A stretch of DNA of 64,000 bases from Paraescarpia echinospica (taxonomy: Eukaryota; Annelida; Polychaeta; Sabellida; Siboglinidae), in contig CM034533.1 of the NCBI GenBank assembly GCA_020002185.1, positions 39,878,743-39,942,742 of the forward strand. Direction: 5' to 3'. The notes under the pieces were generated by a model. That model saw only the letters and a list, made by a program, of their open reading frames with translations. It ran no database searches and was not told where the DNA came from. This document shows positions 1 to 64,000 of this stretch, one piece after another; within the stretch, counting starts at the first letter, position 1; each line of letters begins with the position of its first letter. Position numbers and translations under genes: made by a program.

Positions 1-363
1 GATATTACCATTGATATATTGTATAGTGAAACCAAGGTATTTTTCTTATTCAAATTAAGTATAACGTGTATACCTTGCAATGACATGTTCGCCAAAGAGG
101 CGTTATCTAAGTCAGAATGTTAATTCAAAGTACATTGCTGGTACACTGTTTATCCATTTATAAGCTTTTTTGCAGCTTCTTTGAAATATTACAAAATGAT
201 ACGTTACGAATATTGTTCATAATAAAATGTTCTGTTATATAATCAAATGCGAAAGTTGGCGCATGTCGGATTTTTCAATAAAAGTATTGTAATTTGCAAA
301 TGCTTACCTCAATACACATGTCTCGTGTATTCAAATATTGTACGTACATTTTTATATATGCAG

Positions 364-480
364 ATATCAACGAGTGTGATAGCCAGCCTTGTCGGAATGG
401 AGCAGCATGTTCCACGCCCAACCTGAACATGTTTGTCTGCGCGTGTGAAGCTGGATACACTGGAAGTAACTGCGAAACAG
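364..480 (+). CDS. Copy A exon: EGF module 1
   Basis: 117 nt, phase 1-1, acceptor cag at 361-363 and donor gtataa at 481. It encodes [10 protein letters not shown] followed by the pattern C-x5-C-x10-C-x-C-x8-C, so all six EGF cysteines are present. The D-I-N-E-C start is of the calcium-binding EGF type. The loop before C4 (NLNMFVC) is shared by the other modules of this family. Confidence 0.9.
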
Positions 481-3400
481 GTATAATGCACAGCATGATA
501 TGTTTCAATAACTCAAGGGTGTTCACATTGGTATTTTATAGAGTAAACGCGAAAGATAATCAGCTTGCACAGACAACGCGTTTATATGGGTGGACTTACA
601 ACAGAAAACTTAATAGTACATTATTGAATATGCGTACAATACGCACCGTGCATTACAGCCGAGCAGTTCAGATTTCATAATCACACGTTGAACTATTACC
701 AAAACTATTTTTTGTCATCACGCGGAAAATTTAATTGTTTTAAACATGAATGACGACCAAATGCATCTTTATCGAATATATTCCCCAATAGCTATAATTG
801 ACTAAATTCAATCACTACGTATGTGAAATTAATATATCAAATGGTGCTTTTGTACTCAACGGTGGTGTATTGACACACGTAATCGAATGTGGTCTTGCGC
901 GATTGCGTAAAGTAATAAACCACAGTCTCATTCAATTACAGGTACATGAAATTTGCAAAGGTGCCGGTTTATACAAATACTGCCGACATATAATTTACGG
1001 AGGATTTACACAGAGGATAGCGAAAGACAGGCAGATCTGGAACTGATGTGTTGATGACTTCGCCCAACCAAGGGACACTACAGCTGCACAATGAAGATGA
1101 TGAAATCATGAGAATTTACATTGTGCACCTTTTGCACATATAAATGAAACCATGTGGTTACAAAATCAGAATATCGATTAAACCGACTTTCCATATTAAG
1201 CATTAGACAAATAATGATGTTTTTATTGTATTACCCATGGATTCGCAAATTCAGACGGACAGTTCCTCTAAATAACGATAGAACTTGCAAGATAAAATAT
1301 GAAATGTTGACGACATCTACATTAACTAAAAAATCAGTTTACACGTTATTTTAAAATAATAACCATTTGCAACATGGTTTCAGACATCAGTGAGTGTGCA
1401 AGCAACCCGTGCCAGAATGACGCCACTTGTTTTACGCCTCAGCTGCACATGTTTGCCTGCAAATGTGGCGAAGGATACAACGGAACTCATTGTGAAACAG
1501 GTATATGTTCTATAACAATACAACCAATTAAAATAGACACAATACCCAAAGCGGAAAAAGCACTTAATTGTTTTTTGTTTTAAACTATCCAATAAATGCA
1601 GTTGATACAAAGTAATTTATCACAGAAATAACTTGGATCATCATCTTTATGCTGATGATACAAATCACTCCCTTAACCAACTTAGTGATAGCCTCCAAAA
1701 TATCTTCCACTGGATGACTGACAGCAAGTTGAAATTAAATGCAAATAAAACTGAATTGATCATTATTGGTACTCCAATGCAGCATAGTAAACTTGATGGT
1801 TTTATCCCTACGCGTATTTTGAATCGGCGTATCACGCCAGCAACCTCGGAATCTAGGAGTGATCTTTGACAGTATCTTCAATTTCTGACAACACATATCT
1901 CAAACGTGTCGCTGCTGTTTTGATCATATTCGTGATCTTTGTCATATTCGCCAGTATATGTCATTTTCTGTTGCTAAGGCTATTGCAACAGTGCATGTTA
2001 GCAGCAGACTTGACTATTGCAATTCCCTCCTTTATAATATCGCTAGCAAGGATATTACAAAACTTCACTGCATCCAAAATTGTCTATCAAGGGTAGTTAC
2101 AATATCTCCTCGTTTTTTTTTTGCTCTGAACTACTTTTGAAGTCTGCATTGGCTTCCTGTATGATATTGTATAATATTTTTAAGATCTGTACCATTACAT
2201 ACCAGGCACTGTCCAGTAAGCAACCATCTTATTTGCATTCACTGGTTACTCCTGTAAGAAAACCTATCCAGCTTCGATCATCTAGTTCTGACCTACTTTT
2301 TGTTCCTAGAGTCAATACTAACATTGGAACTAGGGCTTTCTCTGTTGCTGCACCAACTCTTTGGAATATGCTCCCTCTTACGTCAGTTGAAAATATTTAA
2401 AAATTCCGTTGTCATTTAAAAACTTACTTTTACAACCTTGCTTATCCACCATAGTTCCCTAGCGCCTTGACCCATCTGTTGACAACTGGAATACTGCTTA
2501 TGGATTTTGAGATTGACCAATCATTTTGTCTTGATGCACCTCTGCATTTGGTTTCCTAGGATTTAGATGCAATTGAAGTTATCTTATTATTATTAAAGAT
2601 GTCAGATCACATAATTCAGCCTACCCATTGTGTAAACTTTCTAGGCCTTCTCATTGATGATAAACTTGACTGGCACGAACACATAAATTGAAATTGCAAA
2701 TATTGGAAAGTCTAGAGTCATAATGCTGGAACAATTTATAACAAATGTTTGAATAATATACTCCACGAGGCAAATGCAGGTTTTATTTTGCGCACAATCA
2801 GTAACATACTACGCGTATTGAAATGGTATAACTGGAAACTTAAATTGCCTACGTATGAATACTATATTCTGCAAAACATTTAATTTTATGCAGAAATAAT
2901 ACATTAATTAGCATATTATGCACATTACATTAATACTGTGTAATTCATGCAAAGTACTATCATTTTGCAACTAGTTGATTATTTGTAGTCTTACAACAAA
3001 AACTGTTTGAAAATAAACTGTTGAATCTTTTTTCTGAATGACACTTGTCCGCCACTGCAGATATCGACGAATGCGCGAGTGACCCGTGCGTGAACGGCGG
3101 ATCTTGCGTTGACCTCGTGAATTCTTACCAATGTAGCTGCACATCAGGTTACTATGGCAACATGTGCGAGAAAAGTAAGTAAAAAAATTCATATTAGAGT
3201 ATTTAAATCGATCTGACAAAATAACATACTGCAAGACGTAACCAATATCGACGCATTCCTGTTTCTCTTAGGGATCATTTCAGAACATTGGTGTCCGATA
3301 TTAGATGTATGAAATTACATTTGTTTGGGGAGGAGTCTCAGAGGCAGTTTTATATGGCATCGGACATTGATAGTTTACGCTTCCGACCGATACTGTTAAT

Positions 3401-6400
3401 ATAGTCATAGCAATGTTTGCAAACTTTTATCTGAAGAAGGGAGAGGGAGACTGAGGACATACGAAAGTAAATCATCTGATATCAAACATCGACTTCAACT
3501 CTTCAAGAAAATACTGCTAAAAAGTGATGCTTCACTATCCTGCAGTTTGCAACGTTGTTGTGGGCTAAAACAGTAAATACATAAGTTAATAAAATAAATA
3601 AATAAATAAAACTAAATCAAAATGTGCAGTTCATAATTAAAACAAAGCAGGCATCTGTAATGTCAATGACTGGATGACTGAGAGAGCGGCTCTTTGGAAT
3701 ATTTCTGTAGTGGACGCTGCAACTGCTTCCTGTGTGAGTGAGTTCCACAGTGGGAGAGATCGTACATAGAACGAGTGCTGGCAGTGTTCGTAGTTTATGC
3801 TTGTGTTTTCGTCTCGGTGCAGTCATCTACTTGGTAATGATGGCAGGGAAGCTGATGCGCACTAGTCCATGGTGAATTTTAAAGAACATAGTGGCATCTA
3901 GTTGAGCAGATGTGTGAAGAAGAGGGGTGGGATTCATAGATTTATGGGGGTACTTTGTTGGGAGAGAAGATATGTACATGAGAGATGGCCTCCATCTAAG
4001 TGGAAAGGGGGCAGCAGTATTTTCAGAAAACCTGCTGCAATCTGTTGACAGTGGGACAGGTTGCACCTATTTAAACTAGATTCGCAGGGGGGAATCACAG
4101 AGAAGCCTGACAGTGGAGGCATAGATAAAGACAGCACAAATAAATCAGCAAAGAGCAGTCTGGAAAACTTTTCTGAAGCTGGATATAAATGTGTTTGTTT
4201 AAATGCAAGGATTATAGTAAACAAAAGAAATGAACTAAACATTATGGTAGAAGATATTGACCCTCACATAATAGGTATAACCGAATCATGGGCAACCACC
4301 GATATATCAGATGCCGAATTGGGACTGACAGGATATGTAATGTTTAGGAAAGATAGAATAGGAAGAAGGGGAGGTGGAGTTATTTTATATATTAAAGAAT
4401 CTATCCAGGCTTATGAAATAAAATTAGAAAGAGAAGCAGATTGCGAAGAAGCTGTTTGGTGTAACATAGTTACAGGAAACTCAACGTTAACGGTTGGATT
4501 AGTTTATCGAAGTCCAAACATAAGCATAGAAGAGAATGAAAAAATACAAAACGCTATAAGGGAAGTGAGCAAACGGGACTGTGTTATTATGGGGGATTTT
4601 AACCATGGGCATATAAAATGGAAATCTCTACAGAGTATGGGGAGTGAGGACCACAAGTTTTTAGTTTTAGTACAAGATAGTTTCCTTTCTCAACATGTGC
4701 TAGAACCAACCAGGGGAGAGAATGTGTTAGACAGTTTTGTCCTCACAGAATGAATTAGTTGACAATGTCAGGATATGTGAGCCACTGGGAAATAGTGATC
4801 ACAACCAGATACATTTTACCATCAAAGTAAAATCAGAAAGGAATAGTAAAAAGCAGTACAGGAGAAATTTCCACAAAGGAAAATATAAGGACATAAGGAA
4901 ATATTTAGCAAAGATAGACTGGAATAACAGACTGAAGAATAAGACAGCAACAGAATACTGGAATATCGTAAAGAGTGAAATTGAATGCATCATCGTCAAA
5001 TTTGTTCCCTTAAAAAAACACAGGAAACGGTCCAAAAAGAAACACTTATCGAAAGAAGCCATTAGAAAAATTAAATATAAACAAATTATGTGGAAGTCAT
5101 ATAGACGTACTGGAAATGATGAAGATTACAACATTTATAAAGAAGCACTAAACCAAGCTACAGCTGAAATTAGAAATTCAAAGAGAAGCTATGAACATAA
5201 ATTAGCTTGTAATATAAAACATGACAGCAAGAGTTTTTATGCGTATGTTCGAAGCAAACAGAAAGTTCAGGATAAGGTCGGTCCTCTAGAAGATAGTGCT
5301 GGAAATATAATATCAGAAGGATTCTTAATGGCAGAAGACCTGAATGAGTATTTTAGTTCAGTGTTTACCAGAGAAGACACTAGTTCACTGCCAGTACCAG
5401 AGGCTAAGTTCAAGGGGGCAGAATCAGACTATTTAAGACAGTTAATTGTAACCCCAGAAATGGTAGCTAAGAAAATTAGGGCTATGAAGGATAATAAATC
5501 ACCTGGAGTGGATGGTATTCCACCCTAACTACTACTGGAAATTGTAGAAAAAATTAGCATACCGCTTGCAACAGTTTTCAAGTCATTAGAAGAGGGATTT
5601 GTTCCTTTAGAATGGAAAGAAGCAAACATTATACCGTTATTTTAAAAAAGTTCAAGAAACAAGTCAAATAATTATAGACCAGTTAGTTTAACATCGGTGA
5701 TTTGTAAATTATTAGAAAGACTAATTAAAGATCACATGGTGGATTTTCTTGTTAAACATTACTTGATAAACCCATCTCAACATGGGTTTCTAAAAGCGAG
5801 GTCATGCTTAACAAATATGTTATGTTTTTTGGAAGATATCACTAAGTGGGTAGATGATGGATCACCAGTAGATATCATCTACTTAGATTTTCAAAAAGCT
5901 TTCGACAAAATGCCACATCAAAGATTACTGCTTAAACTAAAGGCCCATGGCATAGGAAATGGTATAATTAACTGGATAGAAAAATGGCTGATTGACAGAA
6001 GACAACGGAAAGTTGTTGATGGGGAGGCTTCAAACTGGAAATCAGTTTTGAATGGGGTTCCACAGGGATCAGTACTGGGACCTATATTATTCTTAATATA
6101 TATAAATGATTTGGACGGTGATATAGCTAGCAAGGTGTTGAAATTTGCAGATGATACAAAAGTGTTTAGAAGGATTAAAAGTGATGGAGATAGACAGCAT
6201 TTACAAGATGATCTTGACAAGTTGATCAAATGGTCTGAAAAGTGGCAAATGTTGTTCAATTTTTGGAAATGTAAATGCCTTCACATGGGAACGAATATGT
6301 AGAATATACAATCGGGGGAATTATACTAAGTACTACTGTAAAAGAAAAAGACTTAGTGCTGACATGAAGGTTTCAGAGCAGTGTGGAAATGCAGCTTCAA

Positions 6401-9400
6401 AAGGAAATCAAATCCTTGGATTGATTAGGCGAAATATAGTATATAAAGAAAAAAACTAATAATACCGCTGTACAAAACAATAGTTAGGCCTTATTTAGAA
6501 TATTGTATACAAGCGTGGAGGCCATACCGCAAGAAGGACATAGATATGCTAGAAAGAGTACAGAGGAGAGCGACTAAAATGATACCAAAACTGAGGGATC
6601 TTAGTTATGAAAAATGCCTAAAAGAATGTGGTTTAACAACACTAGAGAGCAGGAGATTGAGATGAGATCAGATAGAAGTGTTTAAAATATTGAATGGTTA
6701 TGAAAATATTGATAGAAATATGTTTTTTTCAGTTAAGAAAGATAGAAAGACTAGAGGACATGAAGTTATATTAGTAAAGGAGCAGTGTAGATTAGACGTA
6801 AGAAAGTTCTCATTTTCACAAAGGACTGAATGAATGGAACAGATTATCTGATGATTGTGTGGGTGCTAGTAGTATGAATATGTTTAAAAATAAAATCGAC
6901 ACATACCTCAGAAGGGCTGGATATATGTAGATAAAAGGGTTGGACTCTCGCTAAGCCAAAGGGCTTCCTTGTCCACCTGCCATCTAGAGTTAATTCTCTG
7001 GATGGCAATCTTGTTAAATATTGTTAAATCTCTTAACGGACGTCTATTGTATAAAGTGTTCCACTTCAGGTTAGCGCACATAGTCATCACACTTGAGGTG
7101 CTGCGGTAATCAATGTTCAAAGATGAACATTAATGTTGTATTCTACTGTAATAACCCAATGGCTGGCCGCTACTACATCACAGCATTGGGGCGGAATATA
7201 CAATGGTTTGTGTAAGATGGTGTTATTGTTTTTACGCTAGTTTCTCATAGCATGGAACATGAGGCCTACCTTTGAAATATGTCTAAACTTTTCATAACGT
7301 AGATGCTAATTAATCCACACTCAAGGATGACCAAATTATGTATGTTTGTTACATGTTTGTATTGTCACTATTCACAGATCCTTAAAACCTAATTCATGCT
7401 TGGTTTACTTTCAGTAAAAGTGGCATCTGAGATAACCCGGGTAGCTCTCAAAGTGACGCTCAAGCAGGCAGAGTTTTCAACAAACCTGACGAAGAAAACA
7501 TCAAAGGCATACGAGGGTCTGAAGAAAACAGTCGTTGTGGCGGTAACTATTTTCTGTATACAAATAGAAATGTAAATGTTCAGCGAAAGGTTTCTAGATG
7601 AATAGGCTCATCAGACGGGATGGTTCAAATCGTTATTCTTTTACTGTTGTTCACAGTGAATTTACTTTTAACTCGTGATGTCTCGCTTTGCTATCAGCGA
7701 ACATCTTCAGAAGACTACCGCTAGATGGCTGTCACTACGCCCCCGGTGGCCTGGGTGGCTCATTAGGAGAACGTTATAGACATGTGAGAGTGATTAACAC
7801 GAACTTATATAAGGGCTACCGACTCTTACATATCTAAGACGATCTGAGGATCGCGGGGATACCAGTGACTGATAGACTGGTAGACTGATTGTGGGACATT
7901 TTACAGAATAATGACAATTGTGTCTTATTTGTACATTTATTTTCTATTTGTAATTGTTGCAACAGCGTACATGTTCTGCTCTATAGACGTATAAGAAAGC
8001 TATTGAATAGTTTTTACAATTCCGACCATGTTTGATCTTAGTAGCATTCTGGTGTCCCGTAGGTATCACTGATTTTTAAATTCATATTTTGTTTAACATA
8101 TTATTTCCAGATTTTCTGGTTTTGTTTTATTCCTTTGACCATTTGTATAACCAAGGTTTGTGTAAGAATTATCATATTGTATTTGGTATTAATATCCATT
8201 TCTTATTCCTGATTCCAATTTGTGGATTTTCTAAAATACAGCGTGACATATAACTTATACATTTTAATACACTCCACAAATTTTTTTATTTATAACACTT
8301 GGAGAATTTATCATTTCAGCTGGAAGCTATCCTTAACGAACAACTCGGACAAGGCATGTATACAATCGTGGATGTCACCTTCAGGTAAGATTAATAACAA
8401 AACTAGGTCATGTATGTGTTTCCGCATATTTGAATTGTAATATTGATCTTTGTTGACTACTTGTTTAAATGTTACAACCAATGCACATCCCATAATCCAG
8501 TATGTTACACAACTAATTTAACCCATAGCAGATCAAGTGTGTTGATGTTCAGGTATGCAATATGTCAATATGTTACTTTATGTGTGCAGACGGTGAAATT
8601 AATATTATCGAAATAATGTCTTTTGTCCTTAGATCGGGTATTTTTGCAAACGTACGAATTGTTTTGTGTTATAGTATACGGCGCCTGCTCACTGTCATAT
8701 TTCACAGAGTTTCGATTGGTTTAGCCAAAAATATATTAGTAGGTTGTCTGACGAGTCCATCAACATTAAACAACCAGTTTGCACAAACACACTACTATGT
8801 CGTAGTGGAAACTGGACAGATTTTCCGCAGAATTATTCTAAGATGAGACAAGAACAAATTATTTGCGGAAACAGATTAAACTTCCCATAAACGTATGAAA
8901 GTAATCATGTTGCCTATGTCCTTATCTCTAGCAAGGGCAGTGTCGTGGTGAACTACCTGCTGGAAATGCTGAAAGACGACCCCGCTGAAACATTGTCGAC
9001 CGTTCAGAATGCTATCAAGGAGAACAATGGAACATTTGCCGGATATGACGTCGACGTTAGTTCCATCACCACCAAAGGTAAGAACGGAGTCGATATAAGA
9101 ATAGCTCAGGGATCACTTCAGTTGTAATGCAATATTAATATAATTAATACAAAATCGACATTGCTTGTGGCAATTACAACCAAATAAACTTTATTAACCA
9201 AAACACTATGTCAACCATATAATGTCAACCATATAATGCACTGTGTTTTATACAAATTCTTTTCAATAAAAAAGTGTTTAAAACTTGCAGTAAGTATAGT
9301 TGCTTCTATATTTGCTCGATTATTTACACTGTGTTGCTGTTTATAATATATGCCATACATATACAGCCCTGTACATTACAAACAACGACGTCATACCCAA

Positions 9401-12400
9401 TAACAACCTAACCATATTATATCATATTATATGTGAGATATATACCCAAATGAGCTCCGACTATTTACGTTAATTAACATCTATGTAGATTGATCACTCC
9501 CACCGTAGGACATACAGTTGTACTTAGAATGTCCGTTCAGTTTTGTATTTGTAAAATAATAGCCTCATTCATATTGTAACCAGTATATCACGGTACATTA
9601 CTGTAGTGCGGAAGACCGTCCGATACTACGGACAATTCCGGGTGCCGAACTTGTCGTTCAGGAGAGAATGGAGCAACACTGCCTCGATGGAATACAAGAG
9701 TCTCTCAGCAACAGTCAGAGATAAGGTGTGTTGTGTGCGGAATACTGCTGGTTTGCAATTTAAGAATGCGTGGGGGTTGAGCTCCCAACACATAGAGTGG
9801 GGGTTTAGCCCACCAGTATTTTATTAACGTTGTTGGTGTTTTTATGAGGGTCATTGTTGGTGCATTTGGAGGTCCCCAGAAGATTTCCACCACTACCCCC
9901 TTGACTGTGTAAATATCTCCAATGCTACCCCTTCAACTGGGAAAAATCACCAACCCTTGACTGCGGAATACCTTCAACAACCCCACCCACCCACCCATCC
10001 CCCGTCTTTTGATGTCATGTCAGACAGCTGCGAAGTGCCGAGTCTCTGGCTTTGCCCCCACCCCCAACCCCAATATGCACCACATTCCAGCACTTATGGT
10101 TTGTTTAATAAACTAACATTACCTGTCCCTGTGCGACTGTACTATGCAACCTCCTCTCTCCTAGAAGACATGTACATGTTCTTTGCGAGTGTTTTGACGA
10201 GATGTAACACGAAACAATCACTTTCAGCTGGACACGTTCTACCGTGAAGAGATTGGATCCAAACTAATCGGTGTTTCGGACGTAACATTCACGTGCGTAC
10301 ACGTTTTCTACACTACTTAAAGAAGCCTAAGCAGCCAGCTATTTCACCCGACCTGCTTTGAAATGTCGAGTTAATGCATGTGTTAGTGGGGAATTACGTT
10401 CATACTGTAATACAGGTGTACCGGTTAGTTTGCAACAACATTATTTGGTGCAATTATAAAATAGTTTTACGGTCACCTCAGTAATACAGACACCTCACAA
10501 TTAAAGTGACCCTGGGACAGTCCGAAATAATTTTTTGTAACAGCAAAGTATAGGAAATTAGTCCCACTGATACGGTCACCTCGCTATTTAGGTCACTTTC
10601 GCCCTGTCCCGAGGGTGACCTTTCTATATATATCAGAGTCAACAACATTTGACAAGAACATAATGGCACAGAGACGATATAAGAAATGTCCTTAGATTAT
10701 ACTATTGACATGACATAATGGCACAGAGACGATATAAGAAATGTCCATAGATTATACTATTGACAACCTATTGACAAGAACATAATGGCACAGAGACGAT
10801 ATAAGAAATGTCCTTAGATTATACTATTGACGACCTATTGACATGACATAATGGCACAGAGACGATATAAGAAATGTCCTTAGATTATACTATTGACGAC
10901 CTATTGACATGACATAATGGCACAGAGACGATATAAGAAATGTCCTTAGATTATACTATTGACGACCTATTGACATGACATAATGGCACAGAGACGATAT
11001 AAGAAATGTCCATAGATTATACTATTGACGACCTATTGACAAGAACATAATGGCACAGAGACGATATAAGAAATGTCCATAGATTATACTATTGACGACC
11101 TATTGACAAGAACATAATGGCACAGAGACGATATAAGGAATGTCCATAGATTATACTATTGACGACCTATTGACAAGAACATAATGGCACAGAGACGATA
11201 TAAGAAATGTCCTTAGATTATACTATTGATGACCTATTGACAAGAACATAATGGCACAGAGACGATATAAGAAATGTCCTTAGATTATACTATTGACGAC
11301 CTATTGACATGACATAATGGCACAGAGACGATATAAGAAATGTCCTTAGATTATACTATTGACGACCTATTGACATGACATAATGGCACAGAGACGATAT
11401 AAGAAATGTCCATAGATTATACTATTGACGACCTATTGACAAGAACATAATGGCACAGAGACGATATAAGAAATGTCCATAGATTATACTATTGACGACC
11501 TATTGACAAGAACATAATGGCACAGAGACGATATAAGGAATGTCCATAGATTATACTATTGACGACCTATTGACAAGAACATAATGGCACAGAGATGATA
11601 TAAGAGATGTCCATAGATTATATTATTGATGACCTATTGACATGACATAATGGCACAGAGACGATATAAGAGATGTCCATAGATTATACTATTGACGACC
11701 TATTGACATGACATAATGGCACAGAGACGATATAAGAAATGTCCATAGATTATACTATTGACAACCTATTGACAAGAACATAATGGCACAGAGACGATAT
11801 AAGAAATGTCCATAGATTATACTATTGACGACCTATTAACATGACATAATGGCACAGAGACGATATAAGAAATGTCCGTAGGTTATACTATTGACGACCT
11901 ATTTGTAACGCAGTAAGATATAGGTGCGGTCGGGTTAGACATGATAACACAATTATGACAAGATAATCACATACATTTGCCTGAACAGGAAGGGGAGTCT
12001 CGTTGTCGACTTCTCTCTGTGGGTCGAAGACAGCGTGGAAATGAACACTTTGAAGGATATCTTCATGAGGCAAAGTCAACTCATGTTCGAACATGAATTT
12101 GTTGATCTCAATAGCCTCATGCTAGCTGGTGAGTTTAATATTAAAATAATAATAGTAACAAACAATCAGTACGTCCATATAAAAACTTATATAAATAAAA
12201 AAGTATACCCATAAAATACGTCGATGCAAACAGTATATTTAAAAATTATATAAAGACAGGATCCACTGTTGCCGCAATTGCAACATAGAGTACAATGTTC
12301 TGAATAATGGTATTCATAGACATGTCGGTCCTCGTCACGAAGGTAAATATAGCCGTTCTGATACCTTAATTTACATGATTATACAATTGATGTGGGTAAC

Positions 12401-13799
12401 GTTACATCTCATAGGCAGATTGTTCAGTATTCTGTATGAATTGTTATAGGCAACAATAAATTGCTGAATATTACCTTTTTCTTTTTAATGTAGTTATAAA
12501 TTTTATTTTTATTTACATCTAATCAAACACGAGGAACAATTTGTAGAAATGGGATAGAAAACATTTAATTTGAAGAACAACCAGGGCTTTTGTGCGCATT
12601 TTGGCATCGGACATGTTAAGTCGCACAAAAAAGGAACAATTCACAAAATTTGGGAACTGTTTTACACGAGAAACAATGCTGTCATCAAGTGTCTGTTTTT
12701 ATTCATCTTTGCAGTATCTAAAATGCAAGACATCAGATTATGTTAAATAATTATTATATACATGATATTGGAAACAACGTTGGAATATCCATGCTTGTAT
12801 TGATTTGGTTATAGCTTTTTTTACATAATCCAAATAACAAAATAAACCATCATGACTTACTATGGCGATTTTACACCGTACGTGCATGCTCTGTGAGTGT
12901 GTGTATGCATGCGTGCGTGTGTGTGTGTATGAGCGCACGTGTTTGTGCAAGTGTGCTTGTGTGCATATACCAGGCAAAGTGAAAGAAGTTATGTTTCAAA
13001 TTTTGCATTTTGTTTTTCCAGAAAATAAGTTTACGAACTCAGGTAAGTTCATTTTCCTTTTAACTGGAAGCAAACAGAATAGAACTAGCCATACAAGGTG
13101 ATATGGTGTGCTGTCCTAGAATATATTAGACTGGTACTACACACATAGCAGCGACGTCTCATCCTCACAATAACTTTACATTATTTATATAATTGTGTAC
13201 GCTACCAACCTAAGTTATTGTATAATTGATGTAACATTGGCTAATATAAATTATTTCATAAAAATGTACTGATATAAAATAGTACTTATTAACAGGTGCT
13301 AACATTAATTCTTATTAATACATTGCAATATCCCGAAAATATCTTAAATGTGTTTAATGGACATGGCTATATTAGTAACGCCAAATGTGTTCATGCTTAA
13401 AACATTAAGCAAGAATCGATACTTTCAGTGCATGTGTCCCAAGAAATACGCATTCGTATATTTTATGCAACCTAGAATAGTAATATATGTATCTCGGTAA
13501 TTAACAATTTTATTTTATCGATCATTCTCATATTTTTATTTAAACTAATCCTGAAATCTAGCATTACTTCACGTATTTGTATGTTCCCACAATCGCATTG
13601 TTTGTCTGCAGGTATCGCTTGGCTGCCTATCGTTCTTGGCACAGTAATTGGCGCTGTTGCTCTAATTCTCATCGTCATTCTCTCCATCTTCATCGTGCGC
13701 AAGTGCAGAAGTCGTCACCACAGTGTTCCACCGTCACAGAGCGATACTACCTTCAGCTACAGGTACCCAATCAACGTGTCATTATGTTCTCTCTCTCCC

Positions 13800-13840
<41 letters not shown>

Positions 13841-14368
13841 ACTCTCTCTCTTCCTTTCTAAAACTTCTCTCAATCTTCTCTTCCTCTCCTCCATCTTCTA
13901 TTATTCTCATTCAACTACTCCCTACTCTCTCTTTCCTTCTTTATGTCTCTCCTACTCTCTCTCTCTCCTAATCTCTCTCTGTCTTTTTCTCTCGCTCCCT
14001 CCCTCCCTTCCTCCATCCATCTATCTATCTCTTTCTCTCTCTCTCCTTCTTTTTCTGTTTGCTATTGCATTGTGTTTATTACTATTAATTACACACATGT
14101 ATGTTGTGACAGCCCGACCTTCTCGAAGCGACCGATGTTCTGGCAACGGCGCAACCCGACTATGACAGACGGACCTAACCTGGCTCAGCGATATAACAGA
14201 CAACGAATGAACATTGTCAGCACAGCCGTCACCAACACGCCAAATATTGTGAGTTCAAAATCGTCAGCATACAACCTCCAGTTTAAGGCTGCTTCGTCAA
14301 CTGGTTCAGCCATCCATCGTGAATTCGGTTCTTGTACGTCTAATGTGATATGTAATTTGTTTAAATGA
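364..14368 (+). CDS. Copy A: EGF-SEA-SEA transmembrane protein, 5'-partial, 12 exons in window
   Basis: Exons are 364-480, 1384-1500, 3061-3174, 7415-7542, 8320-8384, 8932-9077, 9607-9725, 10228-10292, 11989-12128, 13022-13042, 13612-13762 and 14113-14368. Every intron begins GT and ends AG and every junction keeps frame; with the one base carried from the missing upstream exon the total is 1440 nt, 479 residues plus TGA. Domain order: three EGF modules, two SEA domains with G-S-V-V-V and G-S-L-V-V cleavage-type motifs, a short stalk, one membrane span (about 25 residues from LPIVLGTV) followed by a basic stop-transfer (RKCRSRHH), and a cytoplasmic tail of about 100 residues. SEA domains are known for self-cleavage in mucin-like membrane proteins, so a cleaved, non-covalently held cell-surface protein is inferred. 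N-glycosylation sites are visible (NGT in EGF2, NLT and NGT in SEA1). The start codon and signal peptide are upstream of the window. Ligand and tissue are unknown. Confidence 0.86.
1384..1500 (+). CDS. Copy A exon: EGF module 2
   Basis: 117 nt, phase 1-1, donor gtatat. It encodes [17 protein letters not shown] followed by the HMFACKC core and [10 protein letters not shown], with six cysteines and an N-G-T glycosylation sequon. Its counterpart in copy B is 43447-43563 on the minus strand and differs at only a few residues. Confidence 0.92.
1501..3060 (+). other. Copy A intron carrying a LINE composite insertion
   Basis: Intron sequence on both sides (1501-1629 and 2690-3060) aligns with the minus-strand intron of copy B. 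The stretch 1630-2689 is extra in copy A. It is bounded by the 5-bp direct repeat gaaat (1625-1629 and 2690-2694), present once in copy B, so it is a real insertion. Confidence 0.75.
1630..2689 (+). mobile_element. 5'-truncated LINE (L2/CR1-like) 3' part joined to a piece of a second LINE
   Basis: From 1639 the conceptual protein reads [17 protein letters not shown] and then [20 protein letters not shown], the YADD active-site and following region of a LINE reverse transcriptase. Further frames give [30 protein letters not shown] and [12 protein letters not shown], typical of the RT C-terminus. Several frameshifts and stops make it dead. The last 95 bases (about 2595-2689) match a different LINE, the one at 47820-47915 ([20 protein letters not shown]). 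A relative of the first part lies at about 49640-50270. Confidence 0.8.
3061..3174 (+). CDS. Copy A exon: EGF module 3 (calcium-binding/hydroxylation type)
   Basis: 114 nt, phase 1-1, donor gtaagt. It encodes [16 protein letters not shown] then [11 protein letters not shown] and [10 protein letters not shown] with six cysteines. The stretch [12 protein letters not shown] fits the Asp/Asn beta-hydroxylation consensus C-x-[DN]-x4-[FY]-x-C-x-C, which modules 1 and 2 lack. It is the membrane-proximal EGF module, directly before SEA1. Confidence 0.92.
3215..7030 (+). mobile_element. 3.8-kb insertion in copy A intron, mainly a CR1-clade LINE
   Basis: The matching copy B intron (between 41933 and 41482) is only about 450 bp and aligns with copy A on both sides of this block, so the block is an insertion. 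The + strand CR1 runs from about 3890 to 7030. First comes the end of an esterase-type ORF1 ([20 protein letters not shown] then [10 protein letters not shown], stop at 4075). Next is an apurinic-like endonuclease (GITESWA about 4276, [10 protein letters not shown] about 4595, [10 protein letters not shown] about 4785). The reverse transcriptase follows ([43 protein letters not shown]), then a C-terminal region ([22 protein letters not shown]). A frameshift near 4745, stops at 5526 and 5643 and further breaks after 6300 show it is inactive. The 3' end is a short tandem (ttgttaaata, ttgttaaatc at 7011-7030), as CR1 elements often have. Confidence 0.85.
3640..3832 (-). mobile_element. LINE C-terminal fragment
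   Basis: On the minus strand one frame reads [20 protein letters not shown], the conserved RT C-terminal S-F-x-x-R-x-x-x-L-W-N-x-L motif of many LINEs. It lies inside the copy-A-specific insertion, upstream of and opposite to the CR1, so the insertion is nested or composite. Confidence 0.55.
7415..7542 (+). CDS. Copy A exon: SEA1 first part
   Basis: 128 nt, enters in phase 1 and leaves in phase 0, acceptor tttcag, donor gtaact. It encodes [20 protein letters not shown] then [20 protein letters not shown]. The strand-helix pattern (x-F-S-x-N-L-x-x-x-T-S-x-x-Y-x-x-L) is the N-terminal half of a SEA domain. Copy B's 41355-41482 is the same length. Confidence 0.85.
7620..7878 (+). other. Copy-A-specific insertion, unclassified
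   Basis: Flanks align with the copy B intron (minus strand near 41285-41240), but this stretch of about 260 bp is missing there. It includes a TATA-like tatataagggc at 7806-7816. No coding frame or terminal repeat was recognised. A solo LTR or DNA-element remnant is possible. Confidence 0.4.
8320..8384 (+). CDS. Copy A exon: SEA1 middle part
   Basis: 65 nt, phase 0 in and phase 2 out, acceptor tttcag, donor gtaaga. It encodes [20 protein letters not shown]. It has the same length and phases as the SEA2 exon at 10228-10292, so the two SEA domains arose by duplication of a three-exon block. Confidence 0.87.
8932..9077 (+). CDS. Copy A exon: SEA1 last part with cleavage motif
   Basis: 146 nt, phase 2 in and phase 1 out, donor gtaaga. 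The spliced junction reads [16 protein letters not shown], matching the G-S-V-V-V autoproteolysis site of cleaving SEA domains. It continues [20 protein letters not shown]. Self-cleavage between G and S is inferred from the family. Confidence 0.9.
9607..9725 (+). CDS. Copy A exon: SEA2 first part
   Basis: 119 nt, phase 1 in and phase 0 out, acceptor ctgtag, donor gtgtgt. It encodes [14 protein letters not shown] then [18 protein letters not shown], the S-x-x-Y-x-x-L SEA pattern. In copy B the corresponding acceptor is deleted. Confidence 0.82.
10228..10292 (+). CDS. Copy A exon: SEA2 middle part
   Basis: 65 nt, phase 0 in and phase 2 out, donor gtgcgt. It encodes [20 protein letters not shown]. 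It is nearly identical at nucleotide level to copy B 37825-37889, one of the best conserved stretches between the copies. Confidence 0.87.
10655..11905 (+). repeat. 66-67-bp minisatellite, about 19 copies, in the SEA2 intron of copy A
   Basis: The unit starts cataatggcacagagacga and ends with a variable cgacctattgacaagaa or cgacctattgacatga. Copies differ by few substitutions (cttag/catag, aaatg/agatg). Copy B has a single unit at the same intron position (about 37405-37465, minus strand), so the array grew from a single-copy intronic sequence after the duplication. Confidence 0.95.
11989..12128 (+). CDS. Copy A exon: SEA2 last part with cleavage motif
   Basis: 140 nt, phase 2 in and phase 1 out, acceptor gaacag, donor gtgagt. 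The junction gives [20 protein letters not shown], a second G-S-[LV]-V-V SEA cleavage-type motif. It then runs to NSLMLA. It has the same length as copy B 37178-37317. Confidence 0.87.
13022..13042 (+). CDS. Copy A 21-nt micro-exon (stalk)
   Basis: Acceptor tttccag, donor gtaagt, phase 1-1. It encodes ENKFTNS together with the carried G. Copy B has a 21-nt counterpart (36188-36208) encoding VNAFKNS, with both splice sites kept. It lengthens the stalk between SEA2 and the membrane by seven residues; because it is 21 nt and phase 1-1, skipping it would not break the frame. Confidence 0.8.
13612..13762 (+). CDS. Copy A exon: transmembrane span
   Basis: 151 nt, phase 1 in and phase 2 out, acceptor ctgcag, donor gtaccc. 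It encodes [20 protein letters not shown] then [18 protein letters not shown] and QSDTTFSY. About 25 hydrophobic residues are followed by a basic cluster, giving an N-out, C-in single-pass protein. Confidence 0.9.
13795..14060 (+). repeat. CT-rich simple repeat in the last intron of copy A
   Basis: Imperfect (CT)n with interspersed pyrimidine-rich words, directly after the transmembrane exon. Copy B has the complementary GA-rich tract at the same place (35140-35570, minus-strand equivalent), so a polypyrimidine tract existed before the duplication. Confidence 0.9.
14113..14368 (+). CDS. Copy A terminal exon: cytoplasmic tail
   Basis: Acceptor gtgacag; after the carried AG it encodes [15 protein letters not shown] and then a Ser/Thr/Asn-rich tail ([17 protein letters not shown]), ending CNLFK and TGA at 14366-14368. 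The tail is basic near the membrane. A good donor-like gtacgt inside the exon (about 14334) could allow a different C-terminus. No copy of this exon exists in copy B. Confidence 0.72.
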
Positions 14369-14661
14369 TATCCGCCGTAGGTTAAATACGAAGTGCATCC
14401 AACATTTTAGATTGTCGGAACAGTTGACTTTGCCCGTTACTTCTATAACAAAAGATAACCACTCTCAACCTACAAGGATTTATACATTATACAAAACATA
14501 ATACCAAATAAGGATATGAACACACGTGTACAGTCATAAATTGCTACACATGCACACATAATCCTGAATGAACACCCATCCCAGTAACACGTACAGCCAT
14601 AAACATATTACATTGTACCCACACATTCACTACTTACTACACGTGTGAAGAAGCAAACTTT

Positions 14662-14937
14662 AATAAAAACACACATGCATATATATGCATCTAAATAGGA
14701 TTGGGCAATGGTGCGTCAATGGAATACAATAACTTACGAATTCTATAAAAGATAGACAATTACCAAATCCCAAGGTGGCCCCCTATGATAGCGACAATTT
14801 ATTAGTCTTAATAGGTGTCTCCTACACCAAATATTGTACAAACTAAATAATGAGTGCATTACATAGTTACATTATTGGTTTATATGTATGTTTTATTTGT
14901 ATTACTACTTTGTACTGTACAATATTGGGAAAATAAA
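14662..14937 (+). promoter_or_regulatory. Candidate polyadenylation signals for copy A
   Basis: AATAAA occurs at 14662-14667 and 14932-14937, 290-570 bases after the stop codon. These are the first canonical hexamers in the 3' region; no GU-rich element was scored. Confidence 0.4.
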
Positions 14938-15412
14938 TACATATATCTATCTATATCTATCTATCTTGTACCCGGCTGAAGCCAACTGCCGGGTCGGTAT
15001 TTATACTTATGACCACTGAAGGTGTCCGTCAGGTGGTTTTTGAGAGAATAAGGAAAGTCGACAACATTAACAAAGGAACGCATGCACAGTCGTATCGCGA
15101 GTTCACATGAAAATTCCAAAGATGTCTTATTTAATAATTATTTTAATTTGTTGAGACTCTGCTGTGATTCTTGTATTATGTTAGTTTAACGAAGGTTTCT
15201 GTCTTAAAACAAAACGTAATGGAATTGAATTGACCAAGTGCTAACACAATTATGTACCATACCTCTAAAGTCAATATTTTGCTGCAAGCTATGTTTACTC
15301 CCCCGATGGGTGTTAATCCCCTCCACCTCCCAGGTAATTGTCACAACATAAAGAAAACTGACTCGTGTAGCCTTAGTACTCTCATTGTTGCTGGTACACA
15401 TTCATCTTGTAG

Positions 15413-15500
15413 GATTGGAGCATAATGCGCAACTTCGCCAAACACAACGTCAACCATCAGGATGACATGCTTCATCGGAGGACTGACCGAGAGTAACGGT
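15413..15500 (+). other. Possible alternative last exon of copy A (weak)
   Basis: After tcttgtag one frame is open for 27 codons, reads MRNFAKHNVNHQDD and ends in TAA at about 15493. Joining it to the gtacgt donor near 14334 gives an immediate stop, so the link is unproven. It may be chance. Confidence 0.2.
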
Positions 15501-18265
15501 TAGTGTCTCCTTTATACTTAACATGTTCAGAGAAATGGCCGTGTTAAAGACATTGTGCCAGACCAGTTATACAATTGCTGTGGATCCTGAAAGATCCTGT
15601 GTTTCATCTGTCGATTGCTGCATAAAATCGCCCAACCAGCTACGTGTTTACCAGACTTAGCCGCAGTTGTGTAAGTTAAGCTAATTATGTTGGTGCCACA
15701 TTGATTTCTATCTTAGTCATAATGAACTATAATAGTATTTTGAAATGTGGTAAGACCAATGTTAATGATTGGTTGAATTAATTTATTTCATTCTATATTT
15801 GTTTTATAAATTCATTGTATTGATTATGATAGTCTGCGTGACTAACAATAATATTGTGTCATTTATAAAATACAAGAAAGTGGAGGAAACACATCAAATT
15901 GTATGCACTACTTTGTAAATGTCACCACTTTCTCAAACAATGGGAGTACATTTTGCCCCCTTTGAACATAATTTATGTACTGTTTCAGCTAAAACATGAT
16001 TTCCTCCCAATATACAAGTGTGGGTAGTGTTCTATTAGGATTGATAATAAGGGTACGATCTGTGTTCGTCGTGCTGTTTTGTTTTTGTGAACTGGTATTC
16101 GTTTCATTATTAAATAATATAATAACAGAAATATAACATTATCCTTCATGAGAACGTGTACATGTGTCATTAATGTTATGCGGTATATTCTGCGGCTGTA
16201 GCGTAGACTATACCATGTGTATTTGCAACCTGTGGTCTCTCGACCTATCTCAGCCAATGTCTTTAACTCGAGCCCTTAACTGAAATAACAGCAGCTGATT
16301 TATATCTCGTCCATTACCAAACTGTTAACTTCAGGAAGTGATATTGTCATAATGTATCCGCTATTTTAGGTTTGTCCGCCAAATAATTACGTTTTTATTT
16401 CGGTATGTTTTCAGCAATGCAATTACTTTAAATCAGGACAATCCTCTGGAACAATACCCCACACACTGGTCTGTCTGTCAACAATACCCCACACACTGGA
16501 CTATCAGTCAACATTCAATTATTGTATTGTTGGTTTGTTGTAGTCATGAACTGGAAAGACACAAGTGACTGTCAGGAGAAATCACTTGAAGGGAAAATCG
16601 GAACCGACATAAAAAAAGGTTTTAGACGAGAACGGATGGAACAAAGATTGTTCTGAATAATGCACAATTGTTCACTTTCTTTCAATATACTTCACATCAC
16701 ACCGACTAACATTAGAAAGCATTCACACCGCACAGTGAAAATATCGTAGCCAATAATTAAGTACTAATCATTATGAATTAGGATCAACCTTAATACGTCT
16801 GGTAAGTTAGTATTCAGGAGTGTTTGTGCGCGGGCGTGCATGGCACTTAATCTAACACATAAATGAGGTAGTGTGTAAATATATTTTTTACCATTGGACA
16901 CTAATCAATACCCACGTCACAATCAGCGACGAGTGAATTGATGTAGAATTTCACGTGGTTGAGTTAATTTATGGGTATGATAATAGTATAAAATTATTAT
17001 CATTTTTGGTTGTGTCATCATGCATGCATAATGCTATTGCGTTTTTTTGTGGTGCATTTCGATAACTAGATATAAACCAAGGCCCCATGATGGCTTGCTT
17101 GAAAACACCAAGATTTTGTGGTTTATACTGAAATGTAATATAATAATATGATGTGTAGATCTATTTATATATTCGACATGAAACACTGTTACAGTTTGTT
17201 ATTTTCTGTTTGTTAATGTTATTTGACAATCGTCGTCTGTGAAGTTATTGTATCTGGAGATTGTTATTGTCGCTAGTATTGTAGCAATGCTTTTGACTGT
17301 TAGAAAGAGACGGCTTAAAGTGGAACACTCCTTCTTACGTGTGATGTATTAACAATGAATGGTAAATTGTACTGTTAGACATATTGTCATGTACTAAAGG
17401 TAGTTACATCGTTAATTCACATTACACTAATGCTGGAAATATTTCTGATATTGTGCACACTCATGGCTTTGGAATATTATGAATTAATTAATTAATTAAT
17501 ACATGTGTATATTCGTGAAAACTAATATTTTTATACATTATTTTAACTTTTTAAAGTTTTTTAGTTTTTACTTACTACCCGGTGGTGCTTAGTTATGCAT
17601 TTGGTTCAAGAAAGAATTGCTCTTGGACTTTATCACAATTTGTATAACAATGGATATTAAAATAAACATATGCTTATTGTAATAGCTAAAGTCGTGTTTT
17701 GTAGTAATATAAGCAGGAGTATTATGTAATGAGCATACATAGTATGTATACATTAACTGACACATGTTGATGCATACACTCACACATACACGCACTCACG
17801 TGTGCATGCATGCATACATAGATATGTTAACGTAGTAATCGTTTCCTTATCTATGATAGTGTATTTAAATTCATGTTTAAAGGTTTGTTTCAAATCGTGT
17901 CTTGGCCAATGTTTATGTTCGGTGCACTGTTGTAAAGGTTCCTTTTGCAGCCCGACAGCGAATATCGACCGATGTGTTTCATAAGCAGGATTTAGTTACT
18001 AGACATTCCAATAAGAAATATATAACTGTTTTACATCGGTCTGTCTATAGAAACCAGATATAATTATGAAAGACATATCAATCATTTTTCTGAATACTCA
18101 TTGTTTGGACAATCGCTGCAGTCTGGAGAAATTGAATTGCTAACGGCTTGTCGTATCGTGAAGGAAACCAATTAATTCAGATTCCAGTATAGACTGGTAA
18201 AGTAATTCCCTTGGGACAACTCCCAAGTATGGAGAGAGCATCAATAACAAGTTGGTAGAGATTGC
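15501..18265. other. Intergenic DNA, no gene recognised
   Basis: AT-rich sequence with short repeats such as (ttaa)n at 17485-17500 and a partial 30-bp direct repeat (caatacccca at about 16443 and 16482). No ORF here shows domain-like composition. Confidence 0.6.
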
Positions 18266-18269
18266 AAAT

Positions 18270-19735
18270 GATTTCTCTCTTTCTCAACATGTCCATAAAC
18301 CCACACGAGAAAAATCATTCTTGACCTTCCGTTGTCTACAAATCCTGACATGGTCCAAAATGTAACGGTTGCTCCAGGAATGGGTGACCATGATATAATT
18401 CTAGCAAACATAAACACATAAATGCCAACAAAAAGAAACCATGGCTGGTATACCTTTTCTCAAAGGTGATGCAAACAGCATAAAGGGGTCATGCCTCAGT
18501 TAAAAGTGCAGAGATTTTTTTTATATAAATTCACTTGTTCTGACATTATTGCATTTGAGTAGGAAGATTTTCAGGTATGATTGTAGAAGGTGTTGACTGT
18601 AAGATGGTGGATTTCTAGATGAATGTAATAAGCTGAAGGATATTTGGCAGCAGTTTGTCCCTTTGGCGGAGTAATGCTGCCGGCATTCGTAAATGAAAAT
18701 GAACCAATGACATTGTAGCAGGGTGATTCATCAATCTTTTTTTTGTTTACTTCAATTAAATACACGTGAAGATATTGTCATTGACCCTGATGAAGTCTGA
18801 GGACAGTGATAGCTGGAGTTGGCCATAGCCGGAGCCAGTTATCAGATGCTGTTTACTGACTGGACCTTCTGGCCAATCAAGCAAGTGGCATTTTTTTCTG
18901 AATGTCTGCTAATTAGGCTGTGTAATATTATGTAATTGAAATGCTTGAGACGTCTGGCCTTTGAGGAATTCACACCCTAAGGTGACTTTTTGTTGATATT
19001 TACCTTTATAAATAGGGCACAAATTTGAATGTAACAAAACAACTGGCTGTATTGAATATTCTTGTAAACCACACATTGGACTTTCTGGAAAACTGTATCA
19101 GGAGTTCATACATGCCTCCTGAGAATGTTGTGCTGGATTACAAATTGTCCAACAGTGAAGTGCTGGTTTTTCTGGTGCCTTTCCATGTTTGGTGGCACCT
19201 TTGAAGTGTGCATAAAACACCTGGAGGGATTGCCAAAAATAAAATTGCAGAGTGCTTGTAACATTGGTGCCTATAAAGTATGTTGGCTCCAACATTTTTT
19301 GTCTCCAAAATTGCCATGTCTATTTGGGGTCATCCACAGTGTTTTTAGAAATAATTTTTTTACGAAATGAGGCAACGAAAACGACTCTATGACCGAGCTA
19401 GAAAACGCCAAAACACTTGACTCGGTATATACAGGTCAGAAACGAAATAAAGCAGTCACCCATGACAGCTATATTACGGATCTATAAGATACTGTCGTAA
19501 ATGAGAAACAGTACAAAAACTCCATCAAAACTGACAATGTTGGGAAAACAGAGGCTCTAAGCCACCAATTCAAATCCGTGTTTACTAAAGAAGATCTTGG
19601 CAACATGCCCTCAAAGGAAAAATGCCCGTACATATATATGCCAGGTATTCTCATTAAAGGGTTCAAGAACCACCTAGACAATCTTCGAATAAATAATGCC
19701 CCTGGTCCAGACGATCTGTTCCTCACTGTGTAGTC
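18270..19735 (+). mobile_element. Degenerate LINE (CR1/L2-type) fragments
   Basis: Around 18320-18420 a frame reads STNPDMVQNVTVAPGMGDHD, the end of a LINE endonuclease (G-x-x-D-H-D). Around 19380-19730 the pre-RT region appears (KRLYDRARKRQNT, ALSHQFKSVFTKED, NNAPGPDDL). The roughly 900 bp between has no clear match and may include a second insertion. Frameshifted and truncated. Confidence 0.65.
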
Positions 19736-20105
19736 CGTGAAGAAACTGGAAAAGAAGGTGCAGAAGTGGTGGAGATCCCTTGAGAAGAAAGTCAACACAG
19801 CAAAGACGGAAGTTCTAGTCATTTCGAGAAGAGCGACAAAAAGCAGGGTCAAGATAATGGACATCCGTGGAGAGAAGTTAAAACAAGTCACCGGATTTAA
19901 GTACCTACTATTTGTGATACAGGAGAACGTAGGCTGTAAAAGGCGGCAAGAATCAAGGCAGCCTGGCAAAAGTGGAGGGAAACAAGTGGAGTTATTTGTG
20001 ACCGCAAGTTACCGCACAAGCTAAAGATCAATATATACAGGACGGTGATTCAGCCAGTCCTTGTGTACGGAGTGGAGACATGGGCGCTGAAGAGAATTAG
20101 GCCAT
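19736..20105 (+). mobile_element. RTE-clade LINE fragment
   Basis: Frames read KKVNTAKTEVLVISRRATK, KLKQVTGFKYL and NIYRTVIQPVLVYGVETWAL, diagnostic of the RTE reverse transcriptase after the active site. It abuts a different LINE on its left and stops abruptly near 20100. The RTE C-terminus reappears at 22720-23010. Confidence 0.8.
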
Positions 20106-21050
20106 GGGCCACACAACTCTGGGGTTCCTTGAAGATTATTTCAAGTGGTAAGTTAACAGTGAAAAAGTTGGGTCTCACTACCCATTTCCAACCTACCTTG
20201 GATGGCACCCTGTATTTGTCGTCAAGGTCACGTGATATTTAATCACCCACACCACAATCGTCATTGTATAGTCATATGTATTTCAATATGTACTTATAAT
20301 ATGTTAAATTGAAGGTTTTCATCTGATGATCATAATAATAGTATTCAATAGATATTTACTATTATGGCATGTGCCCTAATTAGCATAAAATAACTATACC
20401 TTATTCCCACTCGTGACCGCATAGATAACACAATTATTTTTGTCAAATATATACATTTTCCTTGATCCTATGGTCTCTTTAAGATCAAAATAATAATGCA
20501 TAACACTCTGCAGCATCTTATCTTTCATTTGATACCAGAATTGTCTTTCTGTCATTACAAGTGGATTAGATATGATGCTTCAAAGATAACCGTAGTGTCG
20601 CGGATCAAGAGGCGTAACGCAAAGATTACCATGGATATAGTCATGACTTTCATACATGCCAAAACTGTCTAGATTGTGTGTGTATTTTCAAGTATACATT
20701 TACGCCAGATTAATTTCAGATGCAAAAAACAAAGCACTACATATTTCATATAATTAACATGTATATTAGCTTAATATGGTATCAAAAACTCGTGAATTAA
20801 GATGTGACAAATGTCAATAGTACAGACAAATCGAAAGCCAGTACTCACAATATGATAATTAAGTTTAAAGCGAATTACGTATGTATGACATTCATTTAGA
20901 TGCTAGACATTGATCAAACAAAATGTATTTAGATGCCACAAAGTTATTCGTATCTTGATTGTATGCAATGACATACAATATCTAGGTTGACGTACGGACA
21001 CTTACCAAACATTGATAGTTACATAACCAATTATATTAGTCACATTTTGA
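20106..21050. other. No gene seen
   Basis: AT-rich sequence without long ORFs or recognised repeats. Confidence 0.55.
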
Positions 21051-21053
21051 TGC

Positions 21054-22640
21054 TCAGTCATAAACACTGTCACTGTCAGCATATAGTTCCATCCCATCAG
21101 ACAAGTCCATGTCAGACTCGTCATCACTATCAGTGTGGTCGGGGTCTACCTGAGCTATATCAGCCAGTTCACGTGGCAGCACATCTCCATCATACCAGAG
21201 CGGCTCAATGCTTCCATTACTGATGTTCCAGCCATGGTTTCTGCTCACCTTGGGGACGTCAGGCTCAGGAATATGTGCTCTCTTCCATATGTCAACTTGA
21301 TAGTTGACTCTTTTGCCATGCTGAGTGAGACTGCGCTTGCATGGTGGTAGATTGGCCATGTCAATATTACCTGAAGGAATAACACGGTTATCCTTGGCAC
21401 ACAGTTCATTGATACAAATTAGCCTGAAGTCATCAACTTTTGACACCTTTGATGCTCTACCATACACAGCACAAGTGAAGCTGTCCAGCTCATCAATCCT
21501 TTCTTCAGGTACGTCCCGTGTATTTCCCAGCTTCTTGAGTACATGAATGTATTTAGGAATCTTCATTAGAGTTTTCACTGGTTTGAGTTTGCCAATCCCT
21601 CGGAAAGCACTAGTGCTGTCACATCCACTGAAAGCATGTAGAACCATCAGAGCCGTACATTTATCCTGACCGAGATCAACTGCTAGCTTGCTGACATCAA
21701 TCAATCGTTGCTTATTTCCTACACCAGTGTCAAACAAGATGGTGATGTCTCCAACTGATGCAGCATAGTGCAGAAGAATGAAGAAGATGTCTGAATCTGG
21801 GCTCTTCACACGAACGAATCAGTAATTCCTACTCTTCGCGGAATTAACATAGAGGATAACCTTTTGAGTCAGTTTGCTCCTATGATGACTTCAGAAGGGG
21901 CAGTTCATAGGTTACTGTCGTCCGGCCGTCATTGGAAGTCAGCAGAGTTGCATTCCCCTCACATATGAAGATCACTTGTCTTCCTTGCAGTTTTGATGCG
22001 TATCCATCACCGTGCCACAGCTTCAGAAGCAGTTTGATGAACTGACATTTGTTTTCACAATTGGGCAAGAATGATTTCCAATCAGGTGGCCTCTTGGTTG
22101 CCTCTGCTTTCAAAACCAGTTTCTCTCCAGTGCTACGGCGTTGTCTCTCCGTGGATTTGACAGAATCAGGGAAGTATTGGCCAGTGCTGAAAACAACATA
22201 TCCTGTCTTCCCGGTGATGTCGAAGACCTTGACACAAATCTGGCTAAAGTTTTCTGATACATCTTTCATATAGTAGAAGCATCAGTGCATTGTTTCGTTA
22301 GAAACTGGAATATCTTTGCCTTATCAGTCTTAGCAAGGTACCCGTCGGCTGTGGCAATATTGTATGGTACAGGAGTTAATGGATACGTCATCAGTTGCTT
22401 AAGATCAAGCTGCAGTCTTTGGTTCTGTGACTTCACAAACAACTGGAATGCAACATTCCTTGATGTTTATACTGAATGACCTTGTTCTTGGTGGTCTTCA
22501 TTTTGATTTTTTTTTCATATCACTCAGTGTCTTGAGATTCACCCTCTTCACTGGCTCAAAGAAATCATGGCCTTTCTTCAGTCGTGACTCCACAAAAGTG
22601 TCTCGCCTCCTGTACGATCACTTCTGCTTTTAGGACATCT
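21054..22640 (-). pseudogene. Decayed gene of the GCD-motif, nuclease-like family
   Basis: Reading on the minus strand, pieces at about 22400-22285 (PVPYNIATADGYLAKTDKA), 22269-21880 (VVFSTGQYFPDSVKSTERQR, RPPDWKSFLPNCENKCQFIK) and 21809-21054 (SPDSDIFFILL, LHAFSGCDSTSAFRGIGK) belong to one protein family that I recognise as recurring in cnidarian, mollusc and echinoderm genomes, mostly uncharacterised. G-C-D followed by G-I-G-K resembles the metal-binding and helix-hairpin element of XPG/FEN1-type nucleases, and SPDSD resembles a preceding acidic active-site strand; this functional reading is inference. Frame changes near 21810-21880 and 22270 and a lost start make it non-functional. The last 251 residues are uninterrupted and end in an acidic tail (DPDHTDSDDESDMDLSDGME). 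Confidence 0.6.
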
Positions 22641-22719
22641 TCTGACACCTCATCAGATGCAGCACTTCCAGATGAGAGGAGCAGCAGCTTGTCCTTCGTG
22701 TCCACAGCAAAGGGGTTCT

Positions 22720-23010
22720 AGAAACACTCGACAGCCTCCTTTGCCTTCATCATGGCGGGAATTGAGGGCATAGAAGAGAAGTTGGGAGATGCTTGGCTTC
22801 GCTAGTATGGCCATCTCCAGAGAAGAGAGGAAGAGCATTATCTGAGAACAGCAACAGACTTGCCACTCCCTGGGAAGAGGAACAGAGAGAGACCAGCAGA
22901 AAGATGGAAAGAAAGTGTGAAGAAGGACATGGAGTTGAGGGGCTGAAAGAAGAAGACGTGCACGACCGGAAAAAATGGCGACGACTCCTACACTCCAGGC
23001 CGACCCCGTG
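22720..23010 (+). mobile_element. RTE-clade LINE C-terminus
   Basis: In two frames the sequence reads YGHLQRREEEHYLRTATDL, AERWKESVKKDMELRG and LKEEDVHDRKKWRRLLHS, the canonical RTE C-terminal pattern W-Y-G-H ... G-R-P ... R-W ... D-V-x-D-R-x-x-W-R, ending in a stop at 23008-23010. The expected W before YGH is a stop codon, and the frame shifts before LKEED. Confidence 0.85.
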
Positions 23011-23039
23011 AGGGATAATGGCGACGGAAAAAAAAGTCC

Positions 23040-24445
23040 AAACCGAATCCCTGTCAGAATTCTCAAGGAGTATTCTAACGAAATGGCACCACGTCTCCAG
23101 TTCTTCAAACTCTCATTCCACAAAGGAAAACTGCCCGAGGATTGGCAGACATAATATTATGTACAAAATAAAAAAGGGCATAATCCTACACAGTAACTAT
23201 AGACCCAAATATCTGACATAGGTTTGTTGTAAACTAATGGAACACGTCCTTAGATAAAAGCAACATCCATATCAAAGCTCAACATGGTTTCTGAACAAAA
23301 TACTCGTGCGAAAGCCAATTAATAGCAACCATTGACTCTGTAGCTAAATCTCTAGACAACAACAAATAGACAGATGTTCTAATCCTGGACTTTTCCAAAG
23401 CCTTTGACACGGTCCCTCATCAAAGACTTCTTCATAAACTTAAATGTCATGGTATACCGGGAAAGACCTAGAAATGGACCAACGGCTGGCTAACAAATAG
23501 GACCCAAAGGGTAGTGGTAGATGGTGATGGCTCACACAAAATACAAATGTCCGCTGGGGTACCACAGGGTACTGTACTTGCCCCCCTTATGTTTCTACTG
23601 TACATAAATGACATTAATGAAGACATAACCTCCCACGTAAAACTCTTTGCTGATGGCCGCTTGCCGTCCGGGACAATAGAAAGTGCTGCTGATACACTAG
23701 CCCTACAGAAAAACTTACACATGGAAGATGTTACTCTGGGCCCAGAAATAGCAAATGTATTTTATTCAAGATAAATGTACCACACTCCACATGTAAACAA
23801 ATCACAACCCATTAACACTGGACTACACAATGGAAGGTGTCACTCTAAAGCCAATCAGTCAGCATCCCTATTTAGGGGTTGAATTACAGAGAGATCTGAA
23901 ATGGAAAACCCACATTGATAACATCACCTCAAACGCAAATAGAACTGTCAGGCTTATTAAAAGAAACCTACAGTAAACACATGCTCACAAGACGTAAAGG
24001 CGAAAACATACACCACCCTAGTCAGACCAAACCTTGAATACTCATCAACAGTGTGGGACCCATGTCGTAAATGCCTAATAAACAAAATAGAAAATATCCA
24101 ACGCAGAGCTGCCCGCTTCGTATTACACGATTATTCAAAAGAATCCAGTGTCACTAGGATGGTAACTATTCTAAACTGGCCAACCCTCCAGAACAGCAGC
24201 AAAGTCGCAAGGCTGTCGGTCTTCCACAAAGCGCTACACCACCAAATCGCTGTCAATCTACTCAACTACCTCAACACGTCTACACCAGATCAAACGGGCG
24301 TCACCACTTCATTCCCCCATCAGTTAAAACTGACGTCTTCAAATATAGTTTCTTCCCACGCACAGTTACAGACTGGAACTCCCTTAGCCAAGAAATATCA
24401 AACTGTGACAATATTGCAATTTTCAAATTCAAAATAAAAAATAAC
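23040..24445 (+). mobile_element. LINE (CR1/Rex-like), 5'-truncated, decayed
   Basis: Begins with KEYSNEMAPRLQFFKLSFHK, then shows LILDFSKAFDTVPHQRLLHK, SAGVPQGTVLAPLMFLLYIN, LFADGRLPSGT, PYLGVELQRDLKWKTHIDNI and NIQRRAARFVLHDYS. The active-site FADD is FADG. Many stops. A relative on the other strand lies at 27180-28460. Confidence 0.85.
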
Positions 24446-24687
24446 TTATTAGTGTAGGCAATGGAAACCCTGTGGTCAGCATCCAAAGGGATAGGCGAAC
24501 TTACAACAAATAATATGTCTTCTTATATCTTGATTATAAATCATCTGATGCTGTCCATTGGGGTGACCACGGGATTATATACCGAATGGTACTTCCCGTT
24601 AACGACGTACATGTAGAATTCCTAAAGTGGCGCCGCATGTCGACTGGGACATAAATCAATGCACATTGACACTATGGTTTATATGTT

Positions 24688-26010
24688 AGAAGTGTGATGA
24701 GTAATGTAATGGCCACCGTGTCATGTATGTTGACTCCGATGGGTATTAGAAGTGTGATGAATAATGTAATGGCCACCGTGTCATGTATGTTGACTCCGAT
24801 GGGTATTAGAAGTGTGATGAGTAATGTAATGGCCACCGTGTCATGTATGTTGACTCCGATGGGTATTAGAAGTGTGATGAATAATGTAATGGCCACCGTG
24901 TCATGTATGTTGACTCCGATGGGTATTAGAAGTGTGATGAGTAATGTAATGGCCACCGTGTCATGTCTGTTGACTCCGATGGGTATTAGAAGTGTGATGA
25001 GTAATGTAATGGCCACCGTGTCATGTTTGTTGACTCCGATGGGTATTAGAAGTGTGATGAATAATGTAATGGAAGTTGACTCCGATGAATTAATGTAATG
25101 GCCACCGTGTCATGTTGTTGACTCCGATGATGGTATTGGCAACCGTGTCAACTCCGATGGATATTAGAAGTGTGATGAGTAATGTAATGACCACCGTGTC
25201 ATGTCTGTTGACTCCGATGGATATTAGAAGTGTGATGAGTAATGAAATGGCAACCGTGTCATGTCTATTGACTCCGATGGATATTAGAAGTGTGATGAGT
25301 AATGTAATGGCCACCGTGCCATGTTTGTTGACTCCGATGGGTATTAGAAGTGTGATGAGTAATGTAATGGCAACCGTGTCATGTCTGTTGACTCCGATGG
25401 ATATTAGAAGTATTATGAGTAATGTAATGGCAACCGTGTCATGTTTGTTGACTCCGATGGGTATTAGAAGTGTGATGAGTAATGTAATGGCCACCGTGTC
25501 ATGTCTGTTGACTCCGATGGATATTAGAAGTATTATGAGTAATGTAATGGCAACCGTGTCATGTCTGTTGACTCCGATGGATATTAGAAGTGTGATGAGT
25601 AATGTAATGGCCACCGTATCATGTCTGTTGACTCCGATGGATATTAGAAGTGTGATGAGTAATGTAATGGCCACCGTGTCATGTCTGTTGACTCCGATGG
25701 ATATTAGAAGTGTGATGAATAATGTAATGGCCACCGTGTCATGTCTGTTGACTCCGATGGATATTAGAAGTGTGATGAGTAATGAAATGGCCACCGTGTC
25801 ATGTCTGTTGAATCCGATGGGTATTAGAAGTGTGATGAGTAATGTAATGGCCACCGTGTCATGTCTGTTGAATCCGATGGGTATTAGAAGTGTTATGAGT
25901 AATGTAATGGCAACCGTGTCATGTCTGTTGACTCCGATGGGTATTAGAAGTGTGATGAGTAATGTAATGGCAACCGTGTCATGTTTGTTGACTCCGATGG
26001 GTATTAGATG
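24688..26010 (+). repeat. 60-bp minisatellite, about 22 copies
   Basis: The unit begins agaagtgtgatgagtaatgt and ends ttgactccgatgggtatt. It changes phase once near 25070-25140, where partial units occur. Because 60 is a multiple of 3, both strands are open almost throughout (20-residue repeats RSVMSNVMATVSCLLTPMGI and, in reverse, an ITLLIPIGVN type). No start context or splice signals support translation. Confidence 0.95.
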
Positions 26011-26116
26011 TGGTTTGGAAAGCCATTTTGGATCAATCAAAATTACATATATATTCCACACCACGTTATCGTGGAGGTGGATGCCGATTGAACCAATGCT
26101 TTGCCAACTTCTCTAA

Positions 26117-26430
26117 CACAAAAGCCTCACCAAATTTATCTTGTACCTTACCTTACCTTACCTATCCTCTTCGGGCCTTGTGGCCCATAAGACTGCTGTG
26201 CGACTCCGCCATCTTGCCCTGTCAACGGCTATATGTGTCTGGCTTTGCTCCAAGTTTCCCAGCCCAGTTGTTTTTTTACTGTGGTTCTTCACGTTGTTTT
26301 TGGTCGACCAACTTTTCTTGTTCCTTCCGGCGTCCATGTCAGGCAGTGGTTTTGGTCCTTCTTTCTCAGCACATGCCCCATCCAATTCCACCTTCTTCTT
26401 CACAAAAGCCTCACCAAATTTCTCTTGTAC
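26117..26430 (-). mobile_element. 3' tail of a LINE bounded by a 30-bp target duplication
   Basis: 26117-26146 and 26401-26430 are 30-bp direct repeats with a single mismatch (cacaaaagcctcaccaaatt start). Between them the minus strand encodes an 81-residue C-terminus ending HIAVDRARWRSRTAVLWATR and PEEDR plus stop, an R-x-x-W-R type LINE terminus, followed by a (ggtaa)n tail (26147-26163 on the + strand as ttacc). It is a 5'-truncated insertion. Confidence 0.75.
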
Positions 26431-27051
<621 letters not shown>

Positions 27052-27179
27052 ATGCACACAGATTAACTGTTGTATAATCCAAAACATCATTTCATATTTA
27101 GTGCACAGCATTGTTGGATGTCTTCTTGATCTTGATTGTATATTGGCCAACACTCCTGTATAGTCAAACGGTTGGGTTG

Positions 27180-28460
27180 GGTGTGCTGTGCATATTAATT
27201 TAGACTTGTATAAAGTATTAATATGGTGAGGCGTCTGTTTGTTTGTCTGATTGTTAGTTGTTCTAGGTTTTTTAACATTTCTGGCATGCATCCCGTTTCT
27301 CTGGATGTGTAATCATTGGGGCAAAAGCGAGCTGCCCGTCTTTGATCCATTTCTATTTTATTGATGTGGGCCTGTGTGTGAAAGTCACACACTGATGATG
27401 AGTATTTTAAAAGTGGGCTGGGTTGTGTAGGCAGTTGGTTTGATGTTTTGGGGACATTATCGAGTAGAGATTGTGTCTGGTGAATACTAGGGTACGATTT
27501 GCTGAGGCTGTTATCTGTTGGATGTATTTGTTCCAGGTGAGATCAATGGTAATACATACTCCTAGATATGGAAGACTGTCGGTTTCCTGTAGTCTTACAT
27601 TTCCTAGAGTATAATCAAAATGTTTTATATGTTTGGCATGGGTCTCATCATCAAGCACTTTTGGGATTAAAGTGGATCTGCCAATCATGTTCCCATTTTG
27701 ATAATTAATTTAAGTCTTTCTGTAGTTCTTGTGAGTCAGACTCCTTTTGTATTTCTCTACAGAGGACACAGTCATCTGCAAACAGGCGGACTGTGGAGTG
27801 GATATTGCTAAGCAGATTATTGATGTATGTCAGAAAAAAGAAATGGTCTCAATACCGTGCCGTGTGGTACACCTGAGATCATATTTGTTCAGGTGGAATG
27901 TTCTTCACCGACCACCTCTCTCTGTTTACGACACTTGAGAAAGTTAGAGATCCAGGCGTGTGTTATGTTGATGATGCCATATCTCTTTAATTTATTTAGG
28001 AGCCGGTTGTGGGGAACAATGTCGTGTGCTTTTGAGAAGTCATTATTATAATGTCCACTTGGGATTTAGTATTTAGAGAGTTCGCTAAATGGTGTATGGT
28101 GAGTATTAACTGAGATTCTGTGGAGTGCTTACTGTGTAACGGTCAAAATGGTCCATAATGTTAGAGTAGACAACGTGTTCGAGGATTTTGCAACATATTG
28201 AAGTTAGAGAGACGGGACGATAATTTGATGCAAGGGACCGGTCTCCCTTCTTGAAGATTGGAGTGATGTTGACACATAACCATGAGAGGGGAAGTTCTCC
28301 TGTGATTGTTGATGTTTGGAAGATTACTCTGAGGGCTGGAGCCAATTCATTGGCGCAAGTTGTAAGATTCTGGCTGGCACCTGGTCGGGTCCTGTTGATT
28401 TGTTTGTTTTTAAGTCATGAAGTAATTTGGCAATTCGTTTTATTCCGATGGTGATGTATT
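27180..28460 (-). mobile_element. LINE (CR1/Rex-like), decayed
   Basis: Minus-strand frames: NITPIFKKGDRSLASNYRPV and SLTSICCKILEHVVYSNIMD (28345-28106), then TVRLFADDCVLCREIQKES (about 27800-27730), SLPYLGVCITIDLTWNKYIQ (27688-27407) and HINKIEMDQRRAARFCPNDY (27392-27195). Stops and deletions separate the pieces; the stretch between motifs 2 and 4 is shortened. Confidence 0.85.
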
Positions 28461-30600
28461 TCACAATAGTAGTCTAATGATATGTCTGCGTATACATTGA
28501 ATGTTGCATGTGCATTGTGCACCACACAATTTTGTATATATAATAATGCAGTCATATTTTGCACATTCCCATGACAATAAGAGTAAAATTATTTTATCCG
28601 TGTGACAGTCACACAAGATATAATGTACACTATGCACACTAATTGAAATATGTGTATTCCTTTATAAAGTTGGTTTGATGCTAGCAATGAAACAAAGAAA
28701 CTGTAGGCATAGTTACTTATACACTACCCAAGTATGCAATTCACATACACTACATTAATTCATGTATATTTAATGCATACTATACTTATGTTTTCAAATA
28801 ATCTAAATTCTAGTAATTATATAATGCATGTGTACTGTGATCATGTAATATAATTGGGGTATGTTTAATACTCACTGTACACACGTTTACAAATGTTTTA
28901 TTAAATAAATGGGCATTGCTATTATGCAACATTACTGAGACTCTTTCATTTTACGAATTGAGCAAAGTACAGCCCAGTTACCATATGATATTTACATATT
29001 TAATTATAGCTAAGTATGCATGTGTACATTTCTGAATGTCTGCATGGGCACACGGATGTAAGCAAAAGCCCAGTGGAGTCGAGCTAGCATTAGTTAGCTA
29101 GCATTTATGAATATTTCCGCATAATATATCCTTCTTCCAATGTCTCAGATGAACAATATTCTAATAAAATGCAAATATTCATAATAAAGGTTGAAGACCG
29201 CGATTAGATTAATGTATTTAGAATAGGGCAAAATATTTCCTTACACAGCGAACTTCAATTTCCGGACATGCGATTAAGGGTCGGTGCGGCAGTATTTTAC
29301 AGCAGCATGATTTTTCGCTACAGCGCCATCCCCAACCGTTACCCATAAACATAAATTGTACCTGCATGTTAAATATAGTCCTGCTGAAAGTGCATCATTC
29401 TGTTGTTGTCGATTTACTAACTACGATGATTATTATGTTAATACGTATGTGTGAAAATAATATATGTTCATCAGTTGATGTATCCAGTAAGTCGCAGTTT
29501 GCCTGTGTGACAATCAAAAATTTGCGCATGATCTCCGTCAAATTTACCTTTCCCAACAATGTTGATAACGATCATGTACGTGAATTACATTATTATTGCT
29601 GTATGACATCTTATAAGTAAAATATTTCTGAATACAGTTGTAAATTCAACAACTTTGCCTTATGTTTTTCGTTATTAAGAAACACTTTTGGGACCAGAAT
29701 TTCAACAAAATATACGACGGAATGTCCAAACCCACCACGTGTTCGACATCCATTTTTGACGGCTTGACGAAGGTTTTGCTAGGCAACAGGTCACGTGATG
29801 GAACAACTGCTCAAAGTTGCATAATCGTCACCAAGCGCTCGTACGTTGCCCATGGCAGTAACGGTGAACTGAGACGTTGTTTTGTTACAAGAACTGTATT
29901 TTTACAAACTAAGAGATGAAAACAACATTCAAAGGTTACAACGTTAACGTGCCGATATATCGCGGGGATAGGTCCTGTAAGTGTGTCACGATACATGGCG
30001 AGATTCCGCGCGAGTGTAGCAGACTGTCGACATGATGTAGGTCGGCGCCTGCATAGGGAATAGGATGTTTTTTGGTTGGGGTGTAGTCACATGAATGATA
30101 CGTAAAGACTGATGCTAGTTCTGGTTTCTGGTTGATAAAATAAAACAAAAGCCTGTTTTGTAAGTAAACATTTTACGGTAATCGTTTTAGCGGTGGTTAT
30201 AGCTGAACAACTGTAATACATCCCGGGTGACAACTTTATGTACGGCTGACAAAACGCACGTTCACAGTGAACATAATTACCTACAACAGTTTCCCCACCG
30301 CATTAACTGACTAAGAAAACAGAACAGTATTAACGAGATCGGTTGTATGTATATCATTGTTACTTACAAAACGTCTCCCACCTGTTTGATTTCTTTCCAT
30401 CAGTCGGAAAAAAAGGAACATTCATCAGTCTTCTGTGTCATTCCTGTGATTATACCCCAAATAAGAAATGTATATCCTATTCTCTATGCGGCGACAGCGC
30501 AACGGATGTCGCCATGTAGCTGACTCCAAAGTGAAAACGAGGCGCGTTACTTACAGGCCCTATAACGTACCAAACGACGTATGGATGTCACTGGAGTGTC
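28461..30600. other. No gene seen
   Basis: AT-rich intergenic sequence with a small perfect inverted repeat of gctagcatt/gctaacta words near 29080-29105. ORFs up to 85 codons look random. Confidence 0.5.
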
Positions 30601-30629
30601 TACTGCCGGATAGCAGCCACTCGTACGTG

Positions 30630-30862
30630 CAACACTCGTGGATTGTTATCCAGCTGCTAACACACTCGTGGATTGTTATCCAGCTGCTAACACACTCGTG
30701 GATTGTTATCCAGCTGCTAACACATTCGTGAACTGTTATACGGCTGATAACCCAGTCGTCAACTTTTACCCGGCTGTTAGCACATTCTTGGACTGTTATC
30801 CAGCTGCTAACATACTCGTGAACGGTTATCCGGCTGCTAACACACTCGTGAACGATAAACGT
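30630..30862 (+). repeat. 30-bp tandem repeat, about 8 copies
   Basis: The unit is cactcgtggattgttatcca plus gctgctaaca. The first three copies are identical and later ones diverge. It is open on both strands because the unit length is a multiple of 3. Confidence 0.93.
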
Positions 30863-31094
30863 CCCCTTATGATAATATACGACGCAAGTAATCCTTGGCA
30901 TAGAGCAAAGTAATTCATGAAAACGTATGACGCAATCAATAATTTAAAACAGTAAAAGAAACCCTGCACACAAATAACAAAGTTATACACGTAACATAAC
31001 ATCGTTCGTGGATCAGCATCAATCCGAGGTGGTGCAACTCTGGAGTGAGTAAAACGCTGATGTGAGACTAACTCTTGGGAAAGTGAAAACGTAG

Positions 31095-31870
31095 TGAGTT
31101 TATTTCTAGGGTGTGTGTAAATGTAGAAGACGTGTAACTCTGGGATGAGTGTAACTCTGGGGTGAGTGTAACTCTGGGGTGAGTGTAACTCTGGGGTGAG
31201 TGTAAATCTTGGTTGAGTGTAAATGTAGAAGACGTGTAACTCTGGGGTGAGTGTAAATGTAGAAGACGTGTAACTCTGGGGTGAGTGTAAATGTAGAAAA
31301 CATGTAACTATGGGGTGAGTGTAAATGTAGAAGACGTGTAACTCTTGGGTGAGTGTAACTCTGGGTTGAGTGTAAATGTAGAAGACGTGTAACTCTGGGG
31401 TGAGTGTAACTCTGGGGTGAGTGTAAATGTAGAAGACGTGTAACTCTGGGGTGATTGTAACTCTTGGGTGAGTGTAAATGTAGAAAACATGTAACTATGG
31501 GGTAAGTGTAACTCTGGGGTGAGTGTAACTCTGGGGTGAGTGTAAATGTAAAAGACGTGTAACTCTAGGGTGAGTGTAAATCTTGGTTGAGTGTAAATGT
31601 AGAAGACGTGTAACTCTGGGATGAGGGTAAATCTGGGATCCGTATAATTCCGGGGTGTGAATGAAATTATGAATGAGTTAAACATTTTGGTGAGTTTAAC
31701 TGGGTGGATGTAAATCTGGCACAGTTGTAACTATAGAGGGAGTGTAACCCTTGGGTGAGTGTAATTGTGGAGTGAGTGAAACACTCGAGTGAATGTAACT
31801 CTGGGTTGAATGTAACTATGGTTGTGTGTAACACTGTTGTGAGTGTAACTGGGGCGAGTGTAACCAGTGT
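31095..31870 (+). repeat. Compound short tandem repeat, 17-bp based
   Basis: Alternating words gagtgtaactctggggt (17 bp) and gagtgtaaatgtagaagac plus gt run for about 770 bp and degrade toward the right (31660-31870). Confidence 0.9.
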
Positions 31871-32012
31871 TGACTGAACTACTTTTATTTTGTACTTGAG
31901 TAAAAGTACAAAACTACTTAAGTAAAAGTACGTTGAAAAAAACCTACTTGAATAAACAGTAAAAGTAACTTTCAGAAGTACTTGAAGTAAGAGTAAAAGT
32001 AGCGATATTGCA
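31870..32012. mobile_element. hAT-like element end (remnant)
   Basis: Starts accagtgttgactgaactac and contains repeated acttgagtaaaagtac words. These resemble the subterminal region of non-autonomous hAT elements; a similar stretch occurs at 58140-58260. No transposase is present. Confidence 0.35.
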
Positions 32013-32068
32013 TATAATGTTTTTATTATTAGTTTCAAACAGAACCAAACTAGGCGATCTGTAACTTT

Positions 32069-32612
32069 ATGACCTAACCATGAAAACGACCACCTACAGC
32101 CGCCATATTTCTCACATATCTTACGTACATATACACATACAATACGTTACAAGAACAATTATCATATATTCCCATAAAAATAAAAATTCACAAAACACCC
32201 TCAAGTAAAATTCAACATCACCGGCAGCGACTACCCGTAGCTCCGCGGTTACCGTAAATTCGATATTGTGTCGAGGCGTCGCGAACACGCGCACACGGAA
32301 TCCCTGTGTAAAGCTATCTTTATGTACAGGAATTTTACGCACACAGTAATGATAGCGCCACTGTACTGAATTTCTGTGAAGCTCATTTATGTAGCGGCGC
32401 CTCGACACAATATTAATATTTTACGGTAACCGCGGAAGTAGTCGCCGCAGGCTACGTCGAGTTTTACTTGAGTTTGTTTTGTGAATTTTGATCGTCATAG
32501 GAATGTAAGAGAATTGTTTTTGTAACGTAGGGTTTGTGTAATATATATAATATATGTAATATATGTGAGGAGAAGTTTGGCGGCTGTAGGTGGTCGTTTT
32601 TATGGTTAGATC
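32069..32612. mobile_element. Fold-back element with about 210-bp inverted arms
   Basis: The left arm (32069-32285) and the reverse complement of the right arm (32395-32612) share aacgaccacctacagccgcc, ttcacaaaac, tcaagtaaaa, ccgcggttaccgtaaa and attgtgtcgaggcg in order. The loop is about 110 bp. No coding capacity: a long-TIR MITE or fold-back transposon. Confidence 0.8.
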
Positions 32613-34085
32613 AGAAAGTAAAAGATCGCCCCAAACTAAAGAACTTTGATTATAAGTATGTGTTTTGTTCATGGCACAGCAAAGTTGAGTGTATCAACAC
32701 GTTAGTTCGATATGCTCCACTAACATGCGACTGTAAGTCAAGCCAGGAAATGACCTGATTATTAACCTACAACGAAGTCACCAGACGCCGATTTGGTGTT
32801 TCCCTGCATGTTTCCCAGGAGTTCCCAAATGGAAACGAGATATACTGACGTCATTAAATTTCAATTATCCAATAGGCTTTCATAATGCTACGCACTTGTG
32901 GGTTTCCGGCCGAATGATATCTCTTGAGCAATCAGAGGACATATCACAGTACATCGTTTGGAACACGTACGACGGTTTACGCCCAACTTTTGGGTTTTTA
33001 CACAGCTTTGCGACCCCCCCCCCTCCATATATAAATCGTCCCAAAAAAGTTGCCTCGGTTCTAGACAAATTACAGGAATGACCCAATTGGATGCCCAAAA
33101 CGCGGAAATCCGCGTTTCCGCGGAACTCTCTTATCCCTGGGTGTACCTCAGGAATTAGTGCACCTATACAATGAATAACTATTGGGTAAATGTTACTCAA
33201 CGGGTGCACAACTAGACGCTAGCTATGGTTTGATAAATGTTGTCCGCCAGTTCGCTGTCGTGGAGTGACCGGCCACTCAACTGTAGTTGGATGTATTCCG
33301 CGTTAGGAAGTTGCAGCTGAGAGTATTCGTGTGGCTCTCTCTGCTCACTTCTGACGTTGGTTCTGTCTCCTGTTCTCTCCTCGGTTCTACTTCCTGTTCC
33401 ATGGGCGTGTCTGCCCGGGGGTCTGTCCGTGGTCCTGTGTGCTCGTCTGTCCGGCGAGTTGTGGCCTCTGTCAAGTACAATGATAGTAACGATGATGTTC
33501 TATATGTGTGTGTGTCTTTGTAACAAAGAGGCAAAACATATCACTGACTCATCGACCACATGATAATGTTTCGTGCATAAGACAAACACTTTGGTGTCCG
33601 TATTATGTGGTAGTCCATCCAGATAATTGAGAGGTATTCTTAGCATATAGCACCAGAGACAAAAACCAAGACAAGATTGTTCAAAGATGAATCGGCTGGA
33701 CAGCATTCGCCAAGCACCGCGACATATTCAAACTTAACTGTGGAATCTGCTTGAAGAGATAAGTCTACAATCATATGTACTTCCAGCGATTATGTATAAG
33801 TAAATGATTAGAAGAATACCGAATTTTACTATAGTAAATTATTAAACGAACACCAAAATAATATTTCAGAAACATGGAAATTCTCAGGAACAAATCTAAA
33901 ACAATCCAACTACCCATATAAATTCTTTGTAGAATGAGACAAGGTTGAAAACAAAACAGAGATTTACAGATAATGGACATAATTTAGCGAAAAACATAAA
34001 TGTGCCGCCTAAAGTATCTGCATACGACTATTTAACTTGTAGAAATAAGAAAAGTATGTTCCTGTTACCACTTGACGAAAATCAA
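32613..34085. other. No gene seen
   Basis: Mixed-composition sequence; ORFs of 60-110 codons on both strands show no recognisable motif. Confidence 0.45.
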
Positions 34086-34089
34086 GTTG

Positions 34090-35125
34090 GACGTGTTTAA
34101 GCAGTTGTAAAAGCAAAATGTCTTCTGACTGTGATGGTATCGATTTCAGACTTGTTAAAAGTATAATTGCTTTTATTATAAAACATGTAACACATATATG
34201 TAAAATATCTTTTAAAAGTGGAATTTTTCCTGAAAATATGAAAGTTGCCAAGGTCACACCATTTTTTAAATCAGGAAACAAAAAACGATATCAATACCTA
34301 TAGGCCTATGTCCTTGCTTCCACAATTTAAAAAATAATGAAAAAGTTATATAACAAAAGGTTTAATACATTTATAAAAATGCGTGATATATTGAAACCTT
34401 GTCAATATTGGTTTATGGAAAAAAGTCCATCACACATGGCCTTGTAAAAGTTGTGTCTGAAATTACAAATTCGTTATATAAAAAACATGCCATTGGGGAA
34501 TTTATCGACCTAAGAAAAGCTTTCGACACAGTAGACCACCAACTACTATGTAAGAAACTGGAATGTTATGGTATTCGTGGTGTTACTTATCAGTGGATAT
34601 GAAGTTACTTAACAGATAGAACACAATATGTTAGCTACGAAGGATATATGTCTGATCATTTACGGATATCGTGTGGTGTCCAATAAGCTTCTATCTTAGG
34701 TCCGAAACTGTTTTTAATATATGTTAATGTCATGTGTAATTTGTCGAAGCTGTTGAAGTTTATCTTATTCACTGACGACACAACATTAACAACATTAACG
34801 CGGTAAAATATAAGTTATGAAAAGTAGCATCTGTAATATACAAAGTTAGCCACTGTATCTAGCATATGTACTTTGTATTATTCATTGTTCTTACCCCACT
34901 TTATGTATTGTTCTGAAATATGGGGAAACACCTACGTGACAAACATACAATGTATTAAATTGCTACAGAAGAGTGGTACGATTGATCCACGGTGCCAGAC
35001 GATGTGATCATATAAATAACATGTTTTACAACTCACGTATTTTAAAACTCAAGGACTAAGTTGGGCTAAAACCTACTTTTTTATTTATGTACGACGCATA
35101 TCATAATGTCTTACCAATTGCCCTT
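34090..35125 (+). mobile_element. LINE fragment, decayed, at the inner edge of the copy B arm
   Basis: Frames give SSDCDGIDFRLVKSI, FKSGIFPENMKVAKVTPFFK, EFIDLRKAFDTVDHQLLCKK, SYLTDRTQYVSYEGYMSDHL, ASILGPKLFLIYVN and LFTDDTTLT, the RT core with YADD-type motif as FTDD. Stops occur at 34600 and 34684. The element sits where the cytoplasmic exon of copy B would be expected. Confidence 0.8.
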
Positions 35126-35139
35126 CAACAGAGAGGAGG

Positions 35140-35575
35140 GAAAGGTTGAGTGAGAATAATAGGAGATGGAGGTGGGGAAGGGAAGATATAATACGAGAGA
35201 CATAAACAAGGAAAAAGAGAGTAGCGAAAATGTATATGAAAATAATAGGAGATGGAGGTGGGGAAGAGACGATTGAGAGAGAGAGAAAAGATTTAGAAAG
35301 AGACAGAGAGAGAGAGAGAAGGAGAAAGATAAAGAAGGAAAGAGAGAGTAGGGAGAGGTTGAATGAGAATAATAGGAGATGGAGGTGGGGAAGAGAAGAT
35401 TGAGAGAGAGAAGATTTAGAAAGAGAGACAGACAGAGATAGTAGAGAGAGAGTGAGAGATAGAGAGGGGGAGATATAGCAACAAAGAGACAGGAAGAGAG
35501 AGAGAGAGATAAATAGAGAGAGACAGTCAGACAGACAGATAGACAGACAGAGAGGGGAGAGAGGACGTAATGCCG
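35140..35575 (-). repeat. GA-rich simple repeat (copy B counterpart of 13795-14060)
   Basis: Imperfect (GA)n with an internal repeated block aataggagatggaggtgggg at about 35158, 35245 and 35370. Confidence 0.9.
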
Positions 35576-35589
35576 TGTTGTCTGGGTAC

Positions 35590-35728
35590 CCGTCGCTGAA
35601 GGTAGTATCGCTCTGTGACGGTGAAACACTGTGGTGACGACTACTGCACTTGCAACCGATGAAGAAGGACAGAATGACGACGAGAATTAGACCAACAGTG
35701 CCAAGGACGATGGGCAGCCACCCGATAC
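35590..35728 (-). pseudogene. Copy B TM exon, 12 nt shorter than in copy A
   Basis: Encodes [20 protein letters not shown] then SFFIGCKCSSRHHS. Four codons within the span are missing relative to copy A, leaving about 20 hydrophobic residues, still enough to cross a membrane. The donor gtaccc is the same as in copy A. Confidence 0.85.
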
Positions 35729-36187
35729 CTGCATACGAATAAAACGATCGTGGGAACTTACAAATAAATGAAATAACGTTAGCTTTCAGGATCAGTTTAA
35801 ATAAAAATATGAGAATGATCGATAAAGTATAATTATTAATTACCGAGATACATATATTACTATCCTAGGTTGCATAAAATACACGAATGCGTATTTCTTA
35901 GGACACATGCACTGAAAGTATCGATTCTTGCCTAATGTTTTAATGTTCTAAGCATGAACACACTTGGCTTTACTAGTACAGCCATGTCCATTAAACACAT
36001 TTAATATATTTCGGGATATTGCAATGTATTAATTACAATTAATTTTAGCACCTGTTATCAAGTACTATTTTATATCGATCTATTTTATGAAATAATTTTG
36101 TAGTACCAGTCTAGTATATTCTAAGACAGCACATTGGCTGGCTAGTTCTATTTCGTTTGCTTCCAGTTAAAAGGAAAGTGAACATAC

Positions 36188-36208
36188 CTGAGTTCTTAAA
36201 CGCATTTA
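36188..36208 (-). pseudogene. Copy B 21-nt micro-exon
   Basis: Flanked by tttccag-type acceptor and gtatgt donor on the minus strand; encodes VNAFKNS with the carried G. Its conservation supports the micro-exon in copy A. Confidence 0.75.
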
Positions 36209-36264
36209 CTGGAAAAAAACAAAATGCGAAATTTGAAACAACTTCTTTTACTTTGCCTAGTATA

Positions 36265-36345
36265 CACACACAAGTACACTTGCACACACGCACAAACACG
36301 CGCGCGCAGACGCACACACACACACGCGCGCGCGCGCGCGCATGC
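36265..36345. repeat. CA/CG dinucleotide-rich repeat
   Basis: cacacgcg and (cg)n words; the counterpart of the TG-rich stretch at 12895-12965 in copy A. Confidence 0.85.
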
Positions 36346-37177
36346 ACAAACTCACAGAGCACGCAAATACGGTGTAAAATAACCATAGTAAGTTATGATG
36401 GTTTGTCTAGTGATATGGATTATGCAAAAAAGCTATAACCAAATCAATACAAGCGGGAATATTCCCAAGTTATTTCCAATAGCATGTATAAAATAATTAT
36501 TTAACATAATCTGATGTGTCATGCATTTTAGATATTGCAAATATGAATAAAAACAGACACTTGATGACAGCATTGTTTCGCATGTATAACTGTTCCCAAA
36601 TTTCGTGAATTGTTCCTTTTTGTGCGACTTAACATGTCCGATGCCAAAGTGCGCACAAATGCCCTACATCCGCTGGTTGTTCTTCAAATTAAATGTGTTT
36701 TATCCCATTTCTGCGAAATGTTCCTCATGTTTGATTAAATGTAAATAAAACTTAAATTGATAACTACATTAAAAAAGGAAAAGCAAATTTTCCGCAAGTT
36801 GTTATTGCCTTTAACAATTCATATAAATTATTGAACAATCTGCCTATGAGCTGTAGCGCTAGCCACATCAAATGTGAAATCATGTAAATTAAGGTGTTAT
36901 CAGAACGGCTATACTTACTCTCATGACAAGGATCGACATGTCTATGGATACCATTATTTAGAACATTGTTACCAGCGACATGTACTGTACTTTGCAATTG
37001 CGGCAACAGTGGATCCTGTCTTTATATAATTTTTAAATATATTGTTTTCTATCGATGTATTTTTTATGGATATATTGTTATATTTAAGTAATGTTTTTTA
37101 TATGAACATACTGATTGTTTGCCTGAAATAAAATATTGTTATAATTATTATTATTATTAGTTTAATATTAAACTCAC

Positions 37178-37317
37178 CAGCTAGTCTGAGGCTAAGGAGA
37201 TCAACATATTCATTTTCAAACATGAATTGACGTTGCTTCATGAAGATAGTCATCACAGTGAATACGTCCACAATGGATTCGACCCACAGAGAGAAGTCGA
37301 CAACGAGACTCCCCTTC
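37178..37317 (-). pseudogene. Copy B SEA2 last exon
   Basis: 140 nt, same phases as copy A. With the upstream exon it reads [16 protein letters not shown] and then FMKQRQFMFENEYVDL. The cleavage-type motif is kept. Confidence 0.85.
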
Positions 37318-37404
37318 CTGTTCAGGCAAACATATGTGATTATCTTATCATAATGGTGTTATCACGTCTAACCCGACCGCACATATATCTTACAGCGCTA
37401 CAAA

Positions 37405-37465
37405 TAGGTCGTCAATAGTAAAATCTATGGACATTTCTATACAATCATAAGCCATTATGTTCTTA
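37405..37465 (-). other. Single unit of the sequence expanded in copy A
   Basis: Contains aataggtcgtcaatagta and gacatttctata ... cattatgttctt, the reverse complement of one copy-A 66-bp unit. It occurs once here. Confidence 0.75.
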
Positions 37466-37824
37466 TCAAATGTACACGATTGATGATTGTGATATATAGA
37501 AATGTCACCCTCGGGACTGAGCAAAAGTAACCTGAATAGCGAGGTGACCGTATTAGCGGAACTAACTTCCTATACTTTGCTGTTACAAAAAATAATAATT
37601 TGGGACTCTCTCAGGGTCATTTTAATTGTAAAATGAGGGTCTACTGTATAATTGTCAAACATTTGCATCATATAATGTTGTTGCAAAACTAACCGGTACA
37701 CCTGTATTACAGCATGAACGTAATTCCCCACTAACACATGCATTAACTCGACATTTCAAAGCAGGTCGGGTGAAATAGCTGGCTGCTTAGGCTTCTTTAA
37801 GTAGTGTAGAAAACGTGTACGCAC

Positions 37825-37889
37825 GTGAATGTTATGTCCGAAACACCGATTAGTTTGGATCCAATCTCTTCACGGTAGAACGTGTCCAG
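37825..37889 (-). pseudogene. Copy B SEA2 middle exon
   Basis: 65 nt; [20 protein letters not shown]. One residue differs from copy A. Confidence 0.87.
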
Positions 37890-37944
37890 CTGAAAGTGAT
37901 TGTTTCATGTTACATCTCATCAAAACACTCGCAAAGAACATGCA

Positions 37945-39068
37945 TACGTCTTCTATGAGAGTGGAGTTTGCTTAATACATGTATACGTCTTCTATAAGAG
38001 TGGAGGTTGCTTAATAAATGTATACGTCTTCTATAAGAGTGGAGGTTGCTTAATAAATGTATACGTCTTCTATAAGAGTGGAGGTTGCTTAATACATGTC
38101 TACGTCTTCTATAAGAGTGGAGGTTGCTTAATACATGTCTACGTCTTCTATGAGAGTGGAGGTTGCTTAATACATGTCTACGTCTTCTATAAGAGTGGGG
38201 GTTGCTTAATACATGTCTACGTCTTCTATAAGAGTGGATGTTGCTTAATACATGTCTACGTCTTCTAGGAGAGTGGAGGTTGCTTAATACATGTCTACGT
38301 CTTCTATAAGAGTGGAGGTTGCTTAATACATGTCTACGTCTTCTAGGAGAGTGGAGATTGCTTAATACATGTCTACGTCTTCTAGGAGAGAGGAGGTTGC
38401 TTAATACATGTCTACGTCTTCTAGGAGAGTGGAGGTTGTTTAATACATGTCTACGTCTTCTAGGAGAGTGGAGGTTGCTTAATACATGTCTACGTCTTCT
38501 AGGAGAGAGGAGGTTGCTTAATACATGTCTACGTCTTCTAGGAGAGTGGAGGTTGCTTAATACATGTCTACGTCTTCTAGGAGAGTGGAGGTTGCTTAAT
38601 ACATGTCTACGTCTTCTAGGAGAGAGGAGGTTGCTTAATACATGTCTACGTCTTCTAGGAGAGTGGAGGTTGCTTAATACATGTCTACGTCTTCTAGGAG
38701 AGTGGAGGTTGCTTAATACATGTCTACGTCTTCTAGGAGAGTGGAAGTTGCTTAATACATGTCTACGTCTTCTAGGAGAGTGGAGGTTGCTTAATACATG
38801 TCTACGTCTTCTAGGAGAGTGGAGGTTGCTTAATACATGTCTACGTCTTCTGGGAGAGTGGAGGTTGCTTAATACATGTCTACGTCTTCTAGGAGAGTGG
38901 AGGTTGCTTAATACATGTCTACGTCTTCTATAAGAATGGAGGTTGCTTAATACATGTCTACGTCTTATAGGAGAGTGGAGGTTGCTTAATACATTTCTGC
39001 GTCTTCTAGGAGAGTGGAGGTTGCTTAATACATGTCTACGTCTTCTAGGAGAGAGGAGGTTGCATAGT
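37945..39068 (-). repeat. 39-bp minisatellite, about 28 copies, in copy B intron
   Basis: The unit is aggttgcttaatacatgtct plus acgtcttctaggagagtgg. Left units carry ctataag and right units ctaggag, so the array has regional variants. Copy A has one unit at 10147-10185 (gcaacctcctctctcctaga). The 39-bp period leaves the + strand open over 204 codons by arithmetic only. Confidence 0.95.
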
Positions 39069-39437
39069 ACAGTCGCACAGGGACAGGTAATGTTAGTTTT
39101 TTAAACAAACCATAAGTGTTGGAATTTGGTGCATATTGGGGTTGGGGGTGGGGGCAAAGCCTGAGACTCGGCACTTCGCAGCTGTCTGACTAACATGGAA
39201 GATTGGGGGGTTGTTGTTGAAGGTATTCCGCAGTCAAGGGTTGCAGATTTTTACGCGGTCGAGGGGGTAGTGATGGAAATCGTGTGGGACCTCCAAAAAG
39301 CACCACCGATGACACTCATCAAAACAGCAACAACGTTAATAAATTTTTGGTGGGCTAAACCCCCACTCTATGTATTGGGAGCTCAACCCCCACGCATTCT
39401 TAAATTGCAAACCGGCAGTATTCCGCACACAACACAC

Positions 39438-39555
39438 CTTACATATGACTGTTGCTGAGAGACTCCTGTATTCCATCGAGGCGGTGTTGCTCCATTCTCT
39501 CCTGAACGACACGTCAGGCACCCGGAATTGTCCGTAGATTCGGGCGGTTTTTGCA
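39438..39555 (-). pseudogene. Copy B SEA2 first exon with lost acceptor
   Basis: The coding stretch [20 protein letters not shown] is kept and the donor gtgtgt is intact. The copy A sequence ttactgtag that ends the intron is deleted and one nucleotide is missing in the first codons. The next upstream AG (in accag) would give the wrong frame. Confidence 0.75.
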
Positions 39556-40028
39556 CGTGATATACTGGTTACGATACGAATGAGGCTACTATACAAAACT
39601 GAATGGATATTCTACGTACAACTGTATGTCTTATGGTGGGAGTGATCAATCTAATTAACGTAAATAGTCGGAACTCATTTGGTCGGAACTCACTCGTCGG
39701 AACTCAAAGACATAATATGGTTAGGTTGTTATTGGGTATGAGGTTGTCGTTTGTAATGTATATGTATAGCGTATATTGTAAACAGCAACACAGTTTAAAT
39801 AATCAAGAAAATATAGAAGCATCTATACATACTGCCAACTTTAAACAAGTTTTTATTTAAAAGAATTCGTATAAAACACAGGACAATTTGACATAGGGTG
39901 TTGGTTAATGATAAAGTTTATTTGGTTGTAATTGCCACACGCAATGTCGATTTGTGTATTCATTATATTAATATTGCATTATAACTTAAATGACCCATGA
40001 GCTATTCATATAGCGAGACCGTTCTTAC

Positions 40029-40174
40029 CATTGGTGGCGATGGAACTAACGTCGACATCATATCCGGCAAATATTCCATTGTTCTCCTTGATAGCATTCT
40101 GAACGGTCCACATTGTTTCAGCGGGGTTGCCTTTCAGCATTTCCCGCAAGTAGTTCACCACGACACTGCCGTTG
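40029..40174 (-). pseudogene. Copy B SEA1 last exon with cleavage motif
   Basis: 146 nt; the junction reads [20 protein letters not shown]. The G-S-V-V-V motif is unchanged; the residue before G is N instead of K. Confidence 0.87.
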
Positions 40175-40728
40175 CTGGAGATAAGGACATAGGCAACATG
40201 CTTACTTTTATACGTTTATGGGAAGTTTAATCTGTTTCTGCAAATAATTTTTTCTCGTCTCATTTTAGAATAATTTTGCGGAAAATCTGTCCAGTTTCCA
40301 CTACGTAGTAGTTTGTTTGTGCAAACTGGTTGTTTAATGTTGATGGACTCGTCAGACAACCTACTAAACTATTTTTGGCTAGCCCAATCGACACTCGGTG
40401 AGACATGACAGTAAGCAGGCGCCATATATCATAACACAAGGCAATTCGTAGGTTTGCAAAAATACCCGATCTAAGGACCAAAGTAATTATGTCGATGATT
40501 TTACTTTCACCGTCCGCACACATAACGTAACATATTCATACACTACATATCTGAACATTAACACACTTGATCTACTATGGGTTAAATTAGTTGTGTAGGA
40601 TACTGTAACATATTAGAGTGTGGGAGGTGCATTGGTTTTAACCATTAAACAAGTAGTCAGCAATGCTCAATATTACAATTCAAATAAGCGGAAACATATA
40701 CATAACATAGTTTTGTTATTAATCTTAC

Positions 40729-40793
40729 CTGAAGTTGACGTCCACGATTGTACACATGCCTTGTCCGAGTTGTTCGTTAAGGATAGTTTCCAG
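40729..40793 (-). pseudogene. Copy B SEA1 middle exon
   Basis: 65 nt; [20 protein letters not shown]. Tyr in copy A is Cys here, an unpaired cysteine in a domain that normally has none at this place. Confidence 0.85.
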
Positions 40794-41354
40794 CTGAAAT
40801 AATAAATTCTCCAAGTGTTATAAATAAATATTTTGCAGAGTGTACTAAAATGTATAAGTTATATATCACGCTGTATTTTAGAAAATCCACAAAGCCAACG
40901 CTGGAATCATGAATAAGAAATGGATATTAATACCAAATACAATACGATAATTCTTATACAAACCTTGGTTATACAAATGGACAAAGGAATAAGACAAAAC
41001 CAGAAAAGCTGGAAATAATACATTAAATAAAATATGAATTTAAAAATCAATTATACCCACGGGACACCAGTGATACCTACGGGACACCAGAATGCTTCTA
41101 AGATCAAACATAGTCGGAATTGTAAAAAAACCAATTCAATAGCTTTCGTATACGTTTGTAGAGCAGAACATGTACACTGTTGTAACGATTTCAAAAAGGG
41201 AATAAATGTACAACTAAGACACAGTTGTCATTATTCTGTAAAATGCCTCACAGTCAGTCTACCTTCTTTCGTAACCTGTCTGATGAGCCTATTCATTCAA
41301 GACACAACTGTCGCTGAACATTAACAGTTCTGTTTGTATACAGAAAATAGTTAC

Positions 41355-41482
41355 CGCCACAACGACTGTTTTCTTCAGACTCTCGTATGTCTTTGACGTT
41401 TTCTTCGTCAGGTGTGGTGAAAACTCTGCCTGCTTGAGTGTCACTTTGAGGGCTACCCAGGTTATCTCAGATGCCACTTTTC
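41355..41482 (-). pseudogene. Copy B SEA1 first exon
   Basis: 128 nt; [20 protein letters not shown] then SPHLTKKTSKTYESLKKTVV. Splice sites are intact. The N-L-T sequon of copy A is changed to H-L-T. Confidence 0.85.
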
Positions 41483-41932
41483 CTGGAAGTAAACAGAGCA
41501 TGAATTAGGTTTTACGGATCTGCAATTAGTGTCAATACAAACATATAACCAACTTCAAGAATACATGATTTGGTCATCCTCGAGGGTGGATTTACTAGCA
41601 TCTACGATATGAACATTGTAGACATATTTCAAAGGTAGGCCTTATGCTCCATGCGATGAGAAACTAGTGTAGAAACAATAACACCATCTTACACAAACCA
41701 TTGTGTATTCAGCCCCACCCCAATGCCATGTGTAGTAACGGCCAGCCATTGGGTTATTATAGTAGAATACAACATTAATGTTCATCTCTGAACGTCGATT
41801 ACCGCAGCACCTCAAGCGTAACGGCTATGTGCGCCAATCTGAAGTGGAACACTTTATACACTAGACGTCGGTTAAGAGATGCCGTTATGTTCTTTAATTT
41901 AAATGCTGCAATATGACATTTCTTAGACTTAC

Positions 41933-42046
41933 TTTTCTCGCACTTGTTGCCGTAGTACCCCGATGTGCAGCTACTTTGGTAAGAATTCACGAGGTCAACG
42001 CAAGATCCGCCGTTCACGCACGGGTCGCTCGCGTATTTGCAGACAT
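41933..42046 (-). pseudogene. Copy B EGF3 with altered cysteines
   Basis: 114 nt, in frame. Copy A's [10 protein letters not shown] is DVCKYASDPC here, so the first cysteine has moved two residues toward the N-terminus. YQCSC is YQSSC, so the fourth cysteine is lost. Five cysteines remain, which should disrupt the EGF disulfide pattern. Confidence 0.87.
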
Positions 42047-42199
42047 CTGCAGTGGCGGACAAGTGTCATTCAAAAAAAGATTCAACAGTTAATTTTAAAG
42101 CAATTTTTTTGTAAGAAATGATAGTAGTTTGTATGAATTACACAGTGTTAGATTTTTGCGGTTTTTAATGATGGATTATCAAAATATGTGGTAGCCACG

Positions 42200-42346
42200 A
42201 TGGCGGACGGCATTACTTCAACTAGTGATTTACCGCCGTACGTTTTAGACAGATTATTTGACAGTTTTAGCGAAGAATCTTTGTCGGATGTTGTAGTCTC
42301 ACTTAACCGACTCTCGCCTGGCTGCTTGACTTCGCCAGAAAGATAG
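42200..42346 (+). CDS. Short ORF, 48 residues, inside the copy-B insertion
   Basis: ATG in a favourable context (gccacgATGG) opens MADGITSTSDLPPYVLDRLF then DSFSEESLSDVV. The acidic, well-formed start suggests the N-terminus of a real, probably transposon-borne, protein that is cut off where the tagtctcac repeat begins (about 42290); the last codons come from that repeat. Confidence 0.35.
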   Translation: MADGITSTSDLPPYVLDRLFDSFSEESLSDVVVSLNRLSPGCLTSPER

Positions 42347-42712
42347 TCTGGCTCTGAATGGCTCTTCTGAATGTTATCCGCTAGATGGTAACACTGGTAT
42401 ACTCATGAATTATAGCGTCATCAATTTATGAAGTTATATGTGATATATTGTCAAGATTTGCCGTGTTTTAATAATTATTAGTCTCGCTTAACCGACTCTC
42501 ACCTGGCTGCGTGACTTCGCCAGGAAGAGAGCCTGGCTCAGAATCACGTTTTGACTGCTCACTGCCAGTTTGCACGTCTATCCCCCAGAATCTTTTTATA
42601 TTATGTATGTTTTCGATAACGAAATTAAATTACGAAATAGTGCCCAAAATAATGTTACACAAAATAAATTAATATTAAACTAAATGAACACAAACAAAAG
42701 TTTCGAGTACAC

Positions 42713-42785
42713 TGCGGAATTCGAACCGAGGATCCTAAGAATAGCTGCTCGATACGCTACCGACTTAGCCACCAAGGTCAGCACG
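42713..42785 (-). ncRNA. tRNA-like sequence, probably a tRNA-derived SINE head
   Basis: Minus strand shows a box A (tggctaagtcggtagcg) and, about 30 nt later, a box B (ggttcgaattcc). The tRNA cloverleaf is imperfect (no clean acceptor stem seen), so a SINE head or tRNA pseudogene is more likely than a working tRNA gene. Confidence 0.5.
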
Positions 42786-43446
42786 TTTTGGTTGTTCTTT
42801 GGCGACTACATATATTAGTTAGTAGTCCGACCGTTGCGCGAGACATCGATTGCACTTTGGTTAATTAAAGTTGTCCTTGTTTGGTATTTATATCATACAC
42901 TTAGTATTGTGATATGGCTCATTTTACTCGCTGATTATCATACATTCAGAAAATGTATAACATTCCTATTCATAAAATGCATTTTGTTGCTCAAATCTTG
43001 ACTTGAAGTGAGGTAGTCCATTATCCTGCATATTCACTGGGAATGCAGTATTCAGTGGTCACAGCTGATCAGGGTTGTAGTAGTGAAATGGTTAATGTAT
43101 CATTTCTGCATAAAAATGACACTAATTAAATGTTTTTCGTAGAATATAGTATTCATACGTAGGTAATTTAAGTGTCCAGTTATACCATTTCAATACGCGT
43201 AATATGTTATTGACAGTTCGCAAAATTAAGCCCGCATTTGCCTCGCGGAGTATATTATTCAGACCTTTGCTATAAAGTGTTCCAGCATTATGACTCCAGT
43301 CTTTCCAATATTTGCAATTTCTCTGACGAATTACTTTGTATCAACTGCATTTATTGGATAGTTTAAAACAAAAAAACAATCAAATGTTTGCTGCACTTTG
43401 GGTATCGTGGCTATTTCAATTGGTTGTATTGTTACAGAACATATAC

Positions 43447-43563
43447 CTGTTTCACAATGAGTTCCGCTGTATCCTTCGCCACATTTGCACGCAAACATGT
43501 GCAGCTGGGGCATAAAACAAGTGGCATCATTCTGGCACGGGTTGCTTGCACACTCACTGATGT
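43447..43563 (-). pseudogene. Copy B EGF2 exon
   Basis: 117 nt; [20 protein letters not shown] ... [19 protein letters not shown] with six cysteines. N-G-T of copy A is S-G-T here. Splice sites are intact. Confidence 0.88.
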
Positions 43564-43990
43564 CTGACACCATGTTGCAAATGGTTTTTATTTTTTTAAA
43601 CGTGTAAACTGATTTTCAGTTAACGTAAATGTACTCTATGTCGGCAACATTTCATATTTTATCTTGCAAGTTCTATCGTTATTTAGAGGAACTGTCCTTC
43701 TGAATTTGCGAATCCACGGGTAATACAATAAAATCATCATCATTTGTATAATGCGTAATATGGAAAGTCAGTTTAATTGATATTCTAATTTTGTAATGGC
43801 ATGGTTTCATTTATATGTGCAATAGATTAACAATGTCAATTCTCATAATTTCATCATAATCATTGTGCAGCCGTAGTGTCCCTTGGTTGGGCGAAGTCAT
43901 CAACGTGTCGATTCCAGATCTGCCTGTCTTTCGCTATCCTCTGCGTAAATCCTCCGTAAATTATATGTCGATAGTTCTTATATAAACCGG

Positions 43991-44150
43991 GGACTGGTTT
44001 CATGACGCGCACTTAAAGTTACGCAATTACTTAGCGTCACGTGTTTGCATAAACTCCTATGTTCGCTTATATTAAACAAAATCACGTCATTTACTAAGAT
44101 AATCATCTTAGCGTTAAGAACGTTCTTAGCCGCTTCATGAAACCGGCCTC
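43991..44150. mobile_element. 160-bp MITE-like element in copy B
   Basis: Ends are ggactggtttcatgacgcg and, inverted, gaggccggtttcatgaagcg. Copy A runs straight from ataaaccgg to cacctttgcaaat at about 957-975, giving the empty site. Confidence 0.75.
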
Positions 44151-44554
44151 CACCTTTACAAATTGCACGTAGCCGTAATGAACGAGACAGTGGTTTCTTA
44201 CTCCACGTAATCGCGCAAGGCCGCGTCCTGTTACGTAAGTCAATATTTCACCGTCGAGTACAAATGCACCATTTGATATTTATTTCACTTACCTAATGGT
44301 TGAATTTAGCCAATTAAAGCTCAATATTGGGGAATATATTCGGTAAAGATGCAGTCGGTTGTCATTCATGTTGAAGACAATTTAATTTTGCGCGTGATGA
44401 CCGCGTCATGACCAAAACATTGTGTTGGTAATAGTTCAACGTGTGTGATTATGAAATCTGAACTGCTCGGCTGTAATGCACGGTGCGTATTGTATGCATA
44501 TTCAATAACGTAGTATTAAGTTTTCTGCTGTAAGTCCGTCCCTATGTGATACAA

Positions 44555-44920
44555 AAAAGGCAGCGGCATAGCTATATATAAGATAACATGAACAATAATA
44601 TTATATTCTTCTTAATAATTCCTAGTATAATTATATTCTACAGAAACCGCAGGATATCTTATTAATGTATTTTACATCATATTCTTTTTTAATTAGACCT
44701 GCTTGATTTTGGGCTAAACCTGCATCATTCAACTACATGTATACTGTTTTAGCCCATAATGTCCCTTAATGAATGAGTAGCATTAAAATGTAGCACAATA
44801 TGCGTTACACATGTTTATAAGTGTCCGGTGCTGATACCACTGCCCCATTACAATAAATGTTCCGCCATATTTTATCAATACCATCCCACAGTTAGTGTTA
44901 TTAAAATATAATATACGGAG
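44555..44920. other. Copy-B sequence replacing the second half of an EGF exon
   Basis: Homology to copy A stops at 44921 (inside the EGF1-like exon) and restarts at about 44555 (copy A about 578). The stretch between is unrelated and AT-rich; copy A 434-577 is absent. Confidence 0.65.
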
Positions 44921-44990
44921 AACATGTTCAATTGAGGCGTGGAACAGGTTGCACCATTCTGACATGGCTGCCTTGAACATTCGTTGGTAT
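44921..44990 (-). pseudogene. Copy B truncated EGF exon
   Basis: Acceptor gctacag is intact; the exon encodes DTNECSRQPCQNGATCSTPQ then LNMF and stops matching. Cysteines 4-6 and the donor are gone. Skipping it would keep frame because it is a phase 1-1 exon. Confidence 0.8.
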
Positions 44991-45057
44991 CTGTAGCTAT
45001 GCAATAGTTATCTATAAGTATTTAATCATTTATTTTTAAGACGTTTTAATGCTTTAA

Positions 45058-45402
45058 AGCACTGGCACTTTTCGCCCGACTAGACCAGACCAGACCAGAC
45101 GACACCACAACAGACTCCCTCCGGCTGCAGTGTATCAACTAGTGACTACACCGAGTGAGAGCGAGTGCGCTGTATTCTAAGCCGGCGTGACGTCATAATC
45201 ACGTAAGCTTGACAACTTTCGAATACGTCAGACTGATACCGACTATTTCTGACATAGTGCAAGTTTTCAAGTTTTTTGTGATTATGATGTCACGCCGGCG
45301 TATTGTACAACGTTGTTGGTGTCAGTCGGTGTGGTGGAGGTACTTCAGTCGAAGGGAGTCTGGTCTGGTCTGGTCAGATCTGGCAAAAAGTGCCAGTGTA
45401 TA
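45058..45402. mobile_element. 345-bp fold-back MITE
   Basis: Ends cactggcacttttcgcc and ggcaaaaagtgccagtg are inverted repeats. The arms continue with agaccagaccagaccagac against gtctggtctggtctggtc and gccggcgtgacgtcataatc against gattatgatgtcacgccggc. It sits in a copy B intron. Confidence 0.8.
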
Positions 45403-45481
45403 CAGTTTTTTAACTAAAGTACACGTTAACGTTTTTACATATTGCTATGACAACGTTACACGATATCCGTATATGCTCTAC

Positions 45482-45598
45482 CTCTTTCACAATGAGTTCC
45501 GGTGTATCCTTCGTCACATTCGCAGGCGAACATGTTCAGCTGAGGTGCGGAACACGTGGCGCCGTTCTGGCACGGGCTGCTTGCACATTCATTGATGT
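45482..45598 (-). pseudogene. Copy B EGF exon, intact
   Basis: 117 nt phase 1-1; DINECASSPCQNGATCSAPQ ... NMFACECDEGYTGTHCERG, six cysteines, donor gtagag. It has no counterpart in the visible part of copy A, where it would lie left of position 1. Confidence 0.85.
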
Positions 45599-45885
45599 CT
45601 GAAAACATGTTGCAAAGGATTCTTCACAAACGTTCTTGGTTGTACTCTATGTAGTCAACTATTCATGTTCTACCGTTTTCGAAAGACATGTTACTGTATT
45701 CGCCAGACCATGCGAGAATACATGTGCAATGCAATAGGACGATATTAACTGGTTGATATGTGTAACATAAAATGTAGATTTATATTGGGCCAACAGCATT
45801 AAATGCCTAAATTGAATAGTTATATTTTGATTTGCAACGCTTCAAATTGGATATTATTATGATTATGTATTTATGCATAGTTTAC

Positions 45886-46002
45886 CTGTTTCACATTGAC
45901 TTCCGGTATATCCATTTTCACACTTGCATGCAAACATGTTCACGTCAGGCATAGAACACGTTCCACCATTCTGACATGGATGACTCGAACATTCGTTTAT
46001 AT
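45886..46002 (-). pseudogene. Copy B EGF exon, intact
   Basis: 117 nt phase 1-1; DINECSSHPCQNGGTCSMPD ... NMFACKCENGYTGSQCETG, six cysteines, donor gtaaac. Coding potential of this exon itself is undamaged. Confidence 0.85.
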
Positions 46003-46029
46003 CTGCACGTAATACATTAATAATAAAAT

Positions 46030-46130
46030 AAAATGAGTAATAAAGAGAGAAAGAGAAGGGGAGGGGAAGAAGGAAGGAGGGAAGGAGGGAAGGAAGGAGG
46101 GAGGGAGAGGGAGAGTTAGAGAGAGCATGC
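46030..46130 (+). repeat. Purine-rich simple repeat (ggaa/ggag)
   Basis: agagaaag, ggaaggagg and gagaggg words over about 100 bp. Confidence 0.9.
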
Positions 46131-46469
46131 TGAATTGAAGTAAGATTTTATTGGTTTAAATACTATTTGCAATGAAAACATGATATCCTTAAGACTTGTC
46201 ATATTTCTTACTGTGTTATTGTAATAATGTACAGCCTTATTAGCGACAAACTAATTGCAGTTATCAAAGCATGTTCGTGTTAAATGACGATAGAAAATAT
46301 GTTGGATATCAGTGTAAAATTGGACGAAATGCCACAGAATAAGATTAGAACATGCACCACAGGAAGAGATCATGTGACAACAACATCATTAAAATCATTC
46401 GTTCTGACTACCAGTCGTGTTGCTGGTACCAGTATTTATGACGGTACATACATATGTCAATGTCATCAA

Positions 46470-48483
46470 ATTGAAACAACTTACCTCCCACAATTACTAA
46501 ACCAACACGTATCACCCATACATCTGCAACCCTTATTGATAATATTTAGGTAAGCCATACACATTCAATTGTCCATTCTGGCATACATTATAACGACATA
46601 TCGGATCATTTGCTTATATTTTGTTTAATTGGCAAACGGAAATCACCCAAACCATTACACGAGCCGCTTATCTTCAAACATAAATCAGTTTCCGAAGCAT
46701 CTATCCATCATATAACTTCCGCTCTTAAAGAAATTGATTGGACTCACTTACATCGGTTAGATATAAATAATGCATTTAAAGAATTTATGACACAATTCCT
46801 TAATGTTGTTGATTCCCTTGACCCAGATCACATTTTTATGAACAAATCAAAATATGTAATCAGGAATGAATGGATGACCAAAGGTCTAATGAAATCTTCT
46901 ACAACATCCAGTAAACTTTATAGAAAATGTATTGGTAAATCAAAGACACATTCCACTTACGTTCGTTATACTAAGTATAGAAATCTTTATAATAAACTAA
47001 AGCATATTGCTAAATTAACTTATTATTCTAACCTATTACACGAATTCAAGAATGATTCTAAAAAGACATGTCAGATACTTCGAACAATAATCGGGAAACA
47101 AAATGATAAATCAAGTATCCCTACATATTCCAAGCTCAACACTGACTTAATTAATTACCCTGATCACATTTCGAATACATTTTGTAATTTCTTTACAAAC
47201 ATTGGACCGAGTTACGCTAAAGCAATCCCTAAGCCCAAACCAATTGTACCGCTTATCTAGACAAAAGCCATGGTAAAAGTATGAATAGTATGTTTATGAA
47301 TCCCACTGATGCAAGTGAAGTCAGCCAAATAATAAGGTCTCTTCAACCCAAGAAAAGTTGTGGGTCTGACAATTTAAGTCCGTTCTTTCTAAAACAAATT
47401 GGTGAAGGAGTGTCTCTACCAATTGATATACTGATAAACAAGTCTTTAAGTGAGAGAATTGTACCAGACGAATTAAAAATTGCTAATAAAACTATACCAG
47501 CAAATAAATTTAAAATTCCACGAAACATCACATTCGGTGTGCCGCAGGGCTCTATTCTTGGTCCACTTTTATTTATCTTATACACAAATGATCTCCCCTT
47601 TTGTCTGAAACAAAGTAAAGCAATAGCATTTGCTGAAGACACCACTATATATATATGAATGGAAATCATATTACTAAACTTTACAATGGCATAAATAAAG
47701 AACTCCAAGTATTAGCCGACTGGTTTCATGGTAATAAGCTCTCATTAAATGTATCCAAATCAAAATATAATATGTTGTTTTCTAGGTCACGACATCTACT
47801 TAGTGAACAAATAACGTTAAACATGTCAGATCAGACAATTCAGCCTACCCATTGTGTAAACTTCCTAGGCCTTCTTATTGATGATAAACTTGACTGGCAT
47901 GAACACATAATTGTCTGCAGAAAAAACTTCCAGGTGCTCTATATGTTATAAATAAAGTTAATCGCTTTCTTCCTGTAGAATCCCTAAAAACGATTTACTA
48001 TGCATTAGTATACCCATATTTGACATATGGAATAATCCTTTGGGGATCTACACATAAAAGCTACACAAAGAAATTATTCATTATGCAAAAACAATTGTTT
48101 GTAGTATTCTTTGAACTGCTTTCCATGAGCATACTCATCTCCTGTTCATACGGTTAAATGTACTGAAATTTAAGGATATTTATGAAATAAAAATTGCGAA
48201 ATTTATATATAATTATTGTCATAAAAATCTGCCAGTGTCGTTATCTGATATTTTTATTGTAACCTGTGATATTAACAATCATGACACAAGGCAACTTAGA
48301 CATGTTCGTCCAATCGGCAGTTCTACCCTACGATCATCAAATAATTTATTATGTAATGGGCCGATAGTATGGAATAATAATTCGTCTGATATTCAAACTA
48401 AACCTACTATTACCAGCTTTGTATCTTCTCTAAAGCCATGTGTCTTAAAACACTATGTCCATGAAGAGACTACACCGTATTAA
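46470..48483 (+). mobile_element. LINE with internal deletion of the RT core
   Basis: Endonuclease end (ITKPTRITHTSATLIDNIF, SGIHYNDISDHLLIF), linker of about 200 residues (46610-47260) and RT start (LQPKKSCGSDNLSPFFLKQI, LSERIVPDELKIAN). The text then jumps at about 47490 to KTIPANKFKIPRNITFGVPQ and GSILGPLLFILYTNDL, skipping the NYRPIS and KAFDTVDH regions. Later parts are present (AFAEDTTIYI instead of [39 protein letters not shown]), ending HYVHEETTPY and stop. It sits in an intron of copy B on the opposite strand. Confidence 0.85.
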
Positions 48484-49015
48484 ATGTGTTATCACTCTTG
48501 TGTTTTTTATTATTTGATTAGTCTTAAACGGTTTATGAAAATACTACTACATATTACATAGTTATTACTGGATTGTTCTTCTGCAATCTAGCACTGTTTT
48601 GTTTTCTAATTTATTAGTTTTTGATTGCGTGTCGAGAAAATAAACTGGACAATAAAAGATGAGGTTGAAAGTTGTGCATTTCTGCCAAAATCACAAAACT
48701 GATGGGACGTGACGTAGACAGCTATTTCTGGATCTTGTGCGGAATAAGTATGTGCGACTTCATACCCAGTTCGTCGTGGCTGACTACAAATGCAATTTTG
48801 CTTGCAATGACTGTATTTGGTTGTTGTAAAGAAAGCTAGGTCTTATCAGGTGCTATGCATATATGTGGACCCTACGCCAACATGTACAAGGGTATTAACT
48901 GGAAGGGACGGGCGCCATTTACTGCACTCGCAAGACGTGTCTGGTGTTTGTGGTTAGCATGTATAAGAAAGATTGTTGATACAATCGGTAGTCAAGTGTA
49001 GTGGTTTTAAATGTC
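48484..49015. other. No gene seen
   Basis: Unique sequence between the LINE and the degenerate EGF exon. Confidence 0.5.
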
Positions 49016-49019
49016 TCAC

Positions 49020-49132
49020 CCATACTGCACGTTCTCCCAGTGTAACCTCCAGCTTAGTTGCAGATGAAACCGTCCACCTGATCAAGACTGAACCACCATT
49101 CTCACAAGGGCCGCTGCCACATTCATCAATGT
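49020..49132 (-). pseudogene. Copy B degenerate EGF exon
   Basis: Acceptor ctttcag and donor gtgaga survive, but the length is 113 nt instead of a multiple of 3. The start reads DIDECGSGPCENGG; after a one-base loss the second half reads in another frame as DQVDGFICN, stop, AGGYTGRTCSMG. The stop stands where a cysteine is expected. Confidence 0.8.
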
Positions 49133-49639
49133 CTGAAAGGAGAATGAATCATCGCTATTCCGCGCAAGAATCAGTCTACCTATAACATTCCATGACTTTT
49201 CTATGTGTACATATATATTATATATAATTAATACGTTTCTATGTCAAGAGTATGCTATACTTGTTTATTTGTTTACTGACATCCAATTCAATTAAGAACT
49301 TGTCGTTACTGGAATTATATTGTACTCAAACAATAATGACACAGACATAAGTGGAACTATCGACGTTTAACGATATTCCCCGTTTATGTTGGTAATTGTT
49401 ATACATTTGCAATACCAGTCTTTGTTTAGGGCATTGTGTCATATAAATGAACATCCCAATTTTTGTACTGAACCCATCCGGCCTGGGGGCACGTGCCCCC
49501 TAGATCTTTGGAATTTACGTGCCAGCAGACCTTTTTGTATGGGTCCCGTGACTGAAATGAAGGCGGCGTAGCGACGACAAATTTTCAACAGATCTTCGTT
49601 CTACGGAGAACACTTAAACGTGCGCACTTGTATAATTCT

Positions 49640-50270
49640 AAACACTGTTCTTGGACCTTTACTGTTCACTTTCTACATAACTCCACTGAGCTCACTTATT
49701 AACAGTTCCAATTTGGGTTAACACCTTTATGCAGATGGTATGCAGATTTACATTCCTTTGTCGACTCATGATATTAATTGTTCCTTAAATGAGCTCAAAA
49801 ATTATCTTAATTACATTTTTCATTGGATGACTGAGAGTAGATTAAAGAAAAATACTGATAAGACAGTGTTTCTTATTATGGGCACAGAGAGACAACGTGA
49901 AAATATAATAAGCTTTTCCTCACACCTTACCTTTGCCAGTTTGTTACGCCTGCACTTTCAACACAAAATCTACGAGTTAACATTTTCAATGTCAGACCGC
50001 ATATTTCTCAAATTGTCGTTATTGTTCTTATTATATTCGTAATTTACGATACAGTCGTCGGTAGTCGCCTCTTTCTATTACAAAATATATTGCAACTAGT
50101 CAACTAGTAACAAAAGTTTATCAAAAAGTTACACCACGTATAGAATAGCTTAGAAATGCTTCTGACTATGTCAGTTATCTCAGTCAGTGGCCTTCTGAGT
50201 TCTTTGCACAGACGTCCTGTCAGATGTCACATCAGTTTAAAGATGTATACCACAATCTATCACGCACTTT
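49640..50270 (+). mobile_element. LINE (L2/CR1-like) fragment, same family as 1630-2590
   Basis: Reads LYADGMQIYIPLSTHDINCS, HWMTESRLKKNTDKTVFLIM and GTERQRENI. The active site is YADG. It stops near the GGT repeat. Confidence 0.75.
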
Positions 50271-50327
50271 CATGTCAGTAACCGACATGTATTTATTATT
50301 ATTTTATTATTATTATTATTATTAGTA

Positions 50328-51168
50328 GTAGTGGTGGTGGTGGTGGGGGTGGAGGTGGTGGTGTGGTGGTGTGGTAGTGTTGGTGGTGTTGGTGGTGTTG
50401 GTGGTGTTGGTGGTGTTGGTGGTGTTGGTGGTGTTGGTGGTGTTGGTGGTGTTGGTGGTGTTGGTGGGGGTGGAGGTGGTGGTGTGGTGGTGGTGTTGGT
50501 TGTGTTAGTGGTGTTGGTGGTGGTGGTGGTGGTGGTAGTGGTGTTGGTGGTGGTGGTGATGGTGGTGGTGTGATGGTTGTGTTGGTGGTGTTGGTGGTGT
50601 TGGTGGTGTTGGAGGTGGTGGTGTGGTGGTGGTGTGGTGGTGGTGTTGGTGGTGGTGGTGATGGTGGTGGTGGTGGTGGTGGTGGTGGTGGTGGTGGTGG
50701 TGGTGGTGGTGTTGGTGTTGGTGTTGGTGGTGGTGGTGGTGGTGATGGTGGTGGTGGTGGTGTGGTGGTGGTGTTGGTGGTGTTGGTGGTGGTGGTGGTC
50801 GTGGTGATGGTGGTGGTGGTGGTGGTGTTGGTAGTGGTGGTGGGGGTGGAGGTGGTGGTGTGTTGGTGGTGCTGTTGGTGGTGGTGGTGGTGGTGGTGAT
50901 GGTGGTGGTGGTGGTGGTGGTGGTGGTGGTGGTGGTGGTGGTGGTGGTGGTGGTGATGGTGTGGTGGTGGTGGTGGTGGTGGTGGTGGTGGTGGTGGTGG
51001 TGGTGGTGGTGGTGGTGGTGGTGGTGGTGGTGGTGATGGTGGTGGTGGTGGTGGTGGTGGTGGTGATGGTGGTGGTGGTGGTGGTGGTGGTGGTGGTGGT
51101 GATGGTGGTGGTGGTGGGGATGGTGGTGGTGGTGGTGGTGGTGGTGGTGGTGGTGGTGGTGGTGGAAA
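50328..51168 (+). repeat. About 840-bp GGT-rich repeat
   Basis: Begins with (ggtggtgtt)n from about 50370 to 50470, then mixed ggtgtt/ggtgat/ggt, then nearly pure (ggt)n from about 50900 to 51165. Strand-asymmetric, G-rich on +. All reading frames are open only as homopolymeric repeats. Confidence 0.98.
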
Positions 51169-51499
51169 CAGAAACTTGTACACGTACACACGTACTACGT
51201 TACGCTAACAGAAGAAAGGAAGACGGTGAATTCACAATTAAGACCTGTGAATCGGCTGCCAACGTTATAAAATACCTCTGACCGATTCAGTTCGCCAAAA
51301 TGCTAAAGATACAGGCCTGAAAACGTCTACCGTGCATGCATGCAGCGTGCACGTGTATTTACAGGCAGGAACCAACTGTCATTCATTGACGCCAGTTCTA
51401 TTTGTCATTTGTCTAGTAGCAAAAGAAAGAAACATTTGGAATATACATACAGGCTGTGACTTTTGGTACCTTCGACACTACAAAAGAGACGGCACCTGG

Positions 51500-51513
51500 T
51501 TATATACTATATA

Positions 51514-51555
<42 letters not shown>

Positions 51556-51556
51556 T
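51500..51556. repeat. (TA)n microsatellite
   Basis: tatata tract with an interruption near 51518. Confidence 0.95.
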
Positions 51557-51854
51557 TGACACAGAAAGACACAACTAAGTTGATAGTGATATAATAACTA
51601 AATTAGTAGTGAGATATTGATATTGATAACTGTGCTCTGCTTTGATTAGATTTATATTTACATTACTTTACATACGTGTATATACACATCTAACATGTAT
51701 GTCTTTCACATTATATTTTTATGAGATTTAGAAGACAAAGAGCTTTAAGACAAATATCTTTCCTAGGACAATAACGTGAATTGATTGATTGATTGATAAT
51801 AGTTAAATCTATTGAGAGATAGCAATTAAATCAAGTTCTAAGTATATAATCTTG

Positions 51855-52290
51855 GTGTATGTGCGTGTGAGTATGTGTGTGTGCGTGTGTGTGAGTGAGT
51901 GAGTGAGTGAGTGAGTGAGTGAGTGAGTGAGTGAGTGAGTGAGTGAGTGAGTGAGTGAGTGAGTGAGTGAGTGAGTGAGTGAGTGAGTGAGTGAGTGAGT
52001 GAGTGAGTGAGTGAGTGAGTGAGTGAGTGAGTGAGTGAGTGAGTGAGTGAGTGAGTGAGTGAGTGAGTGAGTGAGTGAGTGAGTGAGTGAGTGAGTGAGT
52101 GAGTGAGTGTGTGTGTGTGTGTACGCACACATACATGCAAACTTGCATACACACATGCACACATGCATACAAGCATACACGCGTACACGCGTACACGCGT
52201 ACACGCGTACACGCGTACACGCGTACACTCGTACACGCATACACGCATATACGCATACATACACACAAACATACATACAGACTTACATAC
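51855..52290 (+). repeat. (GAGT)n array followed by acgcgt-rich repeat
   Basis: About 55 uninterrupted gagt units (51890-52108), then (gt)n, then cgtacacgcgtacacgcgta words to about 52275. Confidence 0.97.
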
Positions 52291-52295
52291 ATTCA

Positions 52296-52765
52296 GACGG
52301 CGTTGATAATACATGGTATTCCAGATACACAGATTGCTGTACAGAGGAGTTTCACACTGAGCACTGGATGCGCTGTCTCAAAGGCTGAAGATATTCCGTC
52401 GGAGTTTGTAGCATTTACTACTGCCTGATGATGATGATGATGATGATGACGACGATTATAAAAACAATAATAATGATAATATAATATATAACCAAACATA
52501 TCACTCGTAACATGTCAATATATATCCCGTGTATCAACCCATGTTAACATACTAAATTTATGTTCCTGTCACGTAGGTAAGACTGCTCTACCATGCGGCG
52601 AAGGACCTGGAACAGGCGAATGTCAGCGAATCATGATGCGCCAGTTGTGGGGTGAACAAATCGGTCATCGTGAACCCGTCGAGCCATAGCCTCTAGTACC
52701 TCTACGCATAGGATTGCCGCAAGAGGAGGTGAATTTTTCAATTCGCTCTCAAACGACCAGCCGAC
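52296..52765 (+). repeat. Interspersed repeat copy 1
   Basis: Contains gtacagaggagtttcacact, gaagatattccg, taccatgcggcgaaggacct and tttttcaattcgc. The same words recur in copy 2 (53405-53835) and, more diverged, copy 3 (55770-56130). No coding frame. Confidence 0.85.
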
Positions 52766-52770
52766 GTGTG

Positions 52771-52810
<40 letters not shown>

Positions 52811-53404
52811 TGAGTGAGTGAGTGAGTGAGTGAGTGAGTGAGTGAGTGAGTGAGTGAGTGAGTGAGTGAGTGAGTGAGTGAGTGAGTGAGTGAGTGTGTG
52901 AGTGAGTGAGCGAGTGAGTGAGTGAGTGAGTGAGTGAGTGAGTGAGTGAGTGAGTGAGTGAGTGAGTGAGTGAGTGAGTGAGTGAGTGAGTGAGTGAGTG
53001 AGTGAGTGAGTGAGTGAGTGAGTGAGTGAGTGAGGGAGTGAGTGAGTGAGTGAGTGAGTGAGGGAGTGAGTGAGTGAGTGAGGGAGTGAGTGAGTGAGTG
53101 AGTGAGTGAGTGAGTGAGTGAGTGAGTGAGTGAGTGAGTGAGTGAGTGAGTGAGTGAGTGAGTGAGTGAGTGAGTGAGTGAGTGAGTGAGTGAGTGAGTG
53201 AGTGAGTGAGTGTGTACGCACACGTATATTCATACACATATACACATATGCACGCATGCACACATGCATACACGCATACACGCATAGACGCATAGACGCA
53301 TAGACGCATACACGCATAAACGCATACACGCATACACGCATACACGCATACGCGCATACACGCATACGCGCATACACGCATACGCGCATACACGCATACA
53401 TACA
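52766..53404 (+). repeat. (GTGC)n-(GTGA)n array, then cgcata repeats
   Basis: About 40 bp of gtgc, about 400 bp of gtga with a few gtgt/gcga/gggagt variants, then cgcatacacgcata words to 53404. It separates interspersed repeat copies 1 and 2. Confidence 0.97.
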
Positions 53405-53835
53405 TTCACACGACGTTGTACAGAGGAGTTTCACACTGAGCATTGGATGCGCAGGCTCAACGGCTGAAGATATTCCGCCGGAGTCTGCAGCATTGATATG
53501 TCATGATTATGACGACGACGATTATAATAATAATACTAATAATACAACATATAACCAAAAATATCCCTCGTAACATGTCAACATATGCCTCATGTATCAA
53601 GCCATATTAACATACTAAATTTCTGTTCCTGTGTCACCTAGGTAAGACATATCTATCATGCGTGACAGCCTACGGCGAAGGACTTGGAGCAGGGGAATGT
53701 CAACGAAGCGTGACGCGCCAATTATGGGGTGAACAAGTCGGTCATGCGTGACCCCGTCGGGCTATTGCCTCTACTCATAGGATTGCCGCAAGAGGAAGTT
53801 AATTTTTCAATTCGCCCACAAACGAGCAGTCAACG
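53405..53835 (+). repeat. Interspersed repeat copy 2
   Basis: Aligns with 52340-52765 over its length, with about 85-90% apparent identity by eye. Followed at once by (ta)n to about 53886. Confidence 0.85.
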
Positions 53836-53870
<35 letters not shown>

Positions 53871-53999
53871 GTATATATATATATACATAATTATAGCTGT
53901 TTTGGAAACGGCTGTGATAACATACTAGAGCCGTTTCACGAAGCCTTCGTAGATGGAGAAGATCCCAATGTTACATCGAATGTTCACGCACACTAATAG

Positions 54000-54370
<371 letters not shown>

Positions 54371-54650
54371 CTCTAGTTCTTCTATCTTTCTTAACTGAGA
54401 ATACCTATTTTTATCAATATTTTCATAACCATTAAATATTTTAAACACATCTATCTGATCTCCTCTCAATCTCCTGGTCTCAAGTGTCAACAAATCACAT
54501 TCTTTTAGGCGTATTTCGTAACTAAGATCCTTCAATTTGGATATCATTTTAATGGTTCTCCTTTGTAGTCTTTCTAACATATCTATGTCCTTCTTGCGAT
54601 ATGGTCTTCACGCTTGTATACAATATTCTAAATGCGGTCTAACTGTGGTT
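54371..54650 (-). mobile_element. CR1-clade LINE C-terminal fragment
   Basis: Minus strand reads MLERLQRRTIKMISKLKDLS, YEIRLKECDLLTLETRRLRG and DQIDVFKIFNGYENIDKN. It matches the C-terminus of the CR1 at 6545-6720 ([17 protein letters not shown]). It is squeezed between two dinucleotide-rich arrays. Confidence 0.85.
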
Positions 54651-54689
54651 TTGTACCCCCACAAAACGAACCTCCCACACACCCATACC

Positions 54690-54907
54690 CCCACACCCAC
54701 CCCACACACACTGACGCACGCACACACAAAGAAACACACACAGAAACACACGCACGCACACGAACGCACAAACACATACATACACATTCACGCACCCACC
54801 CAAATACACACATATACACCGGCACGCACGCACGCACGAACACACGCACGCAAGCACACACACACAAACAGTCACACACAATCGCACGCACACGCACGCA
54901 TACACGT

Positions 54908-54974
<67 letters not shown>

Positions 54975-54975
54975 A
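54690..54975 (+). repeat. CA-rich repeat ending in (CA)n
   Basis: cacacgcacg-type words, then about 30 ca units (54908-54960). Confidence 0.95.
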
Positions 54976-55600
54976 CTGCCCATGCTTCGAAACAGCAGTA
55001 AGGCGATTTGACCCCCGACCTCTCGATCGGGAGTAACCCCCATGATTATTAAACAAATCTCTGCGCCCCGTTTACAGACGCTTGTGTTTTGTGTTTGCTG
55101 TCTGCCATGCGATATGGATGCGTCCAACGTCTTAGATATCTAAAGGTACCAACCAACGAGCAGACATATCGTTGTCATCCACGGAACTGGTCCCATGTCT
55201 TCGCTGTACCTGTCCAACCTACGTTCCTGGTTCCACCGGTGACGACAGTGACACTGTTTACTGCACCGCACAGCCAACTCTACAACACTGGCAGGCTGAC
55301 AGTGTAACCAGAGCATGGCGACAAATAACATGTGTGCTTTGGCTACTGTTTCCATTTTGAACAGAGTTGCACCATTCGACGATTCCCCGCTCATCCCCGC
55401 CGTATGCCACCACTGTCACGTCTTATGGAAAGACATTCTCGAATCTTTCTCGTCCATTGAGTAATAGAGAGGTGGGTGTCCTCTGCTGATCCCGTCGTAA
55501 ACAACGGCGTTGAAAACACTTAATTTCTTGGGAGTGACTTGGTCTCACACTGAACTATTCTCTCCCCCACTCCCTCAAAACTAACCGGCGCATCTTTCTG
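54976..55600. other. No gene recognised
   Basis: Mixed-composition sequence; ORFs up to 84 codons without known motifs. Confidence 0.45.
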
Positions 55601-55611
55601 TGTATCCAAAA

Positions 55612-55752
55612 ACGTGTGTGCATGTGTGTGCGTGTGTGCATGTGTGCGTGTGTGCTGTGTGCGTGTGTGCGTGTGTGCATGTGTGCGTGTGTGCATGTGT
55701 GCGTGTGTGCATGTGTGCATGTGTGCGTGTGTGCGTGTGTGCATGTGTGCAT
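55612..55752 (+). repeat. (gtgtgcgt/gtgtgcat)n repeat
   Basis: Octamer-like alternation over 140 bp. Confidence 0.95.
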
Positions 55753-55769
55753 GTACGATGTACGTGCAT

Positions 55770-56130
55770 ATGTTTATTATTGCCTTACAATGATACTAAT
55801 AATAATACCAGTCATAATTACAACATTAACAATCGTAACACATATCACGAGTAGCAAATAAATCCACGTTAACATGCTAAATCCTTTGTTAAAAATGATT
55901 GTACAAGATCAACATTAAAATGTTCTAGTCAAGGAGGTACGTCGGCTTTGTCGTTGCGTCGACATCCCGCGGCAAGGGACCCTTGGGCAGACGACCACCA
56001 ATGCAGCACTACGCGCCAGTTAAGAGGTGAACAGGTCGGTCATGCGTAGCCACGTAGGGCCACATAATCTGTGGAATGCTGAAAGAGGAAGTTAGTTTTC
56101 AATGCGTTCTAAAAGAGCAGGCGACGAATA
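55770..56130 (+). repeat. Interspersed repeat copy 3, diverged
   Basis: Shares cgtaacacatatcac, ccacgttaacatgctaaat, gcgccagtt.aga.ggtgaac and aggtcggtcatgcg with copies 1 and 2. At the point where copies 1 and 2 run into a microsatellite (caattcgc...acg) it continues into unique DNA. Confidence 0.75.
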
Positions 56131-56640
56131 TAGATAAGTATTGGTGTCACGCATACGGCTTTGATGGGAAACTTGATAATATTTTTTATCTATGTATGGT
56201 CTAGTACTCTGAAGGTTGACACCTGTTACGATCATTACCTCAGTGTCAACGCCAGGGTTGGGTCTGTGGGCAATGACTGACCGGGTTTTGTATCACAATA
56301 GTTCTCGCTCCTCCTTCTACAGAAGGGACTTTACTACAAAATACGACTTTTGTCCATTTAGCACACCAATTTGCATTACATTGAAGCGTTCAAGTTATAG
56401 TGGCGCCATCTGGTGAATGGCTGATTACTAAATGTTTCCACTGAAAAATTACATAACTCTAAATAACCAATTGTATGTTTTAATGTATCGCCGGGTCATC
56501 GATCTCACGACGGGAACGAAAATACAAAGAGGCGAGTGAGCCTCAGCATCTGCCATCTGGGAGGAGGTACATTTCATAGGCGCCGGAACGAAAGTAATAT
56601 TGGCTGGGTTAAACCGGAACTTCAGCACCACTCCGTTGTT

Positions 56641-56911
56641 GGGCTTACAAATACAATACAAGAGCATAGCGTCACACGCCAGAAGGCAGGTGTATCTCTA
56701 GACATCAGTAAACCATGTCTATAATTTTCAAGTCACTAAAACGTTAAACAGTTCCATTTTTCACATGAGGCGTTCATGTACATTATACAACGCCGTGGTA
56801 AATGGACCCATAGAATGAGAAGACGCTATTTTAGACTCGCGGGCAACTGTTAATCATTAAGAACTAATTACACGGGTATAATTTCGCAATGAAACTGTCC
56901 ACTCTGTTGAT
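56641..56911 (+). repeat. 265-bp direct duplication, left copy
   Basis: Near identical to 59345-59615 (tacaaatacaatacaagagc at the left, acgggtataatttcgcaat and ctgtccactct at the right). Confidence 0.92.
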
Positions 56912-56913
56912 GT

Positions 56914-57048
56914 CGGTGTCGCGCTTACATTTATCCGGGCGTTAAATAATATCTGGGTGACGTTTCTGCGCGTGCACGTATCTAGGGAAATGTATTTAGC
57001 GCCAGCTACGACTGTCGCGTTTTCATTTATCCGGGCATCATGTATGTT

Positions 57049-57105
<57 letters not shown>

Positions 57106-57440
57106 TATCATATATGTCTATATATGTACATAAATTATAAAATGTTTGCTTCCCAGACATTAAAAAAATTATGTCCTAAAACAGTTTCCTCTCCACGCAC
57201 ACGTCACGTGATTTACTCTTATACTTAGTCACAAATATTGTTAAATAAATCTGAAACAACAAATTATAATTATGTACTGTAACTATAACGCTCGTATTAC
57301 GACAACAACGAAACTTATTTAACTACTGGATATTATTTATCACTACGTTATCTACTGGTGCCAAATAATATGCCTTACATATACACATAAACATCACCCG
57401 AATAAAATTTAATGCCCGGATAAATGTAAGCGCGACACCG
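56914..57440. mobile_element. MITE-like element with terminal inverted repeats
   Basis: Left end cggtgtcgcgcttacattta, right end the inverse (taaatgtaagcgcgacaccg). Similarity continues inward about 55 bp. A third internal copy of the word (catttatccgggcat) is at 57022. The core holds (ta)n at 57040-57105. It begins within 3 bp of the end of the 265-bp duplication. Confidence 0.75.
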
Positions 57441-57479
57441 GATCATGACATCAGAATAAGTGGGGGTATTTTTCGCGGC

Positions 57480-57845
57480 GATGTTGAAAATGTTTTAAGC
57501 TCACCAGAAACTTCCAATTGCTTACACCTTTAGGCTCGCCAAATAAAAAACTTCAGGCTTTCCAAAACCCTCGATTTGCACCCACCGTTGTTTATCGCAA
57601 AACAAACACACTTTGAAGCTCACCAAAAACCTCGATTTGCATCCTTCTTCTGGCTCACCAAAACATCAAAATGCACCCTGAAATGTACCCCTTCCCTAAA
57701 TATAGGGAGGCTTATTTTATCTCCAGCCCCCCACGAAAAATGACGAGCACAAAATGAACACCCCTTCCCTAAATATTCGGGGCTAATCCTATATCGAGCC
57801 CCCTCAACAAAATAGGTTGAGTCCCCCCACGCCACCCCCTCCGGC
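57480..57845. repeat. Degenerate low-copy internal repeat
   Basis: Repeated words gctcaccaaaaacctcgatttgca (57490-57660) and ccccttccctaaatat (57688 and 57763). No gene seen. Confidence 0.6.
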
Positions 57846-58119
57846 GCCTAAGCACGTACAGTGCCTCCATTTGATATAAGAAGTTGCTAATGTGGTGCTA
57901 CCATCTGCTGGCTCATTTCACAACTATTATATGTGCGCAGTAAAGCTGTACCTGTGAAATTCTTGAAACATGATTAGTCTCGGCTAACCACTCTCCGTTA
58001 AGTGGCGCCACCAGTTGTCCCCAGTATGGCAATCAGGCGGCAGTGACGTATTTCTGTTGTGACAAAGATGATTGGTTATCCAGAATTTGGGTAACCAATG
58101 CAACTGACATTCGTCATCA

Positions 58120-58270
58120 AACAGAGCTGGTACACGTACATTTACTTTGTAACTAGAAAAAGGCTACTCAAGTAAATATAAAATATACTTTTTGAAAAAA
58201 TGTACTTGAAATACAAGTAAAAAGTAAACAAATGTACATGAAGTAAATGCAAAAGTACTTCTCTAAAGGA
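58120..58270. mobile_element. hAT-like element end (remnant)
   Basis: gctactcaagtaaatataaa and repeated gtacttgaaatacaagtaaa words like those at 31870-32012. Confidence 0.35.
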
Positions 58271-58374
58271 TTATATAAAATTGTCGACATGGCCACTTGC
58301 TGCAAAAAAAACACAAGTAAATCCAGTGTGCAAAACAAACAAACACTTTGTTTGGCAGGACAGGTTCAGCTTCA

Positions 58375-58712
58375 GGAGACACGGGTAAAGGTAAGTTCTT
58401 ACATAGCGCAGTACCCAGTCCTCAGGACTGCTCAAAGCGCTTTACACTTTATTCCCTGGCAGACCTGTTCAATCGAACGCCATCTCGACTTCTCTGAAAA
58501 GCATTCAGCCACGCTGCCATTAATTAGCGAAGATTTTTCGTACACAAATATCCATCACTGTCTATAACCAGGTACTCATCCATACAGCTAAGTGAACTGG
58601 AGCAACGTAGAGTGAACGAACTTGCCCAATGTTTGACACGGCAGCACAGCATTCGAACCCGGGTTCTCTCGATTGAGACCGATGTTCTAGCTACTGCACT
58701 ACTGCGCTCCAC
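58375..58712 (-). mobile_element. tRNA-derived SINE
   Basis: Minus strand begins with a tRNA-like head: box A region gcagtagtgcagtagctaga and box B cgggttcgaatgc (58630-58645 complement). A body follows that includes agcgctttgagcagtcctga (58415-58445), a word common in animal SINE bodies. Confidence 0.65.
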
Positions 58713-59340
58713 TCACAGGTGAGGCTCGTTAACGAAACTCCGTGTTGAGCTTGAGAAGCCGTTGATTCTCGAACTCCGCATCCCTGACGCAGGATCCCAG
58801 CGGCTTCAAGATCAGGCATGCAACAAATTTAGCCAGGTAGCGAGAGACGACGGCTGGACACAGGGGCAGCCAGGTACTGTTCGAGCTGGCATCAAATAAA
58901 AGCAAAACTGTGTTCGTTTATACGACGCGTTCGAACCACCGAACCGAATACATTAGCAAAATTTACTGGAGAAAAACGGAATTTCAAACGGTAAATGTTT
59001 TGTGTTGCAGGCTCAAATCCTACAATTGTAAACTTATTCGTATACTTTCCTTTTAGGATACCTTAATTTTCTGTAATTGTCTGCATTATCGAAAACACTT
59101 ATTGCAACATACGTCACCAAAATAGGGCATACAATCCATACGAAACAAATATAATCTTAAGTGACATTGAAACAAATCAAAAATACAATAAAACTACATT
59201 AATATCCCGTTGTTTGTTTTCTGTACCACCATCCGTTACTTCACTAGGGAACGCGTCAGTCGTTCTGGAAAATCTCGTCTCAGCCAAAGAACTCGACTCG
59301 GTCTCGTCTTCCGCCGTGCGCTCAACCGGAAACAACGAAT
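58713..59340. other. No gene seen
   Basis: Unique sequence between the SINE and the right copy of the 265-bp duplication. Confidence 0.45.
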
Positions 59341-59344
59341 AAAC

Positions 59345-59615
59345 GGATTACAAATACAATACAAGAGCATAGCGTCACACGCCAGAAGGCAGGTGTATCT
59401 CTAGACATCAGTAAACCATGTCTATAATTTTCAAATCACTAAAACATTAAACAGTTCCATTTTTACACGAGATGTTCATGTACATTGTACAACGTCGTGG
59501 TAAATGGACCCATAGAATGAGAAGACGCTATTTTAGACTCGCGGACAACTGTTAATTACTAACTACTACTAATTACACGGGTATAATTTCGCAATTAAAC
59601 TGTCCACTCTATTGA
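59345..59615 (+). repeat. 265-bp direct duplication, right copy
   Basis: Differs from 56641-56911 by about a dozen changes, including a short actaactact insertion near 59560. Confidence 0.92.
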
Positions 59616-59814
59616 TTCTAGAACGTCGATGTTCGCCCTCTGCTTGAGTACAACTGCTAAATTGAAGCATGGCGTGTTTCCGCATGGTTTCAACACGGCA
59701 GTAGGTCCTAATTATTACGATGATACAACAACATTAATCCCTGAAAGTCTGGCGCTCGAGGGTCAAGCCATCAAAGACGAAAACGTTAACATGCCCACTT
59801 ACATACATACATGC

Positions 59815-59968
59815 ATGCATACAAAATACATACATACATACATACATACATACATACATACATACATACATACATACATAAATACATACATACATACGTA
59901 CGTATATGCATACACACATACATACATACATGCATGCATACATACGTACATACGTAGGGGCCTACATG

Positions 59969-60066
<98 letters not shown>

Positions 60067-60165
60067 CATACATACATACATAAGCTCGATTATAATAAGA
60101 TTTCATTTATATTTATATATATATATATGTATGTATATATATATATATATATACACTGTATATAT
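59815..60165 (+). repeat. Compound microsatellite: (CATA)n, (CA)n, (TA)n
   Basis: cata units 59810-59945, ca units 59972-60053, ta-rich 60054-60165. Confidence 0.97.
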
Positions 60166-62935
60166 GTATATATATTGGTTAGAAACATGTTAGTGCAACG
60201 GCTTAGCGTCTGCACATTCACGATAACATGTGGCTAAGACTAAGTAGGCCTATAGATAATTACTCGCCGGTTGCATAATTCAACATAAATATGCAGCGCC
60301 GCTAAAATCTTGTAGAATGCAGCATTGCGCGCACACGCATCGCAGGAGCTATTTACTGACGATCGTGCGTGTATGCCGTTGTAAAATTACCCAAATTAGT
60401 TGTCTTATCTTTGATCTAGACCGACAATAGATTCATTGACGCCGCGTAACTCTTACGTCATCTCATCATGACGTCACACGGTCAGAGAGTAGTTTCACAG
60501 CTATTTATTTCCGGTTTTGAGGAATGCGAATCGCGTCTTCCGCGGTTATATAATATTGCTGACTGTCTGTGTTTGTATGCGTGCCACCAGTGCTGAGACA
60601 CATGTATGTTATAAAGTGTCTCTATGACATACATTGATTCGAATACTGGTGAAATCTAAACATTTCGTCTACTTTTTAGGCCAATAATCATACCTATGTT
60701 GGAGAGTAAACTGAGTCAGAACTTTAAAAAACAAGTACCAAACACTTAAGAGTTAAAGTTTGGTATTCATTGAAACTTTGGAGGATTTCATGTTTAAATA
60801 TTATAGGAAAATATACAAAATCAATAGTACCATACACTCTGTATGCGATCAGGGGTGTACACGCAATTGTATGCATTGCATTGTATTAACACTATACCAT
60901 TGTATATCATATTATTGTAGGTTATTAATCTTTCACGTTTACATAAAATTACATATTGCACAAAATACATGATTTGGCGATGATAAAAAATATGTAAGTT
61001 TTACTCGAGACGGCATTAAAACACCGATCAATAAATCTTAAGATTTAAATGTGAAAATAAGCGTTTCGTTTCTGATGATTGACTCTCAACTTCCACTGGT
61101 ATTTAATTTATGACGATCAATTGACTACATCAATACCGATTCATGCATGCAGTATAACATGGCTAATTGTATATAGACTTCGAGCTAACAACTTAAAAAC
61201 ATTTAGGCATTTTAACTAGCTCCGCTACAGTTAACCAATGACAATTGTTGTACATTCTAATTAAGATCCCATGTTAATGTTATATTCTATGTCAGATAAC
61301 TTTCTTTCGTTCGGGTAGAACATATATTACACCTTAATACGCTTACTTGTCTGTGTTATTCGTGGCAAGTATCGCAGAGCACGAAAAAAAGAAATATAGT
61401 ATCCATGGTCACTTTAAAAAGACCAATCAGTGTAACTTATGCAAACTCATTCTGATAGCACAGCCTAATTGATTTAGGACGTCGCACATCAAAGCGTGTG
61501 TAACGGGGCATGAGCGGAAGGGCAGGGTCGCGTCGTGAAAGGCGACCTACTGAGCAAAACCTGCGACTCGGTGCGCCTGTTTGATCGCCGATGAGATGTT
61601 ATGTAACTACCGGTAGCGTCGCGTCATTTCCTGTTCGTGTTAGACCTGGTCTGACCGATCGGCGCTTCCTGGAACTAGTGTCGTCAATAGGAACTATTGT
61701 CTCGGGGGGATGGAAGTTCGTTTGTTACCGAAGAAGGGATTACGAGGGTAAATTAGGAAAGCGATCTCACATCAAAGGTCGCCGCGGTGGGGTCAGGTAG
61801 TGTTTCGTGGATGCGGATTAACGATGCATGTGTGGAAGCGCTACACCGGTGAACGTAATAGCATCGTATGAACACATTAACCGTGTCATTATCAGTCCGT
61901 CCTGTACAGTTTCTTAGTCAGGCTGATCCCTATCCTGTTTATACATAAAATATATTCAATTTTTTTGTTATTATTATTATGTTCAGCCTCCGTTAGTGGA
62001 GAAGAATTGCTCAAGTACATACAAATACCCACGCAGAAGTCAAATATTCGGTACGTCACTACATACACATATTTAGAAGTAGAATGTTTATACGTTGTAT
62101 GAGTCGTCATTATTATGTCAAATGGGGAACCTATTCAAAAGTATTCCTTCCGTAGTCTCTGTATATCTGAAATAAATAAATAAATGTTACATTTTGTATA
62201 GTTAAATACAAAGTATTTGTATACATGCTGAATTACAATGATCATGTGAAATAACATTGATTGCACGGTATGGGGAATAGATAATATCATCGTACTATAA
62301 ATATTTTTATTATACATTTAGACAAACATTCCTGGGTAATTATATTTACCCGCCAGGCTAGTTGTTTGGTTGATTTTATTTGCGTGGGTTGCCTTTTTCG
62401 ACTTGACCTCTTTGAGACTTCCAACTATACCCCTTGCGATTTCCAACTGCACCCGTTGACGCTGGCAAAAAAACTCACAAACGGGCCAACGGGCCTATTC
62501 ATATGGAACTCATTTCCCCCAAGCATAATTATGTACCTCAGCGGGGTGCGTTCGCACCCATTGCATCCCCAGCCTACGGGACTACTCGATGAACACTCAA
62601 ATGCTCGTGGGATCGTTTGCTTAATGTCATGCTACTAAATAGTCCCTTTAATCATGATTTCTATTGCGGCATTTTGCATTGAAATATGTATTAATTTACC
62701 GTTTACAACTATACGCCATTCAAATACATCGAATTTCATTTGACTGAACGTAAGGACTTTAGGTTGAGGTGAAAGTGAACTGAACAAACCAAACACGCCT
62801 TAGATTGTTTCCTACAAAGGTAATGTGTTTGGGTTCTTGAAAAAATACGATTTCTTTATTAACTGTTATTTGGTTGTACAGGCCTGTATTTCATTATTAA
62901 TAATTTATATAGCGCTGCACGTCTTTAATTGTACG
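60166..62935. other. No gene recognised
   Basis: Includes a GC-richer stretch 61490-61850 with a 69-codon ORF of no known motif, and CRE-like tgacgtca at about 60469. Possible promoter or exon DNA of an unrecognised gene, but nothing decisive. Confidence 0.4.
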
Positions 62936-62940
62936 TATTT

Positions 62941-63205
62941 AATAGTACATCTGTTTAGCAGTGGTAGCTCTGTGGTAGACGCCAATAGTACATCTGTTTA
63001 GCAGTGGTAGCTCTGTGGTAGACGCCAATAGTACATCTGTTTAGCAGTGGTAGCTCTGTGGTATACGCCAATAGTACATCTGTTTAGCAGTGGTAGCTCT
63101 GTGGTAGACGCCAATAGTACATCTGTTTAGCAGTGGTAGCTCTGTGGTAGACGCCAATAGTACATCTGTTTAGCAGTGGTAGCTCTGTGGTAGACGCCAA
63201 TAGTG
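62941..63205 (+). repeat. 43-bp tandem repeat, 6 copies
   Basis: The unit is aatagtacatctgtttagca plus gtggtagctctgtggtagacgcc. Copies are almost identical; one has gtatacgcc. The stretch ggtagctctgtggtagacg resembles a tRNA box A. Confidence 0.95.
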
Positions 63206-64000
63206 GTATACGTTTATTATTTAATCAGTGCTACGTTTCTTTCGTTGTACAAATGTTTTAAAAATACACCTATTTTGTGGTACATCTCCTTGGTGGTACA
63301 TATCTTCAGTAATACACATCTTTACCAGCATACTCAATTGGCGGTACACTTCTTAAGTGATACACTTCTTTTGTAGTATGCTTTGTAGTGCGACAAAGTA
63401 TGAGTAATACACCTATCATGGTGTGTACTGTATTAAAGAGAGCCATTAAAGGGAACCAATCAGTTCCTCTACCCGGAACTAGCGGGTGTTGTAATTTGTA
63501 AAAAGAATGCTGCTGTGTAGAACAAGGAGAAATGGGGCGTCGTTGAACATCAAAGGGTATTGCAGTTAACTCAGCCCGACTCGGCCGTAATGCCAATAAA
63601 GCTAGTTTTGAAACTGAATGTTTTGTTTACTATTTGAACAAGCTCCGGGGTCGTAACTTCCAAACTACGAACGTTGTCACGGGCTTACTAAACACAATTT
63701 GGCGGGCAATATAGCTTCAAGATAATCTTAAGAACATTACATTAATTAATAAATGAAAAATTAGGAATAGACTGCCTCTCTTTACTGCTTCGTACAGGCG
63801 AAGTGACCTATGGGTCTGACACCGGATGGTCAGCGATGGTGAAGACGTGATCGATGTAACGTCGAGGCTGCAGCGGCGACTAATGGTCAGTGAGCCTGAG
63901 GCGACGAGCCCTCTACACCTGGGCCGACAGGCGCACGCCCTGAGTAATGGCACACGCGCCTCTGCACGGCCGTCGTGTCCACTGCGAAAACATTGTGGTC
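63206..64000. other. No gene recognised
   Basis: 63240-63420 repeats the word ggtacac/agtaatacac loosely (tandem-like decay). 63760-63980 is GC-richer with a 78-codon minus-strand ORF without recognised motifs. Confidence 0.4.

Follow-up and report, generated by a model that had tools for sequence, protein, structure and literature searches.

Three clustered copies of a MUC4-type mucin-like gene, one of them inverted and probably decayed, in the tubeworm Paraescarpia echinospica

Introduction

Vertebrate MUC4 and the mucin4-like proteins of cnidarians share NIDO, VWD, a MUC4-type C8-3 domain, EGF domains, a transmembrane (TM) helix and a Ser/Thr stalk. Passages of PMC9080433 place SEA domains in transmembrane mucins except MUC4, cite the proposal that MUC4 lost an ancestral SEA domain, and describe some cnidarian mucin4-like genes with a SEA domain. 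In tubeworms, automatically annotated records of Ridgeia piscesae and Lamellibrachia satsuma named 'Mucin-like protein' combine NIDO, VWD, C8-3_MUC4, EGF and SEA in one protein. For Paraescarpia echinospica itself, passages of PMC8476170 report that EGF-domain proteins are 'significantly expanded in vestimentiferans' and that mucin-like proteins are among the genes whose high expression is confined to the collar, where the tube is formed. Expansion is therefore not new in general terms, and one may naturally guess at a role in the mucus of tube or collar; those passages carry no gene names, domain order or locus, and no match was made to the copies described here. No paper on a SEA-bearing MUC4-type architecture in tubeworms was found among the literature matches listed, and the main text of the Ridgeia genome paper (PMC9921365) contains none of the terms 'mucin', 'NIDO', 'nidogen' and 'SEA domain'.

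The window analysed here is a stretch of 64,000 nucleotides of P. echinospica (contig CM034533.1, positions 39,878,743 to 39,942,742, forward strand); negative positions lie upstream of it. Together with its flanks it holds copies A, B and C of a MUC4-type mucin-like gene, and the window is one corner of this cluster. The reading as a whole, in which A is a direct duplicate of the back part of C and B an inverted piece since decayed as a pseudogene, has a probability of roughly 0.78.

Arrangement of the three copies

BLAST of the window against itself gave collinear minus-strand matches in which both exons and introns of copy A (+) align with copy B (-). Identity was 82.6-89.9%, introns included, between A 592-13851 and B 44537-35499 (E down to 0), and weaker matches extended to A 13962 and B 35127. 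This confirms the original prediction of an inverted duplication with convergent copies, and its extent (580-14050 against 44555-35140) agrees with ours. The spacer between A and B is about 20 kb. The outer ends 580 and 44555 proved not to be a breakpoint, as homology to B begins again further upstream, before the window starts: B 44577-45986 matches A -294 to -1644, B 48593-49203 matches A -2151 to -4841 with a gap, and B 49204-49330 matches A -4931 to -5061. Homology of B to copy C runs to B 49463.

On the + strand, 31-109 kb beyond the window, is copy C, which a 592-bp probe found in the assembly as a third copy at 87% identity. A 1-kb N gap precedes it, and how far it lies from A and B therefore depends on the scaffolding. 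A directly duplicates the back part of C over about 51 kb, of which the final 5 kb or so are past the gene, and its homology to C reaches upstream to about -25868 (C3:39852874). Within this A/C span, B duplicates only about 14 kb, in inverted orientation; one of its ends falls in the CT tract that follows the TM exon, the other in an intron separating EGF exons. The placing of its inner breakpoint in a CT/GA tract thus held. The idea of two equivalent EGF-SEA-SEA-TM genes was not supported: the window contains only the back part of the gene, the front half is in C, and B is truncated at both ends. With a third copy and the front half outside the window, the locus has the appearance of ordinary duplication and decay among the genes of an expanded mucin-like family.

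The mechanism resembles known tandem and inverted segmental duplication with pseudogene decay (introns copied along with exons at the DNA level, simple repeats close to the ends, and a partial copy that carries lesions), and we saw no unusual feature beyond these. Pairwise distances among the copies were near-equal (10.8, 11.0 and 11.9% over about 5.4 kb of shared sequence). B would have arisen through a replication-type inverted duplication at the DNA level, near the A/C duplication in time, and would since have decayed as a pseudogene. The duplication mechanism is ordinary and of a known kind; the architecture and the large family are more interesting.

Copies A and C and the encoded protein

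The features of copy A were the following.

1-14370 (+), copy A, 3' part of the mucin-like gene (EGF-EGF-EGF-SEA-SEA-TM-tail); exon models, splice sites, Pfam EGF and SEA, upstream homology to C
364-480 (+), EGF exon, 117 nt; open exon bounded by AG/GT, Pfam EGF on the joined protein
1384-1500 (+), EGF exon, 117 nt; exon model, A/B alignment, Pfam EGF
3061-3174 (+), EGF exon, 114 nt; exon model, A/B alignment, Pfam EGF
7415-9077 (+), SEA1 exons 7415-7542 (128 nt), 8320-8384 (65 nt) and 8932-9077 (146 nt), with G-SVVV; exon model, Pfam SEA
9607-12128 (+), SEA2 exons 9607-9725 (119 nt), 10228-10292 (65 nt) and 11989-12128 (140 nt), with G-SLVV; exon model, Pfam SEA
13612-13762 (+), transmembrane exon, 151 nt; alignment, phase joining both neighbours
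14113-14370 (+), last exon, cytoplasmic tail with an 11-residue stretch (letters not shown) and stop codon; C counterpart, homologous tails in some tubeworm proteins

The SEA match in A reached 61.7 bits in two stretches. NIDO in the piece belonging to A alone scored 23.4 bits, below the cut-off of 25, and a 56-bp unit within A's 60-bp coding repeat shifts the frame. The front exons of A gave no significant match between -79999 and -25868, a span with one 5-kb gap. The NIDO-b exon matches 68 places in the genome; the single near-identical one is C's own, and the next best reaches 74%.

Copy C has the whole module order on one strand: a start resembling a signal peptide (judged by eye), a threonine-rich frame, NIDO, VWD, C8-3_MUC4, EGF and SEA-SEA-TM. 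The open frame, upstream of NIDO on the same strand, spans 22.6 kb (7,526 codons, 57% Thr), and the exons of C would form one transcript. In the joined A/C protein Pfam gave 31.9 bits for NIDO (cut-off 25), covering only profile positions 99-185 of 186; the first half of this domain was assigned not by Pfam but by position and by Ridgeia P0009, in which that half adjoins the NIDO match. VWD (28.6 bits) and C8-3_MUC4 (34.9 bits) were both above their cut-offs. AMOP had no Pfam match at E <= 0.01 in the segment or the joined protein, and because of this the gene is filed as mucin-like and not as MUC4, which in the strict sense has NIDO, AMOP and VWD. It also differs from other MUC4 proteins in its two SEA domains, MUC4 having none according to passages of PMC9080433.

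As predicted from these modules, the product is most likely a cell-surface mucin with a threonine-rich stalk, NIDO, VWD, C8-3, many EGF domains, two SEA domains, a TM helix and a short tail. The SEA1 motif GSVVV is invariant in A and four Lamellibrachia proteins, and no meaningful match of the SEA domains to a solved structure was obtained by sequence. We take G-SVVV and G-SLVV to be the expected self-cleavage sites of these domains; cleavage would leave the stalk bound non-covalently to a membrane stub.

C is itself damaged in this assembly. The end of SEA2 lacks 8 bp, which leaves the TM exon out of frame; the splice acceptor is lost at one EGF exon, and there is a degenerate EGF exon. As C is frameshifted too, the locus has no flawless copy; C may itself be decaying, or may be wrongly assembled there.

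Relatives in other tubeworms

The joined A/C query found 27 proteins at E <= 1e-20: 14 from Ridgeia piscesae, 10 from Lamellibrachia satsuma (one named as a DOCK protein) and three from Saccostrea, Potamilus and Branchiostoma. Mucin-like was the name given in at least one source to 19 of the 27. Ridgeia P0008-P0010 covered 94-97% of the query at 45-53% identity, with the same module order in single proteins, and two SEA motifs were found in P0009, P0010, P0019 and P0025. Homology along the full module series places the gene in the siboglinid mucin-like protein family, but none of the Ridgeia or Lamellibrachia records is near enough to be a clear ortholog of the cluster. No long threonine stalk was seen at their N-termini (Thr fraction 0.04-0.11 in the first 300 residues of 33 proteins), exons of this kind perhaps being missing from the annotation. 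The tail motif SPTxxK was present in 5 of these 33 proteins. An annelid family with MUC4-type NIDO-VWD-C8-3-EGF and two SEA domains is material on which the proposed loss of an ancestral SEA domain can be tested beyond cnidarians.

Copy B and its constraint

Copy B comprised the following.

35127-49463 (-), copy B, inverted pseudogene fragment truncated at 5' and 3' ends; alignments to A and C, lesions
49020-49132 (-), EGF exon, 113 nt, 1-bp deletion (frameshift), later stop in the frame of the intact protein; alignment to A -4759, translation
45886-46002 (-), EGF exon, 117 nt, six cysteines retained; alignment, translation
45482-45598 (-), EGF exon, 117 nt, six cysteines retained; alignment, translation
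44921-44993 (-), EGF exon ending after the third cysteine; alignment
43447-43563 (-), EGF exon, 117 nt, six cysteines retained; alignment, translation
41933-42046 (-), EGF exon, 114 nt, lacking one conserved cysteine and with another displaced; alignment, translation
40029-41482 (-), SEA1 exons 41482-41355, 40793-40729 and 40174-40029, open; Pfam SEA, 30.7 bits
39438-39555 (-), first SEA2 exon, 118 nt against 119, splice acceptor deleted (14 bp); alignment, translation
37178-37889 (-), SEA2 exons 37889-37825 and 37317-37178, open; exon alignment
35590-35728 (-), TM exon, 139 nt, 12-bp in-frame deletion, open; alignment, translation

The exon lengths of A were confirmed (117, 117 and 114 for EGF; 128, 65 and 146 for SEA1; 119, 65 and 140 for SEA2), whereas in B the 119-nt exon is not intact, its acceptor being gone and 1 bp missing inside. 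A proposed 21-nt exon was not found among the exons modelled; the TM exon is 151 nt long in A but 139 nt in B. The last exon was rightly described as missing from B, since A 14113-14370 has no B match in the alignment.

Over 609 nt, dN/dS was 0.032/0.086 for A-C, 0.091/0.082 for A-B and 0.093/0.107 for B-C. Codon changes unique to B were 28 non-synonymous and 5 synonymous, against 12 and 11 in A and C combined (Fisher p = 0.015); a codon-position test did not tell B apart from the other two copies (p = 0.40). Compared with A, dN was below dS in three of six SEA exon pieces and in two of four EGF exons of B (0.025/0.183 and 0.040/0.235). Between A and C the values were 0.030/0.081 for 12 EGF pairs and 0.004/0.065 for the NIDO, VWD and cadherin-like pieces, the tail exon being less constrained (0.073/0.140; 6 synonymous and 12 non-synonymous codons). 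Because A and C share constraint at the protein level, A was probably functional during much of its life, although its front exons were not found in the assembly. B appears to show little sign of such constraint, and over the SEA codons as a whole none.

We considered whether A and B could both be functional as convergent paralogues, with B coding for a shortened form. Most exons of its SEA and TM part are open, both SEA motifs are retained, the TM deletion is in frame, and the two EGF exons with dN below dS fit such a gene. This reading is nevertheless unlikely, given the deleted SEA2 acceptor with the 1-bp loss, the EGF frameshift, the EGF truncation, the lost cysteine, the lack of front exons and of any last exon found, and SEA codons unconstrained overall. 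With its disabling lesions, SEA-codon constraint apparently lost overall and single exons giving a mixed picture, B reads as a pseudogene fragment.

Private insertions and repeats

Insertions and repeats distinguish the copies.

1629-2690 (+), insertion of about 1.06 kb in A only, possible short target-site duplication; alignments
3894-7031 (+), LINE-type retroelement, intronic in A, the site being empty in B and C; Pfam endonuclease and RVT_1
10649-11903 (no strand), 67-bp minisatellite in A, no counterpart in the aligned part of B; alignment, repeat scan
13795-14060 (no strand), CT tract in A; the B counterpart, about 35127-35545, contains the inner breakpoint of B
24617-26012 (no strand), 60-bp minisatellite where the direct duplication of A and C ends on the right; repeat scan, A/C homology
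37938-39071 (no strand), 39-bp minisatellite in B, no counterpart in the aligned part of A; alignment, repeat scan

The locus is rich in tandem repeats.

An assembly artefact, such as a collapsed haplotype, had been raised as a worry; B would then be a haplotype version of A or C that was collapsed or put in the wrong place. Such repeat content would favour it, and the 8-bp frameshift of C and the frameshifted repeat unit of A could be assembly errors. Against this, the copies diverge by about 11%, the insertions of A have clean empty sites in B and C, the minisatellites differ, and no N occurs in the window or anywhere between -39999 and 68784 (the nearest gaps in the flanking sequence examined are 68785-69784 and -66999 to -62000). 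The divergence and the private insertions thus make a collapsed haplotype, and an artefact generally, very unlikely.

Inverted matches between A and B

In the inverted register A and B share 58 exact runs of at least 24 nt, the longest 121 nt, compared with one in the direct register and none between A and 14.6 kb of the spacer. B might conceivably be retained because it yields double-stranded RNA: transcripts of A that run on into B, or convergent transcripts, would give a long hairpin and small RNAs directed at A, C and their relatives. The perfect inverted matches, the convergent orientation and the inverted pairs formed by some other family members agree with this. The spacer of some 20 kb speaks against it, as do the drift of B, which resembles that of introns in the other copies, and SEA codons that look unconstrained; judged on sequence, the chance is slim. 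That B has been retained as an antisense or hairpin partner, whose double-stranded RNA with perfect stretches of up to 121 nt would tune the large mucin-like family, has a slimmer chance still. The inverted pairs C1:88585367+/88630252- and C10:29878863+/29926485- would be further hairpin cases, unless they are assembly duplicates. A retrotransposed or exon-only origin of B can be dismissed, as the introns align at 82-90% along the whole length, in line with the segmental, DNA-level copying first proposed.

Inverted copies in the window

We found that the locus is an ordinary segmental duplication with one partial inverted pseudogene, lying within an expanded mucin-like gene family. The 64,000 bases of the window contain no N. 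When the window was compared with itself (matches of at least 150 bases), plus-strand 592-13851 paired with minus-strand 44537-35499 in one chain, introns included, at 82.6-89.9% identity, and weaker matches extended this chain to 13962/35127. Exact inverted runs of at least 24 nt between the plus-strand gene (copy A) and the minus-strand fragment (copy B, 35127-49463) numbered 58, the longest being 121 nt, and there was one run in the direct register. A comparison of A with 14.6 kb of spacer sequence gave no such run. The collinear minus-strand chain and the 58 runs bear out the large inverted duplication of the original prediction, and its claim of non-coding homology also stood, since the matches span introns. 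B as a retrocopy was rejected on the same intron homology. The inner breakpoint of the minus-strand copy had been placed in the CT tract past the transmembrane (TM) exon, which the alignment of B confirmed, and the last exon had been called missing from that copy, in agreement with our finding no match in B to the tail exon of A. The placement of the outer breakpoint at 580/44555 was rejected on comparisons of A, B and a third copy (copy C). Two equal copies were also rejected as a description of the locus, because this third copy exists in the genome. The observation was thus correct, and its interpretation needed widening to the arrangement described here.

Features of copies A and B (window coordinates)
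364-480, 1384-1500 and 3061-3174, plus strand: EGF exons of A
3894-7031: LINE private to A, with endonuclease and reverse transcriptase by Pfam; site empty in B and C
7415-7542, 8320-8384 and 8932-9077, plus strand: first SEA domain (SEA1) of A, exons of 128, 65 and 146 nt
9607-9725, 10228-10292 and 11989-12128, plus strand: second SEA domain (SEA2) of A, exons of 119, 65 and 140 nt
13612-13762, plus strand: TM exon of A
14113-14370, plus strand: tail exon of A, ending in a stop
49132-49020, minus strand: EGF exon of B with a 1-bp deletion
45.0 kb, minus strand: EGF exon of B, broken off past the third cysteine

Spliced together, the A exons contain no internal stop, and Pfam identified EGF and two SEA stretches in them. 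Both SEA domains of A keep a G-S[VL]VV motif, which we take to be a predicted self-cleavage site. When A was aligned with four Lamellibrachia proteins, the SEA1 motif was invariably GSVVV, and that of SEA2 was GSLVV or GSVIV. A PDB sequence search gave no useful match.

A third copy with a probably longer gene

The genome (1.08 Gb in 3111 contigs) was searched with a 592-bp probe from A, and 40 of 72 candidates were scored. Full-length matches were A itself, B (88%) and C3:40040168-40040776 on the plus strand (87%), C3 being the contig of the window, on which window position p is C3:39878742+p. The remaining 37 of the 40 scored matches covered the first ~85 bases only, a dispersed repeat. Copy C has the same orientation as A and is piecewise collinear with it (matches of at least 250 bases): in window coordinates, A from -25868 to 26012 corresponds to C from 126440 to ~177470. 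Homology to B is confined to C ~155727-172530. A 1-kb N gap at 68785-69784 lies between the window and C, so that the distance of C depends on scaffolding.

Features of copy C in order (plus strand, window coordinates, outside the window)
94742-117320 (C3:39973484-39996062): threonine-rich open frame of 7,526 codons
After the open frame, before the NIDO pieces: four further EGF motifs
~122.4, 123.3 and 126.5 kb: NIDO-a, NIDO-b and NIDO-c (labels of this analysis)
~144.4 kb: VWD piece
~145 kb: MUC4-type C8-3
After C8-3: cadherin-like domain, EGF modules, SEA, SEA, TM and tail

The open frame consists of 57% Thr in 8-residue units of the TTTTTEAP type, has a hydrophobic, signal-peptide-like start (MTCYVILLLMIAVV...) and runs into an EGF; lying upstream of C, it would be one very long exon encoding a mucin stalk. 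Pfam was run on the VWD, C8-3 and cadherin-like pieces of A and on a joined A/C protein. For NIDO the second half alone was matched, and the putative first half was assigned by position and by the Ridgeia piscesae mucin-like protein P0009, where that sequence lies next to the NIDO match. In C, a 72-bp minisatellite (124498-126321), which translates into a 24-residue unit, sits immediately to the left of the point where homology with A starts.

Copy C is also damaged. The third SEA2 exon (169130-169261) has lost 8 bp at the end of the domain, so that a stop comes before TM can be read in frame, one EGF exon has lost its splice acceptor, and one EGF exon is degenerate. This damage reflects either decay of C or an assembly error there. 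A flawless end-to-end copy is absent among A, B and C in this assembly.

Constraint and decay

Copy A has the back part of the gene in common with C, from NIDO-c onward. A tblastn search of -79999 to -25868, a stretch with a 5-kb sequence gap (-66999 to -62000), gave no significant match to NIDO-a, NIDO-b, the initial EGFs or residues 1-40 of the threonine frame. The long frames listed for this stretch include none rich in threonine. Genome-wide, the NIDO-b exon is matched near-identically at one site, that of C itself, the next best being 74%. A and C have protein-level constraint in common, which is weaker in the tail exon: dN/dS was 0.030/0.081 over 12 EGF pairs of equal length, 0.004/0.065 over three other pieces (NIDO, VWD and cadherin-like), 0.032/0.086 over SEA and 0.073/0.140 in the tail exon. 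Since A has no detected front and is yet constrained together with C, either the front was lost recently, or it is absent from the assembly, or A uses an alternative start.

A 60-bp coding repeat, encoding a 20-residue half-EGF unit, occurs with 14 units in A (-14610 to -13768) and 27 in C (150967-152593), and one A unit of 56 bp shifts the frame. The units listed for A end in GAAG/GTAC, one in GAAA/GTAC, a putative splice donor. With such ends, a choice between donors could change how many in-frame units A includes.

Copy B runs from an intron between two EGF exons to the CT tract beyond the TM exon. In the EGF exon at 49132-49020 a stop codon lies past the 1-bp deletion in the original reading frame, and the shifted frame is open to the exon end. 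The last EGF exon has lost one cysteine, and three B EGF exons keep six cysteines. In the first SEA2 exon a 14-bp deletion removed the acceptor and one internal base is lost, and 12 bp are deleted from the TM exon. For the SEA codons, dN/dS was 0.091/0.082 for A-B and 0.093/0.107 for B-C over 609 nt, a set from which the TM exon, the last S2c codons and the damaged beginning of the first SEA2 exon were omitted. In the same set, copy-unique changed codons, non-synonymous to synonymous, were 28:5 in B, 6:4 in A and 6:7 in C (Fisher test of B vs A+C, p = 0.015); a codon-position test of B vs A+C was not significant (p = 0.40). dN was below dS in three of six A-B SEA pieces and in two of the four B EGF exons compared with A. 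Taken together, the lesions lead us to class B as a pseudogene fragment.

Divergence and ends of the copies

In 11 hand-chosen blocks present in all three copies, pairwise differences were near-star (A-B 10.8%, A-C 11.0%, B-C 11.9%). The closest pair in 1000 unrooted block bootstraps was A-B in 588, A-C in 410 and B-C in 2, so the branching order has no clear closest pair. Besides its LINE, A has a private 1.06-kb insertion, the site of which is also empty in B and C; C has a private element of ~3.8 kb whose terminal repeats match at 93%, and B has ~0.9 kb of extra sequence. The 67-bp (A) and 39-bp (B) minisatellites are not common to the copies. A collapsed haplotype was rejected, as 11% divergence and private insertions and minisatellites are unlike that outcome.

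Repeats lie near the duplication ends: a TG run at the left end of A, a 60-bp minisatellite at its right end and the CT tract at the inner end of B. This placement suggests that repair or replication slippage at repeats may have made the duplications. Long GTG and GTGA/TGTG simple-sequence arrays (50331-51165 and 51887-54292) lie a short way beyond the outer end of B. The A/B spacer has, on its minus strand at 21057-22281, two open frames (254 and 133 codons) with no Pfam match at E <= 0.01. A palindrome-like inverted repeat of 0.6 kb (72-79%) lies at 32053-32630.

A large mucin-like family

At E <= 1e-20 the joined A/C query retrieved 27 proteins, of which 14 belong to Ridgeia piscesae, 10 to Lamellibrachia satsuma and 3 to other organisms; 19 are named mucin-like in some source. 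With vestimentiferan tubeworms supplying the nearest named proteins, the DNA probably comes from a siboglinid; a COX1 sequence was not found in the assembly. Query coverage is 94-97% for the R. piscesae proteins P0008, P0009 and P0010, and two SEA motifs are present in P0009, P0010 and two further records, P0019 and P0025. As AMOP was not detected by Pfam in the A segment or in the joined protein, we class the gene as mucin-like and of MUC4 type, not as MUC4. According to PMC9080433, sea anemones have SEA-bearing MUC4-like genes, and other MUC4 genes are viewed as being without SEA. For tubeworms, portions of PMC8476170 describe the genome of Paraescarpia echinospica (1.09 Gb, 14 pseudochromosomes), a significant expansion of EGF-domain proteins in vestimentiferans, and mucin-like proteins among the genes highly expressed in the collar only. 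Mucins are unmentioned in the main text of the Ridgeia genome paper (PMC9921365), and no publication on this tubeworm SEA-bearing mucin-like family was found among the best-ranked literature matches.

In the genome, the SEA-to-tail protein gave at least 77 exon-level matches, A, B and C included (114 of 165 candidates scored), and the NIDO-b exon gave 68, including that of C, on contigs C1, C2, C3, C4, C5, C7, C8 and C10 and four small contigs. By these matches the genome holds an apparent large mucin-like family. Coordinates show partial clustering of the family on C1, C3, C5, C7, C8 and C10. Some pairs are inverted with equal or near-equal scores, for example C1:88585367+/88630252-, and may be assembly duplicates.
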